A DNA stretch of 64,000 nt from Hyphomicrobiales bacterium (GTDB lineage: Bacteria; Pseudomonadota; Alphaproteobacteria; Rhizobiales; Devosiaceae). This document shows, piece by piece, positions 1-64,000 of this stretch (position 1 is the stretch's first letter; each line of letters begins with the position of its first letter). The notes below the pieces were generated by a model. The model was not told the origin of the DNA, did not search any database, and saw nothing but the letters and a program-made list of their open reading frames with translations. Both the position numbers and the translations under genes were made by a program. The stretch lies in NCBI GenBank assembly GCA_004144345.1, contig SEEL01000017.1, positions 1 to 64,000 on the forward strand, in the 5' to 3' direction.

Positions 1-121
1 CCACCCACCGGCTACGCCGGTCCCCCCTCCGCGCTTTTTTGCGCTCTGTCCGAAGCAAGCCAAGAGGCGTGCTTCGGCCAACCGCTGATGGGGAGGGAGG
101 GGCTCCACTCAAGGTGCAACT
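1..121. repeat. Intergenic repeat block: H1 palindrome followed by nested H2 hairpin
   Basis: No gene is seen here. Positions 7-21 form a short palindrome, ACCGGC-tac-GCCGGT, followed by a C-rich tract (21-30). The matching G-rich tract is at about 91-102, and the H2 hairpin (50-77) lies between them. The tail GGCTCCACTCAAGG at 101-114 recurs near 16690, 16832 and 16972. The remaining gap (122-243) holds another palindromic unit of the same style near 148-190. Confidence 0.7.
34..86 (+). repeat. H2 hairpin element, copy A
   Basis: The 5' flank TTTTTTGCGCTCTGT is followed by the perfect 8-bp arm CCGAAGCA (50-57) and TGCTTCGG (70-77), with an inner GCC/GGC around the loop AAGA. The 3' flank is CCAACCGC. 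Flanks match seven further copies in this window while the stem sequence differs. Confidence 0.75.
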
Positions 122-141
122 GTCCCACCTACCTCACAGTG

Positions 142-212
142 GGGTCTCCCTCCTCGGCGCGAAGCGCTGGGGAGGGGGGACCACGCGTAGCGTGGTGGGT
201 GGGGTGAGGCTA
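142..212. repeat. H1-type palindromic repeat, inverted unit
   Basis: A hairpin with arms CCTCCTCGGCGC and GCGCTGGGGAGG (two mismatches) around GAA is followed by ACCACGC-gta-GCGTGGT. This is the two-hairpin H1 layout seen at 810-850, 913-953 and 16902-16942, read in the opposite orientation. It ends about 30 bases before the start of the first gene, so it may sit in that gene's 5' leader. Confidence 0.55.
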
Positions 213-243
213 AAACCGAAACTCCAGGCGAAGGAGGATCCGG

Positions 244-774
244 ATGCTTTCACCGCAGACGTTGAGCGAGGCGGAGCGGCGGCTGGTGGCCCAGTGGGCG
301 GCGGATTGCGCCGAGCGGGTCGTCGGGCTGTTCGAGGCAGAGCGGCCGGGGGATGCGCGGGCGCGGGACACGATCGAGCGGGCGCGGGCTTATGCGCGGG
401 GCGAGCTCGATACCAGCGAGGAGATCAGGCGGCGCTTCGGCGATGGCGGAGCGGCCAAGGGGTTGAGCCCGGCCGCGGCGGCGGCCGTGAGGGCGGCCGG
501 GCAGGCGTCGGCGGTTTGCCATATGGGCGCGCATGCGCTGGGGGCGGCGGCCTATGCGGCGAAGGCCGCAGGGCTCGCGGCGCCGGAGCGGCCGGGAGCG
601 GCGCTGGACGAGGTGGCGTGGCAATTGGGGCAGATGTCGCCGGAGGTAAGGGCGGTGCTGCGGACGCTGCCACCGCTGGGCGAGAACCGGTCGGGCCCGC
701 TCGGGCCGGGGCTGCTGGCCTCGGGGGTGTTGGGGGACATGATCCGGGCATTGCAGGCGGGGATGCGGGGGTAG
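244..774 (+). CDS. Imm-5-like (putative immunity protein) domain protein
   Basis: A 176-residue cytoplasmic protein rich in Ala and Gly. The pattern RRLVAQWAADCAERV, then an acidic PGDARARDTIERARAYARGE helix, then a second AARAAGQA..CHMGAHALGAA helical repeat matches the small all-helical family usually labelled 'putative immunity protein'. The name comes from polymorphic-toxin context, but no toxin gene is visible here, so an immunity role is not supported locally. Start ATG 244 has a purine-rich AAGGAGGA just upstream. It stands alone, flanked by palindromic repeats on both sides. Family recognition is from memory of sequence pattern; biochemical function is unknown. Confidence 0.6.
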   Translation: MLSPQTLSEAERRLVAQWAADCAERVVGLFEAERPGDARARDTIERARAYARGELDTSEEIRRRFGDGGAAKGLSPAAAAAVRAAGQASAVCHMGAHALGAAAYAAKAAGLAAPERPGAALDEVAWQLGQMSPEVRAVLRTLPPLGENRSGPLGPGLLASGVLGDMIRALQAGMRG

Positions 775-809
775 GAGTGGATGGGCGGGTGCAAGGTGCA
801 CCCCCCTCC

Positions 810-953
810 ACCGCGCGGAGCGCGGTCCCCCTCCCCCGCAAGCGGGAGAGGATCCCGACTGCAGGCTTCGTGGCGGGGTTGGGTTGGCACAGCGCTCGCG
901 ACCGCCCCCTCCACCAGCTTCGCTGGTCCCCCTCCCCCGCCAGGCGGGGGAGG
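810..953. repeat. Two tandem H1 double-hairpin units
   Basis: Unit 1: ACCGCGC-gga-GCGCGGT (810-826), then CTCCCCCGC-aa-GCGGGAGAG (831-850). Unit 2: ACCAGC-ttc-GCTGGT (913-927), then CCTCCCCCGCC-a-GGCGGGGGAGG (931-953). The layout is the same in both while the first stem differs. They fill the gap between convergent genes ending at 774 and 979. Confidence 0.7.
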
Positions 954-978
954 ATCGGTGCTGACTGCGCGATTGGAG

Positions 979-1530
979 CTAGACGCTGGGGACCATCAGG
1001 CCTTCGTCGCCGTCGAGGGCGGCGATGATGTTGAGGAGGGCGCGGTCGCGGATGCCGAGGGAGAGGAGGTGCCTGGCGGTGTTGCGGACATATTCGGTGT
1101 TGTGGCCGGATTCGCCGAGGCCGGAGCGGACGAGTTTGACCTGCTCGGCGACGCTGAGATGGCCGGCGAATTGCGGGTGGTCTTCGTTGACGAGGTAGGC
1201 GAGGGCGCGGACGGTTTCGCCATGGGCGAGGGTGATGCTGCGCCACGCCTCGCGATAGACGCCGCGATCCTGCTCGCGGGCCTGCAGATAATCGAAGACA
1301 TTCGGCCAACTGGCCGGCTCGATCTCGAAGGCGACGCCGAGGCAGGAGCCGCCGCGGCTGAGGCCGAAAACGAGGCCGGGGCGCTCGGGCGTACCGCGAT
1401 GGCGGTGCGAATAGACCGAGAGCGAGCGATGGGCGCCGCGAAGCAGGGCCCGCTCCGACCTGAGGAAGGCAAAGCCGGGATTCCAGATCAACGAGCCGTA
1501 GCCGAAGACATAGGGGTTGCCATTGGCCAT
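979..1530 (-). CDS. chaC: Gamma-glutamylcyclotransferase, ChaC type
   Basis: 183 residues, the usual bacterial ChaC size. ChaC enzymes cleave glutathione to 5-oxoproline and Cys-Gly in the cytosol. The N-terminal substrate loop YGSLIWNPGF is the family signature, and the REAWR and GYGSL-type fold core follow. The start ATG at 1530 lies a short distance from the divergent DUF2125 gene. The 3' end faces the first gene across an H1 repeat pair that may separate the transcripts. Confident family call; the physiological role (glutathione turnover under stress) is inferred from the family. Confidence 0.9.
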   Translation of the reverse strand: MANGNPYVFGYGSLIWNPGFAFLRSERALLRGAHRSLSVYSHRHRGTPERPGLVFGLSRGGSCLGVAFEIEPASWPNVFDYLQAREQDRGVYREAWRSITLAHGETVRALAYLVNEDHPQFAGHLSVAEQVKLVRSGLGESGHNTEYVRNTARHLLSLGIRDRALLNIIAALDGDEGLMVPSV

Positions 1531-1612
1531 GGCTTTTCGTAGTCGCGCCGCGAATGCGCCGCAAGGCTCGCCGATGAGGATGGCCAGTGCGCAGAACGGA
1601 AAGCCGCCGCTT

Positions 1613-2581
1613 ATGAAGAAGATCGCGACCCTCGCCCTCGTCCTCGTCGTGCTGGTGGTGGGCTATTTCATCGCCTGGTCGTGGGCGGCGGGGCAGGCGA
1701 CGGACTATGTGAAGCAGCTGGAGACGGCCGACGGCGTGACCACGCCGCGCGTCAGCTGCAAGGAATTTGCGATCAGCGGCTTCCCGTTCGGCTTCGACGC
1801 CATCTGCAAGGACGCGACGATCGTTTCGGGCGATGTGACGGTGACGCTGGCCGGGTTCAAGGCGGCCGCCGAAGTGTGGAACCCGACGCATGTGATCGTG
1901 CTCGGGCAATCGCCGATCGGGGTGAGCGATGCGTTCACCGGCAGCCAGAGCCGGCTCGATTTCGCGTCGCTGCAGGCGAGCGCGCGGCTGAGCGGCTGGC
2001 GCATCGGACGGGTGTCGGTGATCTTGGAGCAGCCGGTGTGGAACGACACGGTGCTGGACGACCGGCTGCTGGCCGAGGCGAGCCGGGTCGAGGCGCATCT
2101 GGTGGATGTGCCGGAGCAGCGCGACGCCGAAAAGGGTCTCGCGACGCTGGCCGAGTTCGGCAAGGTCGAAGGGCTGAGCGCGCCGGGGCTGGAGATCGCC
2201 GCGGGCGAAGTGATCTTCGAGGGCGAAGTCACCAATCTTTCGGACGATGTGCGCACCTATGGCGATGGCGATCTGCTGCAGCGCTGGCAGGCGGCGGGCG
2301 GGCGCTTCCTGATCAACAGCCTTACGGGCAATGATGGCGCGACGCGTTTCGAGACCACGGGCACGCTGGGACTCGACAGCGCGGGACGGGCCGAGGGTCA
2401 GCTAAAACTAAGTTCCAATGGCGTGGTCGAGCGGCTCGGCGACATGATCCCCGAACAGTACAAGGGACTGGTGGTCGGCGCGCAGGCGGCAGACGGCTCC
2501 TACAGCCAGACGATCAATCTCGCGGCGGGCGTGGTGTTTTCGGGGATGGTGCCGGCGGGCCTGATCCCGCCGCTGTACTAG
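1613..2581 (+). CDS. DUF2125 domain protein, membrane-anchored
   Basis: 322 residues. An N-terminal hydrophobic helix (MKKIATLALVLVVLVVGYF) acts as an uncleaved anchor or signal. The rest is beta-rich periplasmic sequence typical of DUF2125, including the FPFGFDAICKDATI segment. Function is unknown; the fold resembles AsmA-like lipid or envelope proteins by pattern only. I chose ATG 1613 because the hydrophobic helix follows at once and GGAAAG lies upstream; longer starts (1517, 1574) would put a charged tail ahead of the helix and overlap chaC. The TAG stop shares the four bases CTAG with the convergent gene. Confidence 0.75.
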   Translation: MKKIATLALVLVVLVVGYFIAWSWAAGQATDYVKQLETADGVTTPRVSCKEFAISGFPFGFDAICKDATIVSGDVTVTLAGFKAAAEVWNPTHVIVLGQSPIGVSDAFTGSQSRLDFASLQASARLSGWRIGRVSVILEQPVWNDTVLDDRLLAEASRVEAHLVDVPEQRDAEKGLATLAEFGKVEGLSAPGLEIAAGEVIFEGEVTNLSDDVRTYGDGDLLQRWQAAGGRFLINSLTGNDGATRFETTGTLGLDSAGRAEGQLKLSSNGVVERLGDMIPEQYKGLVVGAQAADGSYSQTINLAAGVVFSGMVPAGLIPPLY

Positions 2582-2802
2582 ACGAGGCGATCGAGCGCCT
2601 GACCGGGCGTCGATGGCTGCTGGATGGTTTCCAGTGCGCGCTCGGTGGCAGTATTTCTGGCGGCGACCGGCATTTGCTTGAGTTCGGCGGCGCGCAAGGC
2701 GGCGTCGAGATCGTTACGGTGCTTGGCGATGAGCGCGACGGCGCCGCTCAGCGTGCTGGCCTCGGAAAACGCAATCGCACGGATGGCGTTGTCGAGGCTC
2801 AT
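2578..2802 (-). CDS. Small hypothetical protein, helical
   Basis: 74 residues starting at MSLDNAIRAIAF. It is predicted helical, Ala-rich, with no signal peptide or membrane segment. The ATG at 2802 lies one base after the stop of the upstream YjfB-like gene, so the two are almost certainly one transcript. No family is recognised. The last four bases overlap the DUF2125 stop on the other strand. Confidence 0.5.
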   Translation of the reverse strand: MSLDNAIRAIAFSEASTLSGAVALIAKHRNDLDAALRAAELKQMPVAARNTATERALETIQQPSTPGQALDRLV

Positions 2803-2803
2803 C

Positions 2804-2992
2804 TCAGGCCCGCTTGTCGACGACAAGCCCCTGGCCGGACGGGGCGGGCGCGGATTTGGCGACTTCCGCCACCATGTTCACGAGCGCCATCTCGATCTCG
2901 TGGTTCTTCTTGATCAACGCCATCTGCGCGGCCTGCTGAGTGCCGGCCATGCGCATGGCAAGAAGTTGGGAGGTGACGTCGGTGGTGTCCAT
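2804..2992 (-). CDS. YjfB-like small protein (putative motility protein)
   Basis: 62 residues. The N-terminal pattern MDTTDVTSQLLAMRMAGTQQ, followed by an amphipathic helix with AQMALIKKNHEIE, resembles the YjfB family, annotated elsewhere as putative motility protein. I prefer ATG 2992 over the upstream TTG at 3022 because YjfB proteins start with MD(I/T). The ribosome site is weak. It is followed directly by another small ORF. No flagellar genes lie in the window, so the motility label is only a family name. Confidence 0.5.
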   Translation of the reverse strand: MDTTDVTSQLLAMRMAGTQQAAQMALIKKNHEIEMALVNMVAEVAKSAPAPSGQGLVVDKRA

Positions 2993-3025
2993 CCCGCTAT
3001 GGTAGGCTGCGGGAGTAAACAAAAC

Positions 3026-3628
3026 TTAACCGGTCTCGGGCGGGTTTGATCCGTGTCCGTAACGTCCGGGGGTCCACAGCACGTCGTTGCGGCCATTAGC
3101 ATTGGCAACGCGGGCGAGGACGAAGAGCAGGTCGGACAGGCGGTTGAGATAGACCATCGCCTCGGGATTGACGTCCGGTTCGGTGAGCACGAGCTCGACC
3201 GCGAGGCGCTCGGCGCGGCGGGTGACGGTGCGGGCGACATGGAGCGCGGCCGCCAGCGCGGTGCCGCCGGGCAAGACGAAGCTGGTCAGCGGCGCGAGGC
3301 CTTCATTGTAATGGTCGATCTGCTGCTCGAGCCAGATTGTCTGCTCCGGCGTGATGCGCAGCGATTTGGGCGTGCCCGCCGGATCGTCGCCCGGGGTGGC
3401 GAGGTCGGAGCCGAGATCGAACAGGTCGTTCTGCACGCGGCCGAGGACGTTATCGACCTTGGGCATGGAGGTGGTGTTGAGGCGCGCCACGCCGATGGAC
3501 GAATTGGCTTCGTCGACGGTGCCGAAGCAATTGACCCGCAGATCGTATTTCAGCCGGCGCGAGCCGCGGACGAGGCCGGTCGTGCCGTCATCGCCGGTCT
3601 TGGTGTAGATCTTGTTGAGCTTGACCAT
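3026..3628 (-). CDS. Cob(I)yrinic acid a,c-diamide adenosyltransferase, PduO type
   Basis: 200 residues. It transfers the 5'-deoxyadenosyl group of ATP to cob(I)alamin to make adenosylcobalamin in the cytosol. The ATP-binding N-terminal motif TKTGDDGTTGL, the SFVLPGG strand and the RRAERL helix are hallmarks of the PduO-type family, distinct from CobA/BtuR. It is the third gene of a run LysR - HIG1 - adenosyltransferase and lies 6 bases after the HIG1 stop. cobS and cobT (cobaltochelatase) at 53.6-56.5 kb indicate aerobic B12 synthesis in the same genome. Confidence 0.92.
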   Translation of the reverse strand: MVKLNKIYTKTGDDGTTGLVRGSRRLKYDLRVNCFGTVDEANSSIGVARLNTTSMPKVDNVLGRVQNDLFDLGSDLATPGDDPAGTPKSLRITPEQTIWLEQQIDHYNEGLAPLTSFVLPGGTALAAALHVARTVTRRAERLAVELVLTEPDVNPEAMVYLNRLSDLLFVLARVANANGRNDVLWTPGRYGHGSNPPETG

Positions 3629-3634
3629 GGTGCG

Positions 3635-3841
3635 TCAGCCGCCGTTGCCGCGGCCGAACAGGAAGAGCGCGCCGAGCAGCACGGCGATGGCCACCGCCTG
3701 GGCGATGACGCGGGCGCGCATCAGCATCTGGCTGCGGTTCTCGTCCTGGCCCTTGAACATGTTCCACAGGCCCATGAACAGAATCACGGCGACCACGCCG
3801 ACCGCGACGATGGCGATGATGTTGAGAATGGTCTGGTTCAT
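3635..3841 (-). CDS. HIG1-domain twin-transmembrane protein
   Basis: 68 residues with two membrane helices (about 7-25 and 46-62) joined by a loop holding RSQMLMRARVIAQ. The R-x-Q-x-LMR-x-R core is typical of the HIG1/twin-transmembrane family found beside PduO-type adenosyltransferases in alphaproteobacteria. HIG1 proteins in other systems bind respiratory complexes; here function is unproven. Its ATG overlaps the LysR stop by four bases (ATGA), indicating translational coupling. Confidence 0.75.
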   Translation of the reverse strand: MNQTILNIIAIVAVGVVAVILFMGLWNMFKGQDENRSQMLMRARVIAQAVAIAVLLGALFLFGRGNGG

Positions 3842-4770
3842 GCGGAATCCAACTGGCCGGGGCGGCGGGAGGTACGCGCGACATAGGCTTCGAGCGCCTG
3901 TGCGAGCCGGTCATAAATGGCACGGATTCGCGGGCTGAGAAACAGTTCACGATGGCTGGTGAGCCAGACCTCAAGCGGGGGCGGGGTCAGCATGGGCAGG
4001 ATTTCGCGCATGCCGGGGGTGTCGTGCACCAGCCCGCGCTGGGCGAAACCGATGCCGAGGCCGGCCTTGATGAGCTCCCAGCCGGCGGTCTGGCTATCGG
4101 TGCGCAGGGCGAAAGAGTCGCGGGTGAAGGAAAAGCCCATGGCGCGGGCGGCACTGATCATCAGATCGGAGCGGTCGAAGCCGATGAGGTCGTGGTCCCG
4201 CAATTCCTCGGGCTTTTGGGGGGTGCCGCGGGCGCCGAGATAGGACTGGTGGGCGCAGGCGACGAGCGGCAGTTCGCCGAGCTTTTTCGCGATCAGTTCG
4301 AGCTGGGTGGGACGGAACATGCGCACGGCGATATCGGCCTCGCGCAGCAGCAGGTTCTCGACCGAATCGGAGGGCACGAGGTCGAGCGAGATGGCGGGAA
4401 ACTCGGTGCGGATCGGGCGCAGCAGGGGCGGCAGCACATAATGGCTGACGACGGTGCTGGCGGTGAGCCGCACGGTGCCCTCGAGCTGGGCCACCGAGCC
4501 TTCGGCGACGAGGGCGGCCTCGGCGAGGGATTTTTCGGCGGCGGCGACCGGCTCATAGAGGCGGAGCGCGGTGGCGGTGGGCTTCAGGCCCTGGATGGTG
4601 CGGTCGAACAGGACCACGCCCAATTGCTGTTCGAGGGTTTCGATGTGGCGGCCGAGAGTGGGCTGGCTGTAGCCGATGCGGCGCGCGGCGGCTGATAGCG
4701 AGCCGTCGGCGACCACCGCCGCGAAGCTTTTCCACAAGGCCCAGTCGGGATCGAGGTTCGCCATGCCCAT
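3838..4770 (-). CDS. LysR-family transcriptional regulator
   Basis: 310 residues. The N-terminal winged helix-turn-helix spans about residues 10-70 (GSLSAAARRIGYSQPTLGRHIETLEQQLG), followed by a LysR substrate-binding domain to about 295. Two in-frame ATGs exist (4770, 4764). It is divergent from the epimerase gene at 4864, the classic layout for a LysR target, and also heads an overlapping run with HIG1 and the adenosyltransferase. The effector is unknown. Confidence 0.88.
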   Translation of the reverse strand: MGMANLDPDWALWKSFAAVVADGSLSAAARRIGYSQPTLGRHIETLEQQLGVVLFDRTIQGLKPTATALRLYEPVAAAEKSLAEAALVAEGSVAQLEGTVRLTASTVVSHYVLPPLLRPIRTEFPAISLDLVPSDSVENLLLREADIAVRMFRPTQLELIAKKLGELPLVACAHQSYLGARGTPQKPEELRDHDLIGFDRSDLMISAARAMGFSFTRDSFALRTDSQTAGWELIKAGLGIGFAQRGLVHDTPGMREILPMLTPPPLEVWLTSHRELFLSPRIRAIYDRLAQALEAYVARTSRRPGQLDSA

Positions 4771-4830
4771 GCAATCATGAATAGCCAGGGTGCAGTTCTG
4801 GCTGATTTTCCTTTGTTTGTGAATTGCCGA

Positions 4831-4848
4831 TGTTGAGACTGTTCAACA
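4831..4848. promoter_or_regulatory. Candidate LysR operator
   Basis: Inverted repeat TGTTGA-N6-TCAACA in the 93-base gap between the divergent LysR gene and the epimerase gene, only five bases before the AGGAGG ribosome site of the latter. The dyad and position suit a LysR-type site; no binding evidence exists. Confidence 0.4.
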
Positions 4849-4863
4849 CGCAAGGAGGCCGCC

Positions 4864-5835
4864 ATGGCCAAGGGCAAAGTCGTCATTCTCGGGATCAACG
4901 GGCATATCGGGCAGGCCGCCGCGCGGGCCTTCGTGGCAGCGGGCTGGGACGTCACCGGCATGGGGCGGACCGACAAATACCGGACGCCCGGCGTGCGGTT
5001 CGTGACAGGCGATTCGGATTCGGTGGCGGAGACGCGCCGGGCGATCGGTGACGCGGCGGTGGTCGTCAATGCGCTGAACCTGCCCTATGCGGCGTGGGAC
5101 AAGGGGCGCAAGGAAGCGCTGATGGGCCGGGTGCTGGAGGCCATGGGCACGACCGGCAAGACGATGCTCTTTCCGGGCAACATCTACAATTTCAGCCGCA
5201 CCGACCGGGTGGTGACGCCTGATCTGGCTCAGCGGCCGGAGACGCCGCGCGGGGCGATCCGGGTGCGGGTGGAGCAGATGCTGGAAGCGGCCACGGCGCG
5301 CGGCGATCTGCAGGTGATCATCCTGCGGGCCGGCGATTTCTACGGGCCGGGCTCCTCGGGCGACTGGTTCGACCAGGCGATCCTCAGCGCCAAGGGCAAG
5401 GTGCAGATCATGGGCGCGCCGGGCGCCGGGCACAGCTGGGCCTATCTGCCGGATCTGGCGCGGGCCTTCGAGGCGCTGGCCGCGGTGCGCGGGACGCTGG
5501 GGGTGTTCGAGCGCTTCCACTTCGCCGGCAATTACGTCACCGGCGACGAGATGGCGGCGGCGATCGTCAGGGCCGCGCCGGTGCCGCTGAAGGTGACGCG
5601 ATTCCCGATGTGGCTGCTGGCGGTGATGGGGCTGGTCAGCCCGCTGATGCGCGAGATCGGCAAGATGGCCTATCTCTGGCGCAACAGCATGGAGTTGCGC
5701 GACGGCCGACTCGACGAATTGCTGGGGCCCGATTTCAGTACGCCGTTCGAGTCGGCGGTGGCGGCGACGGTGGCGCCGTTCTTTGCGGGCGAAACGGCAA
5801 GGGCGATGGAACCGGCGACGGCCCTGCGCGGTTGA
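4864..5835 (+). CDS. NAD-dependent epimerase/dehydratase-like protein
   Basis: 323 residues with an N-terminal Rossmann fold. The nucleotide-binding turn is GINGHIGQAA (family form GxxGxxG) near residue 10. An atypical SDR active site is suggested by the FYGPGSSGDWF segment rather than a clear YxxxK. A C-terminal hydrophobic helix (MWLLAVMGLVSPLM) is unusual. A strong AAGGAGG at 4852 supports ATG 4864. It is divergent from, and probably controlled by, the LysR regulator. Substrate unknown. Confidence 0.8.
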   Translation: MAKGKVVILGINGHIGQAAARAFVAAGWDVTGMGRTDKYRTPGVRFVTGDSDSVAETRRAIGDAAVVVNALNLPYAAWDKGRKEALMGRVLEAMGTTGKTMLFPGNIYNFSRTDRVVTPDLAQRPETPRGAIRVRVEQMLEAATARGDLQVIILRAGDFYGPGSSGDWFDQAILSAKGKVQIMGAPGAGHSWAYLPDLARAFEALAAVRGTLGVFERFHFAGNYVTGDEMAAAIVRAAPVPLKVTRFPMWLLAVMGLVSPLMREIGKMAYLWRNSMELRDGRLDELLGPDFSTPFESAVAATVAPFFAGETARAMEPATALRG

Positions 5836-5844
5836 GCGGGCCGT

Positions 5845-5863
5845 GGCACCCATAATGGGTGCC
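5845..5863. other. Intergenic hairpin
   Basis: GGCACCC-ATAAT-GGGTGCC forms a perfect 7-bp stem nine bases after the epimerase stop. No T-run follows, so it may protect the 3' end or act as a Rho-associated stop rather than as a standard intrinsic terminator. Confidence 0.4.
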
Positions 5864-6006
5864 GGGATCGCGTCATGGGCTGCCGCCAGCGAATATGAAC
5901 ACTGGCTGAATGTCGTTCTCACCTCCTCTTAAGAAGGTTTGCGCCATGGTCCTGACAAGAACGGTCGCTCCTGATGCGTTCCCCACCATTTTCTAGGGAC
6001 AGCAAA

Positions 6007-6603
6007 ATGAAAAAGACTCTGGCCATCGCCGCCCTCCTCGTTGCGGGCTCCTTCGCCGGTCTCGCGCAGGCCGACGATATCGCACTCGGTGAACCCGGCT
6101 ATGGCGGCACCGGCTGCCCCGATGGCAGTGCGTCGGTGACGCTCAGCCCGGACGCGAAGTCGCTCTCGATCATCTTCGACGAGTATTATGTTGAAGCCGG
6201 CGGCGCGACCAACAAGTCGTTCGACCGCAGGAGCTGCAACATCGCCATCCCGGTGCATGTGCCGCAGGGCCTGAGCGTGTCGGTGCTCAACATCGACTAT
6301 CGCGGCTACAACAACATTCCGTCCGGCGCGAAGACGACCTTTGCGGTCGAGTACTTCTTTGCCGGCGCCAAGGGCCCGACCTTCAACAAGAGCTTCAACG
6401 GCCCGCTGGATGATGACTACCTCATCAACAACAAGCTGCAGGCCTCGGCGCTCGTCTGGTCGAAGTGCGGTGCGGATGTGAACCTCCGCACCAACTCGTC
6501 GATCCGCGTGCAGACCAAGCAGAACAAGGAAGCCCTTGCCACGGTGGACTCGCAGGACGTGAGCGCGGCAATTGTTTACCAGTTGCAGTGGAAGAAGTGC
6601 TAA
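6007..6603 (+). CDS. Secreted DUF4360 domain protein
   Basis: 198 residues. Signal peptide MKKTLAIAALLVAGSFAGLAQA, cleavage near residue 22. The mature protein is one beta-rich DUF4360 domain: GCPDGSASVTLSPDAKSLS, then SCNIAIPVHVPQG, IDYRGY and YFFAG. It carries four cysteines (GTGC, RSC, SKC, final KKC), which could form disulfides. ATG 6007 is chosen because the signal peptide begins there and AGGGA precedes it. A strong terminator follows. The next gene starts with a related domain fused to a barrel. Function of DUF4360 is unknown. Confidence 0.75.
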   Translation: MKKTLAIAALLVAGSFAGLAQADDIALGEPGYGGTGCPDGSASVTLSPDAKSLSIIFDEYYVEAGGATNKSFDRRSCNIAIPVHVPQGLSVSVLNIDYRGYNNIPSGAKTTFAVEYFFAGAKGPTFNKSFNGPLDDDYLINNKLQASALVWSKCGADVNLRTNSSIRVQTKQNKEALATVDSQDVSAAIVYQLQWKKC

Positions 6604-6627
6604 GCTCCACAGCCTAGGCTGAATCAC

Positions 6628-6660
6628 AAGGGCGGCCTTCGGGTCGCCCTTTCTGTTTGT
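6628..6660 (+). terminator. Intrinsic terminator after the DUF4360 gene
   Basis: Arms AAGGGCGGCC and GGTCGCCCTT pair with one G-T wobble around the tetraloop TTCG, followed by TTCTGTTTGT. It lies 25 bases after the stop, between the two DUF4360 genes. Confidence 0.85.
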
Positions 6661-6679
6661 TGGTATCGAAGAGGGCGTA

Positions 6680-7975
6680 ATGAAGAGATTGGCAATTGCA
6701 ACTGGGCTGGTGCTGTTTGGTAGCACTGGGGTGATGGCGGCCAATGGTTGCCCCGCGGGCAGTTTCGACACCACGGTTAGTCCGGATGCCAAGAGCTACT
6801 CCGTCCTGTTCGACAATTTTGTCGCCTTTGCCGGCGACATCACCACTTGCGATATCGCTGTGCCGCTGACCGGGGTGCCCAAGGGCACCATCGGCGTTTA
6901 TCAGGCGGACTATCGCGCGTTCATGTTCCTTGAGGACGTCGGCACCGAGAGTTCGATCTCCATCGACAATAGTGGTGAGGACGTCAGCGAGGGCTTCGTC
7001 GGCGATGTCGACACGGACCTCTTCTACAGTGCGATCGTTGCAAGCAATGGTGACTCGGTGATCAACAGCCGCGCCACCGTCGATATGTCCGAAGCGGTGG
7101 GCGACGATCAAGGCGGATTCGAAAGCGCCGAATTTGTCGAACTTGGCCGGGTTACGCTTGGCACCGACGAAATGGCGATCGTGACGCATCTGGGCGCCAG
7201 CGGCGAACTGCTCGTGGGCAGTGATGGGCCGCTGGAAGGCGACGATAGCGTGAGCTTGTTCGGCGGCGTGGGCTCGGCGATGCTGGGCGCTACGGGCCGC
7301 TTCAATCTGGGCGAAGGCTTGAGCCTGCTCGGTGGTGTTTCGCTGATCCAGCAGGGCTATGAGACTTCGAGCGTGAGCGGTGTCGTTGGCTCGGTAGCGG
7401 TTCGCTATGTGCAGCCGGGCGTCACCTCGTTCAGGCCGTTTGCGGAAGCCGGTGTAACGCTGGGCGGCCTCCACACGACCTTTGCCGATACGCCGAATGA
7501 TGCGTCGACCAACATGCTTCTTGGCTCGGTGCATCTGCGCGGCGGTGCCGAAATGGCTCTCGATGATATCAGCACCGTGACGCTTGGTGTGTCGGCCCAG
7601 CAGAGCGCGCTTGGTGTCGACGGCTACACACTGACCGATGGCGGGCTCTTCAATGTGTCCATGCCGGACCAGGTTGGCCATTTCACCAAGCTCAAGGCGT
7701 CGGCCTCGTGGCGCGCACAGATCACGCAGGACGTGGATATCGAGGGCACGGGCGCTGCGGGTGCACTCGTTGCACATAGCGACGTCATCGCCGATATCGA
7801 CGGCGTAGGAACGGTTACGGCCAAGGCGCCGATATCGCTCTTCGTCGAGTATGGCGCGCGTGTTGGCTACAACATTGCGCCGGGGTCGCGCATCGAAGGC
7901 TTCGTGCAGGGGTCGACGAGCAACGATTACGGCACGCATGCCCAGATCGGCGCGGCGTATCGACTGTCGTTCTAG
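6680..7975 (+). CDS. DUF4360-like domain fused to an autotransporter-type outer-membrane barrel
   Basis: 431 residues. Signal peptide MKRLAIATGLVLFGSTGVMAA. Residues about 22-110 repeat the motifs of the preceding protein (GCPAGSF, SPDAKSYSVLFD, CDIAVPL, GVPKG, DYRAF). After a linker, residues about 170-431 are alternating Gly/aromatic beta strands ending in AAYRLSF; a terminal Phe is the usual outer-membrane barrel insertion signal. This suggests a surface- or periplasm-facing DUF4360 domain held by a barrel. Start ATG 6680 follows GAGGGC. It has its own start after a terminator, so it may be separately expressed. The stop shares CTAG with gluQ. Confidence 0.7.
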   Translation: MKRLAIATGLVLFGSTGVMAANGCPAGSFDTTVSPDAKSYSVLFDNFVAFAGDITTCDIAVPLTGVPKGTIGVYQADYRAFMFLEDVGTESSISIDNSGEDVSEGFVGDVDTDLFYSAIVASNGDSVINSRATVDMSEAVGDDQGGFESAEFVELGRVTLGTDEMAIVTHLGASGELLVGSDGPLEGDDSVSLFGGVGSAMLGATGRFNLGEGLSLLGGVSLIQQGYETSSVSGVVGSVAVRYVQPGVTSFRPFAEAGVTLGGLHTTFADTPNDASTNMLLGSVHLRGGAEMALDDISTVTLGVSAQQSALGVDGYTLTDGGLFNVSMPDQVGHFTKLKASASWRAQITQDVDIEGTGAAGALVAHSDVIADIDGVGTVTAKAPISLFVEYGARVGYNIAPGSRIEGFVQGSTSNDYGTHAQIGAAYRLSF

Positions 7976-8820
7976 TCGAAGCCGACTTCGCGCCGGATGG
8001 CTTCGGCGCTCCAACCGTCTTGTCGAAGGCTCCTCAATGTTGGGGAGCCTTTTGATTTACTGAGCTTCTTGCCCTCGGCGTCGAGGATGAGGCGGTGGAA
8101 GGTGTAGAGGGGCTGAGCGAGGCCGAGCAGCATCTGCAGCAGCACATGGATATCGGTGGAGGGCTCCATGTCGCGGCCGCGGGTCACATGGGTGATGCCC
8201 TGCGCCGCGTCATCGACGACCACGGCGAGATGGTAGGACGTGGGCGTGCCCTTGCGCTGGATAATCACATCGCCCCAGAGCTCGGGGCGGGCGTAGCGGA
8301 TCTGCGGCCGGTCGAGCGGGGTGGGGCCGGCGACAGTGAAACTCAGCGGGCCGGCGAGGGCGCGGGCCTCGGCGCCGCGCAGACGATATTGCACGGGATC
8401 GCCGCGGCCGAGCCGTTCGTCAATTTCCGATGGCGACAGATGCCGGCAGGTGCCGCCATAGAGCGGGGCGCCGTCGGGGTCGGCGCCGATGGCGTGTTCG
8501 TGGACTTCGGTGCGTGAGCAGAAGCAGGGGTAGAGCAGATCGTGCGCGTGCAACCGCTGGGCGGCGGCGGCATAGATGTCGAAGCGTTCCGACTGCACCA
8601 TGACCGGCTCGGGCCAGGCGAGGCCGAGCCAATGGAGATCCTCCATGATGGCGTCGGCAAATTCGGGTTTACAGCGCGTGGGGTCGGTGTCTTCAAGGCG
8701 GAGCAGGAACGTGCCGCCGAGGCGCCCGGCCCAGAAATGGGTGTAGAGGGCCGAATAGGCATGGCCCAGATGCAGATGGCCGTTGGGGCTGGGCGCGAAG
8801 CGAAGGATCGGGTGCGGCAT
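7972..8820 (-). CDS. gluQ: Glutamyl-Q tRNA(Asp) synthetase
   Basis: 282 residues, a truncated GluRS without the anticodon-binding domain. It activates glutamate and attaches it to queuosine in tRNA(Asp). The N-terminal RFAPSPNGHLHLGHA holds the HIGH-type motif and KKLSKSKGS is the KMSKS motif. Zinc-like cysteines appear in LLYPCFCSR and GGTCRH. ATG 8820 is chosen because homology starts there and AGGAGAGCGAGCC precedes it. Its start codon overlaps the divergent alkA start, and its stop overlaps the barrel gene. A queuosine-precursor transporter lies at 51974-52618. Confidence 0.93.
   Translation of the reverse strand: MPHPILRFAPSPNGHLHLGHAYSALYTHFWAGRLGGTFLLRLEDTDPTRCKPEFADAIMEDLHWLGLAWPEPVMVQSERFDIYAAAAQRLHAHDLLYPCFCSRTEVHEHAIGADPDGAPLYGGTCRHLSPSEIDERLGRGDPVQYRLRGAEARALAGPLSFTVAGPTPLDRPQIRYARPELWGDVIIQRKGTPTSYHLAVVVDDAAQGITHVTRGRDMEPSTDIHVLLQMLLGLAQPLYTFHRLILDAEGKKLSKSKGSPTLRSLRQDGWSAEAIRREVGFD
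8027..8058 (+). terminator. Candidate intrinsic terminator inside gluQ, acting on the barrel gene
   Basis: Plus-strand hairpin AGGCTCC / GGAGCCT around a 10-base loop, followed by TTTGATTT. It lies 52 bases after the barrel stop but inside gluQ coding sequence on the other strand, where it encodes part of the conserved C-terminal region. The reading as a terminator is inference. Confidence 0.5.
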
Positions 8821-9481
8821 GGCTCGCTCTCCTAACACAGAACGGCTCGACTCGCCCGGGGCGCTGGAGAGGCAATTGCGCGCGCTGCTGCTGCGGCATC
8901 CGGCGCTACGGCCGGTGGCGAAAAAGGCGGGGGCGTTCGAGATCAGGCTGACGGCGGGCGGCTTTGCCGGGCTGGTGCGGGTGATCTGCGGGCAGCAATT
9001 GTCGGTGGCGAGTGCCCGCGCCATCTGGGGGCGCTTTGCGGCCCTGCCGGGGGCGCTGGACCCGGCGATTTATCTGACGATGAGCGAGGCGGAGATTCGC
9101 GCCACCGGCTTTTCGGCCGGCAAATACCGCACGGTGCGGGTGATCGCGCAGGCGATTGTCGACGGGACGCTGGATTTCGAGCGGGTCGAGACGCTGCCCG
9201 CGGCGGAGGCGATCGCCTACCTCGTGGCGCATAAGGGGATCGGGCCGTGGACGGCCGAGATCTACCTGATGTTCTGCTCGGGCCATCCGGACATTTTCCC
9301 GGTGGGCGATCTTGCGCTGCGCAAGGCTGTGGGCCATGCACTGGGCATGGACAACGCGCCCGCCGAGAAGGAACTGAGCGCCATTGCCGCAGACTGGTCG
9401 CCGTACCGGCATGCGGCGGCGCTGCTGTTCTGGAAATATTACGCGACGGTGCTGCGCAAGGCGGAAGGAATCGCGCTGTGA
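8819..9481 (+). CDS. DNA-3-methyladenine glycosylase, AlkA-like HhH-GPD
   Basis: 220 residues. It removes alkylated purines from DNA (base excision repair). It has the helix-hairpin-helix KGIGPWTAE at residues 139-147 and the catalytic Asp at 164 in FPVGDLALRKA. The AlkA N-terminal subdomain is absent, as in short MAG-type enzymes. ATG 8819 overlaps the divergent gluQ ATG (shared GCATGG), leaving no gap for a separate promoter. Its stop overlaps the start of the esterase gene, so the two are probably co-translated. Confidence 0.9.
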   Translation: MARSPNTERLDSPGALERQLRALLLRHPALRPVAKKAGAFEIRLTAGGFAGLVRVICGQQLSVASARAIWGRFAALPGALDPAIYLTMSEAEIRATGFSAGKYRTVRVIAQAIVDGTLDFERVETLPAAEAIAYLVAHKGIGPWTAEIYLMFCSGHPDIFPVGDLALRKAVGHALGMDNAPAEKELSAIAADWSPYRHAAALLFWKYYATVLRKAEGIAL

Positions 9482-10140
9482 CGATGACGCTATCGGGGCC
9501 GATGCTGCCGCCCAAGAATGGCGGCGCGCCCAAGCAATTGATGGTGCTGCTGCATGGCTATGGCGCCGATGGCAACGACCTGATCTCGCTGGGCGTACAG
9601 TGGCGCGAATTGTGGCCGGAGATGCTGTTCGTTTCGCCCAATGCGCCCGATGTCTGCGACATGAGTTCGAGCGGCTATCAATGGTTTCCGCTGGCGACCG
9701 ACCGGATTGCCGGGCGGATCGAAGGGGCGGCGAGGGCGCGGCCGGTGATCGTCAACTTCCTGATCGATTTGTGGGCGCAGAGCGGGGTGCTGCCGCAGCA
9801 TACGGTGCTGGTCGGATTTAGTCAGGGCGCGATGATGGCGCTGCATGTGGGCACGTCGCTCGACCAGCAACTGGCCGGGATCGTCGCCTTTTCGGGGGCG
9901 TTCGTGCCGGCCGAGGGGTTCGAGGCGGGCAAATTCGCCAAGCCGCCGGTGGCGCTAATCCATGGCGATCAGGACGGGGTGGTCGACCCGCAACTGAGCC
10001 AGGACGCGGCCGAACTGCTGGGGGGCAATGAGTTCGATGTAAGCCTCCACATTTCGGAAGGCGTTGGACACGGGATTGCGCCCGACGGGCTAGATTTCGC
10101 GACGGCGTTCCTGGTCGCGCAATTGGGGGCTGACGCCTAA
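9478..10140 (+). CDS. Phospholipase/carboxylesterase family alpha/beta hydrolase
   Basis: 220 residues, single alpha/beta-hydrolase domain. The oxyanion strand is VLLHGYGADGNDL, the nucleophile elbow is GFSQG, the acid lies in HGDQDGVV and the histidine in GVGHGI, so the triad is complete. There is no signal peptide, so it is cytosolic. The start may be GTG 9478 (AAGGA 8 bases upstream, overlapping the alkA stop as GTGA) or ATG 9484. Substrate is unknown; the family hydrolyses short acyl esters or lysophospholipids. Confidence 0.85.
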   Translation: MTMTLSGPMLPPKNGGAPKQLMVLLHGYGADGNDLISLGVQWRELWPEMLFVSPNAPDVCDMSSSGYQWFPLATDRIAGRIEGAARARPVIVNFLIDLWAQSGVLPQHTVLVGFSQGAMMALHVGTSLDQQLAGIVAFSGAFVPAEGFEAGKFAKPPVALIHGDQDGVVDPQLSQDAAELLGGNEFDVSLHISEGVGHGIAPDGLDFATAFLVAQLGADA

Positions 10141-10235
10141 TATTGTTGGCGAATTGGCGCTTCACAGCGCCGACACACTGCATGTAGTATGGTCAGCAAC
10201 ATGAGTGCTGACGATTCCCAAGTCGGGAGTCTCCG

Positions 10236-10793
10236 GTGACAATACATGTGTCGCCAGAGTCGTGTCCCGCGCTGGTCCTGAACGCCGATTATCGGCCGCT
10301 CAGCTATTATCCGCTGTCCCTCTGGTCATGGCAGGACGCGATCAAGGCCGTGTGCCTGGATCGGGTGCACATCGTTTCGAGCTATGACCGGGTGATCAAA
10401 TCGCCCAGCTTCGAGATGTTCATCCCGAGCGTGGTGTCGCTGAAGGAATATGTGAAGCCGGCGCGGCATCCGGCGTTCACGCGCTTCAATGTGTTCCTGC
10501 GCGACAAATTCCAGTGCCAATATTGTGGCTCGCACCACGATCTGACGTTCGACCATGTGATCCCGCGCTCGAAGGGCGGGCGCACGACTTGGGAGAACGT
10601 GGTGGCCGCCTGCGCGCCGTGCAATCTGCGCAAGGCCAACCGGCTGCCGCAGGAAATCCGCATGTTCCCGCAGCAGATCCCGTTCCAGCCGACGGTGCAT
10701 GATCTGCATAATAATGGCCGGGCGTTCCCGCCCAACCATCTGCATCAGAGCTGGCTGGATTATCTGTATTGGGACATCGAGCTGGAGGAATAG
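10236..10793 (+). CDS. HNH endonuclease
   Basis: 185 residues. C-terminal HNH fold: zinc ligands CQYC and CAPC flank DHVIPRSKGG and the ENVVAAC core. The N-terminal 70 residues (ALVLNADYRPLSYYPLSLW) are the conserved extension of a widespread stand-alone HNH family that is not linked to phage or restriction. Start GTG 10236 has GGGAG 6 bases upstream. There are no neighbouring restriction or mobile genes. Likely a conserved housekeeping nuclease of unknown target. Confidence 0.88.
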   Translation: MTIHVSPESCPALVLNADYRPLSYYPLSLWSWQDAIKAVCLDRVHIVSSYDRVIKSPSFEMFIPSVVSLKEYVKPARHPAFTRFNVFLRDKFQCQYCGSHHDLTFDHVIPRSKGGRTTWENVVAACAPCNLRKANRLPQEIRMFPQQIPFQPTVHDLHNNGRAFPPNHLHQSWLDYLYWDIELEE

Positions 10794-10811
10794 TTCCCGG
10801 CGCTCTGTCTC

Positions 10812-10874
10812 TTTCTTGATGCTCTGGACCAAGCGGTTACGCGCTGACGCGCTCCAGCCGCTTGGCCAACCGCA
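10812..10874 (+). repeat. H2 hairpin element, copy B0
   Basis: Perfect 8-bp arms CCAAGCGG (10829-10836) and CCGCTTGG (10858-10865), with an inner GCGC/GCGC. 5' flank GATGCTCTGGA, 3' flank CCAACCGC. Confidence 0.65.
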
Positions 10875-10915
10875 GGGTTCCCCACCCACCAGCCTTCGGC
10901 TGGTCCCCCCTCTTA

Positions 10916-10968
10916 GCTTTCTTGCGCTCTGTCCATTCCACGCGAAGACGCGTGAATTGGCCAACCGC
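10916..10968 (+). repeat. H2 hairpin element, copy B
   Basis: 5' flank CTTTCTTGCGCTCTGT. Arms CCATTCCACGCG (10933-10944) and CGCGTGAATTGG (10949-10960) pair at 10 of 12 positions around AAGA. 3' flank CCAACCGC. It lies between the C-rich and G-rich arms of an H1 unit. Confidence 0.7.
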
Positions 10969-11048
10969 GTGTCGGGAGGGAGTCCCGACTGCAACCGCTC
11001 TTGCGCTCGGTCGCGAACGCTGGCTCAACTCGCCCGTGAGGGGGAGCG

Positions 11049-11975
11049 ATGGCAGTAGGGGTGGTGGTGAATCCGGCGGCTGGGGGCGGGCGGTTGCTCG
11101 CGGCCTGGCCGGAGCTGGCGCGGATGCTGGAGGCGCGGCTCGGGCCGCTCGAGGTCCTGCGCACGTCGGCGCCGGGCGAGGGCAGGGCGCTGGCCGGACA
11201 ATTGGTGCGGCGCGGCGCGCAGCTGGTGATTGCGGCGGGCGGCGACGGCACGGCCAATGAAGTGGTGGACGGGCTGCTCGGGGCCGGCGGCGGACCGGAA
11301 CTGGGCGTCATCTCGGTCGGCACCGGGCGCGATTTCATCCGCACGCTGGGCAACAATGCCGACCTCGCGGCGGCGGTGGACGCCATCGGCTCGGGCCGGG
11401 CGCGGGCGATCGATGCGGGACGGGTTTCCTACACCGCAGACAATGGGGCGCGCGAGGCGCGGCACTTCCTCAATGTGGCGAGCCTCGGTGTCTCGGGGCC
11501 GACCGTGCGGGCGGTGAATGCCTCCAAGCAAGGGCGGCGCGTGCACGGTAAAGTGGCGTTCTATTACCACACGGTGATGGAACTGCTGAAATACCGGCCG
11601 CAGCAGGTGCGGGTGCGTTTCGAGGATGGCGAAACGATCGAGGTGAGCACGGCGCTGGTCGCCATCGCCAATGGCAAATTCTTCGGCAGCGGCATGATGA
11701 TTGCGCCGGATGCAGCGATCGATGACGGGCAGTTCGACGTGCTGGTCTACCGCGCCGAGGGCAAGCTCAGGATGATCCTCGATTTCAACACGATCTATCG
11801 CGGCGCGCATGTGGCGCTGCCGCGCGTCACCAGCAGGCGCTGCCGCTGGGTGGAGATCGAGCCGGTGGGCGATGTGGCGCGCAACGCCGCGATCATCGAG
11901 GTGGACGGCGAGTCGCCGGGACGCATCCCGGCGCGGTTCGAGGTGATGCCCGGCGCGCTGCGGCTGCGCGGCTGA
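11049..11975 (+). CDS. Diacylglycerol kinase-family lipid kinase
   Basis: 308 residues, DgkB/YegS-type two-domain lipid kinase. The glycine-rich loop VNPAAGGG (about 8-15) and the catalytic GGDGTANEV (about 65-73) are present, followed by GVISVGTGRDF and a C-terminal beta domain ending in VDGE. It phosphorylates a lipid with ATP at the membrane face; the exact lipid is unknown. Start ATG 11049 follows GAGGGGGAGCG. It is convergent with dsbB, with H2 copy C in between. Confidence 0.85.
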   Translation: MAVGVVVNPAAGGGRLLAAWPELARMLEARLGPLEVLRTSAPGEGRALAGQLVRRGAQLVIAAGGDGTANEVVDGLLGAGGGPELGVISVGTGRDFIRTLGNNADLAAAVDAIGSGRARAIDAGRVSYTADNGAREARHFLNVASLGVSGPTVRAVNASKQGRRVHGKVAFYYHTVMELLKYRPQQVRVRFEDGETIEVSTALVAIANGKFFGSGMMIAPDAAIDDGQFDVLVYRAEGKLRMILDFNTIYRGAHVALPRVTSRRCRWVEIEPVGDVARNAAIIEVDGESPGRIPARFEVMPGALRLRG

Positions 11976-11982
11976 GCGAGTC

Positions 11983-12030
11983 TTTGTCTGTCTGGCCGAG
12001 CGAGCCCGAGCAGGCTCTCTCAGCCAACCC
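11983..12030 (+). repeat. H2 hairpin element, copy C
   Basis: Arms TGGCCGAGCGAGCC (11993-12006) and GGCTCTCTCAGCCA (12013-12026) pair at 12 of 14 positions around CGAGCA; 5' flank TTTGTCTGTC, 3' flank ACCC. It overlaps the dsbB stop codon (12020-12022), so it also encodes the last DsbB residues. Confidence 0.65.
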
Positions 12031-12553
12031 TGTTGCGGTTGGCGCGGATGAGCATCGCCGCGGCGAGGAGGCCGACCACGGCGGCCGAGATCAGCGCATT
12101 GTAGCCGGCGAGCGAAATGCCGAGGAAGCGGAACTGGACTTCGTCGCAGGGCACGACGCGCTCGATATTGCCGGCGCTGAGATCGTCGAAGCTGAGACCC
12201 GTACCGGTGCCGGTGCAGGCGGTCGGGCCGGGCCAGAAGCCCCATTCGACGCCGGCATGGTAGCCGCCCATGTAGGTGGACCAGACGAAGATGGCGGCGA
12301 CGAGCGCCATGCCGATGAACCAGACGGCGCGCGGCAGGCGGTTCCAGAGGACCAGCAGCAGGGCGAGGAGCGGCAGGCCCCAGTAATAGGCGAGGCGCTG
12401 TTCGAGGCAGAGCTCGCAGGGGACGAGCCCGCCGATCAGCTGGCTGCCCCAGGCGCCGGCGATGGTGGCTAGGGCGAGCAGGAAGGCGAGGCCGGCAAGG
12501 AGCCGGTCCAGCGGCTGCGATCGGGTGGAAAGCGTGGCGTCGGTCATGGTCAT
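12020..12553 (-). CDS. dsbB: Disulfide bond formation protein B
   Basis: About 177 residues with four membrane helices. The quinone-proximal pair CELC and the second periplasmic pair in PTAC...VVPC match DsbB, which reoxidises DsbA with ubiquinone in the inner membrane. Three close in-frame ATGs exist (12559, 12553, 12547); 12553 has AAGGA at 8 bases. No dsbA is nearby. The 3' end runs into an H2 hairpin. Confidence 0.85.
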   Translation of the reverse strand: MTMTDATLSTRSQPLDRLLAGLAFLLALATIAGAWGSQLIGGLVPCELCLEQRLAYYWGLPLLALLLVLWNRLPRAVWFIGMALVAAIFVWSTYMGGYHAGVEWGFWPGPTACTGTGTGLSFDDLSAGNIERVVPCDEVQFRFLGISLAGYNALISAAVVGLLAAAMLIRANRNRVG

Positions 12554-12622
12554 ATCCATAGTCCTTTGACGGCGGATTGAGGCTCTTCCTTGGCGCAAAG
12601 CAAGAGGATCGCCGCGGTGTGA

Positions 12623-13405
12623 TCAGGCGGTGGGCTTGATGCCGAGCCGCCGCTGGATGCCCAGTGCGTTGACGGGAGCGTTGGGTTTGTCGGTCGAGAC
12701 GAAGAAGGCGAAGACGTCGCGCTGGGGCTGCGTTCCCGATGCCGGGGCGATGGTCTCGCCGGATGGCAGTTTCCCCGTCGACAGGGCCTTGAAGTTTGCC
12801 GCCCAGGCGTCGAGCCCGGCCGGCTCGTAATGGTCGCTGCCGGGCGCGCCCTGCAGACGGCAATAGGTGAAGTCGGCGGTCTGGTCGACATAGGGCCAGT
12901 CGGCGGTGTCAGAAATCACCAGCGCGACATTGTGGGCGCGCAGCAGATCGAGGAAGACCGGGTCAGCATAGGTCTTCGAGCGCACCTCGATGGCCTGGCG
13001 GATGGTTTTGGGCAGGCGCTGCAAAAAGGCCTCGATGCGCTCGGCATCGAATTTGAGGTTGCCCGGCAGCTGCCAGCAGACGGCGCCAAGACGGTCGCCG
13101 AGGGATTCGATCGAGTTGAAGAAGAATTCGAGCGGCTGGTCGACGTCCTTCAGCCGCTTGATGTGGGTCACCTGCTGGTGGCCTTTGACGGTGAAGACGA
13201 AATTTTCGGGGGTCTGGCTGGCCCAGTTCTCAAAACTGGCCGGCTTCTGGTTCTGGTAGAAGGTCGCGTTGATCTCGATGGAGGTGACCGCGCGGCTGGC
13301 CCAGTGCAGTTCCTCCTTCTGCTTCAGCCCCTCGGGATAGAATTGCCCGCCACGCCATTCGGGGAAAACCCAGCCGGCCATGCCGGTCCTGATCGTGCCT
13401 GCCAT
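12623..13405 (-). CDS. DUF72 domain protein
   Basis: 260 residues, TIM-barrel-like DUF72 (YecE family). Typical features are the N-terminal RTGMAGWVFPEWRG, the EINATFYQ strand with conserved Glu and Asn, VKGHQQVTHIKRL, and the TYCRLQGAPGSD region near the end. ATG 13405 is chosen for GGAGG 5 bases upstream. Function is unknown; the family is widespread and often linked loosely to DNA repair or Fe-S context. It stands upstream of tRNA-Leu on the opposite strand. Confidence 0.82.
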   Translation of the reverse strand: MAGTIRTGMAGWVFPEWRGGQFYPEGLKQKEELHWASRAVTSIEINATFYQNQKPASFENWASQTPENFVFTVKGHQQVTHIKRLKDVDQPLEFFFNSIESLGDRLGAVCWQLPGNLKFDAERIEAFLQRLPKTIRQAIEVRSKTYADPVFLDLLRAHNVALVISDTADWPYVDQTADFTYCRLQGAPGSDHYEPAGLDAWAANFKALSTGKLPSGETIAPASGTQPQRDVFAFFVSTDKPNAPVNALGIQRRLGIKPTA

Positions 13406-13473
13406 GAAAGCCTCCGGGCGCCCGATTGACGCTGCCACCGGATTTGCTTAAGTCCGCGCACGCCGCTGGAAAA

Positions 13474-13558
13474 GCCCCTGTGGTGGAATTGGTAGACGCA
13501 GCGGACTCAAAATCCGCCGCCGCGAGGCATGTCGGTTCGAGTCCGACCGGGGGCACCA
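13474..13558 (+). tRNA. tRNA-Leu (anticodon CAA)
   Basis: Acceptor arms GCCCCTG and CGGGGGC pair with one T-G wobble, followed by discriminator A and an encoded CCA (13556-13558). Anticodon stem GCGGA/TCCGC encloses the loop CTCAAAA, giving CAA at 13508-13510. A long variable arm and GGTTCGAGTCC T-loop fit class II tRNA-Leu. Confidence 0.95.
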
Positions 13559-13642
13559 GGGGGCATAAGCGCCGTTGCGAGGCGTATTTTCCAACAGATC
13601 AGCGCCTCAGCGAGGACCAGCGGTCCACTCGCCGCACCCCGC

Positions 13643-14242
13643 CTACTCACACAGCGCTTCGAGTGCCGGGCGGTTGAGGATTTCGATTTCGGTGATGCTG
13701 TTGAGGCGGATCAGGCCTTCGTCTTTCAGGTGGCGCAGGGCGCGGGAGACGGTTTCGAAGGTCATGCCGAGATAGTCGGCGATGTCGTTGCGCTGCATGG
13801 CGAGGTGGACGAGGCGTCCGTCGGCCTGGCGCTCGCTGAGATCGAGGATGAAGGTGCCCATGCGGACATTGGCGCTGCGGCAGCCGAGCAGCATCAGCAA
13901 ATGCTGTGTGCGGGCAAGGCTTTGCAGCAGGGCCGTGGTGGTTTCGGCGGGGCTGGCGGGGCGCAGCAGGCGGATGCCGGCGCCATCGACGCTTTCAGCG
14001 CTGGAATTGTGCTCGGCGCCGGCCTCGAAGCCGAAGACGTCGCCGGCGGTGAGGAAGCCGGTGATCTGGCGGCGGCCGTCGGCGGTCATGCGGCAGATGC
14101 GGATGGTGCCGAATTCGACCTGGTACAGGGTGCCGGCGGCGTCGCCCTGTGCGTAGATCATCGTATCGGCGGCATGGAAGGTGACGCCGGCGGGGGGCAT
14201 GCCGGCGAGAGCGGTGCCGCGGAAATTCGACTGGATGTGCAT
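13643..14242 (-). CDS. FixK/Crp-Fnr family transcriptional regulator
   Basis: 199 residues. A cyclic-nucleotide-type beta roll (YAQGDAAGTLYQVEFGTIR, GDVFGFEAG) precedes a winged helix with MQRNDIADYLGMTFETVSRALRHL; the E-xx-SR contact residues match the TTGAT half-site reader. There is no N-terminal cysteine cluster, so it is FixK-like rather than an oxygen-labile Fnr. It is adjacent to hemN and fnrL in the oxygen-response island. It probably relays FixLJ signals to the anaeroboxes described here. ATG 14242 begins the conserved MHIQSNF segment. Confidence 0.85.
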   Translation of the reverse strand: MHIQSNFRGTALAGMPPAGVTFHAADTMIYAQGDAAGTLYQVEFGTIRICRMTADGRRQITGFLTAGDVFGFEAGAEHNSSAESVDGAGIRLLRPASPAETTTALLQSLARTQHLLMLLGCRSANVRMGTFILDLSERQADGRLVHLAMQRNDIADYLGMTFETVSRALRHLKDEGLIRLNSITEIEILNRPALEALCE

Positions 14243-14313
14243 GGCCTTGGCCCCCGTGTGCTGACGGGGCGAAACTGGACCAAGGCGGGCCGCCGCGAAA
14301 TTCCGGTCGGAGT

Positions 14314-14333
14314 CCTAGGGGGATTACTTAGGG
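14314..14333. promoter_or_regulatory. Candidate FixJ-type site upstream of the FixK-like gene
   Basis: CCTAGGGGGATTACTTAGGG is an imperfect dyad about 70-90 bases upstream of the FixK-like start. On the minus strand it reads CCCTAAGTAAT, which recalls FixJ target elements of rhizobial fixK promoters. The match is from memory and the call is tentative. Confidence 0.3.
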
Positions 14334-14337
14334 TGGA

Positions 14338-15687
14338 TCACACGGCGATGGAGTGGCGGGCGGTGCCGCGGGCGAGATAGGCGTCGAAATTGGCGGCAAT
14401 GGCGCGGACAAAGGGCTTGCCGCGCTCGGTTATGGTGAGGCCGGAAGGGGTTAGCTCGACGAGCTGGTCGCTGTCGGCGAAGGCGTAGGCGCGCAGCTCC
14501 GCGATCAGCGGCTCGGCCGCCGCGCCGAAACGCCTTCGAAGCGCGGCGAACGGCGCGTGAAAATCGCACATAAGTCGCTCGATAACGTAGCCCCGTTGAC
14601 GGTCGTCGCCGGTGAAGGCGATGCCGCGGGCGATGGCGAGGCCAGTGGCCTCGATGCGGCGGATGTATTCGGCGGTGGCGGTGACGTTCTGCACATAGCC
14701 CTGCGGCAGATTGCCGATGGAGGAGGCGCCGAAGCCGAGCAGGGCCGGCGCGTCGTCGGTGGTGTAGCCCTGGAAATTGCGGCGCAGCGTGCCATCGGCG
14801 GCGGCGACGGCCAGATGGTCGGCGGGCAGGGCGAAATGGTCGATGCCGATCTGGCGGTAGCCGGCGGCGAGGATGCGCGTCGCGGCGGCCTGCGATTGGT
14901 CGAGACGCTCCCCGGCGGAGGGCAGGGCGGTCTCGTCGATCATTTTCTGGTGCGTCTTCATCCACGGCACATGTGCGTAGCCGAACAGGGCAATGCGATC
15001 GGGGCGCATGCTGAGGGCCTGGTCGACGGTGCGCTCGACCGTGTCGACCGTCTGGAACGGCAATCCATAGAGGATATCGAGATTGGCCGAGGTGACGCCG
15101 CGGGCGCGCATGCCCTCGACGACGTCGCGCGTCTGCTCGAAGCTCTGGAGGCGATTGATCGCCTGCTGCACCTTCGGATCGAAATCCTGGAGGCCGACGC
15201 TGATACGGGTGACGCCGGCGCGGGCGAAGCCGTCATAGCGATCGGGCGTCATGTCGTTGGGGTCGATTTCGATGCTGAATTCGAAGGCAGGATCGATGTG
15301 GAAGAGGGCGCGGATGCGGTCGCCGAGCGCGATGAGATCGGCGGGCGCGAGCATCGAGGGCGAGCCGCCGCCGAAATGCAGCGCCACGGTGCGGCCGCGG
15401 CCGCCGAGTTCGCCGGCGACGGTTTCCATCTCGCGATGCACCGCCGGCAGATAGGCGGCGATGGGATCGTAGCGCAGCACCTGCTTGGTGTTGCAGCCGC
15501 AGAACCAGCAGAGGCGATCGCAGAAGGGCACATGCACATAGAGCGACAGGGCGGTATCGGCGCTGAGCTCGCTGAGCCAGTCGCGATAGGCATTGTCGTC
15601 GATGCCGTCGTGGAAGTGCGGCGCGGTGGGGTAGCTGGTGTAACGCGGGACGGGCTTGGAGTAGCGCGCGATGAGATCGTTGGACAT
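14338..15687 (-). CDS. hemN: Oxygen-independent coproporphyrinogen III oxidase
   Basis: 449 residues, full-length radical-SAM HemN. It converts coproporphyrinogen III to protoporphyrinogen IX without oxygen, feeding heme to the cbb3 oxidase. The 4Fe-4S ligands are C56, C60 and C63 in PFCDRLCWFCGC, followed by GGGSPS and the HemN C-terminal domain. I use ATG 15687 (GAGGTGACC upstream); the longer ORF would run through the FNR box. The perfect box at 15731 is 44 bases upstream. Confidence 0.95.
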   Translation of the reverse strand: MSNDLIARYSKPVPRYTSYPTAPHFHDGIDDNAYRDWLSELSADTALSLYVHVPFCDRLCWFCGCNTKQVLRYDPIAAYLPAVHREMETVAGELGGRGRTVALHFGGGSPSMLAPADLIALGDRIRALFHIDPAFEFSIEIDPNDMTPDRYDGFARAGVTRISVGLQDFDPKVQQAINRLQSFEQTRDVVEGMRARGVTSANLDILYGLPFQTVDTVERTVDQALSMRPDRIALFGYAHVPWMKTHQKMIDETALPSAGERLDQSQAAATRILAAGYRQIGIDHFALPADHLAVAAADGTLRRNFQGYTTDDAPALLGFGASSIGNLPQGYVQNVTATAEYIRRIEATGLAIARGIAFTGDDRQRGYVIERLMCDFHAPFAALRRRFGAAAEPLIAELRAYAFADSDQLVELTPSGLTITERGKPFVRAIAANFDAYLARGTARHSIAV

Positions 15688-15730
15688 GGTCACCTCGCGG
15701 GGTGCTTGCCATTGCACCGGCGACGGCACC

Positions 15731-15744
15731 TTGATCGGGATCAA
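15731..15744. promoter_or_regulatory. FNR/FixK box between hemN and fnrL
   Basis: Perfect anaerobox TTGATCGGGATCAA. It lies 44 bases from the hemN start and 49 from the fnrL start, so one site can serve both divergent promoters and allow fnrL autoregulation. Confidence 0.9.
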
Positions 15745-15792
15745 ATGGCGCGCGGCGCGGCGTGCGAGAAGGCAGGCAACGGAGCAAGCCCC

Positions 15793-16509
15793 ATGCCACC
15801 GGCCATACCTATTTCATCAGCGGTTCCCGAAGGCTGCCAGGATTGCCATGTGCGGCATTCCGGCATCTGCGCCGTACTGACCGCGAGCGAGCTGCAGCGG
15901 CTGGCGCAGAGCGCGCGGCATACGCGGCACGACGCCGGCGCCCCGCTGCTGTTCGAGAACAGCGCGATCACCTCCTATGCCAATGTGGTCGAGGGCGTGG
16001 TGAAGCTGTCGCGCGTCTTGCGAGACGGCAAGCAGCAACTGGTCGGGCTGCAATTTGCGCCGGATCTGCTGGGCCGGCTGTTCGGTGACGAAAATCTGCT
16101 CAATGTCGAAGCGGCGTCGGATGTCGATCTCTGCCGCGTGCCGCGCAATGTGCTCGAAGAGCTGGTGGCCTCGAGCACCGAACTCAAGCAGCGGCTGCTC
16201 GATCAATCGCTGCAGGATCTCGACGATGCGCGCGACTGGATGGTGACGCTGGGCCGCAAGGATGCGCAGCAGCGCGTCGCGAGCCTGCTGCTGTTGATCG
16301 CGAAACGCAGCGGCGCCGATGCGGCCGACACGGGCACGAGTTTCGACCTGCCGCTGTCGCGATCGGACATGGCGGATTTTCTCGGGCTCACGATCGAGAC
16401 GGTGTCACGGCAGATCAGCAAGCTTCGGCATGAGGGCGTGATCGAGGTGGCCAACCACCGCCGGGTCACGGTGCCGGATATGGCGCGATTGGCGCATCGG
16501 GCGGGGTAG
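15793..16509 (+). CDS. fnrL: FnrL-type oxygen-responsive regulator
   Basis: 238 residues. N-terminal cysteines C15, C18 and C26 (CQDC...GIC) plus central C114 provide the four ligands of an oxygen-labile 4Fe-4S cluster. The C-terminal helix-turn-helix (SDMADFLGLTIETVSRQISKL) carries the E-SR reading residues. In air the cluster is lost; at low oxygen the dimer binds TTGAT-N4-ATCAA. ATG 15793 has GGAG 8 bases upstream. It is divergent from hemN across an anaerobox, and downstream is the repeat island. Confidence 0.93.
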   Translation: MPPAIPISSAVPEGCQDCHVRHSGICAVLTASELQRLAQSARHTRHDAGAPLLFENSAITSYANVVEGVVKLSRVLRDGKQQLVGLQFAPDLLGRLFGDENLLNVEAASDVDLCRVPRNVLEELVASSTELKQRLLDQSLQDLDDARDWMVTLGRKDAQQRVASLLLLIAKRSGADAADTGTSFDLPLSRSDMADFLGLTIETVSRQISKLRHEGVIEVANHRRVTVPDMARLAHRAG

Positions 16510-16540
16510 GGGCTGACGCAGTGGTGTGGCCCGCCCCACC

Positions 16541-16616
16541 CACCGGCTTCTTTTGCGCTCTGTCCGAACGAGCCTGAGAAGGCTCGCTCGGCCAACCGCT
16601 AGTGCCGGTCCCCCTC
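16541..16616 (+). repeat. H1 palindrome split by H2 copy D
   Basis: CACCCACCGGCTTC (16539-16552 region) is the left half of an H1 unit and GTGCCGGTCCCCCTCC (16602-16617) is its right half. The complete H2 element lies between them. H2 arms CCGAACGAGCC (16564-16574) and GGCTCGCTCGG (16581-16591) pair at 10 of 11 positions around TGAGAA; flanks are TTTTGCGCTCTGT and CCAACCGC. Confidence 0.7.
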
Positions 16617-16619
16617 CGT

Positions 16620-16690
16620 GCTTTCTTGCGCTCTGTCCAAAGCACGCGAAGACGCATGCTTCGGCCAACCGCTGAGTGAGGAGGGATGGG
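16620..16690 (+). repeat. H2 hairpin element, copy E, inside an H1 C-rich/G-rich stem
   Basis: 5' flank CTTTCTTGCGCTCTGT; arms CCAAAGCACGCG (16637-16648) and CGCATGCTTCGG (16653-16664) pair at 10 of 12 around AAGA; 3' flank CCAACCGC. The surrounding CCCCCTCC (16610-16617) and GGAGGGATGGG (16680-16690) are complementary tracts of the second H1 hairpin. Confidence 0.7.
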
Positions 16691-16740
16691 CTCCACTCAA
16701 GGTGCTGTTATCACCGCCACAACGATTATGCCGACTGCCC

Positions 16741-16767
16741 TGGATTCCCGCCTGCGCGGGAATGACG
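16741..16767. repeat. REP-like palindrome, copy 1
   Basis: ATTCCCGC (16744-16751) and GCGGGAAT (16756-16763) around CTGC, with edges TGG and GACG. This is the widely distributed bacterial 'TGGATTCCCGC...GAATGACG' palindrome type. Confidence 0.7.
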
Positions 16768-16901
16768 TAGGTGCTGTGCTTGGGGTCGCCCCCACCACCG
16801 GCTTCGGCCAACCGCTGGTGGGGAGGGATGGGGTCCACTCAAGGCGCTGGTATCGACGCGGTGGGCGGGTACCAGGCGGAGTGTTTGGGGGCGCCCCCAC
16901 C

Positions 16902-16942
16902 ACCGGCTTCGCCGGTCCCCCTCCCCCGTTGCACGGGGGAGG
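16902..16942. repeat. Intact H1 double hairpin
   Basis: ACCGGC-ttc-GCCGGT (16902-16916) followed by CCTCCCCCGT-tgc-ACGGGGGAGG (16920-16942). It serves as the uninterrupted reference for the split copies nearby. Confidence 0.75.
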
Positions 16943-17002
16943 ATATCCAGAGCCCCGGCATCGACTATCCACGGCTCCACTCAAGGGTGTCGTCATCACC
17001 GC

Positions 17003-17029
17003 GTCATCCCCGCGAAGGCGGGGATCCAG
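17003..17029. repeat. REP-like palindrome, copy 2 (inverted)
   Basis: ATCCCCGC (17006-17013), loop GAAG, GCGGGGAT (17018-17025). It is the same family as 16741 in the opposite orientation. Confidence 0.65.
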
Positions 17030-17056
17030 GGCCACGATCACCGTGCTGACCGCCCT

Positions 17057-17081
17057 GGATTCCCGCCTGCGCGGAATGACG
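17057..17081. repeat. REP-like palindrome, copy 3 (one base lost)
   Basis: ATTCCCGC (17059-17066), loop CTGC, then GCGGAAT, one G shorter than copy 1, so the stem is imperfect. Confidence 0.65.
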
Positions 17082-17180
17082 TTGTGGATAAGACGATGTG
17101 CGGTGATTGGGGTCGCCCCCCACCCCCTCCCACCACGCCGTGGCTCCACTCCCGCATGCGGAAAAGGGCAGAGCCGAGGG

Positions 17181-17333
17181 CTAGGCCTTTGGTTTGTCGT
17201 CTTCGTTGAGGATGCGCTGGCTGGCGCCGTCCATGTCTTCGTATTGGCCGGAGCGGAGGGCCCAGAGGAAGGCGAGGAGGGCGGCGAGGCCCATCAGGAT
17301 GGCGATGGGGATGGAATAGGCGAGGCCGCTCAT
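17181..17333 (-). CDS. ccoS: cbb3-type cytochrome oxidase assembly protein CcoS
   Basis: 50 residues with one N-terminal membrane helix (SIPIAILMGLAALLAFLWALRSGQYED). The W-x-x-(R/K)-SGQYED pattern is the CcoS signature. CcoS is needed for heme and copper cofactor insertion into the cbb3 oxidase. Its ATG overlaps the ccoI stop by four bases. It is the last gene of ccoGHIS. Confidence 0.9.
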   Translation of the reverse strand: MSGLAYSIPIAILMGLAALLAFLWALRSGQYEDMDGASQRILNEDDKPKA

Positions 17334-19570
17334 GCTGGCTTCTCCGAGAGAATGCGGGGCTGGGGTTCGGCGATCAGCCGCCGCGCGAAGAGGCGGAGGC
17401 GCAGGGCGTTGGCGACGACGATGATCGACGAGGCGCTCATGGCGATGGCGGCGATCAGCGGCGTGACGTAGCCGCCGACGGCCAGCGGAATGGCGATGGC
17501 GTTGTAGCCGATGGCGATGGTGAGGTTCTGGACGACGATGCGCGAGGCGCCGCGGGCGGTGGCCACGACGAAGGGCACGGCGCCGAGGTCGTTGCCGGTG
17601 AAGACGAAGTCGGCGGCGCTGCGGCCGATGTCGGCGGCACTGGACGGGGCCATCGAGGCATAGGCGGCGCGCAGAGCGGGGGCGTCGTTGATGCCGTCGC
17701 CGACCATCAGGGTGCGGCCGGCGCCGACGTCGGCCAGCTTGTCCTCGGGTGTGAGGCTGGCGCGGGCATTGGCGATGCCCGCGTCGCTGGCGGCAGCCAG
17801 CACGGCAGGGGCGGCGTCGCCCGAGAGGAGGCGGACCGGCAGATGCATCGCTTCGAGCGCCGCGATGGTCTGGCGGGCTTCGGGACGGACCGAATCCTCG
17901 AAGGTGAAGTGGCCCATGGTCTCGCCGTCGCGGGTCAGCCAGACGCCGCCGGTGGCCGCATCGGATGTGACACCGCACCAGGCGGCCGAGCCGAGGCGCC
18001 AGAGCTGGCCGTCGCGGCGGGCTTCGACGCCCTTGCCGGGGATCTCGCTGACGCCGTCGAGAAGGAGCGGCACGCGGTCGAGGCTGCGGGCGATGGCGCT
18101 CGACAGGGGATGCGTGCTGGAGGCGGCGAGGGCGGCCGCGAGGTCGGTGGCCTCTGCGGTCGCGAGGTGGCTGTCGACGAGGCGCGGATTGCCCTCGGTG
18201 AGGGTGCCGGTCTTGTCGAAGGCGACGGAGTCGATCTCGGCGATGCGTTCGAGGGCGGCGCCATCCTTCATCATGACGCCGCGTTCGAACAGCTTGCCGG
18301 CGGCAACGACATGGACGATCGGCACGGCGAGCGCGAGGGCGCAGGGGCAGGTGATGATCAGCACGGCGACGGCGTTCATCAGGGCCGTGTGCCAATCGCC
18401 GCCGCTCCACAGCAGCCAGCCGACAAAGGTGGTGAAGGCGATGGTGTGGATGATGGGGGCGTAGACGGCCGAGGCGCGGTCGGCGATGCGGCGCGGGCGC
18501 GTCTTGGCGGTTTCGGCCGCATCCATCATCTGCGCCATGCGCGAGAGGAAGGAATCGGTGGCGGCGCGGCTGGTGCGGACGAGCAGCGGGCCGCTGAGGC
18601 TGGCGGCGCCGGCGATGATCTCGTCGTCGGTGTCGATGAAGTGGGGCAGCGACTCGCCCGAGATGATCGAATAGTCAAAGCTCGCGCCGGCCGAGAGCAG
18701 GACGCTGTCGACGGGGACGCGCTCGCCGGCCTTGATCTCGAGCAGCATGCCCGGCTGGATCTCGTCGAGCTTGATGTATTCGCGCGCGCCATCATCGCGC
18801 ACCAGCGTGCCGCCGCGCGGCTGCAGGCGGGCAAGGCCGGTGATGGCGTTGCGGGCGCGCTCGCGCATCATGTGGTCGAGGGCGCGGCCGATGAGCAGGA
18901 AGAACAGCAGCATGGTGACGCCATCGAAATAGGCGTGGTGGCCACCATTCATGGTCTCGAACAGGCTGAGCGCCGTGGCGAGGGTGATGCCGATGGTGAT
19001 GGGCACATCCATGTTGGTCTTGCCGACGCGCAGGCCGCGCCAGGCGGAGCGGAAGAAGATGCGGCCGGAATAGGCGACGGCGGGCAGCGCGATGGCGGCC
19101 GAAATCCAGTGGAAGAGATCGCGCGTCGCATCGGTGGCGCCGGACCAGACCGACACCGAGAACAGCATGATGTTGGCGGCGGCGAAGCCGGCGACGGCAA
19201 GGGAGCGCAGCAGCTCCTTCATCACCGGGTCGCCGTCGCTCTCCTGGCCGGGGTCGAGCACATAGGTGTGGTAGCCGCTGGCCTTGATGGCGGGCGCAAG
19301 CAGCGAGGGCGGCTGGGCCGGATCGTAGACCACGCGGACGCGGCGGCGCGTGAGGTTGACGCGGGCCGAGCGCACCATGGGCATGGCCGCGAGCGCGGTC
19401 TCGATGGTGCGGATGCAGGCGGCGCAATGGGCATCGGGCACCGCGAATTCGAGTTGTGCGGTGCCGTCGCCGAGCTTGCGGCTGAGCGCGGCGAGCGCCG
19501 CGTCGTCATTCTCGATGGCGGCCGGGTCGTTGTCGACCACCGCCATCGCGTCGGGCACGCAGCAGGTCAT
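17330..19570 (-). CDS. ccoI: Copper-translocating P-type ATPase CcoI
   Basis: 746 residues, inner-membrane P1B ATPase that supplies copper for the CcoN binuclear centre. N-terminal HMA domain with the metal pair C49/C52 (HCAAC), eight predicted helices, phosphatase SGES, membrane CPC (ITCPCALA), phosphorylation DKTGT and hinge GDGIND. A Cys pair MTCC also opens the protein. Start and stop overlap ccoH and ccoS, giving tight coupling. Confidence 0.95.
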   Translation of the reverse strand: MTCCVPDAMAVVDNDPAAIENDDAALAALSRKLGDGTAQLEFAVPDAHCAACIRTIETALAAMPMVRSARVNLTRRRVRVVYDPAQPPSLLAPAIKASGYHTYVLDPGQESDGDPVMKELLRSLAVAGFAAANIMLFSVSVWSGATDATRDLFHWISAAIALPAVAYSGRIFFRSAWRGLRVGKTNMDVPITIGITLATALSLFETMNGGHHAYFDGVTMLLFFLLIGRALDHMMRERARNAITGLARLQPRGGTLVRDDGAREYIKLDEIQPGMLLEIKAGERVPVDSVLLSAGASFDYSIISGESLPHFIDTDDEIIAGAASLSGPLLVRTSRAATDSFLSRMAQMMDAAETAKTRPRRIADRASAVYAPIIHTIAFTTFVGWLLWSGGDWHTALMNAVAVLIITCPCALALAVPIVHVVAAGKLFERGVMMKDGAALERIAEIDSVAFDKTGTLTEGNPRLVDSHLATAEATDLAAALAASSTHPLSSAIARSLDRVPLLLDGVSEIPGKGVEARRDGQLWRLGSAAWCGVTSDAATGGVWLTRDGETMGHFTFEDSVRPEARQTIAALEAMHLPVRLLSGDAAPAVLAAASDAGIANARASLTPEDKLADVGAGRTLMVGDGINDAPALRAAYASMAPSSAADIGRSAADFVFTGNDLGAVPFVVATARGASRIVVQNLTIAIGYNAIAIPLAVGGYVTPLIAAIAMSASSIIVVANALRLRLFARRLIAEPQPRILSEKPA

Positions 19571-20061
19571 CTGTCGGTCTCCACCTTGAAGCGGTCGCGC
19601 AACTCGAACGGGCCGAGCGCGGTTTCGGCGGCCGTGGCGGTGGCTTCGAAGACGCCATGCGGCAAGGTGAGTGCCGCTTCGTAAGCGCCATCGGCGCGGC
19701 GTTCGAGCGTCACGGTCTGGTCGTCATGGCCGCCGACGGGGCGGTTGATGTGAAGCGAGACATCGCCGAGGTCGATGGGCGTTGCGGCGCCATCGACGAT
19801 CACCAGCCGGGCCACGCCGGGGAGGTAGGTGAAGGTCGCCTGCCAGCCGGCGGCGCGCTGCGCTTCATGGGCAAGACGCTTGGTCTCGAACTCCTGGCTG
19901 GCGACATAGGAGTTGGTGACGACGAGGCCGGTCCAGCTGCGCGTGGCGAGGACCGCCATGCCGACATTGACGCTGATGATGACGCCGAAGAACGAGATGG
20001 CGAACACCCACATGTGGAAGCCGGTGAAGCCCTTGCTGGCCTTGGGTTGTGCGCTGCTCAT
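19567..20061 (-). CDS. ccoH: FixH-family protein CcoH
   Basis: 164 residues. One N-terminal helix (WVFAISFFGVIISVNVGMAVLA) then a periplasmic beta domain with SYVASQEFE and NRPVGGHDD, both typical of FixH/CcoH. CcoH stays associated with the oxidase and stabilises assembly. Overlaps both neighbours by four bases. Confidence 0.92.
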   Translation of the reverse strand: MSSAQPKASKGFTGFHMWVFAISFFGVIISVNVGMAVLATRSWTGLVVTNSYVASQEFETKRLAHEAQRAAGWQATFTYLPGVARLVIVDGAATPIDLGDVSLHINRPVGGHDDQTVTLERRADGAYEAALTLPHGVFEATATAAETALGPFELRDRFKVETDR

Positions 20062-21614
20062 TTGTGCTCCGGGACGTCGAAGGTGGTTTCGGTTTCACTG
20101 CGGACGGCGCCATCGGTGGAGGCGACGCCGACAATGAAGCGGGTCTGGCTGGTGGGCAGGAACTCGGCCGGCACCTGCACAAAGGCGCGCAGCGACATGA
20201 CCTTGTCGGGGGCGAGCTGCAGCTCGATGGCGGTGGCCGAAGCGGTCTGGTCGCCGGCGGTGAGCGTCGCGCCCTCGAGGCCCTCGATGCGCAGCATCAC
20301 GGTGCGCGGCTCGGGCGTCATGTTGAGGATCTTGATGTCGTAGCCATTGCTGATCGAGCCATCGCGCATCTGCACATATTGCGGGTTGCGGTCATGGAGG
20401 ACGTTGATCGAGAGGGGCGAGCGGAGCGCGAGGGCGGTGACCATGGCGAGGCCGATGGCGGTCCAGCCGATGAAATAGACCACGGTGCGCGGGCGGACGA
20501 TCGAGCGCCAGTCGGTGAGCTTGATGGCATCGACGAGCTTGCCGCTGAGCTTGTCGCGGATGCGGGCGGGCTGCACCACCTGGCCGGTGCCCATGGCGAG
20601 CGCCATGTTGGCGTTGTAGTCCTTGAGCGTGGCGTAGGAGATGAGGCCCTGCTCCTTGCCGAGCCGCGTCATCACGTCGTCGCAGGCATCGATGCACAGC
20701 GCGCAGGTGATGCATTCGAGCTGCTGGCCATCGCGGATGTCGATGCCCATGGGGCAGACGACGACGCAGGCATTGCAATCGACGCAATCGCCGACCGATT
20801 TGTTCTCGGCGATGGCCTTCTTGGCGTGGCGCGAGCGCGGTTCGCCGCGCCAGTCATTGTAGGTGACGGTGAGCGAGTGCTCGTCGAGCATGGCGCCCTG
20901 GATGCGCGGCCACGGGCACATATAGGTGCACACCTGTTCGCGCATCAGGCCGCCGAAGGTGTAGGTGGTGGCGGTGAGGATGGCGATGGTGATGTAGGCG
21001 ACGGCGGGCGCCTGCAAGGTCGCGACCGATTGGAGGAGCGACGGCGCGTCGGCGAAATAGAAGATCCAGGCGCCGCCGGTGCCGACGCCGATCAGCAGCC
21101 AGATGGTGTGCTTGCTGACGCGCTTCCAGAGCTTGTCGAAGGACCAGGGCGCAGCGTCGAGCTTGATGCGGTTGTTGCGCTCGCCCTCGATGGCGCGCTC
21201 GACCACGAGGAAGAGATCGACCCACACGGTTTGCGGGCAGGCATAGCCGCACCAGGCGCGGCCGACGGTGGAGGTGACGAGGAAGAGGCCGATGCCCGCC
21301 ATCACGAGGAGGCCGGCGACGTAGTAGAATTCCTGCGGCCAGATCTCGATGAAGAAGAAATAGAAGCGGCGGTTGGCGAGATCGACCAGCACGGCCTGAT
21401 CCGGCGCGAAGGGACCGCGGTCCCAGCGGATCCAGGGCGTGATGTAGTAGATGGCAAGGGTGATGAGCATCACCAGCCATTTGAATTTGCGGAAGCGGCC
21501 ATTGGCGCGCTTGGGGAAGATCTTCTTGCGCGGCTCGTAGAGCTGCTCGCGGCGCTTCTTGGAATTGACCGGCTCTACATCGTAGAGCGGGGAGGTCGGT
21601 TGATCCGCAAGCAT
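20058..21614 (-). CDS. ccoG: Cytochrome oxidase accessory protein CcoG (FixG/RdxA)
   Basis: 518 residues, membrane ferredoxin-like protein. Several N-terminal helices, CGYACPQTVW, CTYMCPWPR, then two 4Fe-4S clusters (DCVDCNACVVVCPMG, CITCALCIDACD) and a C-terminal immunoglobulin-like FixG domain. CcoG is a cupric reductase that helps copper delivery to the oxidase. It is the first gene of ccoGHIS; the FNR box at 21674 lies 60 bases upstream of its ATG. Confidence 0.95.
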   Translation of the reverse strand: MLADQPTSPLYDVEPVNSKKRREQLYEPRKKIFPKRANGRFRKFKWLVMLITLAIYYITPWIRWDRGPFAPDQAVLVDLANRRFYFFFIEIWPQEFYYVAGLLVMAGIGLFLVTSTVGRAWCGYACPQTVWVDLFLVVERAIEGERNNRIKLDAAPWSFDKLWKRVSKHTIWLLIGVGTGGAWIFYFADAPSLLQSVATLQAPAVAYITIAILTATTYTFGGLMREQVCTYMCPWPRIQGAMLDEHSLTVTYNDWRGEPRSRHAKKAIAENKSVGDCVDCNACVVVCPMGIDIRDGQQLECITCALCIDACDDVMTRLGKEQGLISYATLKDYNANMALAMGTGQVVQPARIRDKLSGKLVDAIKLTDWRSIVRPRTVVYFIGWTAIGLAMVTALALRSPLSINVLHDRNPQYVQMRDGSISNGYDIKILNMTPEPRTVMLRIEGLEGATLTAGDQTASATAIELQLAPDKVMSLRAFVQVPAEFLPTSQTRFIVGVASTDGAVRSETETTFDVPEHK

Positions 21615-21673
21615 GGTGGACTCGAATAGGGGATGGCGTTGTCCAGCTGTCGCATGGACGGCGGCAACGGCCC

Positions 21674-21687
21674 TTGATTCAAATCAA
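21674..21687. promoter_or_regulatory. FNR/FixK box upstream of ccoGHIS
   Basis: Perfect TTGATTCAAATCAA in the gap between the ccoP stop and the ccoG start, 60 bases from the latter, a spacing that fits activation from about -41.5. Confidence 0.9.
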
Positions 21688-21713
21688 GCGAGGCGGATGG
21701 CGGTGTTCCAATG

Positions 21714-21777
21714 GGCCAAAAAAGAACCGTCCCGGAGGGCACCTGACCTCGCAAGAGATCATCGCCCGCCGGGACGG
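21714..21777 (-). terminator. Terminator of the ccoNOQP transcript
   Basis: On the minus strand, CCGTCCCGG and CCGGGACGG (plus coordinates 21769-21777 and 21727-21735) pair over 9 bases, with further GGGC/GCCC pairing in the loop, and are followed by TTCTTTTTTGG. It lies 42 bases after the ccoP stop and before the ccoG promoter. Confidence 0.75.
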
Positions 21778-21818
21778 CACTGGGGGAGCTGCCGCTCACC
21801 CCGGGGAAGCGGCCGCCC

Positions 21819-22685
21819 CTATTGGCCGCCTCCGAGACCGTGGACATAGATGGCCAGCTGCTTGACCGAAGCTTCGCCGAGGCGCGCATGCCAGGCGGGC
21901 ATGACGCCGTGGCGGGCGCGCTCGAGCTGGGCCTCGATGCCGGCAAGCGTGCCCTCATAGAGCCAGATGCTGTCATTGAGCGACGGGCCACCGATATCGA
22001 TGACGCCTTCGCCGCGCTCGCCGTGGCACGAGGCGCAATTGTCGGCGAAGAGCAGGCGGCCTTCCTCCGTGTCTTCACCACCCTCGATGCCGCTGAGCGA
22101 AGCGACTTGCTTGGCAACGACCGCGAGCTGCGGCTTTTCGAGCAGGGCGTCGGCGCCGAAGTTCGGCATGAAGCTGTAGTGGGTGTCCGGATCGACGGGC
22201 GAGCGGGCGCCGTGGGCGATGGATGCGTAGACCTGATCGATGGTGCCGCCCCAGATCCACTCGTCGTCATTGAGGTTGGGGTAGCCCGCCGCGCCGGTGG
22301 CGCCGGTGCCGTGGCACTGGCTGCAATAGACCTTGAACATGGACTTGCCACCGGCGGTGGCAAAGCGCGTGAGGTTCGGGTCAGCGAGAATGTCGGCGAC
22401 CGGCAGTTCGGCGATACGGGCGATGGTGCCGCCCTGCGCCGCTTCGGCCGCCGCAACTTCAGCCGCATGGTCGGCGCGGCTCGAATAGCCGAGCACGCCC
22501 GAAGTGGCCGACGAGATCAGCGGCCAGGCCGGGAAGGCGATGGTGTAGCCGATGGCGAACACGATGGTGCCGTAGAAGGTCCACAGCCACCAGCGCGGCA
22601 GCGGGTTGTTGAGCTCCTTGATGCCGTCCCATTCATGGCCGGTGGTCTCGATGCCGCTCAGTTCGTCGATATCGCGTTCGCTCAT
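21819..22685 (-). CDS. ccoP: cbb3-type cytochrome c oxidase subunit III (diheme)
   Basis: 288 residues. One N-terminal helix (WWLWTFYGTIVFAIGYTI) then two cytochrome c domains with CSQCH and CASCH heme sites and downstream methionines in SFMPNF and GVMPAW. It passes electrons from soluble cytochrome c to CcoO. Its start overlaps the ccoQ stop by four bases. Confidence 0.95.
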   Translation of the reverse strand: MSERDIDELSGIETTGHEWDGIKELNNPLPRWWLWTFYGTIVFAIGYTIAFPAWPLISSATSGVLGYSSRADHAAEVAAAEAAQGGTIARIAELPVADILADPNLTRFATAGGKSMFKVYCSQCHGTGATGAAGYPNLNDDEWIWGGTIDQVYASIAHGARSPVDPDTHYSFMPNFGADALLEKPQLAVVAKQVASLSGIEGGEDTEEGRLLFADNCASCHGERGEGVIDIGGPSLNDSIWLYEGTLAGIEAQLERARHGVMPAWHARLGEASVKQLAIYVHGLGGGQ

Positions 22686-22864
22686 TTGCGGTCTCCCGGC
22701 AGGGGCATGTCGTCATCGAGCGGGATGCGGGCCGCATCGAGCGCGCGCGAGCGGGCGCCAGGCAGGAAGAGCATGACCACGACGACGAGGAAGATGCAGA
22801 CCATGTAGAGGAGGCCCCAGCTGTCGGCGAAGTGCCGGAGCATGTCGTAATGTGCGGTTTCCAT
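22682..22864 (-). CDS. ccoQ: cbb3-type oxidase subunit CcoQ
   Basis: 60 residues with a single helix (GLLYMVCIFLVVVVMLFLPG) followed by a charged tail, the usual CcoQ form. It stabilises the complex. It lies 9 bases after ccoO and overlaps ccoP. Confidence 0.9.
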   Translation of the reverse strand: METAHYDMLRHFADSWGLLYMVCIFLVVVVMLFLPGARSRALDAARIPLDDDMPLPGDRK

Positions 22865-22873
22865 CGGTGGTCC

Positions 22874-23605
22874 TCAGCGATAGTTCGCGGCCGCGTCGTA
22901 GGTCGAGAAATCGACCAGCGTGCCGAGCATCTGGAGATAGGCGACGAGCGCATCCATCTCGGTGATCTTCATGGGGTTGCCGTCGAAATCACCGGTGGTG
23001 ACCTTGGCGTAGCGTTCGAGCAGCCCGGAAGTATCGGCATCGAGGCCGGCCTGGGCGACGACGTCGGCCCGGGCGTTGTCGATGGCGGCCTGGCTGTAGG
23101 GCACGCCCACCGCCGCATTCGCCCGCAGATTGCCGGCGATGTTGGCGTAGTCGAGCTCGGTGGTCGCAAGGAACGCGTATTTCGGCATGATCGATTCCGG
23201 CACCAGGGCGCGCGGATCGCTCAGATGCTCGACGTGCCACTCGTTGGAGTAGCGGGCACCGACGCGGGCGAGGTCCGGACCGGTACGCTTGCTGCCCCAT
23301 TGGAAAGGGTGGTCGTACATCGACTCGGCTGCCAGCGAGTAATTGCCGTAGCGTTCGGTCTCGTCACGGAACGGACGGATCATCTGGCTATGGCAGGTGT
23401 AGCAGCCTTCGCGGATGTAGATGTCGCGACCGGCCAGTTCCAGCGGGGTGTAGGGCCGCATGCCCTCCACCTTTTCGATGGTGTTCTGGAAGTAGAAGAG
23501 CGGTGCGACTTCGACGATGCCGCCGATGCTGACAACGACCAGCGAGAGGGTCAGCAGCAGGGTGGCGTTGCGTTCGATGACGCCATGTTTGCCAAGAATA
23601 TCCAT
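22874..23605 (-). CDS. ccoO: cbb3-type cytochrome c oxidase subunit II (monoheme)
   Basis: 243 residues. N-terminal anchor ([18 protein letters not shown]) and one heme c site CYTCHSQM, with MIRPF following and a distal Met ligand in SIMPKY. ATG 23605 is preceded by ATAGGAGAG. It lies 11 bases downstream of ccoN. Confidence 0.95.
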
Positions 23606-23616
23606 GGGTCGCTCTC

Positions 23617-25224
23617 CTATACAGCCGGCTGCAGCGCAGGGGCCGTCACTTCGACGATGGGCCGTTCGTTGCGAACCTTGCCGCGAATGGTCATCCAGAC
23701 GTTGTAAGCCATCACCAGGCCGCCCAGCAGGTAGAGGAAACCACCGAAGGCGCGGGCCACGTAGTAGGGTTGGAGTGCAGCCACCGTTTCGGCGAACGAA
23801 TAGACGAGGAAACCGTCCGTATCGTATTCGCGCCACATCAGGCCCTGCATCACACCCGCCACCCACATGACAGCGGCGTAGATCACGATTCCAACCGTCG
23901 CCAGCCAGAAGTGCCAGTTGACGAGGCGGAGCGAGTAGAGCTGCTTGCGGCCCCACAGGCGCGGCACCATGAAGTAGATGGCGCCGAAGGTGATCATGCC
24001 AACCCAGCCAAGGGCGCTCGAATGCACGTGGCCGATGGTCCAGTCAGTGTAGTGGCTGAGGCCGTTGACCGACTTGATCGACATCACGGGGCCTTCGAAG
24101 GTCGCCATGCCGTAGAAGGCGACGGCGATGACCATCATGCGCATGATCGGGTCGGTACGCATCTTGTCCCAGGCGCCACGCAGCGTCATCAGGCCGTTGA
24201 TCATGCCGCCCCAGCTGGGCATCCAGAGCATGATCGAGAACACCATGCCCAGCGTCTGCGCCCAGTCGGGCAGAGCCGTGTAGTGGAGATGGTGCGGGCC
24301 GGCCCAGATGTAGAGGAAGATGATGGCCCAGAAGTGGATGATCGACAGGCGGTAGCTGTAGACCGGCCGTTCGGCCTGCTTGGGCATGTAGTAGTACATC
24401 ATGCCCAGGAAGCCGGCGGTGAGGAAGAAGCCCACGGCGTTATGGCCGTACCACCACTGCGTCAGCGCGTCCTGCACGCCCGAGAACAGCGAGTAGCTCT
24501 TGGAGCCGAAGAAGCTCACCGGCATGGCCAGATTGTTGACCACATGGAGCATCGCGATGGTGACGATGAAGGCCAGGTAGAACCAGTTCGCCACGTAGAT
24601 GTGGGGTTCCTTGCGCTTAATCAGCGTGCCCATGAACAGCACGAGATAAGCGACCCAGACGATGGTCAGCCAGATGTCGACGTACCATTCCGGCTCGGCA
24701 TATTCGCGGCTCTGGGTGATGCCCAGCAGATAGCCGGTGGCGGCCATCACGATGAACAGCTGATAGCCCCAGAAGACGAACCAGGTGAGGCTTTCCGAGA
24801 ACAGGCGGGCGCGGCCCGTGCGCTGCACGACATAAAGGCTGGTCGTGATGAGCGCGGTGCCGCCGAAGGCGAAGACCACTGCGGAAGTGTGCAGCGGACG
24901 CAGCCGGCCGAAATTGAGGAAGGGCTCGAGATTGAGATCGGGCCAGGCCAGCTGCAGCGCGACCACGAGGCCAACGAGGAAGCCGACGCAGCCCCAGAAC
25001 ACGGTGAGGATGCTGCCGACGCGGATGGGCGCATCGAAATAGCCCTCCTGCTCGGCGGCTATCTCGGCCGCCGATTTTTCCGGCAGCCGCGCAACGATGA
25101 TGGCGGCGATGCCGAGCACCGCCGCGATGATGCCCATGTGCAGGCGGAATGGTGCATCCACCGCAAGTCCTGCCAGTGCGAAACAGATAAACGCGCCACT
25201 GGCGAGCGCGATGAACCAAGGCAT
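23617..25224 (-). CDS. ccoN: cbb3-type cytochrome c oxidase subunit I
   Basis: 535 residues from ATG 25224 (a TTG at 25257 would add 11). Twelve or more membrane helices, with heme and copper ligand histidines in [32 protein letters not shown] and [11 protein letters not shown]. It reduces oxygen to water at high affinity while pumping protons. It opens ccoNOQP; an FNR box lies 76 bases upstream. The N-terminus is short compared with some homologues and start choice is uncertain. Confidence 0.95.
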
Positions 25225-25299
25225 ATAGCGCAAAACGACGCCCCCGATCCGTGCCAATTGATGTTCGGCGGCAAACTAGGCGAGCGGCGCGCGGCCGCC

Positions 25300-25313
25300 T
25301 TGATCTAGATCAA
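25300..25313. promoter_or_regulatory. FNR/FixK box between ccoN and the hemerythrin gene
   Basis: Perfect TTGATCTAGATCAA, a full palindrome. It is 76 bases from the ccoN ATG and 58 bases from the hemerythrin ATG, so it may control both directions. Confidence 0.9.
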
Positions 25314-25370
25314 GGTGCGGCAGACAGGGCAGCGGGCATCCTCGGCAAAACTTGTTTCGATGAGGGCAAA

Positions 25371-25805
25371 ATGACCGTCCAGACCACGCTAGCGCCCGAG
25401 CTGCTGCGGATTTTCGAGCGACAGACGAAGCTGTGCGACGATCTCGAGGCCGTCGCCGATTCGTTGCCGAACCGCACCGACCGGCAATTCTGCCTGCATC
25501 TGGCGCGGCAGATCGGGCCGTTGCTGAAGGCGGCGCACGATATCGAGGAAAAACACCTGTTTCCGGCGATCATCGAAGCCCATGGCGGCGGCGCGGAACT
25601 GGTCGAGCGGCTTCGGCTCGAGCATATCGAGGATGAGTGCTTCGGCGAGGAAGTGCAGCACGAGCTGATGCAGCTCGGGCAGGGGCGTCCGGTGCTGGCG
25701 CCGGAAGCGACCGGCTACATGCTGCGCGGCTTCTTCGAGGGGATGCGGCGGCACATGCGGCACGAGCTGGAACTGATGGGCCAGCCGGTGCGGCCGGCGG
25801 CCTAG
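25371..25805 (+). CDS. Hemerythrin HHE-domain protein
   Basis: 144 residues, four-helix bundle. Likely di-iron ligands: HDIEEKHLF, LEHIEDE and HMRHELEL plus an N-terminal His (LCLHLARQ region). HHE proteins bind oxygen or nitric oxide, or handle iron. ATG 25371 follows GAGGGC. It is divergent from ccoN and shares its FNR box, which suggests induction under low oxygen. The stop shares CTAG with the receiver gene. Confidence 0.8.
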   Translation: MTVQTTLAPELLRIFERQTKLCDDLEAVADSLPNRTDRQFCLHLARQIGPLLKAAHDIEEKHLFPAIIEAHGGGAELVERLRLEHIEDECFGEEVQHELMQLGQGRPVLAPEATGYMLRGFFEGMRRHMRHELELMGQPVRPAA

Positions 25806-26149
25806 GCCGCGTCGCCGGGGGCGGCGGCGCGGATGGCGGCAATGATGTCGTTGCCGGAGAGGGGCAGCTCGACGCTGCCCGCCACCCATTCGAGCAGCCA
25901 GGGATGCGGCCGGGCGGCGAGGAGGACCACCGGATGCGCCTTGATGCAGAAGGCGATGGCCTCATAGGGCTCGCCCGCAAGCGCCTTCTGGTCGAGGATG
26001 GTGCAGTCGAAGCGGTTCCTTGCCAGCCAGCCATGCGCCGGCGGCGCGTCGCGCAGCGTCACCTCGAAACCCTCGGCTTCGAGCGCGAAGAGCAGCGATT
26101 TCCGCAAATCGGTCTCGGGCGCCACAAGGAGGAGGCGGCTGGACGGCAT
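25802..26149 (-). CDS. Degenerate response-regulator receiver domain, stand-alone
   Basis: 115 residues. LLLVAPETDLRKSLLFALEAEGFEV is a receiver start with the acidic pocket reduced to one E/D pair. The likely phospho-acceptor lies in FDCTILDQKAL. The conserved lysine before the last helix (normally KP) is replaced, here VELPLS. It therefore may not be phosphorylated normally. It lies between hemerythrin and fixJ and has a near-perfect anaerobox upstream. Start ATG 26149 is favoured because homology begins there. Confidence 0.6.
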   Translation of the reverse strand: MPSSRLLLVAPETDLRKSLLFALEAEGFEVTLRDAPPAHGWLARNRFDCTILDQKALAGEPYEAIAFCIKAHPVVLLAARPHPWLLEWVAGSVELPLSGNDIIAAIRAAAPGDAA

Positions 26150-26212
26150 CAAGGACTCCACCCGGGCAACAGAGCCCGTGCCCCGTCCTAGAGGCAAAGC
26201 TGATGCGACCAA

Positions 26213-26226
26213 TTGAGGCGGATCAA
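26213..26226. promoter_or_regulatory. Near-perfect FNR/FixK box upstream of the receiver gene
   Basis: TTGAGGCGGATCAA differs from the TTGAT-N4-ATCAA consensus at one position. It lies 64 bases upstream of the receiver start and after the fixJ stop. Confidence 0.55.
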
Positions 26227-26284
26227 ATCGCGGGGCGTTGCCCCACCCTTCGGTGGCAAAGCCATTTGAGCGATAGTTGGCGGG

Positions 26285-26908
26285 TTAAGTCCGCGCGTCG
26301 AACTCAATGTCCATCGCCATGCGCACGAGTTCGGGCAGGCTTCGGGCCTGCATCTTGGCCATGAGGCCGGCCCGATAGACTTCTACGGTGCGCGGGCTGA
26401 TGCCGAGTTCGTTGGCGATGGTCTTGTTGGCCTGGCCGGCGACGACGCCCTTCAGCACCTGGCGCTCGCGATCGCTCAGCGAGGCAATGCGCTGGCGGAC
26501 CGCCTCGGTGGCGGCGGCGCTGTGCACGCGCTCGGCGGCGCGGTTCGCGGCGCGGCCGATCGATTCGATCAGGATGTCGTCGCTGAAGGGCTTCTCGATG
26601 AAATCGATGGCGCCGTTCTTCATCGCCTCGACCGCCATCTGCACGTCGCCATGGCCGGTCACGACAATGGCGGGCAGCATGGCGTCGGCGGCCCGCAGGC
26701 GGCGCAGCAATTCGACACCGTCCATGTCGGGCATGCGCAGATCGGTAATGAGGCAGCCATTGCTGACATTGGGCGCGATGGCGAGGAAATCGGTGGCGCT
26801 CTGATGCACGCGCACGGCGAAGCCGGCCGTGGTCAGCAGGAAGGCGAGCGAATTGCGGACGGCCTCTTCGTCATCGACGATGTGGATTACGGTATCAGTC
26901 GTGCTCAA
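26285..26908 (-). CDS. fixJ: Two-component response regulator FixJ
   Basis: 207 residues. Receiver domain with the acidic pair VDDEE, phospho-acceptor in [12 protein letters not shown] and the lysine in IEKPF, then a LuxR-type helix-turn-helix ([28 protein letters not shown]). FixJ phosphorylated by FixL activates fixK. It overlaps the fixL 3' end by 14 bases, so the two are co-translated. Confidence 0.93.
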
Positions 26909-28265
26909 CGCTTTCCTCCGGCAGAAGTGGGAGCGAGAAGGTGAAAGTGGCGCCGCCGGCCGCGTTGCGGCTCACGGTCAGATCGCCGCCATGCGATTCG
27001 ATGATGCGCCGCGAGATGGAGAGGCCAATGCCCATGCCGCTCGCCTTGGTGGTGACGAAGGGCTGGAACAGCTGCGGCGCGATATCTTCGGCGATGCCGG
27101 GCCCGGTGTCCTCGACCTCGACTTCCATGCGGCGATTGGCGGTGGGGCGGGTGCGGAGCGTCAATTCCTTCACCGGGCTGTCGCGCATCGCTTCCATGGC
27201 GTTGCGCATCAGATTGATCAGCACCTGCTGGATCTGCACGCGGTCGGCGAGGACGAGACCGCCCGCATCGGAGAAGTCGAAGACCGATTTGACGCCGCGC
27301 TCGCGCGAGCCGACCAGCGCGAGGGCACCGGCCTCCTCGATCAGATGCTTGATGTCCTCGGGGGCCTTGTCGGTGTCGCCGCGGGTCACGAATTCGCGCA
27401 GATGCCGGATGATGTCGCCGGCCCGCAGCGCCTGCTTGGCGGTTTCATCGAGGGCGCCGCGCAGGGCGGGCGGCACCTCGCCGTCGAGCCGGTCGAGCAT
27501 GCGGCGCGAGCCCTGCACGTAATTGGCGATGGCCGACAGCGGCTGATTGAGCTCATGGGCGAGGGTGGACGCCATTTCGCCCAGCTCGTTGAGGCGGGCG
27601 AGATGCGCCAGTTCGCTGCGCGCCTGGTCGAGCATGGCGGCCGATTGTTCGCGCTCGGTGAGGTCGCGGATGAAGCCGGTGAAATAGACGAGATCGCCGC
27701 GGCGCATTTCACCGACGGCGAGCTTCATGGGGAAGGTCGAGCCATCCTTGCGGCGGCCGACAACGACGCGGTCGAGGCCGATGATGCGCCGCTCGCCGGT
27801 GGCGAGGTAGCGCTCGATATAGCCGTCATGCTGTTCGCGATAGGGCGCGGGCATCAGCATGCTGACATTGTGGCCGACGACTTCCTCGGGGGTGTAGCCG
27901 AACTGGCGCACGGCGGAGGCGTTGAAGGACAGCATCTTGCCGCGCGGATCGATGACCACCATCGCATCGAGCACGGTGTCGAGGATGGACTGCAGATGGG
28001 CGTCGCGCTCGAGCAGCGTGTCGCCGATCTCGAGATTATGCTCGCGGGTGGCGAGCAGATTGCGGGTGAGGAGGAAGAGGCAGATCAGCCCGGCGGCCGC
28101 GAAAATGGCGGTGGAGGCGCTGCGAATTTCGGCGGAGACCAGCGGCTCGGCCGCAAAGGCCATGCCGGCGATGATCAGCAGCGCCGCAGCGGCGCCGCCG
28201 GCCAGCAGCAGATCGGTGCGGATCGCAATCCTGTTCGCGGCGACGGACCGGGCTCGGTCTTCCAT
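26895..28265 (-). CDS. fixL: Oxygen-sensing heme-PAS histidine kinase FixL
   Basis: 456 residues from ATG 28265 (GAGG 6 bases upstream; ATG 28271 is also possible). Two N-terminal membrane helices (about 18-40 and 48-68), a PAS domain (about 90-205), dimerisation/H-box with H237 in [11 protein letters not shown], and an ATPase domain ([24 protein letters not shown]). By alignment from memory with Bradyrhizobium FixL, H146 equals heme ligand H200, R152 equals R206, I161 equals I215 and R166 equals R220, so heme binding should be intact. It phosphorylates FixJ when oxygen is low. Confidence 0.92.
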
Positions 28266-28351
28266 GGCCATCCTCGGGCACGGGGCAACAGCGCCCCTTA
28301 GCACGAATGGCGGCACGAACAGAATGCGGCACGGAAGGTGCCGGGCGGACC

Positions 28352-28510
28352 CTAGCGCTGGATGGAGCGGAAGGCGGCCGGCTCGATGCCGAGGGCCTTG
28401 AGATCGCTATTGGCGGGGGTGCGGCCATTGTCCACGTCGCTGGCGGCGCGGGCCGCGGCGGCGAGCGTCGCAAAGGTCTTGTGGAAGCTACGGATGAATT
28501 TGCTGGGCAT
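28352..28510 (-). CDS. Small conserved-looking protein (52 residues)
   Basis: Reads [19 protein letters not shown], then a polar segment with [28 protein letters not shown]. The C-terminal D-L-x-x-LGI-x-x-x-x-F pattern recalls the tails of DUF1127-type small alphaproteobacterial proteins. AAGGAG lies 9 bases before the ATG. It is upstream of fixL on the same strand, about 85 bases away, without overlap. Function unknown. Confidence 0.55.
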
Positions 28511-28603
28511 CTTCGGTCTCCTTATCGAGGGAGATAGGGCCCGCAGACGCCAATGTGCAGGGCTGCCGGCGCATGCGAGGCATGCACCGGCGCATGGCAG
28601 GCG

Positions 28604-29080
28604 CTAGCGCTTCATTTCCATGTGGGACTTGATGTCGGAATCGCCCCCCGGACGGCGGACGAGGGTGTCGATGATGATGCGGCTCGGGCTGATCTTCATG
28701 GTCGAGGTGCCGCTCGCGAGGCCCTTCACCTTGCCCACAAAGGTCAGCGTGTTGCCGCTCTTGGTGCCGAGGGTGAGCTCGCCGCCGGTGGAGCGCGCCT
28801 CGTAGCGCTTTTCGGCGTCGTTATAGGTGATGACGCTGGTGAAGTTCTGTGGGCCGAGGTCCTCGACATCGCATTTGGCGCCGAAATTGGCGCCGACGCT
28901 GCGCTTGCGGACGACGAGGGAGCAGTTGATCACGCCGGTCTCGGCGCCGGTCAGCGTGCCCCGTCCGGCCCATTTGCCGGTCAGGCTGCCGAGATAGGCC
29001 TCTTCCGCCGGACCGGCGAGCGCCGGCAGCGGGGCCAGCAGGCAGGCCAGGGCCAAAGAGATGGCGGTCAGTCGCGTCAT
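28604..29080 (-). CDS. Secreted protein of unknown function
   Basis: 158 residues. Signal peptide MTRLTAISLALACLLAPLPALA, then a beta-rich domain starting YLGSLTGKWAGRGTLTG; the GKWxGxG opening resembles lipocalin-like families. Two cysteines (INCSL, AKCDV) could form a disulfide. No enzyme motif is seen. It stands alone upstream of the small 52-residue gene. Confidence 0.65.
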   Translation of the reverse strand: MTRLTAISLALACLLAPLPALAGPAEEAYLGSLTGKWAGRGTLTGAETGVINCSLVVRKRSVGANFGAKCDVEDLGPQNFTSVITYNDAEKRYEARSTGGELTLGTKSGNTLTFVGKVKGLASGTSTMKISPSRIIIDTLVRRPGGDSDIKSHMEMKR

Positions 29081-29195
29081 TGTCGGCTCCCCTCCGGATG
29101 ATTCGCTTGATCAGGCTGCCATGCGACCCTGCGGCAGGGAAGACGGCAAAGCGGCAGCCCAAGGACTGCCGCTCGCAAGTGTAGCCGCGCGGTGA

Positions 29196-29804
29196 CTAGA
29201 CCGGCGGGACGTTGCCATAGGCGGTGCGGTAATCGCGGATCTGCTCTTCGGTATAGGCGGGCTGATCTTCGTCGAAGCCGTTCCAGCCTTCGGCGAGATA
29301 GTCGCGGCGGCGCGCATCGATATCGACGCCGGCCGAATTGCGGAGGATGGCCGCAACGGTGTCGGCGCGATCGTCATCGGCGCGGACGCTGACGAGCGTG
29401 CCGCCGCGGCGGACGCCTTCGGCATAGATATGCGCTTCCTCTTCGGGCACGCCGGCATTGGCGAGCGCCCCGAGGAGGCCGCCCGCGGCGCCGCCGACGG
29501 CTGCACCGGCGAGGGCGCCGACCGCTGTCGCCAGCAGCCAGCCACCGGCGATCACCGGGCCGATGCCGGGGATGGCGATGGTGCCAAGACCGGCGAGCAG
29601 GCCCGCGCCGCCACCGGCGACAGCGCCCACACCGGCGCCTGCCGCGGCGCTTTCGCCGGCGTCGATCTCGTCATTGGGCACGTCGCCGCCCGCATTGTTG
29701 GCGATGATCGAGACGTCGCCCGAGGCGATGCCCGCGTCCTTGACGGCGCGCACTGCCGAGGCCGCATGATCGTAAGTATCGAAGAGTGCGGTGATGGTTC
29801 GCAT
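29196..29804 (-). CDS. General stress protein (YflT-like) with glycine-zipper membrane segment
   Basis: 202 residues. N-terminal YflT/17M domain (TITALFDTYDHAASAVRAVKDAGI), then a long Gly/Ala segment (about 55-115) with glycine-zipper repeats, then an acidic C-terminal tail with HIYAEGVRRGGTLVSV. Such proteins occur in membrane-associated stress responses. ATG 29804 follows GGAGGGAAAG. A 40-base stem-loop lies directly upstream. Confidence 0.7.
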   Translation of the reverse strand: MRTITALFDTYDHAASAVRAVKDAGIASGDVSIIANNAGGDVPNDEIDAGESAAAGAGVGAVAGGGAGLLAGLGTIAIPGIGPVIAGGWLLATAVGALAGAAVGGAAGGLLGALANAGVPEEEAHIYAEGVRRGGTLVSVRADDDRADTVAAILRNSAGVDIDARRRDYLAEGWNGFDEDQPAYTEEQIRDYRTAYGNVPPV

Positions 29805-29820
29805 GAACTTTCCCTCCACT

Positions 29821-29860
29821 GTTGGTTGCCGGGGCGCAATTGCCCCATCAGGCGACCAAC
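29821..29860 (-). other. Two-part stem-loop in the leader of the stress gene
   Basis: Outer arms GTTGGTTGCC (29821-29830) and GGCGACCAAC (29851-29860) pair at 9 of 10 positions; inner arms GGGGC and GCCCC enclose GCAATT. It lies 17 bases upstream of the stress-protein start, downstream of azlD, with no T-run. Confidence 0.45.
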
Positions 29861-29896
29861 TCCGCGGGCGGGATCGCGTTCCGTCAGTGGCGAGCG

Positions 29897-30199
29897 CTAG
29901 AGGCCGGCGAAGCGGCGCAGCAGGAAGATGGCCAGTACGCCGCCGACGATGGTGGCAAAGACATTGCGCGTCGCGAGGTAGACGAGCGTCGCGGCAAGGG
30001 CGGCGAGCCAGGCGGCGGGGCCGCCCTTCAGCACTTCGGGGGCAATGAGCGCGGCGAGCACGGCGCCGGGGATGTGGCGCATCCACAGCGCCATGAAGCC
30101 GGTCGAGGGCAGGCGCTCGGCAATGAGCAGGCCACCGGCGCGGATGGCGAAGGTGACGATGGCCATGCCGAGAATGGCGAGCAGCGAGTCAAGCGACAC
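29897..30199 (-). CDS. AzlD-family branched-chain amino acid exporter subunit
   Basis: About 100 residues, four helices. Begins SLDSLLAILGMAIVTFAIRAGG, the AzlD signature, and contains RHIPGAVLAALI. GTG 30199 is chosen: AGGAG lies 8 bases upstream and the start lies inside the azlC stop region. It works with AzlC as a two-part exporter of branched-chain amino acids or analogues. Confidence 0.82.
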   Translation of the reverse strand: MSLDSLLAILGMAIVTFAIRAGGLLIAERLPSTGFMALWMRHIPGAVLAALIAPEVLKGGPAAWLAALAATLVYLATRNVFATIVGGVLAIFLLRRFAGL

Positions 30200-30902
30200 G
30201 GGCCTGGCTCCTGTGCTGGGCGATGGCGCCGATGAGGCTGCCGCCGAGACCGCCGGCGATGATGTACCACGTACCGGGGACGACATAGGACACGGCGATG
30301 GCGATGAGCCCGCCGGTCAGCCAGGGCAGAAGATCGGCCTTGCCCTTCCACATGCCGAACAGCAGCGCGAGGAAGGTGGCGGTGAAGGCGAAATCGAGCC
30401 CGTAGGTGGTGGGGTCGTCGATCACCGCGCCGAGCAGGCGGCCGGTGAGGGTGGAGGCGAGCCAGGCGGTCCAGGCAAGGGCGCCGCAGCCGAGCATGAA
30501 GGCGGCGCCGTTGGTCTCGCCCTTGGCGGTCTGGCCCATGGTCATGGCCCAGACCTCGTCGCTGACGAGGAACATCGAGAGCAAAGCGCGCCAGCGGGGC
30601 ATGTCGTTGAACAGCGGGCGGAGCGTCGCCGTCATCAGCAGCATGCGCAGGTTAATGATGGCGGCGGCGACGATGATTGAGACGATGGGAAGGGAGGTGG
30701 GCGACCACATGGTGAGGGCCACGAACTGGCTCGAGCCGGCATAAACGAGACCGCTCATCAGCACCACTTCGAGCGGGCTGAGCCCGGCCTGGCCGGCGAG
30801 GACGCCCCAGACGACGCCATAGGAGGCGATGGACACGGCCACCGGCAGGAAGAGCCGGAGGGCGAGGGTAAAGCTGGGCCAGGGAGAGGCGGGGGAAGTC
30901 AT
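30189..30902 (-). CDS. AzlC-family branched-chain amino acid exporter subunit
   Basis: 237 residues with about six or more helices. Characteristic PVAVSIASYGVVWGVLAGQAGLSPLEVVLMSGLVYAGSSQ segment and INLRMLLM. ATG 30902 gives the expected MTSP... start, although the ribosome site is weak. It overlaps azlD. A pair of TTGC/GCAA dyads lies just upstream. Confidence 0.85.
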   Translation of the reverse strand: MTSPASPWPSFTLALRLFLPVAVSIASYGVVWGVLAGQAGLSPLEVVLMSGLVYAGSSQFVALTMWSPTSLPIVSIIVAAAIINLRMLLMTATLRPLFNDMPRWRALLSMFLVSDEVWAMTMGQTAKGETNGAAFMLGCGALAWTAWLASTLTGRLLGAVIDDPTTYGLDFAFTATFLALLFGMWKGKADLLPWLTGGLIAIAVSYVVPGTWYIIAGGLGGSLIGAIAQHRSQARVA

Positions 30903-30907
30903 CAACA

Positions 30908-30950
30908 GTTGCAATAAAGCGCAACCCTTGCCCGGCGCAATGCTTTGCAA
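30908..30950. promoter_or_regulatory. Candidate operator pair upstream of azlC
   Basis: GTTGCAATAAAGCGCAAC (30908-30925) is a dyad, and GCGCAATGCTTTGCAA (30935-30950) repeats its half-sites. Both are in the azlC leader. The regulator is unknown; no adjacent regulator gene is present. The rest of the gap to 31131 shows nothing clear. Confidence 0.35.
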
Positions 30951-31131
30951 CACTTAGGATGCTGGGTATTATTGACGCGTCGATAGGCGGCACGATAGAC
31001 ACCGCCACGCGTTTCCATTCCGAGCTCCGACCCGCCGGCGTCCCACACGGACGTGAAGTGGCCTTTATCCGACGGTCTGCCGACCGGCGGCCCGGTAACG
31101 CGCATGGCAAAAAGGGTCTACGGGTTCACGC

Positions 31132-32487
31132 ATGACGCAGGTTCAAAAGCCGCTCTGGCACCGCTTCCTGTTCTTCCTCATTCCGCTGATGATCAGCAAC
31201 ATCCTGCAGGCGCTGTCGGGGACGATCAACTCGATCTATATCGGCCAGCTGCTGGGCGTCGAAGCGCTGGCGGCGGTGTCGACCTTCGCGCCGATCATGA
31301 TCCTCCTGATCTCGTTCATCGTCGGGCTCGCCTCGGGGTCGACCGTGTTGATCGGGCAGGCCTATGGCGCCAAGAATTTCGACAAGCTCAAGCAGGTCGC
31401 CGGTACGACGCTGACGGCGTCGTTCATCCTCGGCCTCGTCGTTGCCGCGATCGGCATCTTCTTCACCGAGCCGCTGATGCGGCTGCTGGGTGCGCCGGCC
31501 AATGTGTTCGAGCAGTCGGTGAGCTATGGCCGCATCGTGCTTATCGGCATGCCCGGCTTCTTCATCTTCCTGATCGTCACCTCGGTGCTGCGCGGCGTGG
31601 GCGACACGACGACGCCGCTGATCGCGCTGGTGCTGTCGATCCTCGTTGGTCTCGTGGTGACGCCGGCCCTGATCCTCGGCTGGTTCGGCCTGCCGCAGAT
31701 CGGCGTCGATGCTGCGGCGGTGGCCTTCATCGTCGGCTTCATGGCGGTGCTGGTGTTCCTGTTCTTCTATCTGCGCGCGCGCAAGAGCCCGCTCGCGCCG
31801 GATGAAGAACTGCTGCGCGACCTCAGGATCAATGTGCCGCTGCTCGGCACGATCCTCCGCCTCGGTATTCCGGCCGGTGTGCAGATGGTGGTCTCGTCGC
31901 TGGCGGCGATCGTGGTGGTGGGCATCGTCAACCGCTTCGGCTCCAACGCCACGGCGGCCTATGGCGCGGTCAACCAAGTGTTGAGCTATATCCAGTTCCC
32001 GGCCATGTCGATCATGATCGCGGCGTCGATCTTCGGCTCGCAGGCGATCGGGGCGGGGCAGAACGACCAGCTGCGGCGGATCGTGCGCACGGCGCTGATG
32101 ATGAACCTCATCATCACCGGCGCGCTGGTGATCATCGCCTACATCTTCTCGCAGCATCTGGTGGCGCTGTTCATCACCTCGCCTGAGGTGATGGAGCTGA
32201 CTGAAACGCTGCTCCATATCGTCTTGTGGAGCGTGGTGCTGTTCGGCTTTGCCGGCGTGTTCTCGGGCATGATGCGCGCTTCGGGCGATGTGCTGATCCC
32301 GATGCTGCTGAGCCTCGCGGCGATCCTGCTCGTGGAAGTGCCGGTGGCGCTTTACCTGTCGAGCACGTCCCTCGGGCTCAACGGCATCTGGTGGGCGTAT
32401 TGCGCAAGCTTCACCACGATGCTGCTGCTGCAGGCGGGCTACTACTGGTTCTTCTGGCGGCACAAGCCGATCAAGAAGCTGATCTGA
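31132..32487 (+). CDS. MATE-family efflux transporter
   Basis: 451 residues with twelve predicted helices in two six-helix halves (about 10-215 and 240-445), the MATE layout. Typical segments are LPLMISNILQALSGTINSIYIGQLLG and GSTVLIGQAYGAKN. It exports cationic compounds with Na+ or H+. It has a weak ribosome site. It is convergent with the acetyltransferase gene, overlapping it by 17 bases. Confidence 0.88.
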   Translation: MTQVQKPLWHRFLFFLIPLMISNILQALSGTINSIYIGQLLGVEALAAVSTFAPIMILLISFIVGLASGSTVLIGQAYGAKNFDKLKQVAGTTLTASFILGLVVAAIGIFFTEPLMRLLGAPANVFEQSVSYGRIVLIGMPGFFIFLIVTSVLRGVGDTTTPLIALVLSILVGLVVTPALILGWFGLPQIGVDAAAVAFIVGFMAVLVFLFFYLRARKSPLAPDEELLRDLRINVPLLGTILRLGIPAGVQMVVSSLAAIVVVGIVNRFGSNATAAYGAVNQVLSYIQFPAMSIMIAASIFGSQAIGAGQNDQLRRIVRTALMMNLIITGALVIIAYIFSQHLVALFITSPEVMELTETLLHIVLWSVVLFGFAGVFSGMMRASGDVLIPMLLSLAAILLVEVPVALYLSSTSLGLNGIWWAYCASFTTMLLLQAGYYWFFWRHKPIKKLI

Positions 32488-33187
32488 GCGCCCGCTCGAT
32501 CCAAGCAACCGCGAAGGGGATAATCTCCTTCGCCTCGACCAGAACAGCAGACGCGGCGCCCACGGTGCCGCGTTTGCCTTTTCCGGTGGCGAGGAAGTCC
32601 TCGACGATGCTGGCGAAATAGTCGTCGGCGAGCCCGTCCGGCGGATCGGACGTGTCGAATTCCTCAAAGGCCCGCCAGACGATGCGGCCGTTCTCGAGGA
32701 ACGGCGACTCATAGCGGCGGATGCGCTTCGGGCTGAACCGGGCGAGGTGCTCGGCGTGGTGCAACAGCGTCATGGTGTCGAGCGGCGCGCCCAGCATCAG
32801 CGTCTTGCCGCCGGCTTCGACCAGTTTGCCGAGCGGCGATTGCGGGCCATAGCCATAGTCCAGCGCATGATCGGCGGTGAACCAATCGGCGCGGGCGCCT
32901 ATCGCCGCCATCGAGGCGCCGGGATTGCTGCTGCGCCGCGCGCCGGGGGTGGTGCGCAGCATTTCGGGGAAATAGCCATTGTCGCGGATGGACCGCGAAG
33001 TCAGCGGATCGAAGGGCCGGGCTTCGCCGCGCAGATCGGGATGGTTATCGACATCGTCCTGGCCGTCCCAATCGGTGTAGCCGAGGATGGTGCCCTCGGC
33101 GCCGACCGCGTCGCGCAGCGCATCGAGAATGGATTGCGCGCCGCCCATGACGGGCCCGACCTGGCGGAGGGCGGCATGGACCAGCAC
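32471..33187 (-). CDS. Aminoglycoside 3-N-acetyltransferase family protein
   Basis: 238 residues from GTG 33187. VHAALRQVGPV, GTILGYTDWDG, NPGASMAAIG and LLHHAEHLA are AAC(3)/FrbF family features; the family acetylates antibiotics or other amines with acetyl-CoA, and many chromosomal members have unknown substrates. Reading frame and homology continue upstream for 22 codons (LTADLQRLGLGPGDAVLVH), without ATG, GTG or TTG, up to a CTG at 33253 overlapping the HxlR stop. The true start may therefore be 33253. It is downstream of an HxlR regulator. Confidence 0.8.
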   Translation of the reverse strand: MLVHAALRQVGPVMGGAQSILDALRDAVGAEGTILGYTDWDGQDDVDNHPDLRGEARPFDPLTSRSIRDNGYFPEMLRTTPGARRSSNPGASMAAIGARADWFTADHALDYGYGPQSPLGKLVEAGGKTLMLGAPLDTMTLLHHAEHLARFSPKRIRRYESPFLENGRIVWRAFEEFDTSDPPDGLADDYFASIVEDFLATGKGKRGTVGAASAVLVEAKEIIPFAVAWIERALRSAS

Positions 33188-33249
33188 GGCATCGCCGGGC
33201 CCCAGGCCCAGCCGCTGGAGATCAGCCGTGAGGCCCGATCGCGTCGCGG

Positions 33250-33669
33250 TCAGTTCGTCGCCCCGGCATAGCGGCGCTCGGGCTTGGGCTCGGCCATCGC
33301 CTCATGCACGCGGTCGTAATTGGCGCGCGCCTCGTTGACCGAATGCATGTGCTCGGCGGCCCAGTTCCACAGCGTATCGAGCGGCGTGGTGAGGGTGCGG
33401 CCGAGTTCGGTCAGCTGATACTCAACGCGGGGCGGGATTTCCGGATAGACGGTGCGGGTCACGAGGCCGTCGCGCTCGAGATTGCGCAAGGTCAGGGTCA
33501 GCATGCGCTGGCTGATGCCGCCGATGGTGTGGCGCAATTCGTTGAAACGCATGGTTTTGCGGGTCAGCTGGCCGACGACCATGACGCTCCATTTGTCGCC
33601 GATGCGATTGAGGATGTCCCCCATCGCGTTGCACACCTGCGATTTGTTGCCGTCCTCGCGAAAAGCCAT
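33250..33669 (-). CDS. HxlR-family transcriptional regulator
   Basis: 139 residues, winged helix. CNAMGDILNRIGDKWSVMVVGQL and RFNELRHTIGGISQRMLTLTLRNLERDGLV are the HxlR signature, with the N-terminal Cys (VCNAM) often involved in redox or aldehyde sensing. ATG 33669 has AAGGA 7 bases upstream. It is probably co-transcribed with the acetyltransferase. Confidence 0.88.
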   Translation of the reverse strand: MAFREDGNKSQVCNAMGDILNRIGDKWSVMVVGQLTRKTMRFNELRHTIGGISQRMLTLTLRNLERDGLVTRTVYPEIPPRVEYQLTELGRTLTTPLDTLWNWAAEHMHSVNEARANYDRVHEAMAEPKPERRYAGATN

Positions 33670-33833
33670 GATCGAATCCTTGATTGACGGGCACATATAT
33701 AGCGCAGGTTACTGTCTGTGCCTAGGGCTGGGTTTGATAGTTGGCCACTCCAGCGACATGAAGGCACGCCGCTGATCGTTGACAGGCGGCCTGCCGGATG
33801 TTCGTTCATTTTGGGAATTGGGAGGCAATATCA

Positions 33834-36299
33834 ATGAGCGAAGACCGGATCCGCGAACTCGTGGAGCAAATGACGCTGGCCGAGCAGGTCAGCCTCCTGT
33901 CGGGCGAGGATATCTGGTCGTTGCCGGCCATTCCGCGGCTGGGCATCCACAAGCTGCGCGTGACCGACGGGCCGAATGGCGCGCGGGGCGGCGGCGGGCT
34001 GATCGGCGGGGTGAAATCGGCCGCTTTCCCGGTCGGCATTGCGCTGGGCGCCACCTGGAACGCCGAGCTGGTGCGCGAGGTGGGCGCGGCGCTGGCCGAC
34101 GAGGTGAAGTCGAAGGGCGCGCATGTGTCGCTGTCGCCGACGGTCAACATCCACCGCTCGGTGACCAATGGGCGCAATTTCGAGTGCTATTCGGAAGATC
34201 CGGTGCTGACGGCGCAGCTGTGCGGCGCGTTCATCGTCGGCCTGCAGGAGCAGGGCATCGGCGCGACGATCAAGCATTTCGCCGGCAATGAATCGGAGAT
34301 CGAGCGCACCACCATCGATTCGATGATCGACGAGCGGGCGCTGCGCGAGGTTTATTTGCTGCCGTTCGAACACGCGGTGAAGGTGGCGGGCACCTGGGGC
34401 ATCATGAGCTCCTACAACCAGCTCAATGGCAGCTTCACCTCGGAGAATGAGTGGCTGCTGACGCAGGTGCTGCGCAATGAGTGGCACTATACGGGCATTG
34501 TGATGTCCGACTGGTTCGGCTCGCATTCCACGGCGCCCACCGTCAATGCCGGGCTCGACATGGAAATGCCCGGCCCGCCGCGCGACCGCGGCCAGAAGCT
34601 GATCGATGCGGTGCAGGCAGGGGAGGTTTCCGCCGACATGGTGCGCGAGCGCGCGCTCAATGTGCTGCGGCTGGCGGTGCGCACCGGCGCCATCGACGAC
34701 GAACGGCCATTCGAGGAACATGCCGACGACCGGCCGGCGCATCGCGCGCTGATCCGGCGCGCCGGCGCCGAGGCGAGCGTGCTGCTCAAGAACAATGGTC
34801 TATTGCCGCTCGATGCGGCGACGCTGGGCAAGGTGGCGGTCATCGGCCCCAACGCGCAGACGGCGCAGATCATGGGTGGTGGCAGCGCGCAGCTCAATCC
34901 GCATTATGCGGTGTCACCGTGGCAGGGGCTGATTTCGGCGCTGGGCGAGGACCGGCTGAGCTATGCCGCGGGCGCCACCAACCATCGCTGGGAGCCCAAG
35001 CTCGACCGGCGCTACGACGTCGAATATTTCAACTCGCCCGACCTCAACGGCGAGGTGGTGCATCGCGACACGCATGAGGGTGGCGAGATGTTCCTGTTCG
35101 GCCTCGTCGCGCCGGGGATCACCAATCCGCAAAGCTGGTCGGCCCGCTACAGCACGAGCTTCACGCCGGAGACGACGGGCGAGCATCGCGTCGGCATCTA
35201 CGCCACCGGCTATGCGCGCATCAAGATCAACGGCGTGCTGGTGGCCGATGCGTGGAAGGGCTGGAAGCCCGGCCGCACCTTCTTCGAAGAGGGCTGCGAC
35301 GAAGTGGTGGGCGCCGTCTATCTCGAAGCCGGCCGCGCCTACAGCGTCGAGGTCGAGTACGGCAAGAAGCCGGCGCGCATCCTCGATTTCACCGGCATCC
35401 GGATCGGCATTGGCCTGCCGCTCGGCGACAAGGCAATCGCCGCCGCCGCGGCGCTGGCGCGCGCATCGGACGTGGCCATCGTCTGCGTCGGCCGCAATGG
35501 CGAATGGGACACCGAGGGCAGCGATCTGCAGGACATCAAGCTGCCGGGACGGCAGGACGAGCTGGTGAGCGCGGTGGCCAAGGCCAACAAGCGCACAATC
35601 GTCGTGCTGCAGACCGGCGGGCCGGTGGAAATGCCGTGGCTCGATCAGGTCGCGGCGGTGGTCGAGGCCTGGTATCCGGGGCAGGAGGCGGGCAACGCCA
35701 TCGCCGATGTGCTGGTCGGCAATGCCGAGCCGGGTGGCCGCCTGCCGCAGAGTTTCCCGGTGCGCTGGAACGATAATCCAGTCCATTCGCAGGACCGCGA
35801 GATATATCCCGGCCTCAATGGCAAGGTACGCTATGAGGAAGGCGTGTTCATCGGCTATCGCCACTATGACCGGCAGGGCATCGAACCGATGTTCCCGTTC
35901 GGCTTCGGCCTCTCCTATACGAGCTTCGAGCTGGCCGACCTCGCGGTGGATGACAGCCGCTTCGAGAGCGATGGCGCGGCGAGCGTCTATGTCAGCGTCA
36001 CCAACACCGGCAGCCGCGCCGGCAGCGAAGTGGTGCAGCTCTATGTGGGCGACGAAGCCTCGTCGGTGCCGCGTCCGGTCAAGGAGCTCAAGAGCTTTGC
36101 CAAGGTGTACCTGCAGCCGGGCGAGACGCAGCGGGTGAAGCTCGAGCTCGACGAGCGCGATTTCGCCTTCTACAGCGTCGACGCCAAGCACTGGCTGGTC
36201 GAGCCCGGCGCCTTCACACTGATGGTGGGGACGTCCGCGACGGACATCAAGCTCACCGCCCAGCTCCGCCGCAGCAACAGCGTGCTGATCCCTGTGTAG
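33834..36299 (+). CDS. GH3 beta-glucosidase with PA14 domain
   Basis: 821 residues. GH3 N-terminal barrel (1-300) with catalytic nucleophile D226 in GIVMSDWFG and KHFAGNE at 148; alpha/beta sandwich split by a PA14 domain (about 385-530, YFNSPDLNGEVV to FFEEGCDEVV); C-terminal fibronectin-like domain (about 700-815). There is no signal peptide, so it acts on imported oligosaccharides. GGGAGG precedes ATG 33834. H2 copy F follows the stop. Confidence 0.92.
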   Translation: MSEDRIRELVEQMTLAEQVSLLSGEDIWSLPAIPRLGIHKLRVTDGPNGARGGGGLIGGVKSAAFPVGIALGATWNAELVREVGAALADEVKSKGAHVSLSPTVNIHRSVTNGRNFECYSEDPVLTAQLCGAFIVGLQEQGIGATIKHFAGNESEIERTTIDSMIDERALREVYLLPFEHAVKVAGTWGIMSSYNQLNGSFTSENEWLLTQVLRNEWHYTGIVMSDWFGSHSTAPTVNAGLDMEMPGPPRDRGQKLIDAVQAGEVSADMVRERALNVLRLAVRTGAIDDERPFEEHADDRPAHRALIRRAGAEASVLLKNNGLLPLDAATLGKVAVIGPNAQTAQIMGGGSAQLNPHYAVSPWQGLISALGEDRLSYAAGATNHRWEPKLDRRYDVEYFNSPDLNGEVVHRDTHEGGEMFLFGLVAPGITNPQSWSARYSTSFTPETTGEHRVGIYATGYARIKINGVLVADAWKGWKPGRTFFEEGCDEVVGAVYLEAGRAYSVEVEYGKKPARILDFTGIRIGIGLPLGDKAIAAAAALARASDVAIVCVGRNGEWDTEGSDLQDIKLPGRQDELVSAVAKANKRTIVVLQTGGPVEMPWLDQVAAVVEAWYPGQEAGNAIADVLVGNAEPGGRLPQSFPVRWNDNPVHSQDREIYPGLNGKVRYEEGVFIGYRHYDRQGIEPMFPFGFGLSYTSFELADLAVDDSRFESDGAASVYVSVTNTGSRAGSEVVQLYVGDEASSVPRPVKELKSFAKVYLQPGETQRVKLELDERDFAFYSVDAKHWLVEPGAFTLMVGTSATDIKLTAQLRRSNSVLIPV

Positions 36300-36350
36300 T
36301 TTTTGCGCTCTGCTGAGCGATCCCCACCGGGTTCGCTCAGCCAATCGCGG
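36299..36350 (+). repeat. H2 hairpin element, copy F
   Basis: 5' flank TTTTTGCGCTCTG; perfect arms CTGAGCGA (36313-36320) and TCGCTCAG (36333-36340) with inner CCC/GGG; 3' flank CCAATCGC. It lies between convergent genes and begins at the GH3 stop. Confidence 0.7.
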
Positions 36351-36354
36351 GGTG

Positions 36355-36936
36355 TCAGGCGGCCAGCTTCTGCGCCCCGAACTGCGCGGCGTGGAGGCCG
36401 AGATAGTAGGCGAGGTTGTCGTCGGAATGGCCGAGAGCGGCCATGACGCGTTCCATGAAGCTGACGGGCGAGGTGCCGGCGGCTGTCACCACGCGGTTGG
36501 CGAGCACGGCGCTGGCGCCGTCGCGGTAGTGCGACGCGCCGGCATAGCCGGTCTGGTCGAGAAAGCCCGGCGCGTTGCTGGTGTGGGCGATGCCGTCGAG
36601 CAGCCCGGCTTTCGCCATCTGTAGCGTGCCGGCGCAGATGGCGGCAACGATCTTGCCTGCCGAATGCATGGCGCGAAGTGCGGCGGTGACGTCGGGCGCG
36701 TCCGGCTGTTCCCAGGCGCTGCCGCCGCAGACGATCAGCGCGTCGGTCGCTGCCGGGTCGAGATCGCTCAGCGCGAGATCGGGGGTCACCCTGAGGCCGC
36801 CCGAGGAGGTCACCGGCTGGCCGTCGGGCGTCGCATAGAGCGTCTCGAAGCCGTAGTAACTGCGGCCCACCGCGTTCAACAGCGCCGTCTCCCAATCCGC
36901 AAAACCCTCGGTGAGGATGGTCACGATCCGCGTCAT
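36355..36936 (-). CDS. DJ-1/PfpI family protein
   Basis: 193 residues, class I glutamine amidotransferase-like fold. Nucleophile elbow AAICAGT and the acidic residue in ILTEGFADWE are present. Members act as glyoxalases, amidases or chaperones; exact role unknown. ATG 36936 with AGGAGA is chosen over 36993, which lies within H2 copy G. Confidence 0.82.
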   Translation of the reverse strand: MTRIVTILTEGFADWETALLNAVGRSYYGFETLYATPDGQPVTSSGGLRVTPDLALSDLDPAATDALIVCGGSAWEQPDAPDVTAALRAMHSAGKIVAAICAGTLQMAKAGLLDGIAHTSNAPGFLDQTGYAGASHYRDGASAVLANRVVTAAGTSPVSFMERVMAALGHSDDNLAYYLGLHAAQFGAQKLAA

Positions 36937-36950
36937 TCTTCGATTCTCCT

Positions 36951-37000
36951 GCATTGCTCTGGCCAATCGATCCCGAACGGGCTCGCTGGCCAACCGCCAT
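36951..37000 (+). repeat. H2 hairpin element, copy G
   Basis: Arms TGGCCA...CGA...CCC and GGG...TCG...TGGCCA (36960-36974 and 36979-36992) pair with two internal mismatches around GAAC; 3' flank ACCGCC. It lies upstream of the PfpI-like gene start, between divergent genes. Confidence 0.6.
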
Positions 37001-37144
37001 GCCGGAGGTCTAGAGCCATCCGCTGCCAGATTGTGGCAGTAATCAGCGGTTCAAAATCCCGTCAGGGCCGCTGGCCTTCCTTGAGGCCGCCAAACTATGG
37101 GGCTAGAAGCGACGCACACATTCCATGACGAGCCCGACGATCTG

Positions 37145-38209
37145 ATGCAGGTGAAGCGAATAGCCCGGACCCTGGCCCTTGGCCTTGCGCTTCTCGCCTC
37201 CTCGCTCACGCCCGCGTCGGCCATTCCGCTGCTGCTGGTGGACGCGCAGACGCTGCAGGTGCTGTACCAGGAGGACGCCGGCCAGCCCTGGCATCCTGCG
37301 TCGCTGACCAAGATGATGACGGCCTATCTCGCCTTCGCGGCGATCAAGGACGGACGCGTGTCGCTCGATACGCCGGTGAAAATCTCGCAGCATGCGTGGA
37401 ACCAGGCGCCGGCCAAATCGGGGCTCGACAAGGGCTCGGCCGTGACGATGCAGGACGCGCTCTACATCATGCTGGTGAAGTCGGCCAACGACATCGCGGT
37501 CGCCATCGCCGAGACCGTCGGCGGCGACGAGAAGACCTTCGTCAAGCAGATGAATCTGATGGCGCAGCAGATGAACATGACCGCCACGCATTTCGAGAAT
37601 GCCAGCGGCCTCAACAATGCCAAGCAGGTGAGCTCGGCGCGCGACATGGCGATGCTGGCGCTCTATCTGCGGCGCGACTATCCGCAATATGAGACGATGT
37701 TCCTCACCGAAGCGGTGCAGATCGGCAAGACGACGCTCAAGACCTCGAATGAAATGCTCGAGCACTTCGCCGGCGTTACCGGCATGAAGACGGGCTATAT
37801 CTGCGCCTCGGGGCTCAACATCGTGGCGTCGGTCAATCGCGACGGGCGGCAGCTGATCGCGGTGGTGCTAGGTGGCTCGTCGGCGCGCGAGCGCAATGAG
37901 CTGGCGGCGCAGCTGTTCCTGCGCGGTCTGTCGGGGGCGCTCGTGCCGACGGGCAAGACCGTGGTCGATGTCGCCAATATCGATGCCGCGCCCACCGATA
38001 TGCGGCCGCTGATCTGCGGCGCCAAAGCCAAGGAATATGTGAAGCAGCGCGAGGCCGATTTCCCGATGGGCCTCAAGGGACAACCGAGCTATCTGACCGA
38101 CGACATCAAGGGGCCGGTCTATGTGGCGACGGACCTCGGCAAGATCGTCACCGGCGTGCCGCTGCCGCGGCCGCGTCCGAGCTTTGTGCAGCAGCTCGCC
38201 TCGAACTGA
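37145..38209 (+). CDS. D-alanyl-D-alanine carboxypeptidase (PBP5/6 type)
   Basis: 354 residues. Signal peptide MQVKRIARTLALGLALLASSLTPASA, then a class C low-mass PBP. Catalytic S53-x-x-K56 (PASLTKMM), SAN (VKSANDIAVA) and KTG (GMKTGYIC). It trims the terminal D-Ala of peptidoglycan stems in the periplasm. The C-terminal region is a beta domain. I prefer ATG 37145, which opens the signal peptide, over 37097, which has a better GAGG but adds a charged extension. It is convergent with the TusA-like gene, 3 bases apart. Confidence 0.88.
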   Translation: MQVKRIARTLALGLALLASSLTPASAIPLLLVDAQTLQVLYQEDAGQPWHPASLTKMMTAYLAFAAIKDGRVSLDTPVKISQHAWNQAPAKSGLDKGSAVTMQDALYIMLVKSANDIAVAIAETVGGDEKTFVKQMNLMAQQMNMTATHFENASGLNNAKQVSSARDMAMLALYLRRDYPQYETMFLTEAVQIGKTTLKTSNEMLEHFAGVTGMKTGYICASGLNIVASVNRDGRQLIAVVLGGSSARERNELAAQLFLRGLSGALVPTGKTVVDVANIDAAPTDMRPLICGAKAKEYVKQREADFPMGLKGQPSYLTDDIKGPVYVATDLGKIVTGVPLPRPRPSFVQQLASN

Positions 38210-38212
38210 GTT

Positions 38213-38443
38213 CTAGGCGGCGGCGCCTTTCACGATCGCAAAGCGCATCACTTCGCCCTCGCTGCTCATGTCGCAAGCGTGGCCGTTCTGCGTGCAGAAC
38301 AGCGGGATGTCGATCTTGGCGATCGGGTCGGTGGCGAGCACGGTCACGGCGGCGCCGGGCGGCAATTGCGCGAGGCGCTTTTCCGTCTTCAGCACCGGCA
38401 GCGGGCATCTGAGTCCGCGGCAGTCGATGATCTCGTCAGCCAA
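38213..38443 (-). CDS. TusA-family sulfurtransferase
   Basis: 76 residues. DCRGLRCPLPVLKTEK holds the conserved CPxP active cysteine. TusA proteins pass persulfide sulfur between partners (tRNA thiolation, molybdenum cofactor, formate dehydrogenase). TTG 38443 is chosen because homology starts at LADEIIDC and it overlaps the CAP gene stop. The ribosome site is weak. Confidence 0.82.
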   Translation of the reverse strand: MADEIIDCRGLRCPLPVLKTEKRLAQLPPGAAVTVLATDPIAKIDIPLFCTQNGHACDMSSEGEVMRFAIVKGAAA

Positions 38444-38900
38444 CGATGACGACCCAATAGACGCCGTAGGGCGAGTTCTCTTCATAGACCACGGCGATAC
38501 CGGCACGGGTGGCGCTCGGCCCCGACATGGCGATCGATTCCTGGCCCGAATTGCGCCAGCCCGAGAAGGTCTCGGCGAAGGTGGCGTAGCCGGCCGAATA
38601 GCGGATCTCGAGGGTGCCTTCGGGCTTGGGCGCCTGCCGGCCGGTCTTGGCGTAATTGCTGGCCATGGTCGCGGCCGTGGCGTTGAGCGTCGCGTCCTCG
38701 GTCAGCGGTCCGGCGCCGACGGTCGAGCGATAGGCGTTGATGATGCCCAGCGCTTCGCCGCGATTGAGCTGGGCGCCGCTCTGGTCCATGCGCGCCGTGA
38801 GGCCCGCCGACAGCCCGCCGCCGCCCGTCGAACATCCGGCCACGGCCAGCAAAGTGGCGACAAGGCCGATACGGGCGAGGGTGGTGAGGCGCGTCATCAT
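38436..38900 (-). CDS. CAP-domain lipoprotein
   Basis: 154 residues. Signal with lipobox LAVAGC (Cys about 23), then a CAP/SCP domain (LGIINAYRSTVGAGPL ... ETFSGWRNSGQES ... GIAVVYEENSPYGVYWVVIVG). The active-site-like His of many CAP proteins is not obvious. Envelope protein of unknown activity. Its 3' end overlaps the TusA-like gene. Confidence 0.8.
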   Translation of the reverse strand: MMTRLTTLARIGLVATLLAVAGCSTGGGGLSAGLTARMDQSGAQLNRGEALGIINAYRSTVGAGPLTEDATLNATAATMASNYAKTGRQAPKPEGTLEIRYSAGYATFAETFSGWRNSGQESIAMSGPSATRAGIAVVYEENSPYGVYWVVIVG

Positions 38901-39000
38901 CCGGGCGAACTCTTCATTCTGGGGTCGGGAAGGGCCAAGGGGTGGCTGACCGCGATGGCTTTTATGTGGTGCCGCTCCGCCAGGGCAGGCGCGGAAATGA

Positions 39001-39077
39001 TGGTGACCCCGACGCGATTCGAACGCGTGGCCTCAGGATTAGGAATCCTGCGCTCTATCCAGCTGAGCTACGGGGCC
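39001..39077 (-). tRNA. tRNA-Arg (anticodon CCU)
   Basis: Minus-strand acceptor GGCCCCG and CGGGGTC pair with one wobble, followed by A and an encoded CCA. Anticodon stem CAGGA/TCCTG with loop TTCCTAA gives CCT (plus positions 39041-39043). D-arm GCTC...GAGC and TTCGAATC T-loop are normal. Confidence 0.95.
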
Positions 39078-39130
39078 GTGGGGGCGTGGGTAGCAAAACC
39101 AGCGCTTTGTGCCAACTGGGAACGGCGCGA

Positions 39131-40045
39131 CTAGGGCTCGGGAAACGCCGCGGCGAGCAATTGCCGCGCGTCGCCGGGCGAAAAGCTGGTGCGGTCGCCG
39201 ATGAGAACCAGCCGGTTGCCGTGCCGTGACGGCGCGATCGGGGTGAGCGACGCCCGGCGGCCGACCATCTGGAAGAGCAGCGGGCGATCCGGCAGTTCGG
39301 CGAAATTGACGATGCCCTTGGCGCGCAGCAAAAGCGGCGCCAGCGTCTCGATGGCGTGCTGGAAGGCCGGCAGCCGGCCCGGCGCCGCGGAGTTCCATTC
39401 CAGCGAGACAAAGCGGCTCGCGGCATCGAGCGGCAGCGGCGGTGCGGACGGCCGCGGGCGGTCGAGCAGCGGATCGAACAGCAAGGCCAGCGGCAGCGGC
39501 TCCGCATCGCCGTCGAAGACGGGTGTGTTGCCCAGCCCGGCCAGATGCTGGCCGAGTGCGGGCGGGATGCCATGGAAGGTCTTGGCGAGGACGATGAAGT
39601 CGGCCGCCGCGATCTGCGTTCGCCATAGCGGGTCGTCGAGCAAGGCCGGCATGGCGTCGACATCCTCGGCGCCGATCACGGCGATCACGGCGCTGAGCTG
39701 CACGTGCGCCCATAGTTCCGGATCGCCCAGCGCCGCGATGATGCCATTGGGGTCGGCGACCCCACTCGCCTCGATGACGATCTGGTCGATGCCGCCCGGT
39801 CGCGTCAGTAGCGTTTTCAGCACACGCAGCAGGTCGCCCTGCAGCGAACAGCACACACAGCCATTGGCGAGGCCGATGACATTGTCGCTGCGCTCGGCGA
39901 TCAGCTCGGCATCGATATTGATGGCGCCGAAATCGTTGACGATGGCGGCGAAGCGCCGGCCGTCGTTTTCGGTGAGCAGCCGGTTGATGAAGCTGGTCTT
40001 GCCGGCGCCGAGAAAGCCGGTGACAAGTGTAACCGGCAGGCTCAT
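39131..40045 (-). CDS. CobW/G3E-family GTPase (metallochaperone-like)
   Basis: 304 residues. Walker A GFLGAGKTS, the metal-binding GCVCC in LANGCVCCSL, Walker B region VIEASGVADP, and the CobW C-terminal domain. The NKxD position appears altered (IVLAKTF). G3E GTPases deliver zinc, nickel or cobalt to target enzymes. Its ATG overlaps the stop of the amidohydrolase gene by four bases, suggesting the amidohydrolase as client. No cobN is near. Confidence 0.85.
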   Translation of the reverse strand: MSLPVTLVTGFLGAGKTSFINRLLTENDGRRFAAIVNDFGAINIDAELIAERSDNVIGLANGCVCCSLQGDLLRVLKTLLTRPGGIDQIVIEASGVADPNGIIAALGDPELWAHVQLSAVIAVIGAEDVDAMPALLDDPLWRTQIAAADFIVLAKTFHGIPPALGQHLAGLGNTPVFDGDAEPLPLALLFDPLLDRPRPSAPPLPLDAASRFVSLEWNSAAPGRLPAFQHAIETLAPLLLRAKGIVNFAELPDRPLLFQMVGRRASLTPIAPSRHGNRLVLIGDRTSFSPGDARQLLAAAFPEP

Positions 40046-41535
40046 CTGTCGCCCCGGCGCAGCGGCTTGCCGGGCGCTGCATCGAGCAGCAATTGGCCGT
40101 CGGCGACAATTGGCGTGCCGCCGACAAGCACATGCCGCATCCCCTCGGCCGGCAGGTTCATCCGCGCAAAGCTGGCGCGTTCGCCGATGCTGTCGAGATC
40201 GAACACGACGATATCGGCATCAGCGCCGGCGCTGAGCCGGCCCTTGCGCCTGAAGGCGGGCGCGCAGCTTTCCATGATCTGCGCCGGAATGAGCGAGCAC
40301 TTCGCGATCGCGTCGCTGAGCGACAGCGCCTGCCGCTCGCGCAGCCATTGCCTGAGGAAGCGGGTGAAGGTGCCAGCCGATCGTGGATGCGAGGATTTGT
40401 CGTCGCCCAACGGCCACTCATCGCCCTCATAGAGCGAGCCGTCGGGATTGCTCCAGGGCACTGCGTCGGAGGCAATGGCGCCGCCCGGAAACATCACCGA
40501 CCGGTCGAGCAGTTCGCGATGGCGCGCATTGCCGTCGATATCGAGGAAGTGCCACAGCACCAGTGCCGACGGGTTGTCGGCGCGCTGCCGGTCGAGATCG
40601 TCGCGGTCCCTCAGCGTGCGCCGCTCGCCCAGCATCTCGATGCTGCCAAAGCCGGTGCCGGTGCGCGCCGGAAAAGCCGGGTCGTCGAAGAAGGCCGCGC
40701 TCACCACGGTCGAGCCGGTGCCATAGGGATAGGCCTCGGTGGTGATGTTGAGCCCCTGCGCCTGCGCCTTGGCAATAAGCTGCGTGGCGCGCTCGACATC
40801 CTGCAGGCTCGTCGAATTGAGGTGGCAGATATGCATATGTGCGCCCGTCGCCCCGGCGAGGCCGATCAGCATCACATAGGCTTCGACGGAGCTCTTGGGG
40901 TCGATGTTCGACATCTGCGCGATGTGCGTATAGGTCGGCGTGTTCGTCGCCGCGGCGAGATCGCAGACGAGGCTCATCTCCTTGGCGGCGGCGCCGGGCG
41001 CATAGGCGTAGGGAATGCCGATGCCGAGTCCGCCTTGCTCGATACCGTCGCGGATCATGCCGACGATGCGTTCCACTTCCGCTGGTGTCGCGGCCTCGCG
41101 CGACCAGCGTGGATTGTCCGCGCCGTGCCCCATCGCCGCCAGCGACGAGCCGGTCGCATCCGGCGCCAGCCCGATCATCGCGGCCTTGCGGGCAAACAGC
41201 CAGGCGGTGGCGGTCCCGTAATTGAGGAGGCGCCTGGTCCTCGCCTGAGTCTCGTACCATTGCGCGACCGGCAGGGCGCCGACCTCAAGCTCGAGGGCCG
41301 TGGTGACGCCGTCAAAGGCCTGCATCCGGTCGGCGGGCAGCGACTGGCCATGGGCATGGAGGTCAATGAAGCCCGGCGCGACAACCAGCCCGGCGGCGTC
41401 GATCTCGCGGTCCCCGGCGTCCAGCCCCGGCGCGATCGCCACCACGCGACCATCGGCGATGGCGATATCGGCGATGCCGTCATGGCCGCTTTCGGGATCG
41501 ACTACCCGCCCGTTGCGGATCACCAGGTCAGGCAC
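40042..41535 (-). CDS. N-acyl-D-amino-acid deacylase-family amidohydrolase
   Basis: 497 residues. Amidohydrolase barrel: APGFIDLHAHG carries the HxH metal motif, HICHLNSTS and later His/Asp residues follow, and the end (GRLSAGADADIVVFDLD) is the typical small beta domain. It hydrolyses N-acyl-D-amino acids or related ureides with zinc. GTG 41535 is chosen because homology starts there and GGAG lies 8 bases upstream; the open frame continues further without support. Confidence 0.85.
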   Translation of the reverse strand: MPDLVIRNGRVVDPESGHDGIADIAIADGRVVAIAPGLDAGDREIDAAGLVVAPGFIDLHAHGQSLPADRMQAFDGVTTALELEVGALPVAQWYETQARTRRLLNYGTATAWLFARKAAMIGLAPDATGSSLAAMGHGADNPRWSREAATPAEVERIVGMIRDGIEQGGLGIGIPYAYAPGAAAKEMSLVCDLAAATNTPTYTHIAQMSNIDPKSSVEAYVMLIGLAGATGAHMHICHLNSTSLQDVERATQLIAKAQAQGLNITTEAYPYGTGSTVVSAAFFDDPAFPARTGTGFGSIEMLGERRTLRDRDDLDRQRADNPSALVLWHFLDIDGNARHRELLDRSVMFPGGAIASDAVPWSNPDGSLYEGDEWPLGDDKSSHPRSAGTFTRFLRQWLRERQALSLSDAIAKCSLIPAQIMESCAPAFRRKGRLSAGADADIVVFDLDSIGERASFARMNLPAEGMRHVLVGGTPIVADGQLLLDAAPGKPLRRGDR

Positions 41536-41715
41536 GATGGCACTCCATTCCGTCAAACGAGGCACGCGACTGCTGCATTGCAAGCGCCCCAGCCGTCCTA
41601 GACTGCACCATGCCGCCGCCGCAACGCCTACCTTGGCCTGTGGCCCTGCCGCAACAATGCGGCCCAGATGCCCGGCGGAGCAGGATTTTTGCCGCAATCT
41701 GCTGCATTGTACGGA

Positions 41716-42543
41716 ATGAGTGTGGTGGGGCCGGTTTTGCTCGCAAGACGTGCGGTTTTTGGCGCTGTGGCTGCTTCGGTGATGACGATTGCGGCCGTGC
41801 CGGCCTGTGAGGGATTGCGGGACGGGCCGAAGGGTACCGTGACGGAGATCGTCGACGGCGACACGCTGTTGCTCGATACCGGGCTCGTGGTGCGCCTGAT
41901 GGGCATCCAGTCCCCCAAGCTGGCGCTCGGCCGCGACGGCTTTGACGATTGGCCCAAGGGCAATGAGGCCAGGGCCGCGCTGATCGCGCTCACCTACAAG
42001 AAGCCGGTATTGCTGCGTTATGGCGGCGAACAGATCGACCGTCATGGCCGTGCCTTGGCGCAGGTTTATGCCTTGAGCGGCGAGCAGCCGGTCTGGGTGC
42101 AGCAGAAGATGCTCGAGCAGGGTATGGCGCGGGTCTATTCGTTCCCCGACAACCGGGCGTGCCTGCCCGATCTGTTTGCGGCGGAAGGGCGGGCGCGGGC
42201 CGGCGGGCTTGGCATCTGGAGCGATTCTTACTACAGGGTGCGGCGCGCCGACCGGCCGGCAGACCTTGCACAATTGCTTGGTCATTACGAACTGGTCGAA
42301 GGCCGGGTGTTCCAGGCGGAAAAGCTCGGCGGGCAAGTATTCCTGAATTTTGGCCGCTATTTCAAAGAGGACTTCACCGCGGTGATTGACGCGCGCGCGC
42401 TTCGTTTGTTTGCCGATCTGGGCGCCGACCCGCTGAAGCTGGGCGGGGCGCTGGTACGGGTGCGCGGCTGGATCGACGAGCGCGACGGACCGCGTCTCGC
42501 GATCACGCATCCCGAACAGATCGAAGTGCTGGCGGTCCCGTGA
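41716..42543 (+). CDS. Thermonuclease-family (SNase-like) protein
   Basis: 275 residues. N-terminal hydrophobic signal to about residue 30 (ends VPAC, possibly lipidated). SNase fold: GTVTEIVDGDTLLLDTG, catalytic Arg in VRLMGIQSP, Glu in GNEARAAL, Arg in DRHGRALA. A second OB-like C-terminal domain (about 190-275) follows, unlike simple nucleases. ATG 41716 begins the signal. Its stop overlaps the M48 start. Confidence 0.8.
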   Translation: MSVVGPVLLARRAVFGAVAASVMTIAAVPACEGLRDGPKGTVTEIVDGDTLLLDTGLVVRLMGIQSPKLALGRDGFDDWPKGNEARAALIALTYKKPVLLRYGGEQIDRHGRALAQVYALSGEQPVWVQQKMLEQGMARVYSFPDNRACLPDLFAAEGRARAGGLGIWSDSYYRVRRADRPADLAQLLGHYELVEGRVFQAEKLGGQVFLNFGRYFKEDFTAVIDARALRLFADLGADPLKLGGALVRVRGWIDERDGPRLAITHPEQIEVLAVP

Positions 42544-44003
42544 TGTTGCGCGCGCTTCCCCATTCTCTGGCGATCCTGCTGCTGGTGTTCCTCGCCGGCT
42601 GTTCCAGCGTGCTCGGGCCGGGCGTGCAGGTGTCGTCCACCGGCGACAATGCGGCGCCGCTGGTGTCTGAAACCGGCGATCCCGAAGACGACATGATCGG
42701 GGCGCGCGAGAACCCGCGCATCGTCGCGCAATATGGCGGCATCTATTCCGACCGGCCCGCCGAGATCATGCTGGCGCAGATCGTGTCGAAATTGCTCGCA
42801 GCGGCCGACCAGCCCAATACGCGCTTCACCGTCACCATTCTCGACAGCGCCGACGTCAACGCCTTCGCGCTGCCGGGCGGCTACATCTATGTGACGCGGG
42901 GCATCCTTGCCCTTGCCAACGACCAGTCGGAACTGGCGGCGGTGCTGGCGCATGAGATCGCGCACGTTGTGCTCAAGCATGCCCGCGCCCGCACCAACCG
43001 CATCAAGACCACCGAGATCGTCGACAAGGTGGTGACCGGCGTGTTTGGCGCCGATCCCTCGACCGACCAGTCGGCCAACAAGGCGAAGCTCTCGCTCGCC
43101 GCGTTCAGCCAGGGCCAGGAACTGTCGGCCGACAAGGAAGGCATATTGATCGCGGGCAAGGCCGGGTTCGATCCGCATGCGGCGGCGCGCTTCCTCGGCG
43201 CTATGGGGCGCTTCGCCGGCTATTCGGCCGGTGGCGCCGACGATGGCGACGATTTCCTGTCGTCGCATCCCTCGACGCCCGACCGTATCCAGAAGGCGAC
43301 CGAGAACGCCCGGGCGTTCTTTGGCGCGCCGGGGCTCGGCACGCAGGCGCGCGCCGAATACATGGCCGCCGTCGCCGGCATCACCTATGGCGACAGCCCG
43401 ACCAATGGCGTCGTGGTGGGCCGCAAATTCATCCATCCGGGGCTGAAGTTCACCTTCACGGTGCCCGCCAATTACCAGCTGCAGATTTCGCGCGGCGCCG
43501 TGGTGGGCGTTGCCGGCGATGGCGAGGCCGTACGCTTCGACAGTGCCGAAGTGCCGCCGGCGATGGCGCTGGCCGATTATCTCAAATCGGGCTGGATCGC
43601 GGGGCTCAGGCCCGAGACCGTGACGGCCGCGAGCCAGAACGGCTTCGATACGGCGTCGGGCATTGCTGCGACGCCGCAGTGGAACTTCCGCGTCGAAGTG
43701 GTGCGCTTCCAGGGCAAGGTCTATCGCTTCATCTTTGCGGCGCGCATCGACAGCGAACTGTTCGCGCGCGGCGCGGCCGAGACGCTGCGGAGCTTCCGCA
43801 CGGCGGCGCAGGCGGATCTCCGCCAGGTGCGCAGCATGACCATCAAGACGGTCACCGCCGGGCCGGTCGATACCGCGGATTCCCTCGCGCGGAAGATGGA
43901 CGGGGTGCGCGATGGCGCGAACCTCTTCTACATCCTCAACAACCTCTATCCGGGCGACACCGTCACCGCGGGCGCGGCCTATAAGGTCGTGGTGCTGCAG
44001 TAG
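42543..44003 (+). CDS. M48-family zinc metalloprotease, lipoprotein
   Basis: 486 residues. Lipobox VFLAGC (C20). Zinc motif HEIAH at 137-141 with the third ligand in ELSADKEG. This is BepA/YfgC-like: envelope quality control of outer-membrane proteins. The C-terminal half (about 290-486) ends with a LysM-like NNLYPGDTVTAGAAYKVV. A GTG at 42540 precedes the ATG. Co-transcribed with the nuclease gene. Confidence 0.88.
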   Translation: MLRALPHSLAILLLVFLAGCSSVLGPGVQVSSTGDNAAPLVSETGDPEDDMIGARENPRIVAQYGGIYSDRPAEIMLAQIVSKLLAAADQPNTRFTVTILDSADVNAFALPGGYIYVTRGILALANDQSELAAVLAHEIAHVVLKHARARTNRIKTTEIVDKVVTGVFGADPSTDQSANKAKLSLAAFSQGQELSADKEGILIAGKAGFDPHAAARFLGAMGRFAGYSAGGADDGDDFLSSHPSTPDRIQKATENARAFFGAPGLGTQARAEYMAAVAGITYGDSPTNGVVVGRKFIHPGLKFTFTVPANYQLQISRGAVVGVAGDGEAVRFDSAEVPPAMALADYLKSGWIAGLRPETVTAASQNGFDTASGIAATPQWNFRVEVVRFQGKVYRFIFAARIDSELFARGAAETLRSFRTAAQADLRQVRSMTIKTVTAGPVDTADSLARKMDGVRDGANLFYILNNLYPGDTVTAGAAYKVVVLQ

Positions 44004-44015
44004 GGCGAGGCCCAA

Positions 44016-44046
44016 ACAAAAAGGCCGGCATTGCTGCCGGCCTTGG
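44016..44046 (-). terminator. Intrinsic terminator of carD (possibly bidirectional)
   Basis: Perfect 10-bp arms AAGGCCGGCA (44021-44030) and TGCCGGCCTT (44035-44044) around TTGC. On the minus strand it is followed by TTTTTGTTTGG. On the plus strand it follows the M48 stop by 17 bases. Confidence 0.88.
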
Positions 44047-44069
44047 TATTCCTGCGATGAAATCCGCGC

Positions 44070-44630
44070 TTAGGCGGCAGCTTCCTCGGCGTCCGGTTCG
44101 GTCTTGGGACCACGGCGCGGGCTCTTGGCGAGCTGCTTTTCGATCAGCTGCACGGCTTCGGTCAGCGTCAGCTTGTTGACGGCGCCGATCTCGCGGCTCA
44201 TGCGATCCATCGCCTGTTCGAACAGCTGGCGTTCCGAATAGGACTGCTCCGGCTGGTCGTCCGAGCGGTAGAGGTCGCGGACCACTTCCGAGATGGCGAT
44301 CAGATCGCCCGAGTTGATCTTGGCTTCATATTCCTGGGCGCGGCGCGACCACATGGTGCGCTTGACGCGGGCGCGGCCGGTGACGGTCTCGAGCGCCTTC
44401 TTGACCACGTCTTCCTCGGCGAGGTGACGCATGCCGACAGATTTGATCTTGGCGGTGGGCACGCGCAGCGTCAGCTTGTCCTGTTCAAAGGAAATGACGA
44501 AGAGTTCGAGCTTCAGGCCAGCAACTTCCTGCTCGTCGATAGATGTAATCATCCCCACACCATGGGCGGGGTAGACGACAAATTCGCCGGTCTTGAATCC
44601 GAGGCGCTGCACTGACTTCTTGGCTACCAT
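44070..44630 (-). CDS. CarD-family transcription regulator (CdnL)
   Basis: 186 residues. N-terminal RNA polymerase-interacting Tudor-like domain (FKTGEFVVYPAHGVGMITSI), then a helical DNA-minor-groove domain (SRRAQEYEAKINSGDLIAISEVVRDLYR). It stabilises open complexes at rRNA and growth promoters. AGGAG lies 7 bases before ATG 44630. It follows fdxA on the same strand but is separated by a terminator. Confidence 0.93.
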   Translation of the reverse strand: MVAKKSVQRLGFKTGEFVVYPAHGVGMITSIDEQEVAGLKLELFVISFEQDKLTLRVPTAKIKSVGMRHLAEEDVVKKALETVTGRARVKRTMWSRRAQEYEAKINSGDLIAISEVVRDLYRSDDQPEQSYSERQLFEQAMDRMSREIGAVNKLTLTEAVQLIEKQLAKSPRRGPKTEPDAEEAAA

Positions 44631-44950
44631 GAAATACTCCTATGACGCCGCCGCCGGACTGGTTCTTTGCGGAAGACCGTCCTTGTTACTTTTGAGGCAG
44701 TAAAGCCCTGCCAACGCCCGGTCCCGCTAGACCGTCCGTTGGGTCAGATCAAAGATCCTGTCAAAAAAAGAGTGCCTTTCGGCACGGGGCTGGGTTCTGC
44801 ATCGATAGCTAGGACCATAGCACAATTTTCCGGCAAAATCAAAACTACCGAATCAATCGGGTTAATAGCCTTGCGCGGCGGGGTCTTCGCTGTTGGGGAC
44901 ATGCCCTCAAAATGGGCAGTCGCGGCGGGAATTCAACGCGGGTGCGCTGA
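44631..44950. promoter_or_regulatory. carD leader/promoter and fdxA 3' region
   Basis: A 320-base gap without a gene. It holds the fdxA terminator (44762-44786) and an AT-richer stretch (44805-44865), which is the likely carD promoter zone. No clear -35/-10 pair can be singled out. Confidence 0.5.
44762..44786 (-). terminator. Intrinsic terminator downstream of fdxA
   Basis: Minus-strand GTGCC-GAAA-GGCAC (plus 44772-44785) followed by TCTTTTTTTGA. The stem is short but has a GNRA tetraloop and seven Ts. It is about 165 bases after fdxA. Confidence 0.6.
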
Positions 44951-45289
<339 letters not shown>

Positions 45290-45442
45290 TGTGGCAGGCA
45301 GGTCCCGAAAGAAGCCAGGGAACGCCGGACAGCGAGCTGCCCGGAAGGTCGCGGCGTTGCTAACGCTTTTTAGAATGGCTCGCAAGTGAAAGGCCGGGCA
45401 GACCATTCCCGGCAACCCCGCCATTCGGGAAGAGGTTTCCAG

Positions 45443-45473
45443 TTGACCTCAACCATGGTTGAGGTTGTAGGGG
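45443..45473 (+). promoter_or_regulatory. SoxR-like (MerR-type) operator-promoter
   Basis: Perfect 20-base palindrome ACCTCAACCATGGTTGAGGT (45446-45465), overlapping a -35 TTGACC (45443-45448) and followed by TGTAGG/TAGGGG as -10 at the long 17-19 base spacing typical of MerR-family promoters. CCTCAA-N6-TTGAGG equals the outer SoxR consensus. It lies 36 bases before the NTF2-like ATG. Confidence 0.6.
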
Positions 45474-45508
45474 CTTGGCGATTTCGTTTCCGGAGCCGCC
45501 AAAACACC

Positions 45509-45964
45509 ATGACCGACGCCATGAACATTGACCGCACAGCCGACCTCGCCTCGATCCGCCGCTTCGTCCAGGTGGTGGAGAATGTGCAATGGCAGCGCAA
45601 CGCCGATGCCTTCATCGCTCTGTTTGTGCCGGATGCGGTGTGGACCAATCCGGTAGGCCGGCGGCTGACGGGCATCGCCGAGATCGGTGCCTTCACGCGG
45701 CAGGGCCTGCGCTCCGCGCCGGCCGATGTGTTCGCGACCTATGAGGTCGAGCATGTCACCTGGCTGGGCGACGATGCCGCGGCGGTCAATGTCCGCTCGC
45801 GCGCCGTGCGGGCCGACCGCACGCCGATCGCGGGTGAGCCCGATGGCGCCAAGCTCTATGTGCTGGTGCGGCAGCGCGGCGAATGGTGGCTCGCCGCCGG
45901 CCACAACACCTTCGTCATGGAAGTCGCGATCGAGACGCAGAAGCGCGAACTCGAACAGGCCTAG
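45509..45964 (+). CDS. NTF2/SnoaL-like protein under a SoxR-like promoter
   Basis: 151 residues, single NTF2-like cone fold: ASIRRFVQVVENVQWQRNADAFIALFVPDAVWTNPVG at the start and GEWWLAAGHNTFV at the end. The family covers small isomerases, hydroxylase partners and binding proteins. ATG 45509 is used since the longer frame runs through the operator. It sits opposite to and inside the conserved helicase - S4 - fdxA - carD order. Its stop shares CTAG with the S4 gene. Confidence 0.75.
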   Translation: MTDAMNIDRTADLASIRRFVQVVENVQWQRNADAFIALFVPDAVWTNPVGRRLTGIAEIGAFTRQGLRSAPADVFATYEVEHVTWLGDDAAAVNVRSRAVRADRTPIAGEPDGAKLYVLVRQRGEWWLAAGHNTFVMEVAIETQKRELEQA

Positions 45965-46332
45965 TCGTCGTCGAACAGGCGGTCGGTGTCGCGGCGTTCC
46001 TTCTTGGTCGGACGGCCGCTGCCGGGTTCGCGTTCGACGAAGGGAATGGGTTTGGGTTCGCGCGGCAAAAGTGGCGGCGACAGATCTTCGTAAAGCGCCT
46101 GCGCTTCGGCGGGCGGACCGCGTCGCGTGCCGGGGTCGAGGATCTTCCATACCAAGAGGCGCGTATGCACCGTCATGGTCAGCACATCATCGGCGCCGAC
46201 CTGATGGTCAGTGCGGACGGTGCGTTCGGAATTGACGCGGATCACACCGCTCTCGATCAGCTTCTGCGCCAGCGTGCGCGACTTAACGGCCCGCGAGTAG
46301 AACAGCCATTTATCGAGGCGCTGTTTCGCCAA
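45961..46332 (-). CDS. S4-domain RNA-binding protein (Hsp15-like)
   Basis: 123 residues. RLDKWLFYSRAVKSRTLAQKLIESGVIRVN is the S4 domain, followed by a basic tail. Hsp15-type proteins bind stalled 50S subunits carrying peptidyl-tRNA. It starts 3 bases after the helicase stop, so one operon is likely. Confidence 0.88.
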   Translation of the reverse strand: MAKQRLDKWLFYSRAVKSRTLAQKLIESGVIRVNSERTVRTDHQVGADDVLTMTVHTRLLVWKILDPGTRRGPPAEAQALYEDLSPPLLPREPKPIPFVEREPGSGRPTKKERRDTDRLFDDD

Positions 46333-46335
46333 GCG

Positions 46336-49300
46336 CTACTCTGATTTGGGGTTGCGCAACGCGGCGAGCGCCGCCCAGGGCGAGTTGGGATCGAGCGCGG
46401 CGGGCTTCCTGTCCTCGCGCGGCCGATGTTCCTTCCAGTCCGACTGCTCGCGCTTGCCGCCGAATTTCGGCTTGCCGCCGGGCTTGCCGGCGCCGCCGCC
46501 TTCGACGCGGGGACGGAACGGCTTGCCGCCGGCGGGACCGGCATTGGCCTTGTCGCGGTCGGGACGGCGGAACTGCCTCGGCTTGCTGTCGCCTTCAGTG
46601 GCGGTTGCACCGTCGGCGGGGGCCTGAGCTGCGCCATTGGCCGGGCGCTGGTAGCGCTGGCGCTTGTTATTGTCGTTGCGCTGGGTGTCGGGGCGGCGGC
46701 CACCGGGGAACCAGACTTCGTCGAATTCGGGCTCGGCGGATTTGGCCGGCTCGGGGATGGTCTCGGGGTGCGGCGGGGATGCACCGAGATCTTCGGTGGC
46801 CTCGACGATAGCTGCTTCCTCGGCGACGACCACCGGATCGGCCGGGCTCTCGCTCTCGACCGCGTCCTTGGCCGCTTCGTTGGTGGCCGCATCGGCGACT
46901 TCCGCAGCCGACGGGGTGGCCGTCACGCCTTCGACGGCGTCCATCGCCGCTTCATTGGTCGCGGCATCGGCGGCATCCGCCGTCGCGGCATCAACCGGCG
47001 CGGCGAGCTTGGGCGTACGGCGCACGCGATAGCCGAGGGAGCTCAGGATCGAGGCGAAATCTTCGCCGGCGGTGCCGAGCAGCGAGGTCATCTCCACCGT
47101 GACGCGGAAGCCATTGGCTTCGGCGGCACCGGCGGGCAACTCGCCCTGATGGGTTTTCGGATCGAGCGCGATCAGCGGCCGGATGATGTCGGCGAGGCGT
47201 TCGAGGATATCGACGCGGACGGCGCGCTTGCCGGCCACCTTGAAGCCCGCGACTTCATAGAGCTTGGTGTTGATCTCGGGGTCGATCTGGAATGAAGTTC
47301 TGCCCGAGAGCACGGTATGCGGCAGCTCGCTGACGCCGGGCTGGCGCACGCCGCCATGCTTGAGGCTGTAGAGGATCAGCGCCAGTTCGCGCGGCGCCGG
47401 CTTCAGCGCCAGCGGCACATAGATGTGGTAGGCGCCGAACTTGACGCCGAGCTTCCGGAGCTTGGCGCGGACGTCCTGGTCGAGGGCCTTTACCTCGTCG
47501 CTGACCGCCTGACGCGGCATGAGGCCGAGATTTTCGAACAGCCGATAGGCGAGGCCGCGGGCCGCACCTTCGAGATCGGCCGGCGCTTCAAGCTGCAGCA
47601 CGGGCTCGAGCACGGTGTTGACGTGATGGCGCAGCCAGAGGTTGAGCCGGTCCTGCACGCGGTCGAGATCGGGGCCGGTGAGGCTTTCATCGGCCAGCAC
47701 GATCAGGCGCGGGGCGAACAGGCTGTCGCCTTCGGCGATGGTCGCCACCACTTCGCCGCGCCAGCGCATCGTGCCGTCGGTCGACAGGACGAATTCTTCA
47801 TTGGGGGCACCCGCGAGCCGGTCGGCGCGCTTGGCGATCTCCGGGGCGATCACCTGGGCCGCGGCGCTGGCCAGCGATTTGGCATCGGTTTCGCCGTCCG
47901 ACCGCGCGAGCGTAAAGCGGAAGCCCTGGATCGACCCGATAAGGTGACCCTCGAGGCTGATCTCGCCGCGATCGTTGATTTCGGGGGTGGCCATAGATCT
48001 ATCTCTCAAGTGACGCATCAGCACGCTGGTGCGCCGGTCCACAAAACGCTGGGTGAGCCGCTCATGCAGGGCGTCACTCAGCCGGTCTTCGATGTCTCGG
48101 GTCTTTTCGCGCCAATGAGCGGGGTCTTCAAGCCAGTTTTTCCGGTTGGCAACATAGGTCCAGGTGCGAATTTGCCTGATCCGGTTGCTTAACGTGTCGA
48201 TATCCCCCGCGACGTTTTCGCAGAAGCGGACCTGTTCGGCAATCCAATCGGTCGCAATCGCCCCATGGCGGCGCAGATCCGTGTAAATCCTCGTGATGAT
48301 TTCGCCGTGCTGGGCAGGCGAGATATCCCGATAGTCGGGCAGGGCGCAACACTGCCAAAGTAGCTCTACCGCCGCGCGGCCGATGGCGAGGTCGCCCGCT
48401 TCGTTGCGGCTGAGGAATTCCAGCGCCTGCTGGTCGGTGGCGATGGGCACGCGGGTGAGGCTCTTGCGGTCGGGCGTCACCTCGAGGCTGGCCCGTAGAT
48501 TCTCGAGCGAGGCGAAGTCGAGATCGGCGTTGCGCCACTGGATCTGGCGCACCGGCTCGAAATCATGGCTCTCGAGCGCCACCACCAGCTCTTCCTCGAA
48601 GGGCGCGGCATTGCCGGTGACGCCGAAGGTGCCATTGTGCATGTGCCGCCCGGCGCGGCCGGCGATCTGGCCGAACTCGGCCGGGGTCAGCGGGCGGGTC
48701 TGGTGGCCGTCGAACTTGCGGTCATCGGCGAAAGCGACGTGGTGCACGTCGAGATTGAGGCCCATGCCGATGGCGTCGGTGGCGACGAGGAAATCGACGT
48801 CGCCATTCTGGTACATGTCGACCTGCGCATTGCGGGTGCGGGGGCTGAGCGCCCCCATCACCACCGCCGCGCCGCCGCGCTCGCGCCGGATCAGCTCGGC
48901 GATGGCGTAGACCTCGCGCGCCGAGAAGGCGACGATGGCGGAACGGCTCGGCTGGCGCGAGATTTTCCGCGAGCCGGCATAATTCAGCGTCGAAAAGCGC
49001 GGCCGGTAGATGATCTCGGCCTCGGGCAGCAGCGTCCGGATGATCGGCGCCATGGTGGCGGCGCCGAGCAACAGCGTTTCGCTCAGGCCGCGGGCCTTGA
49101 GGATGCGGTTGGTAAAGACGTGGCCGCGGTCGAAATCGGTGGCCACCTGGATTTCGTCGATGGCGACGCATTCGACCGGCATGTCGAGCGGCATCGCCTC
49201 GACGGTGCAGACCCAGTAGCGCGCCTTGGGCGGGACGATCCGCTCCTCGCCCGTCACCAGCGCCACGCCGTCCTTGCCGATGCGCTCGGCGATGCGGCCA

Positions 49301-49437
49301 TAGACCTCGCGTGCCAGCAACCGCAATGGCAGGCCGATCATGCCCGAGCGATGCGCCAGCATCCGCTCAATGGCGAAGTAGGTCTTGCCGGTATTGGTCG
49401 GCCCGAGGATGGCCTTGAGGGAAGAAGCGGCGGTCAT
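46336..49437 (-). CDS. SUV3/MgpS-like superfamily 2 RNA helicase
   Basis: 1033 residues. Walker A LGPTNTGKT (11-19), DEIQ motif II (AIDEIQVA), motif VI QIAGRAGRH, then helical and C-terminal domains like mitochondrial SUV3. Residues about 780-1033 are low-complexity: Ala/Asp/Glu repeats (DAATNEAA...DAVE), then a basic Gly/Arg/Lys tail suited to RNA binding. ATG 49437 opens the helicase core; the longer start at 49488 has no support. Confidence 0.9.
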   Translation of the reverse strand: MTAASSLKAILGPTNTGKTYFAIERMLAHRSGMIGLPLRLLAREVYGRIAERIGKDGVALVTGEERIVPPKARYWVCTVEAMPLDMPVECVAIDEIQVATDFDRGHVFTNRILKARGLSETLLLGAATMAPIIRTLLPEAEIIYRPRFSTLNYAGSRKISRQPSRSAIVAFSAREVYAIAELIRRERGGAAVVMGALSPRTRNAQVDMYQNGDVDFLVATDAIGMGLNLDVHHVAFADDRKFDGHQTRPLTPAEFGQIAGRAGRHMHNGTFGVTGNAAPFEEELVVALESHDFEPVRQIQWRNADLDFASLENLRASLEVTPDRKSLTRVPIATDQQALEFLSRNEAGDLAIGRAAVELLWQCCALPDYRDISPAQHGEIITRIYTDLRRHGAIATDWIAEQVRFCENVAGDIDTLSNRIRQIRTWTYVANRKNWLEDPAHWREKTRDIEDRLSDALHERLTQRFVDRRTSVLMRHLRDRSMATPEINDRGEISLEGHLIGSIQGFRFTLARSDGETDAKSLASAAAQVIAPEIAKRADRLAGAPNEEFVLSTDGTMRWRGEVVATIAEGDSLFAPRLIVLADESLTGPDLDRVQDRLNLWLRHHVNTVLEPVLQLEAPADLEGAARGLAYRLFENLGLMPRQAVSDEVKALDQDVRAKLRKLGVKFGAYHIYVPLALKPAPRELALILYSLKHGGVRQPGVSELPHTVLSGRTSFQIDPEINTKLYEVAGFKVAGKRAVRVDILERLADIIRPLIALDPKTHQGELPAGAAEANGFRVTVEMTSLLGTAGEDFASILSSLGYRVRRTPKLAAPVDAATADAADAATNEAAMDAVEGVTATPSAAEVADAATNEAAKDAVESESPADPVVVAEEAAIVEATEDLGASPPHPETIPEPAKSAEPEFDEVWFPGGRRPDTQRNDNNKRQRYQRPANGAAQAPADGATATEGDSKPRQFRRPDRDKANAGPAGGKPFRPRVEGGGAGKPGGKPKFGGKREQSDWKEHRPREDRKPAALDPNSPWAALAALRNPKSE

Positions 49438-49917
49438 CTGCGGGCCTATGTAGGGGAGCGGAGGCACAACGCCTAGCCTGCATCTCACGCCCCCGTTAAC
49501 GACCAGTACAAAATGGGAACGAACAGGGGGAGAATCGGCGGCGAGGCGCCAATGCCGGTTTGTTCCCGACTACATCTGGTGGGTGACCGGAGGTGATTCC
49601 GGCTAGAGCGCCCACAATGGCCCTCGCTTATGACCAAAATTGGCCGCAAGTCGTTCACAGAGCTTAAGATTTCATTGCTTTCGCCGGTTTGTGCCGGTGA
49701 ATCGGACAGGTGTAAACGGGGGGTGAACACCATGATTGCAAAGATAGTTTCGCCGCTCATTTCCACGGCCCCGGCCCACCGGGCCCTCTTCGCTACAAAT
49801 TGTCGAAAAAGCGGTTGACCGTGCCAGAACGGCACGGCCCGAAAATTAAGCTTTCGCTAACCATAAAAATGGCGACGGGGCCATTCCGGCGCTGCCGGCC
49901 GTCCCGCTCGCTCCAGA
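49438..49917. other. 480-base gap between divergent helicase and NmrA-like genes
   Basis: Lower GC than neighbours, likely promoters for both sides. It contains a perfect hairpin CCGTGCC-agaac-GGCACGG (49819-49837) and a possible 28-codon ORF (49732-49818). No RNA gene is recognised. Confidence 0.5.
49732..49818 (+). CDS. Possible 28-residue peptide ORF
   Basis: Reads MIAKIVSPLISTAPAHRAL, then FATNCRKSG and stop. GGGGGGTGA ends 5 bases before the ATG. There is no homologue known to me; it could be a leader peptide or chance. Confidence 0.25.
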   Translation: MIAKIVSPLISTAPAHRALFATNCRKSG

Positions 49918-50562
49918 GTGAACCAAACAGAAGCGAGATATCGATTGGTGCAGCATTCCATCCTGGTGATCGGCGCCGCCGGCAAGAGCGGCGCGCCCGT
50001 GGTCGAACAGGCCATCGCGCGCGGCCACAAGGTCACCGCCTATGTGCGTAGTCCCGAGAAGGCGGCCGGGTTGCCCAAGGCCGCGCGCATCGTCAAGGGC
50101 GACGGGCTCGATGCGGTGGCGCTCGCCGCCGCGATGCCGGGGCACCACACGGTGATCATCACCGCCGGCGGGGTCAAGGACATGGTTTCGGGACCAGTGA
50201 CGCGCAATGCGGTCGCAGCGATGCGCGCGGCGGGTGTCCGCCGCGTGATCCTGCTGTCGGCTTATGGCGTGGGCGACGGCGCGCACGGCCTCTATGGCTT
50301 CGTGATGTCGAACCTCGGCAAGAAGCTGGCTGCCGACAAGATCGCGTCCGAGGCGGCGCTCGAGGGCAGTGGGCTCGACTGGACCGCGGTGCGTGCGCCG
50401 GTCCTCAACGAAGCCCCGGCGACGGGCAAGCTCAAGCATGGCATCGGGGTCAAGCCGAGCGGCTTCAAGGCGATCTCGCGGCAGGATCTGGCGGCCTTCA
50501 TGCTCGACCAGATCGACAGCCCCGCCTATGTGAACAAGAAGCCCGTGGTGTATCGCGACTAG
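49918..50562 (+). CDS. NAD(P)-binding NmrA/SDR-like protein
   Basis: 214 residues. Rossmann turn ILVIGAAGKSGAPVVEQAIARGH near the N-terminus, and conserved VRRVILLSAYGVGDG and DWTAVRAP segments of atypical SDRs (BLVRB/NmrA type). The catalytic Tyr-Lys pair is absent, as in sensor-like members. GTG 49918 is the longest start; TTG 49945 or GTG 49948 would begin nearer the fold. Confidence 0.75.
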   Translation: MNQTEARYRLVQHSILVIGAAGKSGAPVVEQAIARGHKVTAYVRSPEKAAGLPKAARIVKGDGLDAVALAAAMPGHHTVIITAGGVKDMVSGPVTRNAVAAMRAAGVRRVILLSAYGVGDGAHGLYGFVMSNLGKKLAADKIASEAALEGSGLDWTAVRAPVLNEAPATGKLKHGIGVKPSGFKAISRQDLAAFMLDQIDSPAYVNKKPVVYRD

Positions 50563-50564
50563 CG

Positions 50565-51356
50565 CTAGTCGAGCTTGGTCAGCACCATCGAGAGGTCACC
50601 CATCGAGGTGCTGAGCAGCACGCGATAGGGCAGGTAATAGCCGCTGTCCTTGAGCGGGGCGTACCAGATCAGGATCCGGTCTTCCTGCGCCAGCGAGTTG
50701 GTGATCTCCGAGGTGGTGTAGTGCCCGGCGATCGGCTTGTACTTGACGGCGCAGAGCACGACCGGACCCTGATAACCCGTGCGCTTGCTGGTCGCCTCGT
50801 CATCCTTGGCGTAGCTGAAATCGAGATCGAAGCGCTCGACGCCGGTGAAGATGCGGGCGCGATAGTCGCAGAGCGAGCGGTCGAATTTGTTGGCCTTGCG
50901 GAGGAAGGCCGCGAGGAAATCATTGACGCCGCCCAATTGCTTCCGCTCGAGCGGCACGCGGTCGATATTGTTGACGATGGGCGGCTCGATGATGAACGAG
51001 GCGACGTTGCCCTTGTCGTACTGGACGCGGACGTTGAACGTGTCGCCGCTGGCGCGAGTCAGCAGGTCAAAGCTCTCCGAGCGCAGCCCGTCGGCCGCCA
51101 CCACGCCGTTCGAATCCACCTTGGCGGTACCCGAGGCGACCAGCTGGGCGATGCCGCTGACATTGGCGTCGAGCGCCAGATTGTAGGCCTTGCCGTCCTC
51201 GGCGAAGCGGAATTTGGCCGTCGCGACATTGTTTCCGCCCAGCGTCACCACATAGGTAGCGCCGGCTTCGACCGCCGACGCAGCCGTATTGGCGCCCAGA
51301 AGCAGGAGCAGGGCTGCGGGCAGCGCGGAAAGCAGGCGGGAATGGGCCAATCGCAT
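50565..51356 (-). CDS. DUF3108 domain protein, secreted
   Basis: 263 residues. Signal peptide MRLAHSRLLSALPAALLLLLGANTAASA, then a beta-rich DUF3108 domain (VTLGGNNVATAKFRF ... RLYYAP-type end, here ILIWYAPLKDSGYYLPYRV). Envelope protein of unknown function, often next to rpmB in alphaproteobacteria, as here. It lies 2 bases from the convergent NmrA-like gene. Confidence 0.8.
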   Translation of the reverse strand: MRLAHSRLLSALPAALLLLLGANTAASAVEAGATYVVTLGGNNVATAKFRFAEDGKAYNLALDANVSGIAQLVASGTAKVDSNGVVAADGLRSESFDLLTRASGDTFNVRVQYDKGNVASFIIEPPIVNNIDRVPLERKQLGGVNDFLAAFLRKANKFDRSLCDYRARIFTGVERFDLDFSYAKDDEATSKRTGYQGPVVLCAVKYKPIAGHYTTSEITNSLAQEDRILIWYAPLKDSGYYLPYRVLLSTSMGDLSMVLTKLD

Positions 51357-51557
51357 CTCGGGGGCTCGAACAGCCCCGAAGGGGGCGAATCGCGGCAGAC
51401 GCCCAAACTGCCTGCGCCTCATGGCGCTGGCAAGGCGATCGGGGCCCGTTCACTTGACTCCGGCGCCCGGTTTCTCTAGGGAGGCCGCCTCAATCAAGAA
51501 CAGACTACCACCCGTTGCGGAAAATGTTTTCCGCCCAGGGACACCAAGGATAAAGAA

Positions 51558-51845
51558 ATGGCACGTCGTTGCGAACTCACCGGCAAAGGGCCGATGACCG
51601 GTAATAATGTGAGCCACGCGGTCAACCGGACCCGTCGTCGCTTCCTCCCCAATCTGGTGAATGTGTCGCTGCTCTCGGACGCGCTTGGCCGCGCCGTCAA
51701 GCTGCGCATCTCCGCTGCCGCCCTCCGCTCGGTCGAGCATCGCGGCGGTCTCGACGCGTTCCTGCTCAAGGCCGATGACAGCGAGCTGAGCAGCAACGCT
51801 CTGGCGCTGAAGAAGGAAGTCCGGGCCGCGCTCGCCGCCGCCTGA
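51558..51845 (+). CDS. rpmB: 50S ribosomal protein L28
   Basis: 95 residues. [36 protein letters not shown] is the L28 signature. AAGGA lies 7 bases before the ATG. A strong terminator follows, so it is a single-gene transcript. Confidence 0.97.
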
Positions 51846-51869
51846 TCCCTTCGGATCGATGCATTCACG

Positions 51870-51900
51870 ATGCCCGCGTTCGTCGCGGGCATTGCTTTTT
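51870..51900 (+). terminator. Intrinsic terminator of rpmB
   Basis: Perfect 9-bp arms ATGCCCGCG (51870-51878) and CGCGGGCAT (51884-51892) around TTCGT, then TGCTTTTT. Confidence 0.9.
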
Positions 51901-51928
51901 GTGGGGCCCGCAATGGGCTACACTGAGC

Positions 51929-51966
51929 TTCGCGCCGGTCTCATGCCGGAAGGCGAAACAACAAAG
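51929..51966 (+). promoter_or_regulatory. Structured leader of the queuosine-precursor transporter gene
   Basis: TTCGC-g-CCGG-tctcatg-CCGG-aag-GCGAA forms a hairpin, followed by an A-rich tail AACAACAAAGG that contains the ribosome site. A hairpin plus A-rich tail recalls preQ1-I riboswitches, but the loop does not clearly match the conserved pseudoknot pairing. Confidence 0.25.
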
Positions 51967-51973
51967 GTGCGAT

Positions 51974-52618
51974 ATGTTCGCTCGCTTCGCTGCGGCCGTG
52001 GCCGCCATGGTGGTGGTCGTCACTGCCTCCAATATTCTCGTCCAATATCCGGTGGTCGCCGATCTCGGCCCGATCCATCTGGGTGACATCCTCACCTGGG
52101 GCGCCGTCACCTATCCCTTCGCCTTCCTCGTCTCCGATCTGACCAACCGGCATGACGGGCCGCAGCGGGCGCGGCTCGTGGTGCTCATCGGCTTCGTGGT
52201 GGCGCTCGGCATCTCGTTCTTCCTCGCGACGCCGCGCATCGCCATCGCTTCGGGCAGCGCCTTCCTCCTCGGCCAGCTGCTCGACATCGCGGTGTTCCAG
52301 CGGCTGCGCAATCGCTACTGGCTGATCCCGCCGCTCAGCGCCTCGCTGTTCGGCTCCCTCATCGACACGGCGATCTTCTTCAGCCTCGCCTTCGCGCCGA
52401 TGTTCGGCTTCATCGACCTCGCCTTCGGCATGGAGGATGGCTCGCTCGGCTTCGGGGCGCCGTGGCTCGGCATCGGGTCGGAAGTGCCGCTCTGGCTGTC
52501 GCTGGCGACGGGCGATTTCGCGGTGAAGTTCCTTGCCGCGCTGCTGCTGCTCGCACCCTATCGGGTGCTGATGGGCAAGCTCATGCCGTTCCCGGCCAAG
52601 CCTGCTACGGCAGGCTGA
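51974..52618 (+). CDS. Queuosine precursor transporter (YhhQ/VUT family)
   Basis: 214 residues with about six helices. Vut_1/DUF165 features: ASNILVQYPV near the N-terminus, GAVTYPFAFLVSDLTNR and GSAFLLGQLLDIAVF. It imports preQ0/preQ1 for queuosine in tRNA. AAAGGTG precedes ATG 51974. The gluQ product at 8 kb modifies queuosine in tRNA(Asp), a related step. It overlaps the phytase-like gene by 14 bases. Confidence 0.88.
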   Translation: MFARFAAAVAAMVVVVTASNILVQYPVVADLGPIHLGDILTWGAVTYPFAFLVSDLTNRHDGPQRARLVVLIGFVVALGISFFLATPRIAIASGSAFLLGQLLDIAVFQRLRNRYWLIPPLSASLFGSLIDTAIFFSLAFAPMFGFIDLAFGMEDGSLGFGAPWLGIGSEVPLWLSLATGDFAVKFLAALLLLAPYRVLMGKLMPFPAKPATAG

Positions 52619-53591
52619 ACTCCAGCAGCACATTGCGCTGCCAGTCGTTGAAATTGTTGTCCGAGGCGATGACGATGCGCGTCTCGCCCGACGGCGTCAC
52701 ATAGACGGCGACGGCTTCCATATTGTCGATGTCGCCGCCGACGCCTTCGAGCAGCACGTCGCCCTGCAGCGTCGCCTCGGGCTTCACTTCGGCGGCGGGC
52801 ACGCGCACCAGCCGCATGCCGAAGGCGAGGAGCGACACGCCGCGCTCCAGCACCAGCAGATCGCCATCGGGCAGGAAAGCGCAATCGGTCGGGTTGAGGC
52901 CGGGGCCGGGGCGATAGCTCAGCGGCCCCTTGTCGGCATTGCCCAGCATCCAGCCGGCGCGCGTATCGTCGCCGGCGGGCACGCCTTCGGTGATGATCAC
53001 GGTCGAACCCGCCACCGGCGAGGTGTCGGGCGCGATGCACAGCGCTTCGATCGATTCATTGGTGCGGGTGTCGGTCAGCCAGCGCGGGATGCTGATCTCG
53101 CGCGCCGCGCCCACCGGAACGCCGTTCTCCAGCATGAAATCGGCAACGCGGGTCAAATTCTCGAAGCCGACGCGCACGGCGGCGGGCACGCCCTCGCGGC
53201 GCACCACCGACATCGACTCCGCATCGCGTGCAAAGGCGCGGGGCAAATCCACCCCGCCCGAGTTCTTCATCGCGGTGATCGTAGTGCCCACCAGCGACAG
53301 CGGATGATTGTCGGCATCGTAGATCAGCCGGCCGGCGATGAAATTGCCACGGTCGGAGACGGCGACAAGGCCGCCATTGTCATCGACAAAGCCCAGGCCC
53401 GAAATGCCGCCAAAAGTGTCGGCGACGCTCGACAGCTGCAGGCCACCGCGGAACACCAGTCCCTGCACCGGCTCGCCCACGGCGGCGTTCTGGAAACGCG
53501 GCAGCTGTACGGCCGTAACCGTCACCGTCTCGGCCAGCGCCGGTGCCGTCGCCGCCAACGCCAGAGCGAGTGGGGCGAGGGGGCGCAACAT
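52605..53591 (-). CDS. Secreted phytase-like esterase family protein
   Basis: 328 residues. Signal peptide [20 protein letters not shown], then an esterase-like activity of phytase domain: GGISGLGFVDDNGGLVAVSDRG, ESIEALC, FLPDGDLLVLERG, NMEAVAV, VIASDNNFN. A beta-propeller-like metal-dependent fold. The substrate is unknown and periplasmic location is inferred. Its ATG overlaps the cobT stop as TGATG. Confidence 0.82.
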   Translation of the reverse strand: MLRPLAPLALALAATAPALAETVTVTAVQLPRFQNAAVGEPVQGLVFRGGLQLSSVADTFGGISGLGFVDDNGGLVAVSDRGNFIAGRLIYDADNHPLSLVGTTITAMKNSGGVDLPRAFARDAESMSVVRREGVPAAVRVGFENLTRVADFMLENGVPVGAAREISIPRWLTDTRTNESIEALCIAPDTSPVAGSTVIITEGVPAGDDTRAGWMLGNADKGPLSYRPGPGLNPTDCAFLPDGDLLVLERGVSLLAFGMRLVRVPAAEVKPEATLQGDVLLEGVGGDIDNMEAVAVYVTPSGETRIVIASDNNFNDWQRNVLLEFSLP

Positions 53592-55471
53592 CAGCGGTAG
53601 GCCCGGCGCACGTCGGACGGCGGTTCCTCGTCGAACAGCGAGGCCAGCTCGTCGGTCAGCGCGCCGCCCAGTTCCTCGGCATCGAGCAGGGTCACGGCGC
53701 GGCGATAATAGCGCGTCACGTCATGGCCGATGCCGACCGCCACCAGCTGGATCGGCGAGCGCGTCTCGATGTCTTCGATCACCTGGCGCAAATGAGCCTC
53801 AAGGTAATTGCCGGCGTTCACGCTCTGGGTCGAATCGTCCACCGGCGCGCCGTCGGAAATGACCATCAGGATGCGGCGATTTTCGGTCCGCGCCATCAGC
53901 CGCTTGCGCGCCCATTCGAGCGCCTCGCCGTCGATGTTTTCCTTCAGCAGGCCCTCGCGCATCATCAGGCCGAGATTGCGGCGCGCATGGCGCCACGGCT
54001 CGTCGGCCGCTTTGTAGATGATGTGCCGGATGTCGTTGACGCGGCCGGGGCTCGCCGGGCGACCGGCTTCGAGCCAGGCTTCGCGGCTCTTGCCGCCCTT
54101 CCAGGCGCGGGTGGTGAAGCCGAGGATCTCGACCTTGACGCCGCAGCGTTCGAGGGTGCGCGCAAGAATGTCGCCGCAGATCGCGGCAATCGTAATCGGA
54201 CGCCCGCGCATCGAACCGGAATTGTCGATCAGCAGCGTCACCACAGTATCGCGGAAATCGGTATCGCGCTCGACCTTGAAGCTCAGCGCCTGCAACGGAT
54301 CGGTCACCACGCGGGTGAGGCGCGCCGTATCGAGCAGGCCTTCCTCGAGGTCGAATTCCCAGCTGCGCGATTGCTGCGCCATCAGGCGGCGCTGCAGCTT
54401 GTTGGCCAGCCGCGCCACGGCGCCGGCAAGGTTCTCGAGCTGCTTGTCGAGCAGCGCCCGCAACTGGTCGAGTTCCTCGGGCGGGCAAAGCTCGGCCGCC
54501 TTGACGATCTCGTCGAACTTCTGGGTGAAGATCTTGTAGTTGAAGGCGTTGGTGAATTCCTTGGCGTTGTGGCCGGGTGGCGGCAACGGGGCCTCGTCGC
54601 CTGCCTCGCCGGGGGCGTCGTCGTCGGATTCCTGGAAATCCTGCTCGGCGCCGTCGGTCTCGCCGGTCTCGTCGCTCTCGCCCGGGGTCTGATCCTCCTG
54701 AGCGTCGGTATCCTCGTTTTCGCCTTCGCCCTGCTCGGGCGTCTTGTCGTCGTCCTGGCCGCGCTCGGGTTCCTGGTCGTCGCCCATCTCCTCATCCTCG
54801 CCCTCGCCATCGTCGAGGTCACCTTCCGGCACGAGGTTGAGGTCGCGCAGCAGATGCCGCGCGGCGCGGGCGAAGAGATCCTGGTTCTCGAACTGGGTGA
54901 GCAGCGAGGTCAGCGACAGGCTGGCCTTCTGTTCGATCTCCTGCTTCCACAAATCGACAATGGCGTGACCCGAGGGCGGGATAGCGATGCCCGCCAGCCG
55001 CTCGCGGATCAACAGGCCCAGCACTTCGGCAAGTGGAGCGTCGTCCTTGTGGCTGATTTCGGCGAGGTTCGAGCGGAACAGCCGGTCGTCCAGCATTTCG
55101 TGCAGATTGCCCGCCATGCCCGGCATGCGGATGGCGCCCAGTGCCTCGACGCGGGCCTGCTCCAGCGCATCGAACGCAGCGCGGGCCTCGGGCTCGGCCG
55201 GGGCGCGCTTCTTGTGCACATCGGGGTCGTGGCTCGCGAGCCGCATGGCCATCGCATCGCCCTGCCCACGGGCAATGGCGATGTCGCGGCGTGTCGGCAG
55301 CCGCGGCAGATTGGCCAGCCGCGCCTTGTCGGCGGTCAGCAGCGGCCGGTCGGCCGAAAAGCTCACTTCGAGCTCCGGCTTGCCGGCGACTGCACGCACC
55401 GTCGACGTCATGGCGGACTTGAAGACCGCCGTGGTGTCGGGCTTGTTGGGCTTCCGCGGAGGCGTGGCCAT
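53591..55471 (-). CDS. cobT: Aerobic cobaltochelatase subunit CobT
   Basis: 626 residues. N-terminal domain, central highly acidic segment (about 225-300), and C-terminal VWA domain with [13 protein letters not shown]. With CobN and CobS it inserts cobalt into hydrogenobyrinic acid a,c-diamide. It lies 4 bases after cobS. No cobN is in the window. Confidence 0.95.
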
Positions 55472-55475
55472 GTCG

Positions 55476-56453
55476 TTAGGCGGTCACCGCCAGATTGGCC
55501 GCCGATTCCGGCAGATCTTCACCGAACACGCGCTGGTAGAACTCGGCCACCACGGGGCGTTCGAGCTCGTCGCACTTGTTGAGGAAGGTCAGGCGGAAAG
55601 CGAAGCCGACATCACCGAAGATCTGGCTGTTCTCGGCCCAGGTGATCACCGTACGCGGGCTCATCACGGTCGACAAGTCGCCGTTGATGAAGGCCGAACG
55701 CGTCAGATCGGCGAGGCGCACCATGTTGGAGACGAGCTTTTTGCCCTTCTCGTTCTGGTAAGCCTTGGCCTTGGCGAGGACGATGCCCGCTTCCTTCTCA
55801 TGCGGCAGATAGTTCAGCGTGGTGACGATCGACCAGCGGTCCATCTGACCCTGATTGATCTGCTGCGTGCCGTGATAGAGACCCGACGTATCGCCCAGAC
55901 CAATGGTGTTGGTCGTCGCGAACAGGCGGAAGGCCGGGTGCGGGGTGATGACGCGGTTCTGGTCGAGCAGCGTCAGGCGGCCCGAGGCTTCGAGCACGCG
56001 CTGGATCACGAACATCACGTCCGGGCGGCCGGCGTCATATTCGTCGAAGACGAGCGCAATGTTGTTCTGCACGGCCCAGGGCAGGATGCCGTCACGGAAT
56101 TCCGTGATCTGCTTGCCGTCCTTGAGGACGATGGCGTCCTTGCCGACGAGATCGATACGGCTGACATGGGCGTCGAGGTTGACGCGGACCAGCGGCCAGT
56201 TGAGGCGCGCCGCGACCTGCTCGATATGGGTGGATTTGCCGGTGCCGTGATAGCCCTGCACCATGACGCGGCGGTTGAACGCAAAGCCGGCGAGAATGGC
56301 CAGCGTGGTGTTGCGGTCGAACAGATAATCCGGGTCGGTGGGGGGCACATGCGAGTCGGCCTCGGCATAGCCCATTACCTTCATGTCGCTATCGATGCCG
56401 AACGTCTCGCGGACGGAAAATTCCTTGTTCGGCAGGTTCGTCAAATCAGCCAT
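55476..56453 (-). CDS. cobS: Aerobic cobaltochelatase ATPase subunit CobS
   Basis: 325 residues, AAA+ protein of MoxR type. Walker [10 protein letters not shown], Walker [11 protein letters not shown], sensor [14 protein letters not shown]. The N-terminal [21 protein letters not shown] is the CobS start. It drives cobalt insertion with CobT. Confidence 0.95.
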
Positions 56454-56672
56454 TTCATGGGACTCTTAGGGAGTTTCGGACAGCCTCGGCTGCCCTCGAG
56501 GATGCGGGCTCTATAGCAGCATCGTCCGGACGAGGGTAGGGGCGCTTTCGCGGCCCGGCCCGGCCCCAATCCACTGCATTCCGGCCGCTTCCGCGGCCCA
56601 CCCTAAATGAGGCGCCCACCGCCACATTGTGGCGTCTATCAGTAGCCGCCCTGATTTGGCGGAGTTGGTTGT

Positions 56673-58097
56673 ATGAGTGAGGCGGCGGCGTTCGAGCTGG
56701 GCGTGGTACGAGGCATCAGCTACGGATTGTTCGGCCCGCCGGGCAGGTTCATGCCGCAGTTGCGGGCGCTGGGCAGCCGGCTGACGCGGGTGTTCCTCAG
56801 CTGGCACCAGATCGAGCCGCAGCCGGGCGTGCATGACTGGAGCGCCGTCGATGCGCTGCTCGGCCAGCTGGAGCCGGGCGATCGGCTCTGGGTCACCGTG
56901 GTCAGCGCCTCGCGCTGGGCCACGCACCAGCCCACCGATTTCCTGCCGGCCTCGCTGCCGCGCGATGCGGGGGCTTATCAGCTGTTCCTCGGCGCGCTGA
57001 TGTCGCGCTGCAACGGCAAGGTGGCGTTCTGGCAATGCAACAACGAGCCGTCCAATCCGGGTCTCTGGTCGGGCAGCGCCGCCGAATATGCGGAGCTTGC
57101 GGCGATCTTTGCGCGCACGGTGCGGCAGGCCGATCCGAAGGCCAGGGTCGTGCTCGGCGGCTGCGGGTTTGATGTGCTCGGCTCGACCGAGGACAGCGAA
57201 CCGCGGCGCTTCTTCGATCAGGTATTGGCCAATGCCGGCGATGCCTTCGACCTGTTCGACGTGCATCTCTACGACGCGCCGCAGCGCATTCCCTCGCATA
57301 TCGAGGATGCCCGCCGCATGATGGCGGCGCATGGAATCGACCGGCCGATCGTGGTCGGCGAATATGGCGGGCCGACTTTGCTCGGCCTGCCCGAACTCGA
57401 CAGCGTCATGCAATCGGTGATGGCCGAAGCCCTCGCCAGTGGCGCGCCCTCGCTCGACAGCGCCGACCTTGCGCAGCAGGAAGAGACGCCCGACCGGCTC
57501 GCCATGCGCGCGCTCTACGCGCAGATGAGCGAATTGCCGCCGGCGCTGCAGATGTTCATGCAGAATTGCCCGCCCATGCTCGAGGCCAAGCGCCATCGCA
57601 TCGCCTGCCGCGAGATCGTGACGCGCAACCTCCTCGCCATGGCGAGCGGGGCGCGGCTGACGCTCGCCTGGAACCTCGCGCCCGAAGTGCCGAACTATCG
57701 CGACCCCTTCAACATGATGGGCTTCCTCTCCGACAAGCTGGCGCTGATGGGCTACAATCATCGCGACGAGATTGCGCGGCGCGAGCCCGCCGCCGAAGCT
57801 TTCGCGCGCTTCGCCGAGCTGATGCGCGATGCGACGGAAGTGCGGCGGCTCGAGACCGATCTGGGCATCGTCGCGATGGAGATCACGCGCGAACGCGGCA
57901 CGCTCTACGCCTTCTGGGCCGAAGCCGATCCCTTTGCCGGCGAGGACGAACTGCCTCGGCTGGTCGAATGGATGTGGACCGAGCCCAGCGCGCAGGTGGT
58001 CGATATTTTCGGCAATGCGCGCGAGATGACGCCTTCGGTCGATCATCTGAGCCTCGGCGTCTCGGTGACGCCGCTGTTCGTGTCGGCGACGCCCTAG
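56673..58097 (+). CDS. Clan GH-A type glycoside hydrolase (cytosolic)
   Basis: 474 residues. TIM barrel with acid/base WQCNNEPSN (about residue 120) and nucleophile VVGEYGGP (about 230), the NEP/E pair of clan GH-A. No signal peptide and no carbohydrate module. Opening GISYGLFGPPGRFMPQLRALG resembles GH39/GH5-like proteins, but the exact family cannot be named. It lies between cobS and the J-domain gene, divergent from cobS. The stop shares CTAG with the next gene. Confidence 0.72.
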   Translation: MSEAAAFELGVVRGISYGLFGPPGRFMPQLRALGSRLTRVFLSWHQIEPQPGVHDWSAVDALLGQLEPGDRLWVTVVSASRWATHQPTDFLPASLPRDAGAYQLFLGALMSRCNGKVAFWQCNNEPSNPGLWSGSAAEYAELAAIFARTVRQADPKARVVLGGCGFDVLGSTEDSEPRRFFDQVLANAGDAFDLFDVHLYDAPQRIPSHIEDARRMMAAHGIDRPIVVGEYGGPTLLGLPELDSVMQSVMAEALASGAPSLDSADLAQQEETPDRLAMRALYAQMSELPPALQMFMQNCPPMLEAKRHRIACREIVTRNLLAMASGARLTLAWNLAPEVPNYRDPFNMMGFLSDKLALMGYNHRDEIARREPAAEAFARFAELMRDATEVRRLETDLGIVAMEITRERGTLYAFWAEADPFAGEDELPRLVEWMWTEPSAQVVDIFGNAREMTPSVDHLSLGVSVTPLFVSATP

Positions 58098-58768
58098 GGC
58101 TTGGTGGCGAGCCAGATGGTGTGGCGGGCGCCCTTGCCGTTGGAGCGCTCCCGCACCGTCTGTTCATCGACGCGGAAGCCGGCATTCGCGAGCCGTCGCG
58201 TGAAGTCCGCATCGGGCTCCGAGGCCCATACGGCCAGCACGCCGCCCGGCTTCAGCGCCGCCTTGGTGACACCGAGGCCCTTGTTGGAATAGAGCCGGTC
58301 GTTCTCGGGCCGGCTCAGCCCGTCCGGGCCATTGTCGACATCGAGCAGGATCGCGTCATAGGTGCCCCTGGCGGCAGCGATCACCGCGCCGACATCGCCC
58401 ACCTTCACCTCTGCCCGGGCGTCGTCGAGGCTGCCGGCGAACAGCCAGTCGAGCGGCCCCTTGGCCCATTCGACCACTTCGGGCACGAGTTCAGCCACGG
58501 TGACGCGCGTCTCGGGCGTGCCGATGGCCAAGGCCTTCCGCAGGGTGAAGCCCATGCCGAGCCCGCCGATCAGCAGATGCGGTTTCGACCGCTTGGCGAT
58601 CTTGTCCCAGCTCAGCGTCGCGAGCGCTTCTTCCGAGCCGCTCATGCGGCTGTTCATCAGCGGGATGCGGCCGGCCATGATGACGAATTCGGTGCCGCGC
58701 TGCATCAGCCGCAATTCACCGCCCCCGCCGGGAACGATCGCCGTACCGAGATGCACCCAGGGCAGCAT
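58094..58768 (-). CDS. Spermidine-synthase-like SAM-binding protein
   Basis: 224 residues. Rossmann methyltransferase-like core: LIGGLGMGFTLRKAL, AELVPEVVEWA, DAILLDVDNGPDG, LKPGGVLAVWAS. It lacks the N-terminal beta domain of true SpeE enzymes, so it may use another acceptor. It starts upstream of the GH gene on the opposite strand and lies just after the J-domain gene. Confidence 0.78.
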   Translation of the reverse strand: MLPWVHLGTAIVPGGGGELRLMQRGTEFVIMAGRIPLMNSRMSGSEEALATLSWDKIAKRSKPHLLIGGLGMGFTLRKALAIGTPETRVTVAELVPEVVEWAKGPLDWLFAGSLDDARAEVKVGDVGAVIAAARGTYDAILLDVDNGPDGLSRPENDRLYSNKGLGVTKAALKPGGVLAVWASEPDADFTRRLANAGFRVDEQTVRERSNGKGARHTIWLATKP

Positions 58769-58792
58769 GCTAGCCTCGTCTGGCTCGCCGGC

Positions 58793-59434
58793 TCAGTTGC
58801 CGACGAAGCCCTTGTGCTTGAGATGAGAGTAGGCGGCGATGATGGCGCGCAGCCGCTCTTCCGAGGTCTTGTCGCCGCCATTGGCGTCGGGGTGATGGAT
58901 CTTCACGAGCGCCTTGTAGGCGCGCTTGATCTCATCGGACTTGGCCGAGGCCTTGAAGCCCAGCGCCTCGAAGGCGCGGCGGTCGATCTCGTTGAGCTTG
59001 ATGACGCGCTCGGGCGCCGGGCCGCGCGCATTGGCGCGGGCATAGCGGGCCCAGATATGCAGCGGATCGGAGAAGCGCTTGGCCTTGGGGGCGCTGGCGT
59101 CGCGCTTGGGCATGCGCGGACCGCTATTGACGCCCGGCTTGCTGCCCAGCCCCCAGCTCGGCCGGCCATCGGTCTGGCTGGTCGTGTAGAGGTGCTTTTC
59201 GCGCTCGGCCTCGTTCATGTCGGCGAAGAAGTTGAATGCCGTGTTGTAGTGGCGCACATGCTCAAGGCAGAAATGGTGATATTCGCCCTCGAAACGGTGG
59301 CCTTTGGGCGCCTTGTAGATGCCCGGCTGGGCGCAACCTTCCCAGCCGCAGTCCGGGACATCCGGCTGAGGTTCTGGTGCATGCTGCCGCGGCTGGATGC
59401 GGATCCGATCGAAGAGCTTGGAATCGATAGTCAT
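58793..59434 (-). CDS. J-domain co-chaperone
   Basis: 213 residues with the J domain at the C-terminus (about 150-213), HPD present in IHHPDANGG. The N-terminal part has a Cys/His set (CGWEGCAQPG, HHFCLEH) that may bind zinc. In many Rhizobiales this gene sits between bolA and cobS, as here apart from two inserted genes. Confidence 0.88.
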   Translation of the reverse strand: MTIDSKLFDRIRIQPRQHAPEPQPDVPDCGWEGCAQPGIYKAPKGHRFEGEYHHFCLEHVRHYNTAFNFFADMNEAEREKHLYTTSQTDGRPSWGLGSKPGVNSGPRMPKRDASAPKAKRFSDPLHIWARYARANARGPAPERVIKLNEIDRRAFEALGFKASAKSDEIKRAYKALVKIHHPDANGGDKTSEERLRAIIAAYSHLKHKGFVGN

Positions 59435-59482
59435 CAGTCCTAGTTACGTCCCGAAAAGCTGACGCCCAAGAGGGGTACCCTT

Positions 59483-59770
59483 ATGCCTGTTCGCGATGCG
59501 ATTGTTGCAAAACTTTCGGCGGAATTCGCCCCGAGCCACCTTGAAGTGATCGACGAGTCCTCACGACATCAAGGACATGCCGGGTCCCGGCCCGAGGGCG
59601 AGACGCATTTTCGTGTTCGCATCGCCTCCGCGCGCCTCACCGGGACGCGTGTCAGCCAGCATCGTTCCATCATGAAAGCGCTCGACGCCGAGATCAAAGG
59701 CGGCGTGCATGCCCTCGCCATCGAGGTGTTGTCCCCCGGTTCTCCACAGGCGGCGCCACAGGGCAGCTGA
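59483..59770 (+). CDS. BolA-family protein
   Basis: 95 residues. RDAIVAKLSAEFAPSHLEVIDES and GETHFRVRI with RLxQHRxI (VSQHRSIMKAL) are BolA signatures. BolA proteins pair with monothiol glutaredoxins in iron-sulfur handling. It is divergent from the J-domain gene. Confidence 0.92.
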   Translation: MPVRDAIVAKLSAEFAPSHLEVIDESSRHQGHAGSRPEGETHFRVRIASARLTGTRVSQHRSIMKALDAEIKGGVHALAIEVLSPGSPQAAPQGS

Positions 59771-59992
59771 AAAGATAGATAGGAAGCCGCTGTCCCAAGC
59801 GCCAGTTTGCGGCAGCAGCATGACCGTCCCTATGTTGTGACGGGATTTGGCGATTTTCGCCGGCGCTGTGTCCACCTTGCCATAATACGGCGGAAGTCCG
59901 GCGCCGCGACGACGGCGCGCCGCGATCTCGGCGAAGTTTCGCCCGCCTGAGTGCCTAGCACTTTTCGTGCAGACAGCTTTCAGGAGGGCGCA

Positions 59993-60994
59993 ATGAAAAT
60001 GTCTCGGCAGCGAGCGATGTTGCTCGCCATGTGCCTCGCCGGTGCAACGGGCCAGGCGCTCGCCACCGACAGCACGCTGACGCTGGTGATGGGTGGCGAG
60101 GCCTATGATGGTCCGCCGAAATTCTCGGTGAGCTTCGCCGGTCAACTGATCGGCGAGGGGACGGTTGCGGCTGCCATCGACACCGGCAGCGCGGGGCGCT
60201 TTGCCGATGCGAAGGACAAGACGCCCTATGTGCAGACGTTCACCTTCAAGGTGCCCGAAGCGGCGTTCGATCAGGACGGGCAGGTGAGCATCAAATTCCT
60301 CAACGAGGCCTATGGCGGGCCGGGCTCGGAGCGCGACCGCAATCTGTTCCTCGCCTCGATCTCGCTCAATGGCCGCGCCGTCACGGCCTCCGGCCTCACT
60401 ACCGAGAGCCAGGACCGGCAGGGCGTCGCCAACGAAATGCTGGGCGAGTTCCTCGTCATCCCCGACGGGACGCGCGAGGCGGTGTCGCGGGCGCCACAGG
60501 GCGGCTGGCCGCCGCCACTGAGCGATGTGGCGAAGCCGGTCGGCGCTCCCGCCGCGACGACCGCCAAGGCCGAACCCGCAGCACCTGCCGCGGCAGTGCC
60601 GGCGGCAAGCACGGAGCCGGTCGAAACCGCGGCGCTCGATCCCGATCCGGAAGCGGCGGCGCACAAATGCGATCTCGATGAAAAGTACAATGTCATCGGC
60701 TTCAACGCGAACTCGAACGACCTCACCGTCAAGCTGATCGAACGGCTCGACCAGGTGGTCGCCGATATCGGCCAGCGGCAGTGCAACGTCACGGTCACCG
60801 GTTATTCGAGCAAGCAGGGCTCGATCGCGTCCAATGCCCTGTTCGCCATCGAGCGGGCGCAGAACTCGCTGCGCTATCTGCAGGAGAAGGGCGTCAAATT
60901 CATCAAGGCCAGCGCCAGTGGCGTCGGCGCCACCGATGAATTCGGCCCCGATTTTGCCTCCAACCGGCGGGTGGTCATCACCGTCACGCCGTAG
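59993..60994 (+). CDS. CBM60-like domain fused to an OmpA-like domain
   Basis: 333 residues. Signal peptide to about residue 25 (ALAT). Residues about 27-140 resemble xylan-binding CBM60/CBM36-type modules: VMGGEAYDGPPKFSVSFAG, AIDTGSAG, TFTFKVP, FLNEAYGGPGSERDRNLFLASISLNG. An Ala/Pro linker (about 175-220) leads to an OmpA-like peptidoglycan-binding domain ending NRRVVITVTP. AGGAGGG precedes the ATG. Likely envelope protein that binds a sugar polymer. Confidence 0.72.
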   Translation: MKMSRQRAMLLAMCLAGATGQALATDSTLTLVMGGEAYDGPPKFSVSFAGQLIGEGTVAAAIDTGSAGRFADAKDKTPYVQTFTFKVPEAAFDQDGQVSIKFLNEAYGGPGSERDRNLFLASISLNGRAVTASGLTTESQDRQGVANEMLGEFLVIPDGTREAVSRAPQGGWPPPLSDVAKPVGAPAATTAKAEPAAPAAAVPAASTEPVETAALDPDPEAAAHKCDLDEKYNVIGFNANSNDLTVKLIERLDQVVADIGQRQCNVTVTGYSSKQGSIASNALFAIERAQNSLRYLQEKGVKFIKASASGVGATDEFGPDFASNRRVVITVTP

Positions 60995-61007
60995 TCCCCA
61001 TTCCGGT

Positions 61008-61056
61008 ATTCCCTCCTCCTCGCCGAGGAGGGAACGGTGGACCTTCGGGTCCACCC
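61008..61056. terminator. Double hairpin after the CBM60-OmpA gene
   Basis: TCCCTCCTC (61010-61018) with GAGGAGGGA (61025-61033), then GTGGACC-ttc-GGGTCCAC (61037-61053 region). No long T-run. It resembles an H1 unit with its two hairpins in reverse order and could end transcription with Rho or stabilise RNA. Confidence 0.45.
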
Positions 61057-61183
61057 CCGGCGTCGTTCTCGCCTCCGCAAGGCGGAACCCAGTGGTTAGT
61101 ATTGTTTCGATCTGGATCCCGGTTGGAGGCAACCACCGCAGCAATGCGGAACCCGGGATGGCGCCGGACCCGGGGGCGGGTCC

Positions 61184-61602
61184 TTACTGCTTCGAGCGGC
61201 TCGGCTTTTTGGCAGCGCGCTCGATTGCCTTCAGATGGTTGAAGGCGATCGCCGCCTTCACAAGCTTTTTGAACGGCCGCACCCGCAGCTTATCGCCCTC
61301 GACAAAGTCGATCGAGCGCCAGACATTGCCGTTGAAGCCATTGTTGAACAGCCCATCGGATCATCGAGACTCGCGCCATGGGCGAAGGTGACCTTCACCT
61401 TGCCCTTGTGCGGATTGGCGATGGCGAACGCGCCGTCGCTCTCCCAGGTGGGCGTGCCCATCCATTTGAAGGTCTCGACGATATCGGGCGACACGCCCAG
61501 CACTGCCTTGCGGATATCGGCGAGCAGCTTGCCGCGCCAATCGTCAGTGCGCGCGATCAGCGCGTCGATCGCGGCAGACGCGTCGTCGACCTTTACCGCC
61601 AT
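61184..61602 (-). pseudogene. DUF1801 protein with a single-base frameshift
   Basis: The first frame reads a normal DUF1801 start (MAVKVDDASAAIDAL ... TFKWMGTPTWESDG ... KVTFAHGASLDDP) and then leaves homology. One base appears lost near 61352-61353: shifting frame there restores LFNNGFNGNVWRSIDF, VEGDKLRVRPFKKLVKAA and a stop at 61184. It is either a real pseudogene or a sequencing error. It directly abuts the preceding DUF1801 gene. Confidence 0.75.
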
Positions 61603-62040
61603 CTAGCCTGCCGCCTGCTTGATCCGCGCCACGATCTGCTTCTCCTCCGCCGGGCCGATCTTCAGCAGGGCATAGGAGGTCGGCCAGAAATTGCCCTCAT
61701 CGAGCTTGGCGCTCGAGGAAAAGCCGAGCGTCGCATAGCGCTCCTTGAACTTCTCGCCGGGTGTGAAGAACAGCACCGCCTTGCCATTGTCCCCGGCCCA
61801 GGCCGGCATGCCGTACCAGGTGGTGGGCTTCAGCCCGGGCGCATGCGCCGTGACCAGTTCATGCAGCTTTTGCGCCAGCACCTTGTCGTTCCCGCCGAGC
61901 TCGGCGATCTTGGCCGCGAGGTCGGCGGCGCCATCCTTCTTGCCGCGCTTGCGCTCCTTGGCTAGGTCCTTCATCGCCTCCTTTTCGGCGTCGGTGAAGG
62001 TCTTTTCGCCTTTGACGGCTTTGGTGCTCTTGGTCGCCAT
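61603..62040 (-). CDS. DUF1801-family protein
   Basis: 145 residues. LHELVTAHAPGLKPTTWYGMPAWAGDNGKAVLFFTPGEKFKERYATLGF is the DUF1801/YdhG-like core. It is preceded by a Lys-rich N-terminal stretch. GAGGAGG precedes ATG 62040. Function is not established; such genes often accompany ArsR/SRPBCC pairs. Confidence 0.78.
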   Translation of the reverse strand: MATKSTKAVKGEKTFTDAEKEAMKDLAKERKRGKKDGAADLAAKIAELGGNDKVLAQKLHELVTAHAPGLKPTTWYGMPAWAGDNGKAVLFFTPGEKFKERYATLGFSSSAKLDEGNFWPTSYALLKIGPAEEKQIVARIKQAAG

Positions 62041-62050
62041 GCTTGCCTCC

Positions 62051-62257
62051 TCAGGCGCGGTTAGCTCTTGCGAAATAGGGCAGGGCGAACATCCATAGCC
62101 CCGTCAGCAGCATAAAGAACAGCGGCAGCAGCGGCGAATAGGTCACCCAGGCGATATTTTGGCCCATGCTGATGAGGGCGATATTGGCGACCACGGTCAG
62201 CGTGAAGATGATCGACAGCCAGCGATGCGCCTGCCGGATCAGTTTGTTCCAGTTCAT
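62051..62257 (-). CDS. Small two-helix membrane protein
   Basis: 68 residues with two hydrophobic segments (about 10-32 and 40-60). MNWNKLIRQAHRWLSIIFTLTVV looks like a conserved small inner-membrane protein found in similar operons. A strong GGAGGAGG precedes the ATG. Function unknown. Confidence 0.7.
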   Translation of the reverse strand: MNWNKLIRQAHRWLSIIFTLTVVANIALISMGQNIAWVTYSPLLPLFFMLLTGLWMFALPYFARANRA

Positions 62258-62272
62258 GACATCCTCCTCCGT

Positions 62273-62671
62273 TCAATCCAGCCGTGCGAGCACGGTTTCC
62301 ATGGCATCGAAATAATTCGGCCAGGCCATCTGCGCGCCGCGATAGGCCTGTTCCTGCGCCAGCGGGAAGCCGGCCTGTTCCATCCTCAGATGCGTGCCCG
62401 TGCCGCTTGCGGTCAGCGTCCAGGTCACGACGCTTTCGAGGCCGAAGGCCGACCAGCTGTAGGACAGGGTTCTATGCGGCTCGACTTCCAGCACCTTGCA
62501 GTCAATGGCGCCCCAATCCTCGCTGAAGCGGAAATCGTGGCCGACCCGCGGTTTGAAATCGCTCTGCATCAGCCATTCGCCGATCAGATGCGGCTGGGTC
62601 AGCGCCCGCCAGATTTTTTCCGGCGGATAGGCGATGTCGCGCTCGACGATGACGGAGCGGAGTTCGGTCAT
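62273..62671 (-). CDS. SRPBCC (AHSA1-type) domain protein
   Basis: 132 residues. VIVERDIAYPPEKIWRALTQPHLIGEWLMQ and the C-terminal GAQMAWPNYFDAMETVLARL are typical of the START-like/AHSA1 fold that binds hydrophobic ligands. Its ATG overlaps the ArsR stop by four bases. Confidence 0.88.
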   Translation of the reverse strand: MTELRSVIVERDIAYPPEKIWRALTQPHLIGEWLMQSDFKPRVGHDFRFSEDWGAIDCKVLEVEPHRTLSYSWSAFGLESVVTWTLTASGTGTHLRMEQAGFPLAQEQAYRGAQMAWPNYFDAMETVLARLD

Positions 62672-62991
62672 TGGTCCATCCTCTTGAGTAAGTCCTCGAG
62701 CCGGTCGATGCGGTGCTCCCAAAAGCCCTGCATCTGCCGGGTCCAGTCGGTGAGGGGCGACAGCGCATCGAGCCGCGCCGAATAATGGGTCTGGCGTCCC
62801 TGTGGCCGGTCGCGTACGAGGCCCGCCTGCTTGAGAATGCCCAGATGTTTCGACACCACCGGCTGCGACACGCCCGCCTGTTCGGTCAGCGCGCCCACGG
62901 TCTGCTCACCCTGCTGGCACAGGCGTTCGAAGATCGCCCGCCGCGTCGGGTCGGCAAGTGTCCGGAACAGCTGATCCTCGGCAGCCGACAT
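62668..62991 (-). CDS. ArsR-family repressor
   Basis: 107 residues, winged helix (LADPTRRAIFERLCQQGEQTVGALTEQAGVSQPVVSKHLGILKQAGLV). The metal-binding ELCVCDL motif is absent, so it likely responds to another signal, as in ArsR-SRPBCC pairs. It heads a five-gene run ending at 61184. An inverted repeat lies upstream. Confidence 0.9.
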   Translation of the reverse strand: MSAAEDQLFRTLADPTRRAIFERLCQQGEQTVGALTEQAGVSQPVVSKHLGILKQAGLVRDRPQGRQTHYSARLDALSPLTDWTRQMQGFWEHRIDRLEDLLKRMDQ

Positions 62992-63006
62992 AAATCCATA
63001 CCTCGT

Positions 63007-63043
63007 TGGCTATGGATCAATCTATAGCCAAATGGCTATGGAT
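63007..63043. promoter_or_regulatory. Candidate ArsR operator
   Basis: ATAGCCA-aa-TGGCTAT (63024-63039) is a perfect dyad, and TGGCTATGGAT occurs twice (63007-63017, 63033-63043). It lies 16-52 bases upstream of the ArsR start, fitting autorepression. Confidence 0.6.
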
Positions 63044-63057
63044 GAGTCAAGCGGCCG

Positions 63058-63339
63058 TCAGGCGGCCTTGCGGGTCTTGAACTCGACCGTCATGCCGGCT
63101 GCCGCAAGCATGCCGACAATCGCATCGATGCTGAACAATGCGATCTTGCCGCGCATGAGATCGGAGACGCGCGGCTGCGTGACGTTCAAGCGCCCGGCGG
63201 CCTCGCTCTGGGTCCAGCCCTGCTGCCGGATGTGATCCTGGAGCGTCGACATCAATTGCGACAGCAGCTTCATGCGCTCGCGCTCGACGGGATCAGCCTC
63301 GATCGCATCCCAGATATTCTCGAAGCGTTCATTGGCCAT
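63058..63339 (-). CDS. HigA-type antitoxin, XRE-family
   Basis: 93 residues. HTH of the XRE type with WTQSEAAGRLNVTQPRVSDLMRGK. The N-terminal ENIWDAIEADPVERERMKL is typical of antitoxins paired with Gp49-like toxins. It overlaps the toxin gene by 11 bases, in the toxin-first order of higBA. Confidence 0.85.
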   Translation of the reverse strand: MANERFENIWDAIEADPVERERMKLLSQLMSTLQDHIRQQGWTQSEAAGRLNVTQPRVSDLMRGKIALFSIDAIVGMLAAAGMTVEFKTRKAA

Positions 63340-63670
63340 TGCCGACCTCCTTGATCAGTTCGCGATACCGCCGGGCGGCCAGATCGATGTCGTGGGCAGG
63401 TGTCTTCTGCGTCTTCTTCTGGAAGCAGTGCAGGACATACACAGCGTCCGCCAGCTTGGCGACGTAGACAACGCGGAACGTGCCGCCCTCTTCCCACAGA
63501 CGTAACTCCATGGCGCCAGCGCCGATGGAACTCATTGGCTTCCAGTCGTCAGGCTCCCGGCCCTGCTGCACCTTGTCGAGCTGAAATCCAGCCTCCGCGA
63601 TGGCAGCGCGCGGAAAGCTCAGCAGGTCTTTGTAGCTTGTGTTGCGGAACTCAAGCGGCTTCGCGACCAT
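63329..63670 (-). CDS. HigB/Gp49-like (RelE/ParE superfamily) toxin
   Basis: 113 residues. Conserved KPMSSIGAGAMELRLWEEGGTFRVVYVAKLADAVYVLHCFQKKTQKTP, the phage Gp49/HigB pattern with basic residues used for mRNA cleavage. An AT-rich promoter zone (63671-63702, TATACAAATTTTTATATA) precedes it. Confidence 0.85.
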   Translation of the reverse strand: MVAKPLEFRNTSYKDLLSFPRAAIAEAGFQLDKVQQGREPDDWKPMSSIGAGAMELRLWEEGGTFRVVYVAKLADAVYVLHCFQKKTQKTPAHDIDLAARRYRELIKEVGNGQ

Positions 63671-63708
63671 GAGGCAATATACAAATTTTTATATACTCAC
63701 GCAAGGTA

Positions 63709-64000
63709 CTAACCCCGCATCTCGTCCAGATAATCCCGCACTGCCGCTGGATCGACGTTCTTTTCGATGAAGCTCTGGCCGATGCCGCGGGTGAGGATGA
63801 AGGTCAGGGCGCCGCGCACGACCTTCTTGTCCTGGGCGATGGCGTCCATCAGGAAGCCGGTGCCGGGCAGCTCGCCGGGGATGTCGGCCAGTCTCGTCGG
63901 CAGGCCGGCGCGCTTCAGATGCGCCTCGATGCGGCCCGTGTCCTGGCTCGGGGCGAGGCCGAGCTTGGCCGAAAAGCCATGAGCCAGCACCATGCCGATG
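63709..64000 (-). CDS. aroB: 3-dehydroquinate synthase, C-terminal part (cut by window edge)
   Basis: The visible C-terminal region reads GMVLAHGFSAKLGL, GLPTRLADIPG, DAIAQDKKV and LTFILTRGIGQSF, matching the AroB C-terminal helical domain of the shikimate pathway. The gene runs off the right edge; the start is outside the window. Confidence 0.88.
   Translation of the reverse strand, partial: IGMVLAHGFSAKLGLAPSQDTGRIEAHLKRAGLPTRLADIPGELPGTGFLMDAIAQDKKVVRGALTFILTRGIGQSFIEKNVDPAAVRDYLDEMRG

Follow-up and report, generated by a model that had tools for sequence, protein, structure and literature searches.

Hairpin units in the window

The 64,000-nt stretch of DNA analysed here (the window) is part of a contig, C107, that extends to 70.9 kb in a genome of 4.10 Mb in 132 contigs (hereafter the home genome). 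It carries eight copies of a short hairpin unit that belong to one family, designated H2, and that all read on the plus strand. Their positions and their matches to a covariance model (CM) of the family are as follows:

33..87, plus strand, H2 unit 1; CM match with E 1.6e-18, in the training set
10810..10875, plus strand, H2 unit 2, long-stem form; CM match with E 7.8e-7, outside the training set
10916..10970, plus strand, H2 unit 3; CM match with E 2.8e-15, in the training set
11982..12032, plus strand, H2 unit 4, degenerate flanks; CM match with E 1.9e-5, outside the training set
16547..16601, plus strand, H2 unit 5; CM match with E 1.1e-17, in the training set
16620..16674, plus strand, H2 unit 6; CM match with E 3.5e-17, in the training set
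36297..36350, plus strand, H2 unit 7; CM match with E 5.3e-12, in the training set
36951..36999, plus strand, H2 unit 8; CM match with E 5.7e-9, in the training set

All eight sites were recovered by the model (E 1.6e-18 to 1.9e-5); six belong to its training set and only those at 10810-10875 and 11982-12032 were found without training, these two having the lowest bit scores among the eight. The stem of unit 1 is formed by CCGAAGCAAGCC and GGCGTGCTTCGG around an AAGA loop, and the unit is flanked by TCCCCCCTC and GGAGGGA, which belong to host hairpin D (see below) in its filled form. Unit 2 measures 51 bp from GCTCTG to CCAACC and is followed after 40 bp, in the same orientation, by unit 3, itself located within a host D hairpin starting at 10904. 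Unit 4 has convergent genes on both sides and overlaps the minus-strand gene 12020-12559 by 13 bp at its stop end. Units 5 and 6 are arranged head-to-tail, the former corresponding to a 53-bp insert (16551-16603) that splits host hairpin A, whose arms are CCACCGGCTTC (16540-16550) and GCCGGTCCCCC (16604-16614). Finally, unit 7 fills the gap left by a convergent gene pair, with stop ends at 36299 and 36355, and overlaps one of the two genes by 3 bp; unit 8 has divergent genes on both sides. The sites had been described as intergenic, which holds for six units; the overlaps of units 4 and 7 are with genes predicted by a simple gene caller.

The initial annotation had grouped these sites by shared flanks and a single orientation. 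The family stands, but exact GCGCTCTG and CCAACCGC flanks occur together at only four of the eight sites, and site 11993 has neither. The looser pair GCTCTG-N24-40-CCAAYC occurs seven times in the window, always on the plus strand, for 0.40 expected, a count reached in none of 100 shuffles. Across the home genome, the strict pattern is found in 20 forward and 13 reverse copies, against one forward and one reverse when read backwards. Shuffles and reversed-pattern controls thus rule out that the flanks are chance low-complexity matches, and the genome-wide counts show that the family as a whole has no fixed orientation. Within the window, uniform orientation and the absence of copies beyond 37 kb both hold, but a ninth unit lies on the minus strand of the same contig at 65516-65569. 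At the gathering score, Rfam matches in the window correspond to two tRNAs only, and H2 matches no Rfam family. CGTC-like REPs are also present in the window.

Structure and covariation of the H2 unit

The unit of ca. 55 bp consists, in this order, of a T-rich stretch of ca. 8 bases, GCGCTCTG (in some copies shortened to a GCTCTG form), one or two bases, a stem arm, a loop, the other arm and CCAACCGC. While the 12-bp stem is variable in sequence, the alignment columns GCTCT and CCAA-CGC are invariant, and the flanks GCTCTG and CCAACCG are unpaired. Loops are purine-rich, the commonest being AAGA (27), GAGA (24) and GAAGA (9); H2 may bear some likeness to the lambda nut site, with its boxA and a boxB having a GAAGA loop. 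The T-rich stretch precedes the hairpin in most of the copies printed, as had been noticed at the outset, and the other strand has an A-rich stretch following it; an intrinsic terminator was therefore rejected. An outer stem was likewise rejected as a general part of H2, own and swapped flanks giving -19.5 and -19.7 in Devosia sp. 67-54 and, slightly in favour of own flanks, -21.5 and -20.2 in the home genome.

The covariance model was built from 30 copies, of which 28 were chosen by their flanks alone anywhere in the genome and two are window sites. The corresponding alignment (A1) includes 28 of 29 distinct copies chosen by flanks (33 strict-pattern copies in total), the long-stem copy L014 being omitted. 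Changes on both sides of a pair were counted in 61 cells for 22.1 in shuffles (reached in 0 of 500) and for at most 23 when partners were slid, and standard pairs make up 87.1% of stem cells for 68.6% in shuffles. Further pair types, one of five covariation measures, were not raised (18 for 16.2 in shuffles). When units were taken by flanks alone, own and swapped arms gave -16.2 and -11.5, -17.5 and -13.4, and -17.5 and -13.5 kcal/mol in three genomes (49, 75 and 29 distinct stems, respectively), so that own arms pair better by 4 to 5 kcal/mol; the reversed-flank control yielded no unit. A single case can be followed between orthologous units of the home genome and Devosia sp. 67-54, in which the fourth pair, paired by eye, differs (A-T against G-C). 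Own-arm pairing and double-change counts both exceed their swapped or shuffled controls, in line with the earlier proposal that the stems are conserved as structure.

Distribution among Devosia genomes

The model search that had been suggested for the home genome and its relatives returned 95 matches in the former and 114 in Devosia sp. 67-54 (G008), both at E <= 0.1. At E <= 0.001, 38 matches were found in D. nanyangense (G018; about 40 overall) and 16 in G005, and the other 15 of the 19 genus genomes had one match each in three cases and none in 12. In the other genera of the family, none of 117 genomes had a match at E <= 1e-5. With stricter filters, six of 136 genomes family-wide had a match at this limit, all from the own genus, and a first survey of 42 genomes outside the genus gave one weak match (E 0.0056). 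Of the stretches with the H2 pattern in named records, all 18, from two MAGs, belong to Devosia.

For the analyses below, 105 units were retained in Devosia sp. 67-54 after removing five of the 114 matches (four antisense within a unit and one weak) and four located in contig C6. In the home genome, removal of 15 duplicates from overlapping loci reduced 109 rows to 94, which differs from the 95 above because E-value limits scale with the bases searched. In D. nanyangense, 34 of 42 rows were used (20 chromosomal and 14 prophage); the eight dropped were weak prophage matches, matches antisense within units and, next to one unit, a weak inverted match. A simple home-made script supplied the gene calls, many draft contigs end near H2, and the stretches around H2 matches represent a non-random genome sample.

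Host hairpins, empty sites and arrays

H2 is mobile, as indicated by host hairpins that occur either empty or with one unit in their loop and by orthologous sites that are devoid of it. Host A (CCACCGGCTTC-GCCGGTCCCCC) was found in 14 empty and three filled copies in the fetched stretches of the home genome (15 empty copies entered the polarity test below, duplicates being recognised at different widths); the filled copies, including that at 16540-16614 in the window, are longer by 52, 53 and 55 bp. By eye, no target-site duplication, which together with terminal inverted repeats would mark a MITE, was visible at the three filled sites, whose ends vary by a few bases. Host B (CCTCATCCG..GCACCTTCTCCC) occurs in five empty and two filled copies in the home genome and in one of each in D. 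nanyangense, and host C in four empty and two filled copies in D. nanyangense and three empty and no filled ones in Devosia sp. 67-54. Host D, which is less sure since it is defined by its two ends only, has 19 empty and seven filled copies in the home genome.

Orthologous DNA in G005 is collinear with the regions of units 7 (36297) and 8 (36951), with 75% identity overall and diverged flanks, and contains neither unit. Seven sites compared between the home genome and Devosia sp. 67-54, hand-picked from gene matches, comprise five without H2 in the latter, one with a common orthologous unit and one with the same flanking genes and units in both genomes that do not align.

Units also occur in arrays, which in Devosia sp. 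67-54 contain two to seven units with a start-to-start distance mostly of 46 to 66 bp (96 bp for one pair). Close neighbours are always head-to-tail (65 of 65, from four sets of 14, 48, 2 and 1) and never inverted, a count made after dropping antisense matches within units and one weak inverted match of D. nanyangense (20 bits, at 25 bp from the nearby unit, L185). In three of the four sets neighbouring units are more alike than units elsewhere, likeness being 0.72 and 0.61, 0.86 and 0.67, 0.79 and 0.72, and 0.66 and 0.66 for neighbouring and distant units, respectively, with the last two sets drawn from two pairs and one pair.

Orientation of H2 relative to replication

The orientation of H2 tracks the replication strand that local GC skew indicates, not gene strand, and this replication polarity is the strongest new result of the analysis. 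Orientation equals the sign of GC skew for 67 of the 80 clusters in the home genome (p 6e-10) and for 44 of the 57 in Devosia sp. 67-54 (p 5e-5). On the D. nanyangense chromosome, 13 of 18 clusters agree, which alone is not significant (p 0.096), and the prophage of the same genome gives 10 of 13 (p 0.092, not significant). By comparison, agreement with the net local gene strand is 30/80, 27/57 and 5/18 in the three genomes, with the home genome leaning to the opposite (p 0.03). When both were fitted jointly in a logistic model of 168 clusters, prophage included, a coefficient as large as that of skew arose in 0 of 2000 permutations and one as large as that of gene strand in 1676. Agreement with skew was still 60/70, 44/57 and 13/18 once 400 bp around each unit were excluded, and counting per contig instead of per cluster gave 37 of 46 (p 4e-5, two ties omitted). 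The same sign is found at fourfold-degenerate codon sites, which are beyond the influence of the H2 unit: skew in genes of the H2 strand and of the other strand, respectively, is +0.070 and -0.392 in the home genome, +0.040 and -0.217 in Devosia sp. 67-54 and +0.026 and -0.225 in D. nanyangense. A difference of this size arose under random orientation in 0 of 1000 cases in each of these three sets; the prophage gave 75 of 1000.

In the window, GC skew is +0.13 at the left and falls to zero at the right, so that the eight plus-strand copies fit the polarity and their uniform orientation is a local matter; the strand bias relative to replication, for which a test had been proposed, is found, with GC skew standing in for a mapped origin. 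Because the G-rich strand is the leading strand in most bacteria, H2 as written here would lie on the presumed leading strand, i.e. the template of the lagging strand. Empty host A hairpins near H2 share this polarity (15 copies, 1/500) and those of host B none (5 copies, 257/500), and the former suggests that polarity may not be special to H2. Searches of open-licence PMC papers turned up no account of the H2 family or of such a polarity, and none on Devosia repeats.

Probable spread of a mobile hairpin at the replication fork

Taken together, H2 is probably (ca. 0.6) a non-autonomous mobile hairpin of ca. 55 bp, REP-like, that has multiplied in some Devosia and spread through single-stranded DNA at the fork. 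Insertion would take place on the lagging-strand template, as single-stranded DNA, into hairpin loops and into gaps just after genes, and inserted units would then multiply in tandem. The conserved flanks would presumably be the recognition site of the moving enzyme, which may be lost. Stems might stay paired either because recognition requires the folded unit or because imperfect palindromes undergo correction when the DNA is replicated. The initial annotation, whose interpretation is partly supported as a whole, had placed selection on structure in RNA or in single-stranded DNA; as to the spread of H2, the latter is favoured by the polarity and by units having inserted into hairpin loops. 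Room for a role in RNA is left by the nearness of stop codons in two of the three genomes and by a weak excess of mismatches that, read on the opposite strand, would be G-U wobbles.

Gene context and alternative explanations

Counting clusters in which the CCAACCGC end is no more than 15 bp from the stop of a gene directed towards it gives 21 of 52 in the home genome and 27 of 54 in Devosia sp. 67-54, i.e. 48 of 106 in the two genomes for about 25 expected. Random placement and orientation in the same gaps predicted 12.7 and 12.5, respectively, and the observed values were reached in 0 of 2000 simulations. These clusters are those with called genes on both sides (52 of 80 and 54 of 57). The end with the T-run is not in excess near stops, with 12 for 12.8 expected in the home genome and 15 for 12.6 in Devosia sp. 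67-54. Between co-directional genes, units of these two genomes are antisense to both in 40 cases and sense to both in 20 (p 0.01), the corresponding numbers for the D. nanyangense chromosome being 11 and 1. If the skew reading is right, genes adjoining H2 would more often be head-on to the fork.

Such a placement could mean that H2 is kept for a task in RNA at gene ends, where it would shield or destabilise the 3' end of the mRNA or stall the last ribosome, which we regard as unlikely. The transcript of the adjoining gene would then present a stop, a few nucleotides, GCGGTTGG, the hairpin and CAGAGCGC. PMC5082802 states a stop-proximal effect for REP located within 15 nt of a stop codon, which offers a precedent. 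Mismatches within stems point the same way, given that a function in RNA predicts more wobble pairs on the strand that acts: on the strand as written here, A-C mismatches (61 and 39, i.e. 100) outnumber G-T ones (34 and 24, i.e. 58), so that G-U wobbles would be commoner on the opposite, gene-sense strand, and this appears though the model that collected the units tolerates G-U on the strand as written. The bias is a hint only, since related units entered the count as if they were independent and the same sign could arise from deamination of cytosines on one strand. Against a task in RNA stand the orientation of H2, which follows skew rather than genes, the lack of stop nearness on the D. nanyangense chromosome (3 of 18, counted there without simulation), the many units far from stops in large intergenic repeats, and the 12 of 19 genus members without a match. 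In the D. nanyangense prophage, moreover, six of the seven units located between two minus-strand genes read with the genes and not against them.

The agreement of the arms might also result from mutation alone, if template switching corrects quasi-palindromes and structure is under no selection. Such correction is expected to leave double changes as well as arrays of near-identical units; it would account for the stems but not for the conserved flanks, the insertions or the polarity. Mismatches have also lasted at the fifth and ninth pairs of the stem, where they are frequent (11 and 14 of 30 copies), so that correction is incomplete, and we hold it to be quite unlikely that the arms agree through template switching alone.

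Polar DNA signals are known in bacteria, as with KOPS, Chi and single-strand initiation hairpins, and the polarity of H2 together with its conserved unpaired flanks would suit a signal selected for chromosome organisation or replication, the polarity then being due to selection and not to insertion. This is improbable for an element that, unlike core replication signals, has no match in 12 of 19 genus members and is absent from orthologous sites, and whose units are found inside other repeats.

Finally, contig C5 of D. nanyangense holds a lambda-like prophage with 18 H2 matches in 32 kb (19046 to 51052), several of them weak, among genes for terminase, portal, protease, tape-measure, tail-tip and integrase proteins. 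Nine of the 18 lie inside called ORFs, the ORF calls being uncertain, and 12 have, by eye, CCCC(A/G) directly before CGCTCTG, which forms an outer stem with YGGGG after the unit. A similar form is found in the home genome at L145:7041. Three pattern scans of a viral collection returned 1, 0 and 0 contigs, the one repeating a unit of Devosia sp. 67-54, and five short contigs of related phages contained no convincing H2 (best 13.2 bits). On these scans a phage element at large was set aside. The prophage matches and the L145 copy would suit a phage element leaking into the chromosome; the near-empty viral sets speak against this origin, which we regard as improbable.

Search for a mobilising enzyme

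No match to Y1_Tnp (PF01797, RAYT and IS200/IS605) was found in the 19 genus genomes, the control being positive in five of 14 known genomes, E. coli included; a RAYT or IS200/IS605 mobiliser was therefore rejected. A reverse transcriptase or group II intron was rejected as well, RVT_1 having no match above cut-off in the 19 genomes and one weak match in G009, which is itself free of H2. The same holds for an identity with integron attC, the integron integrase model TIGR02249 being above cut-off in none of the 19 genomes and in no positive control either; the weak matches to it, which every genome and each of the 14 controls gave, look like general tyrosine recombinases. An IS91-type mobiliser was rejected because the single genome with Y2_Tnp, G006, is free of H2; none of the 14 controls had a match. 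The mobiliser of H2 may thus be lost, diverged beyond these models or of another kind.

Comparison with known systems

Broadly defined, REP-like elements are short hairpins dispersed in many extragenic copies near gene 3' ends, and H2 qualifies as one of them, with the reservation that stop nearness is absent from the D. nanyangense chromosome. It is REP-like by size, copy number and placement and stands outside the GTAG and CGTC super-families. With GTAG REPs and the RAYT/REPIN systems it shares a dispersed extragenic hairpin of small size, ca. 100 copies, a conserved unpaired foot and a location near gene 3' ends. Unlike these, it has no GTAG (GT[AG]G) at either foot on either strand, it occurs in genomes without a Y1 transposase match (0/19), and it does not form the inverted pairs (HH/TT dimers) of REPINs. 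Placement at gene ends is not new, since according to PMC3733652 most REPs of convergent gaps in two species are located less than 20 bp from both ORF ends. The CGTC REPs, as described there, are also alphaproteobacterial, are also placed at gene ends and apparently have no dedicated transposase, but they carry an unpaired CGTC tag, a stem of 8-9 bp and a CCA-like tail. H2 lacks CGTC and instead has a 12-bp stem, GCTCTG/CCAACCG flanks and head-to-tail arrays. Br-REP1 and Br-REP2 of Bradyrhizobium, as presented in PMC5082802, are likewise hairpin repeats of an alphaproteobacterium, found in 3' UTRs and unevenly distributed among relatives, and their two printed consensus sequences, compared by eye only, do not resemble H2.

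The survey of GTAG and CGTC repeats published in 2013 (PMC3733652) ends on how transposase-less REPs spread. H2 makes this question testable, being abundant in some Devosia, absent from relatives and provided with recognisable empty sites. Its orientation seems to report on the replication fork, and its copies offer natural covariation data on which part of the hairpin needs to be recognised. We tentatively raise the idea, for which the odds remain rather low, that H2 represents a kind of mobile DNA in which a single hairpin uses the lagging-strand template to jump into other hairpins' loops. Its mover would be an enzyme that belongs to none of the Y1, Y2, reverse-transcriptase or integron-integrase families, and transposase-less REPs may spread likewise.

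The closest parallel in behaviour is with IS200/IS605 elements, for which hairpin recognition and use of the lagging-strand template are described in PMC6006769. H2 differs from these in being one hairpin without a gene, in genomes that have no Y1 match. Its orientation nevertheless behaves as lagging-strand hairpin transposition of the IS200/IS605 type predicts, provided that the G-rich strand is the leading one.

Repeats surrounding the H2 units

Besides the H2 hairpin units, the window has other intergenic repeats, some of which are mosaic and serve as H2 hosts:

1-30, further mosaic intergenic repeat, H2 host
886-955, further mosaic intergenic repeat, H2 host
10880-10910, further mosaic intergenic repeat, H2 host
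16769-16911, further mosaic intergenic repeat, H2 host
16740-16767, minus strand, CGTC-tagged REP-like repeat
17002-17029, plus strand, CGTC-tagged REP-like repeat

The two CGTC-tagged repeats share a single intergenic stretch with H2 units 5 and 6, and both fit a consensus for such repeats with zero mismatches; no match to it is expected in shuffled sequence.

Across the window (1-64000), GC skew drops from +0.13 at the left end to zero at the right end. Copies of host A, a hairpin repeat, located near H2 are also polarised with the skew (1 of 500 random orientations, n = 15 copies); for host B near H2, the same test gave no polarity.

Many contigs of the draft genome (C13, C28, C53, C69, C75, C107, C113, C117, C118, C119 and C124, among others) have an H2 unit no more than a few hundred bases from where they start or stop, as if the assembly had been broken by the mosaic repeats.

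H2 in a prophage and a viral contig

Among viral contigs, the sole H2 match is found in an IMG/VR contig (L197, 9306-9360). Since this unit and its flanks are the same as those at C5:569606 of Devosia sp. 67-54, the latter may lie inside a prophage. In D. nanyangense, a lambda-like prophage (contig C5, L177-L179) displays 18 H2 matches, some of them weak, over 32 kb (19046-51052), a density far above that of the chromosome. The unit is preceded by CCCC(A/G) in 12 of these 18 matches and followed in most by a GGGG(C/A)CCC stretch.
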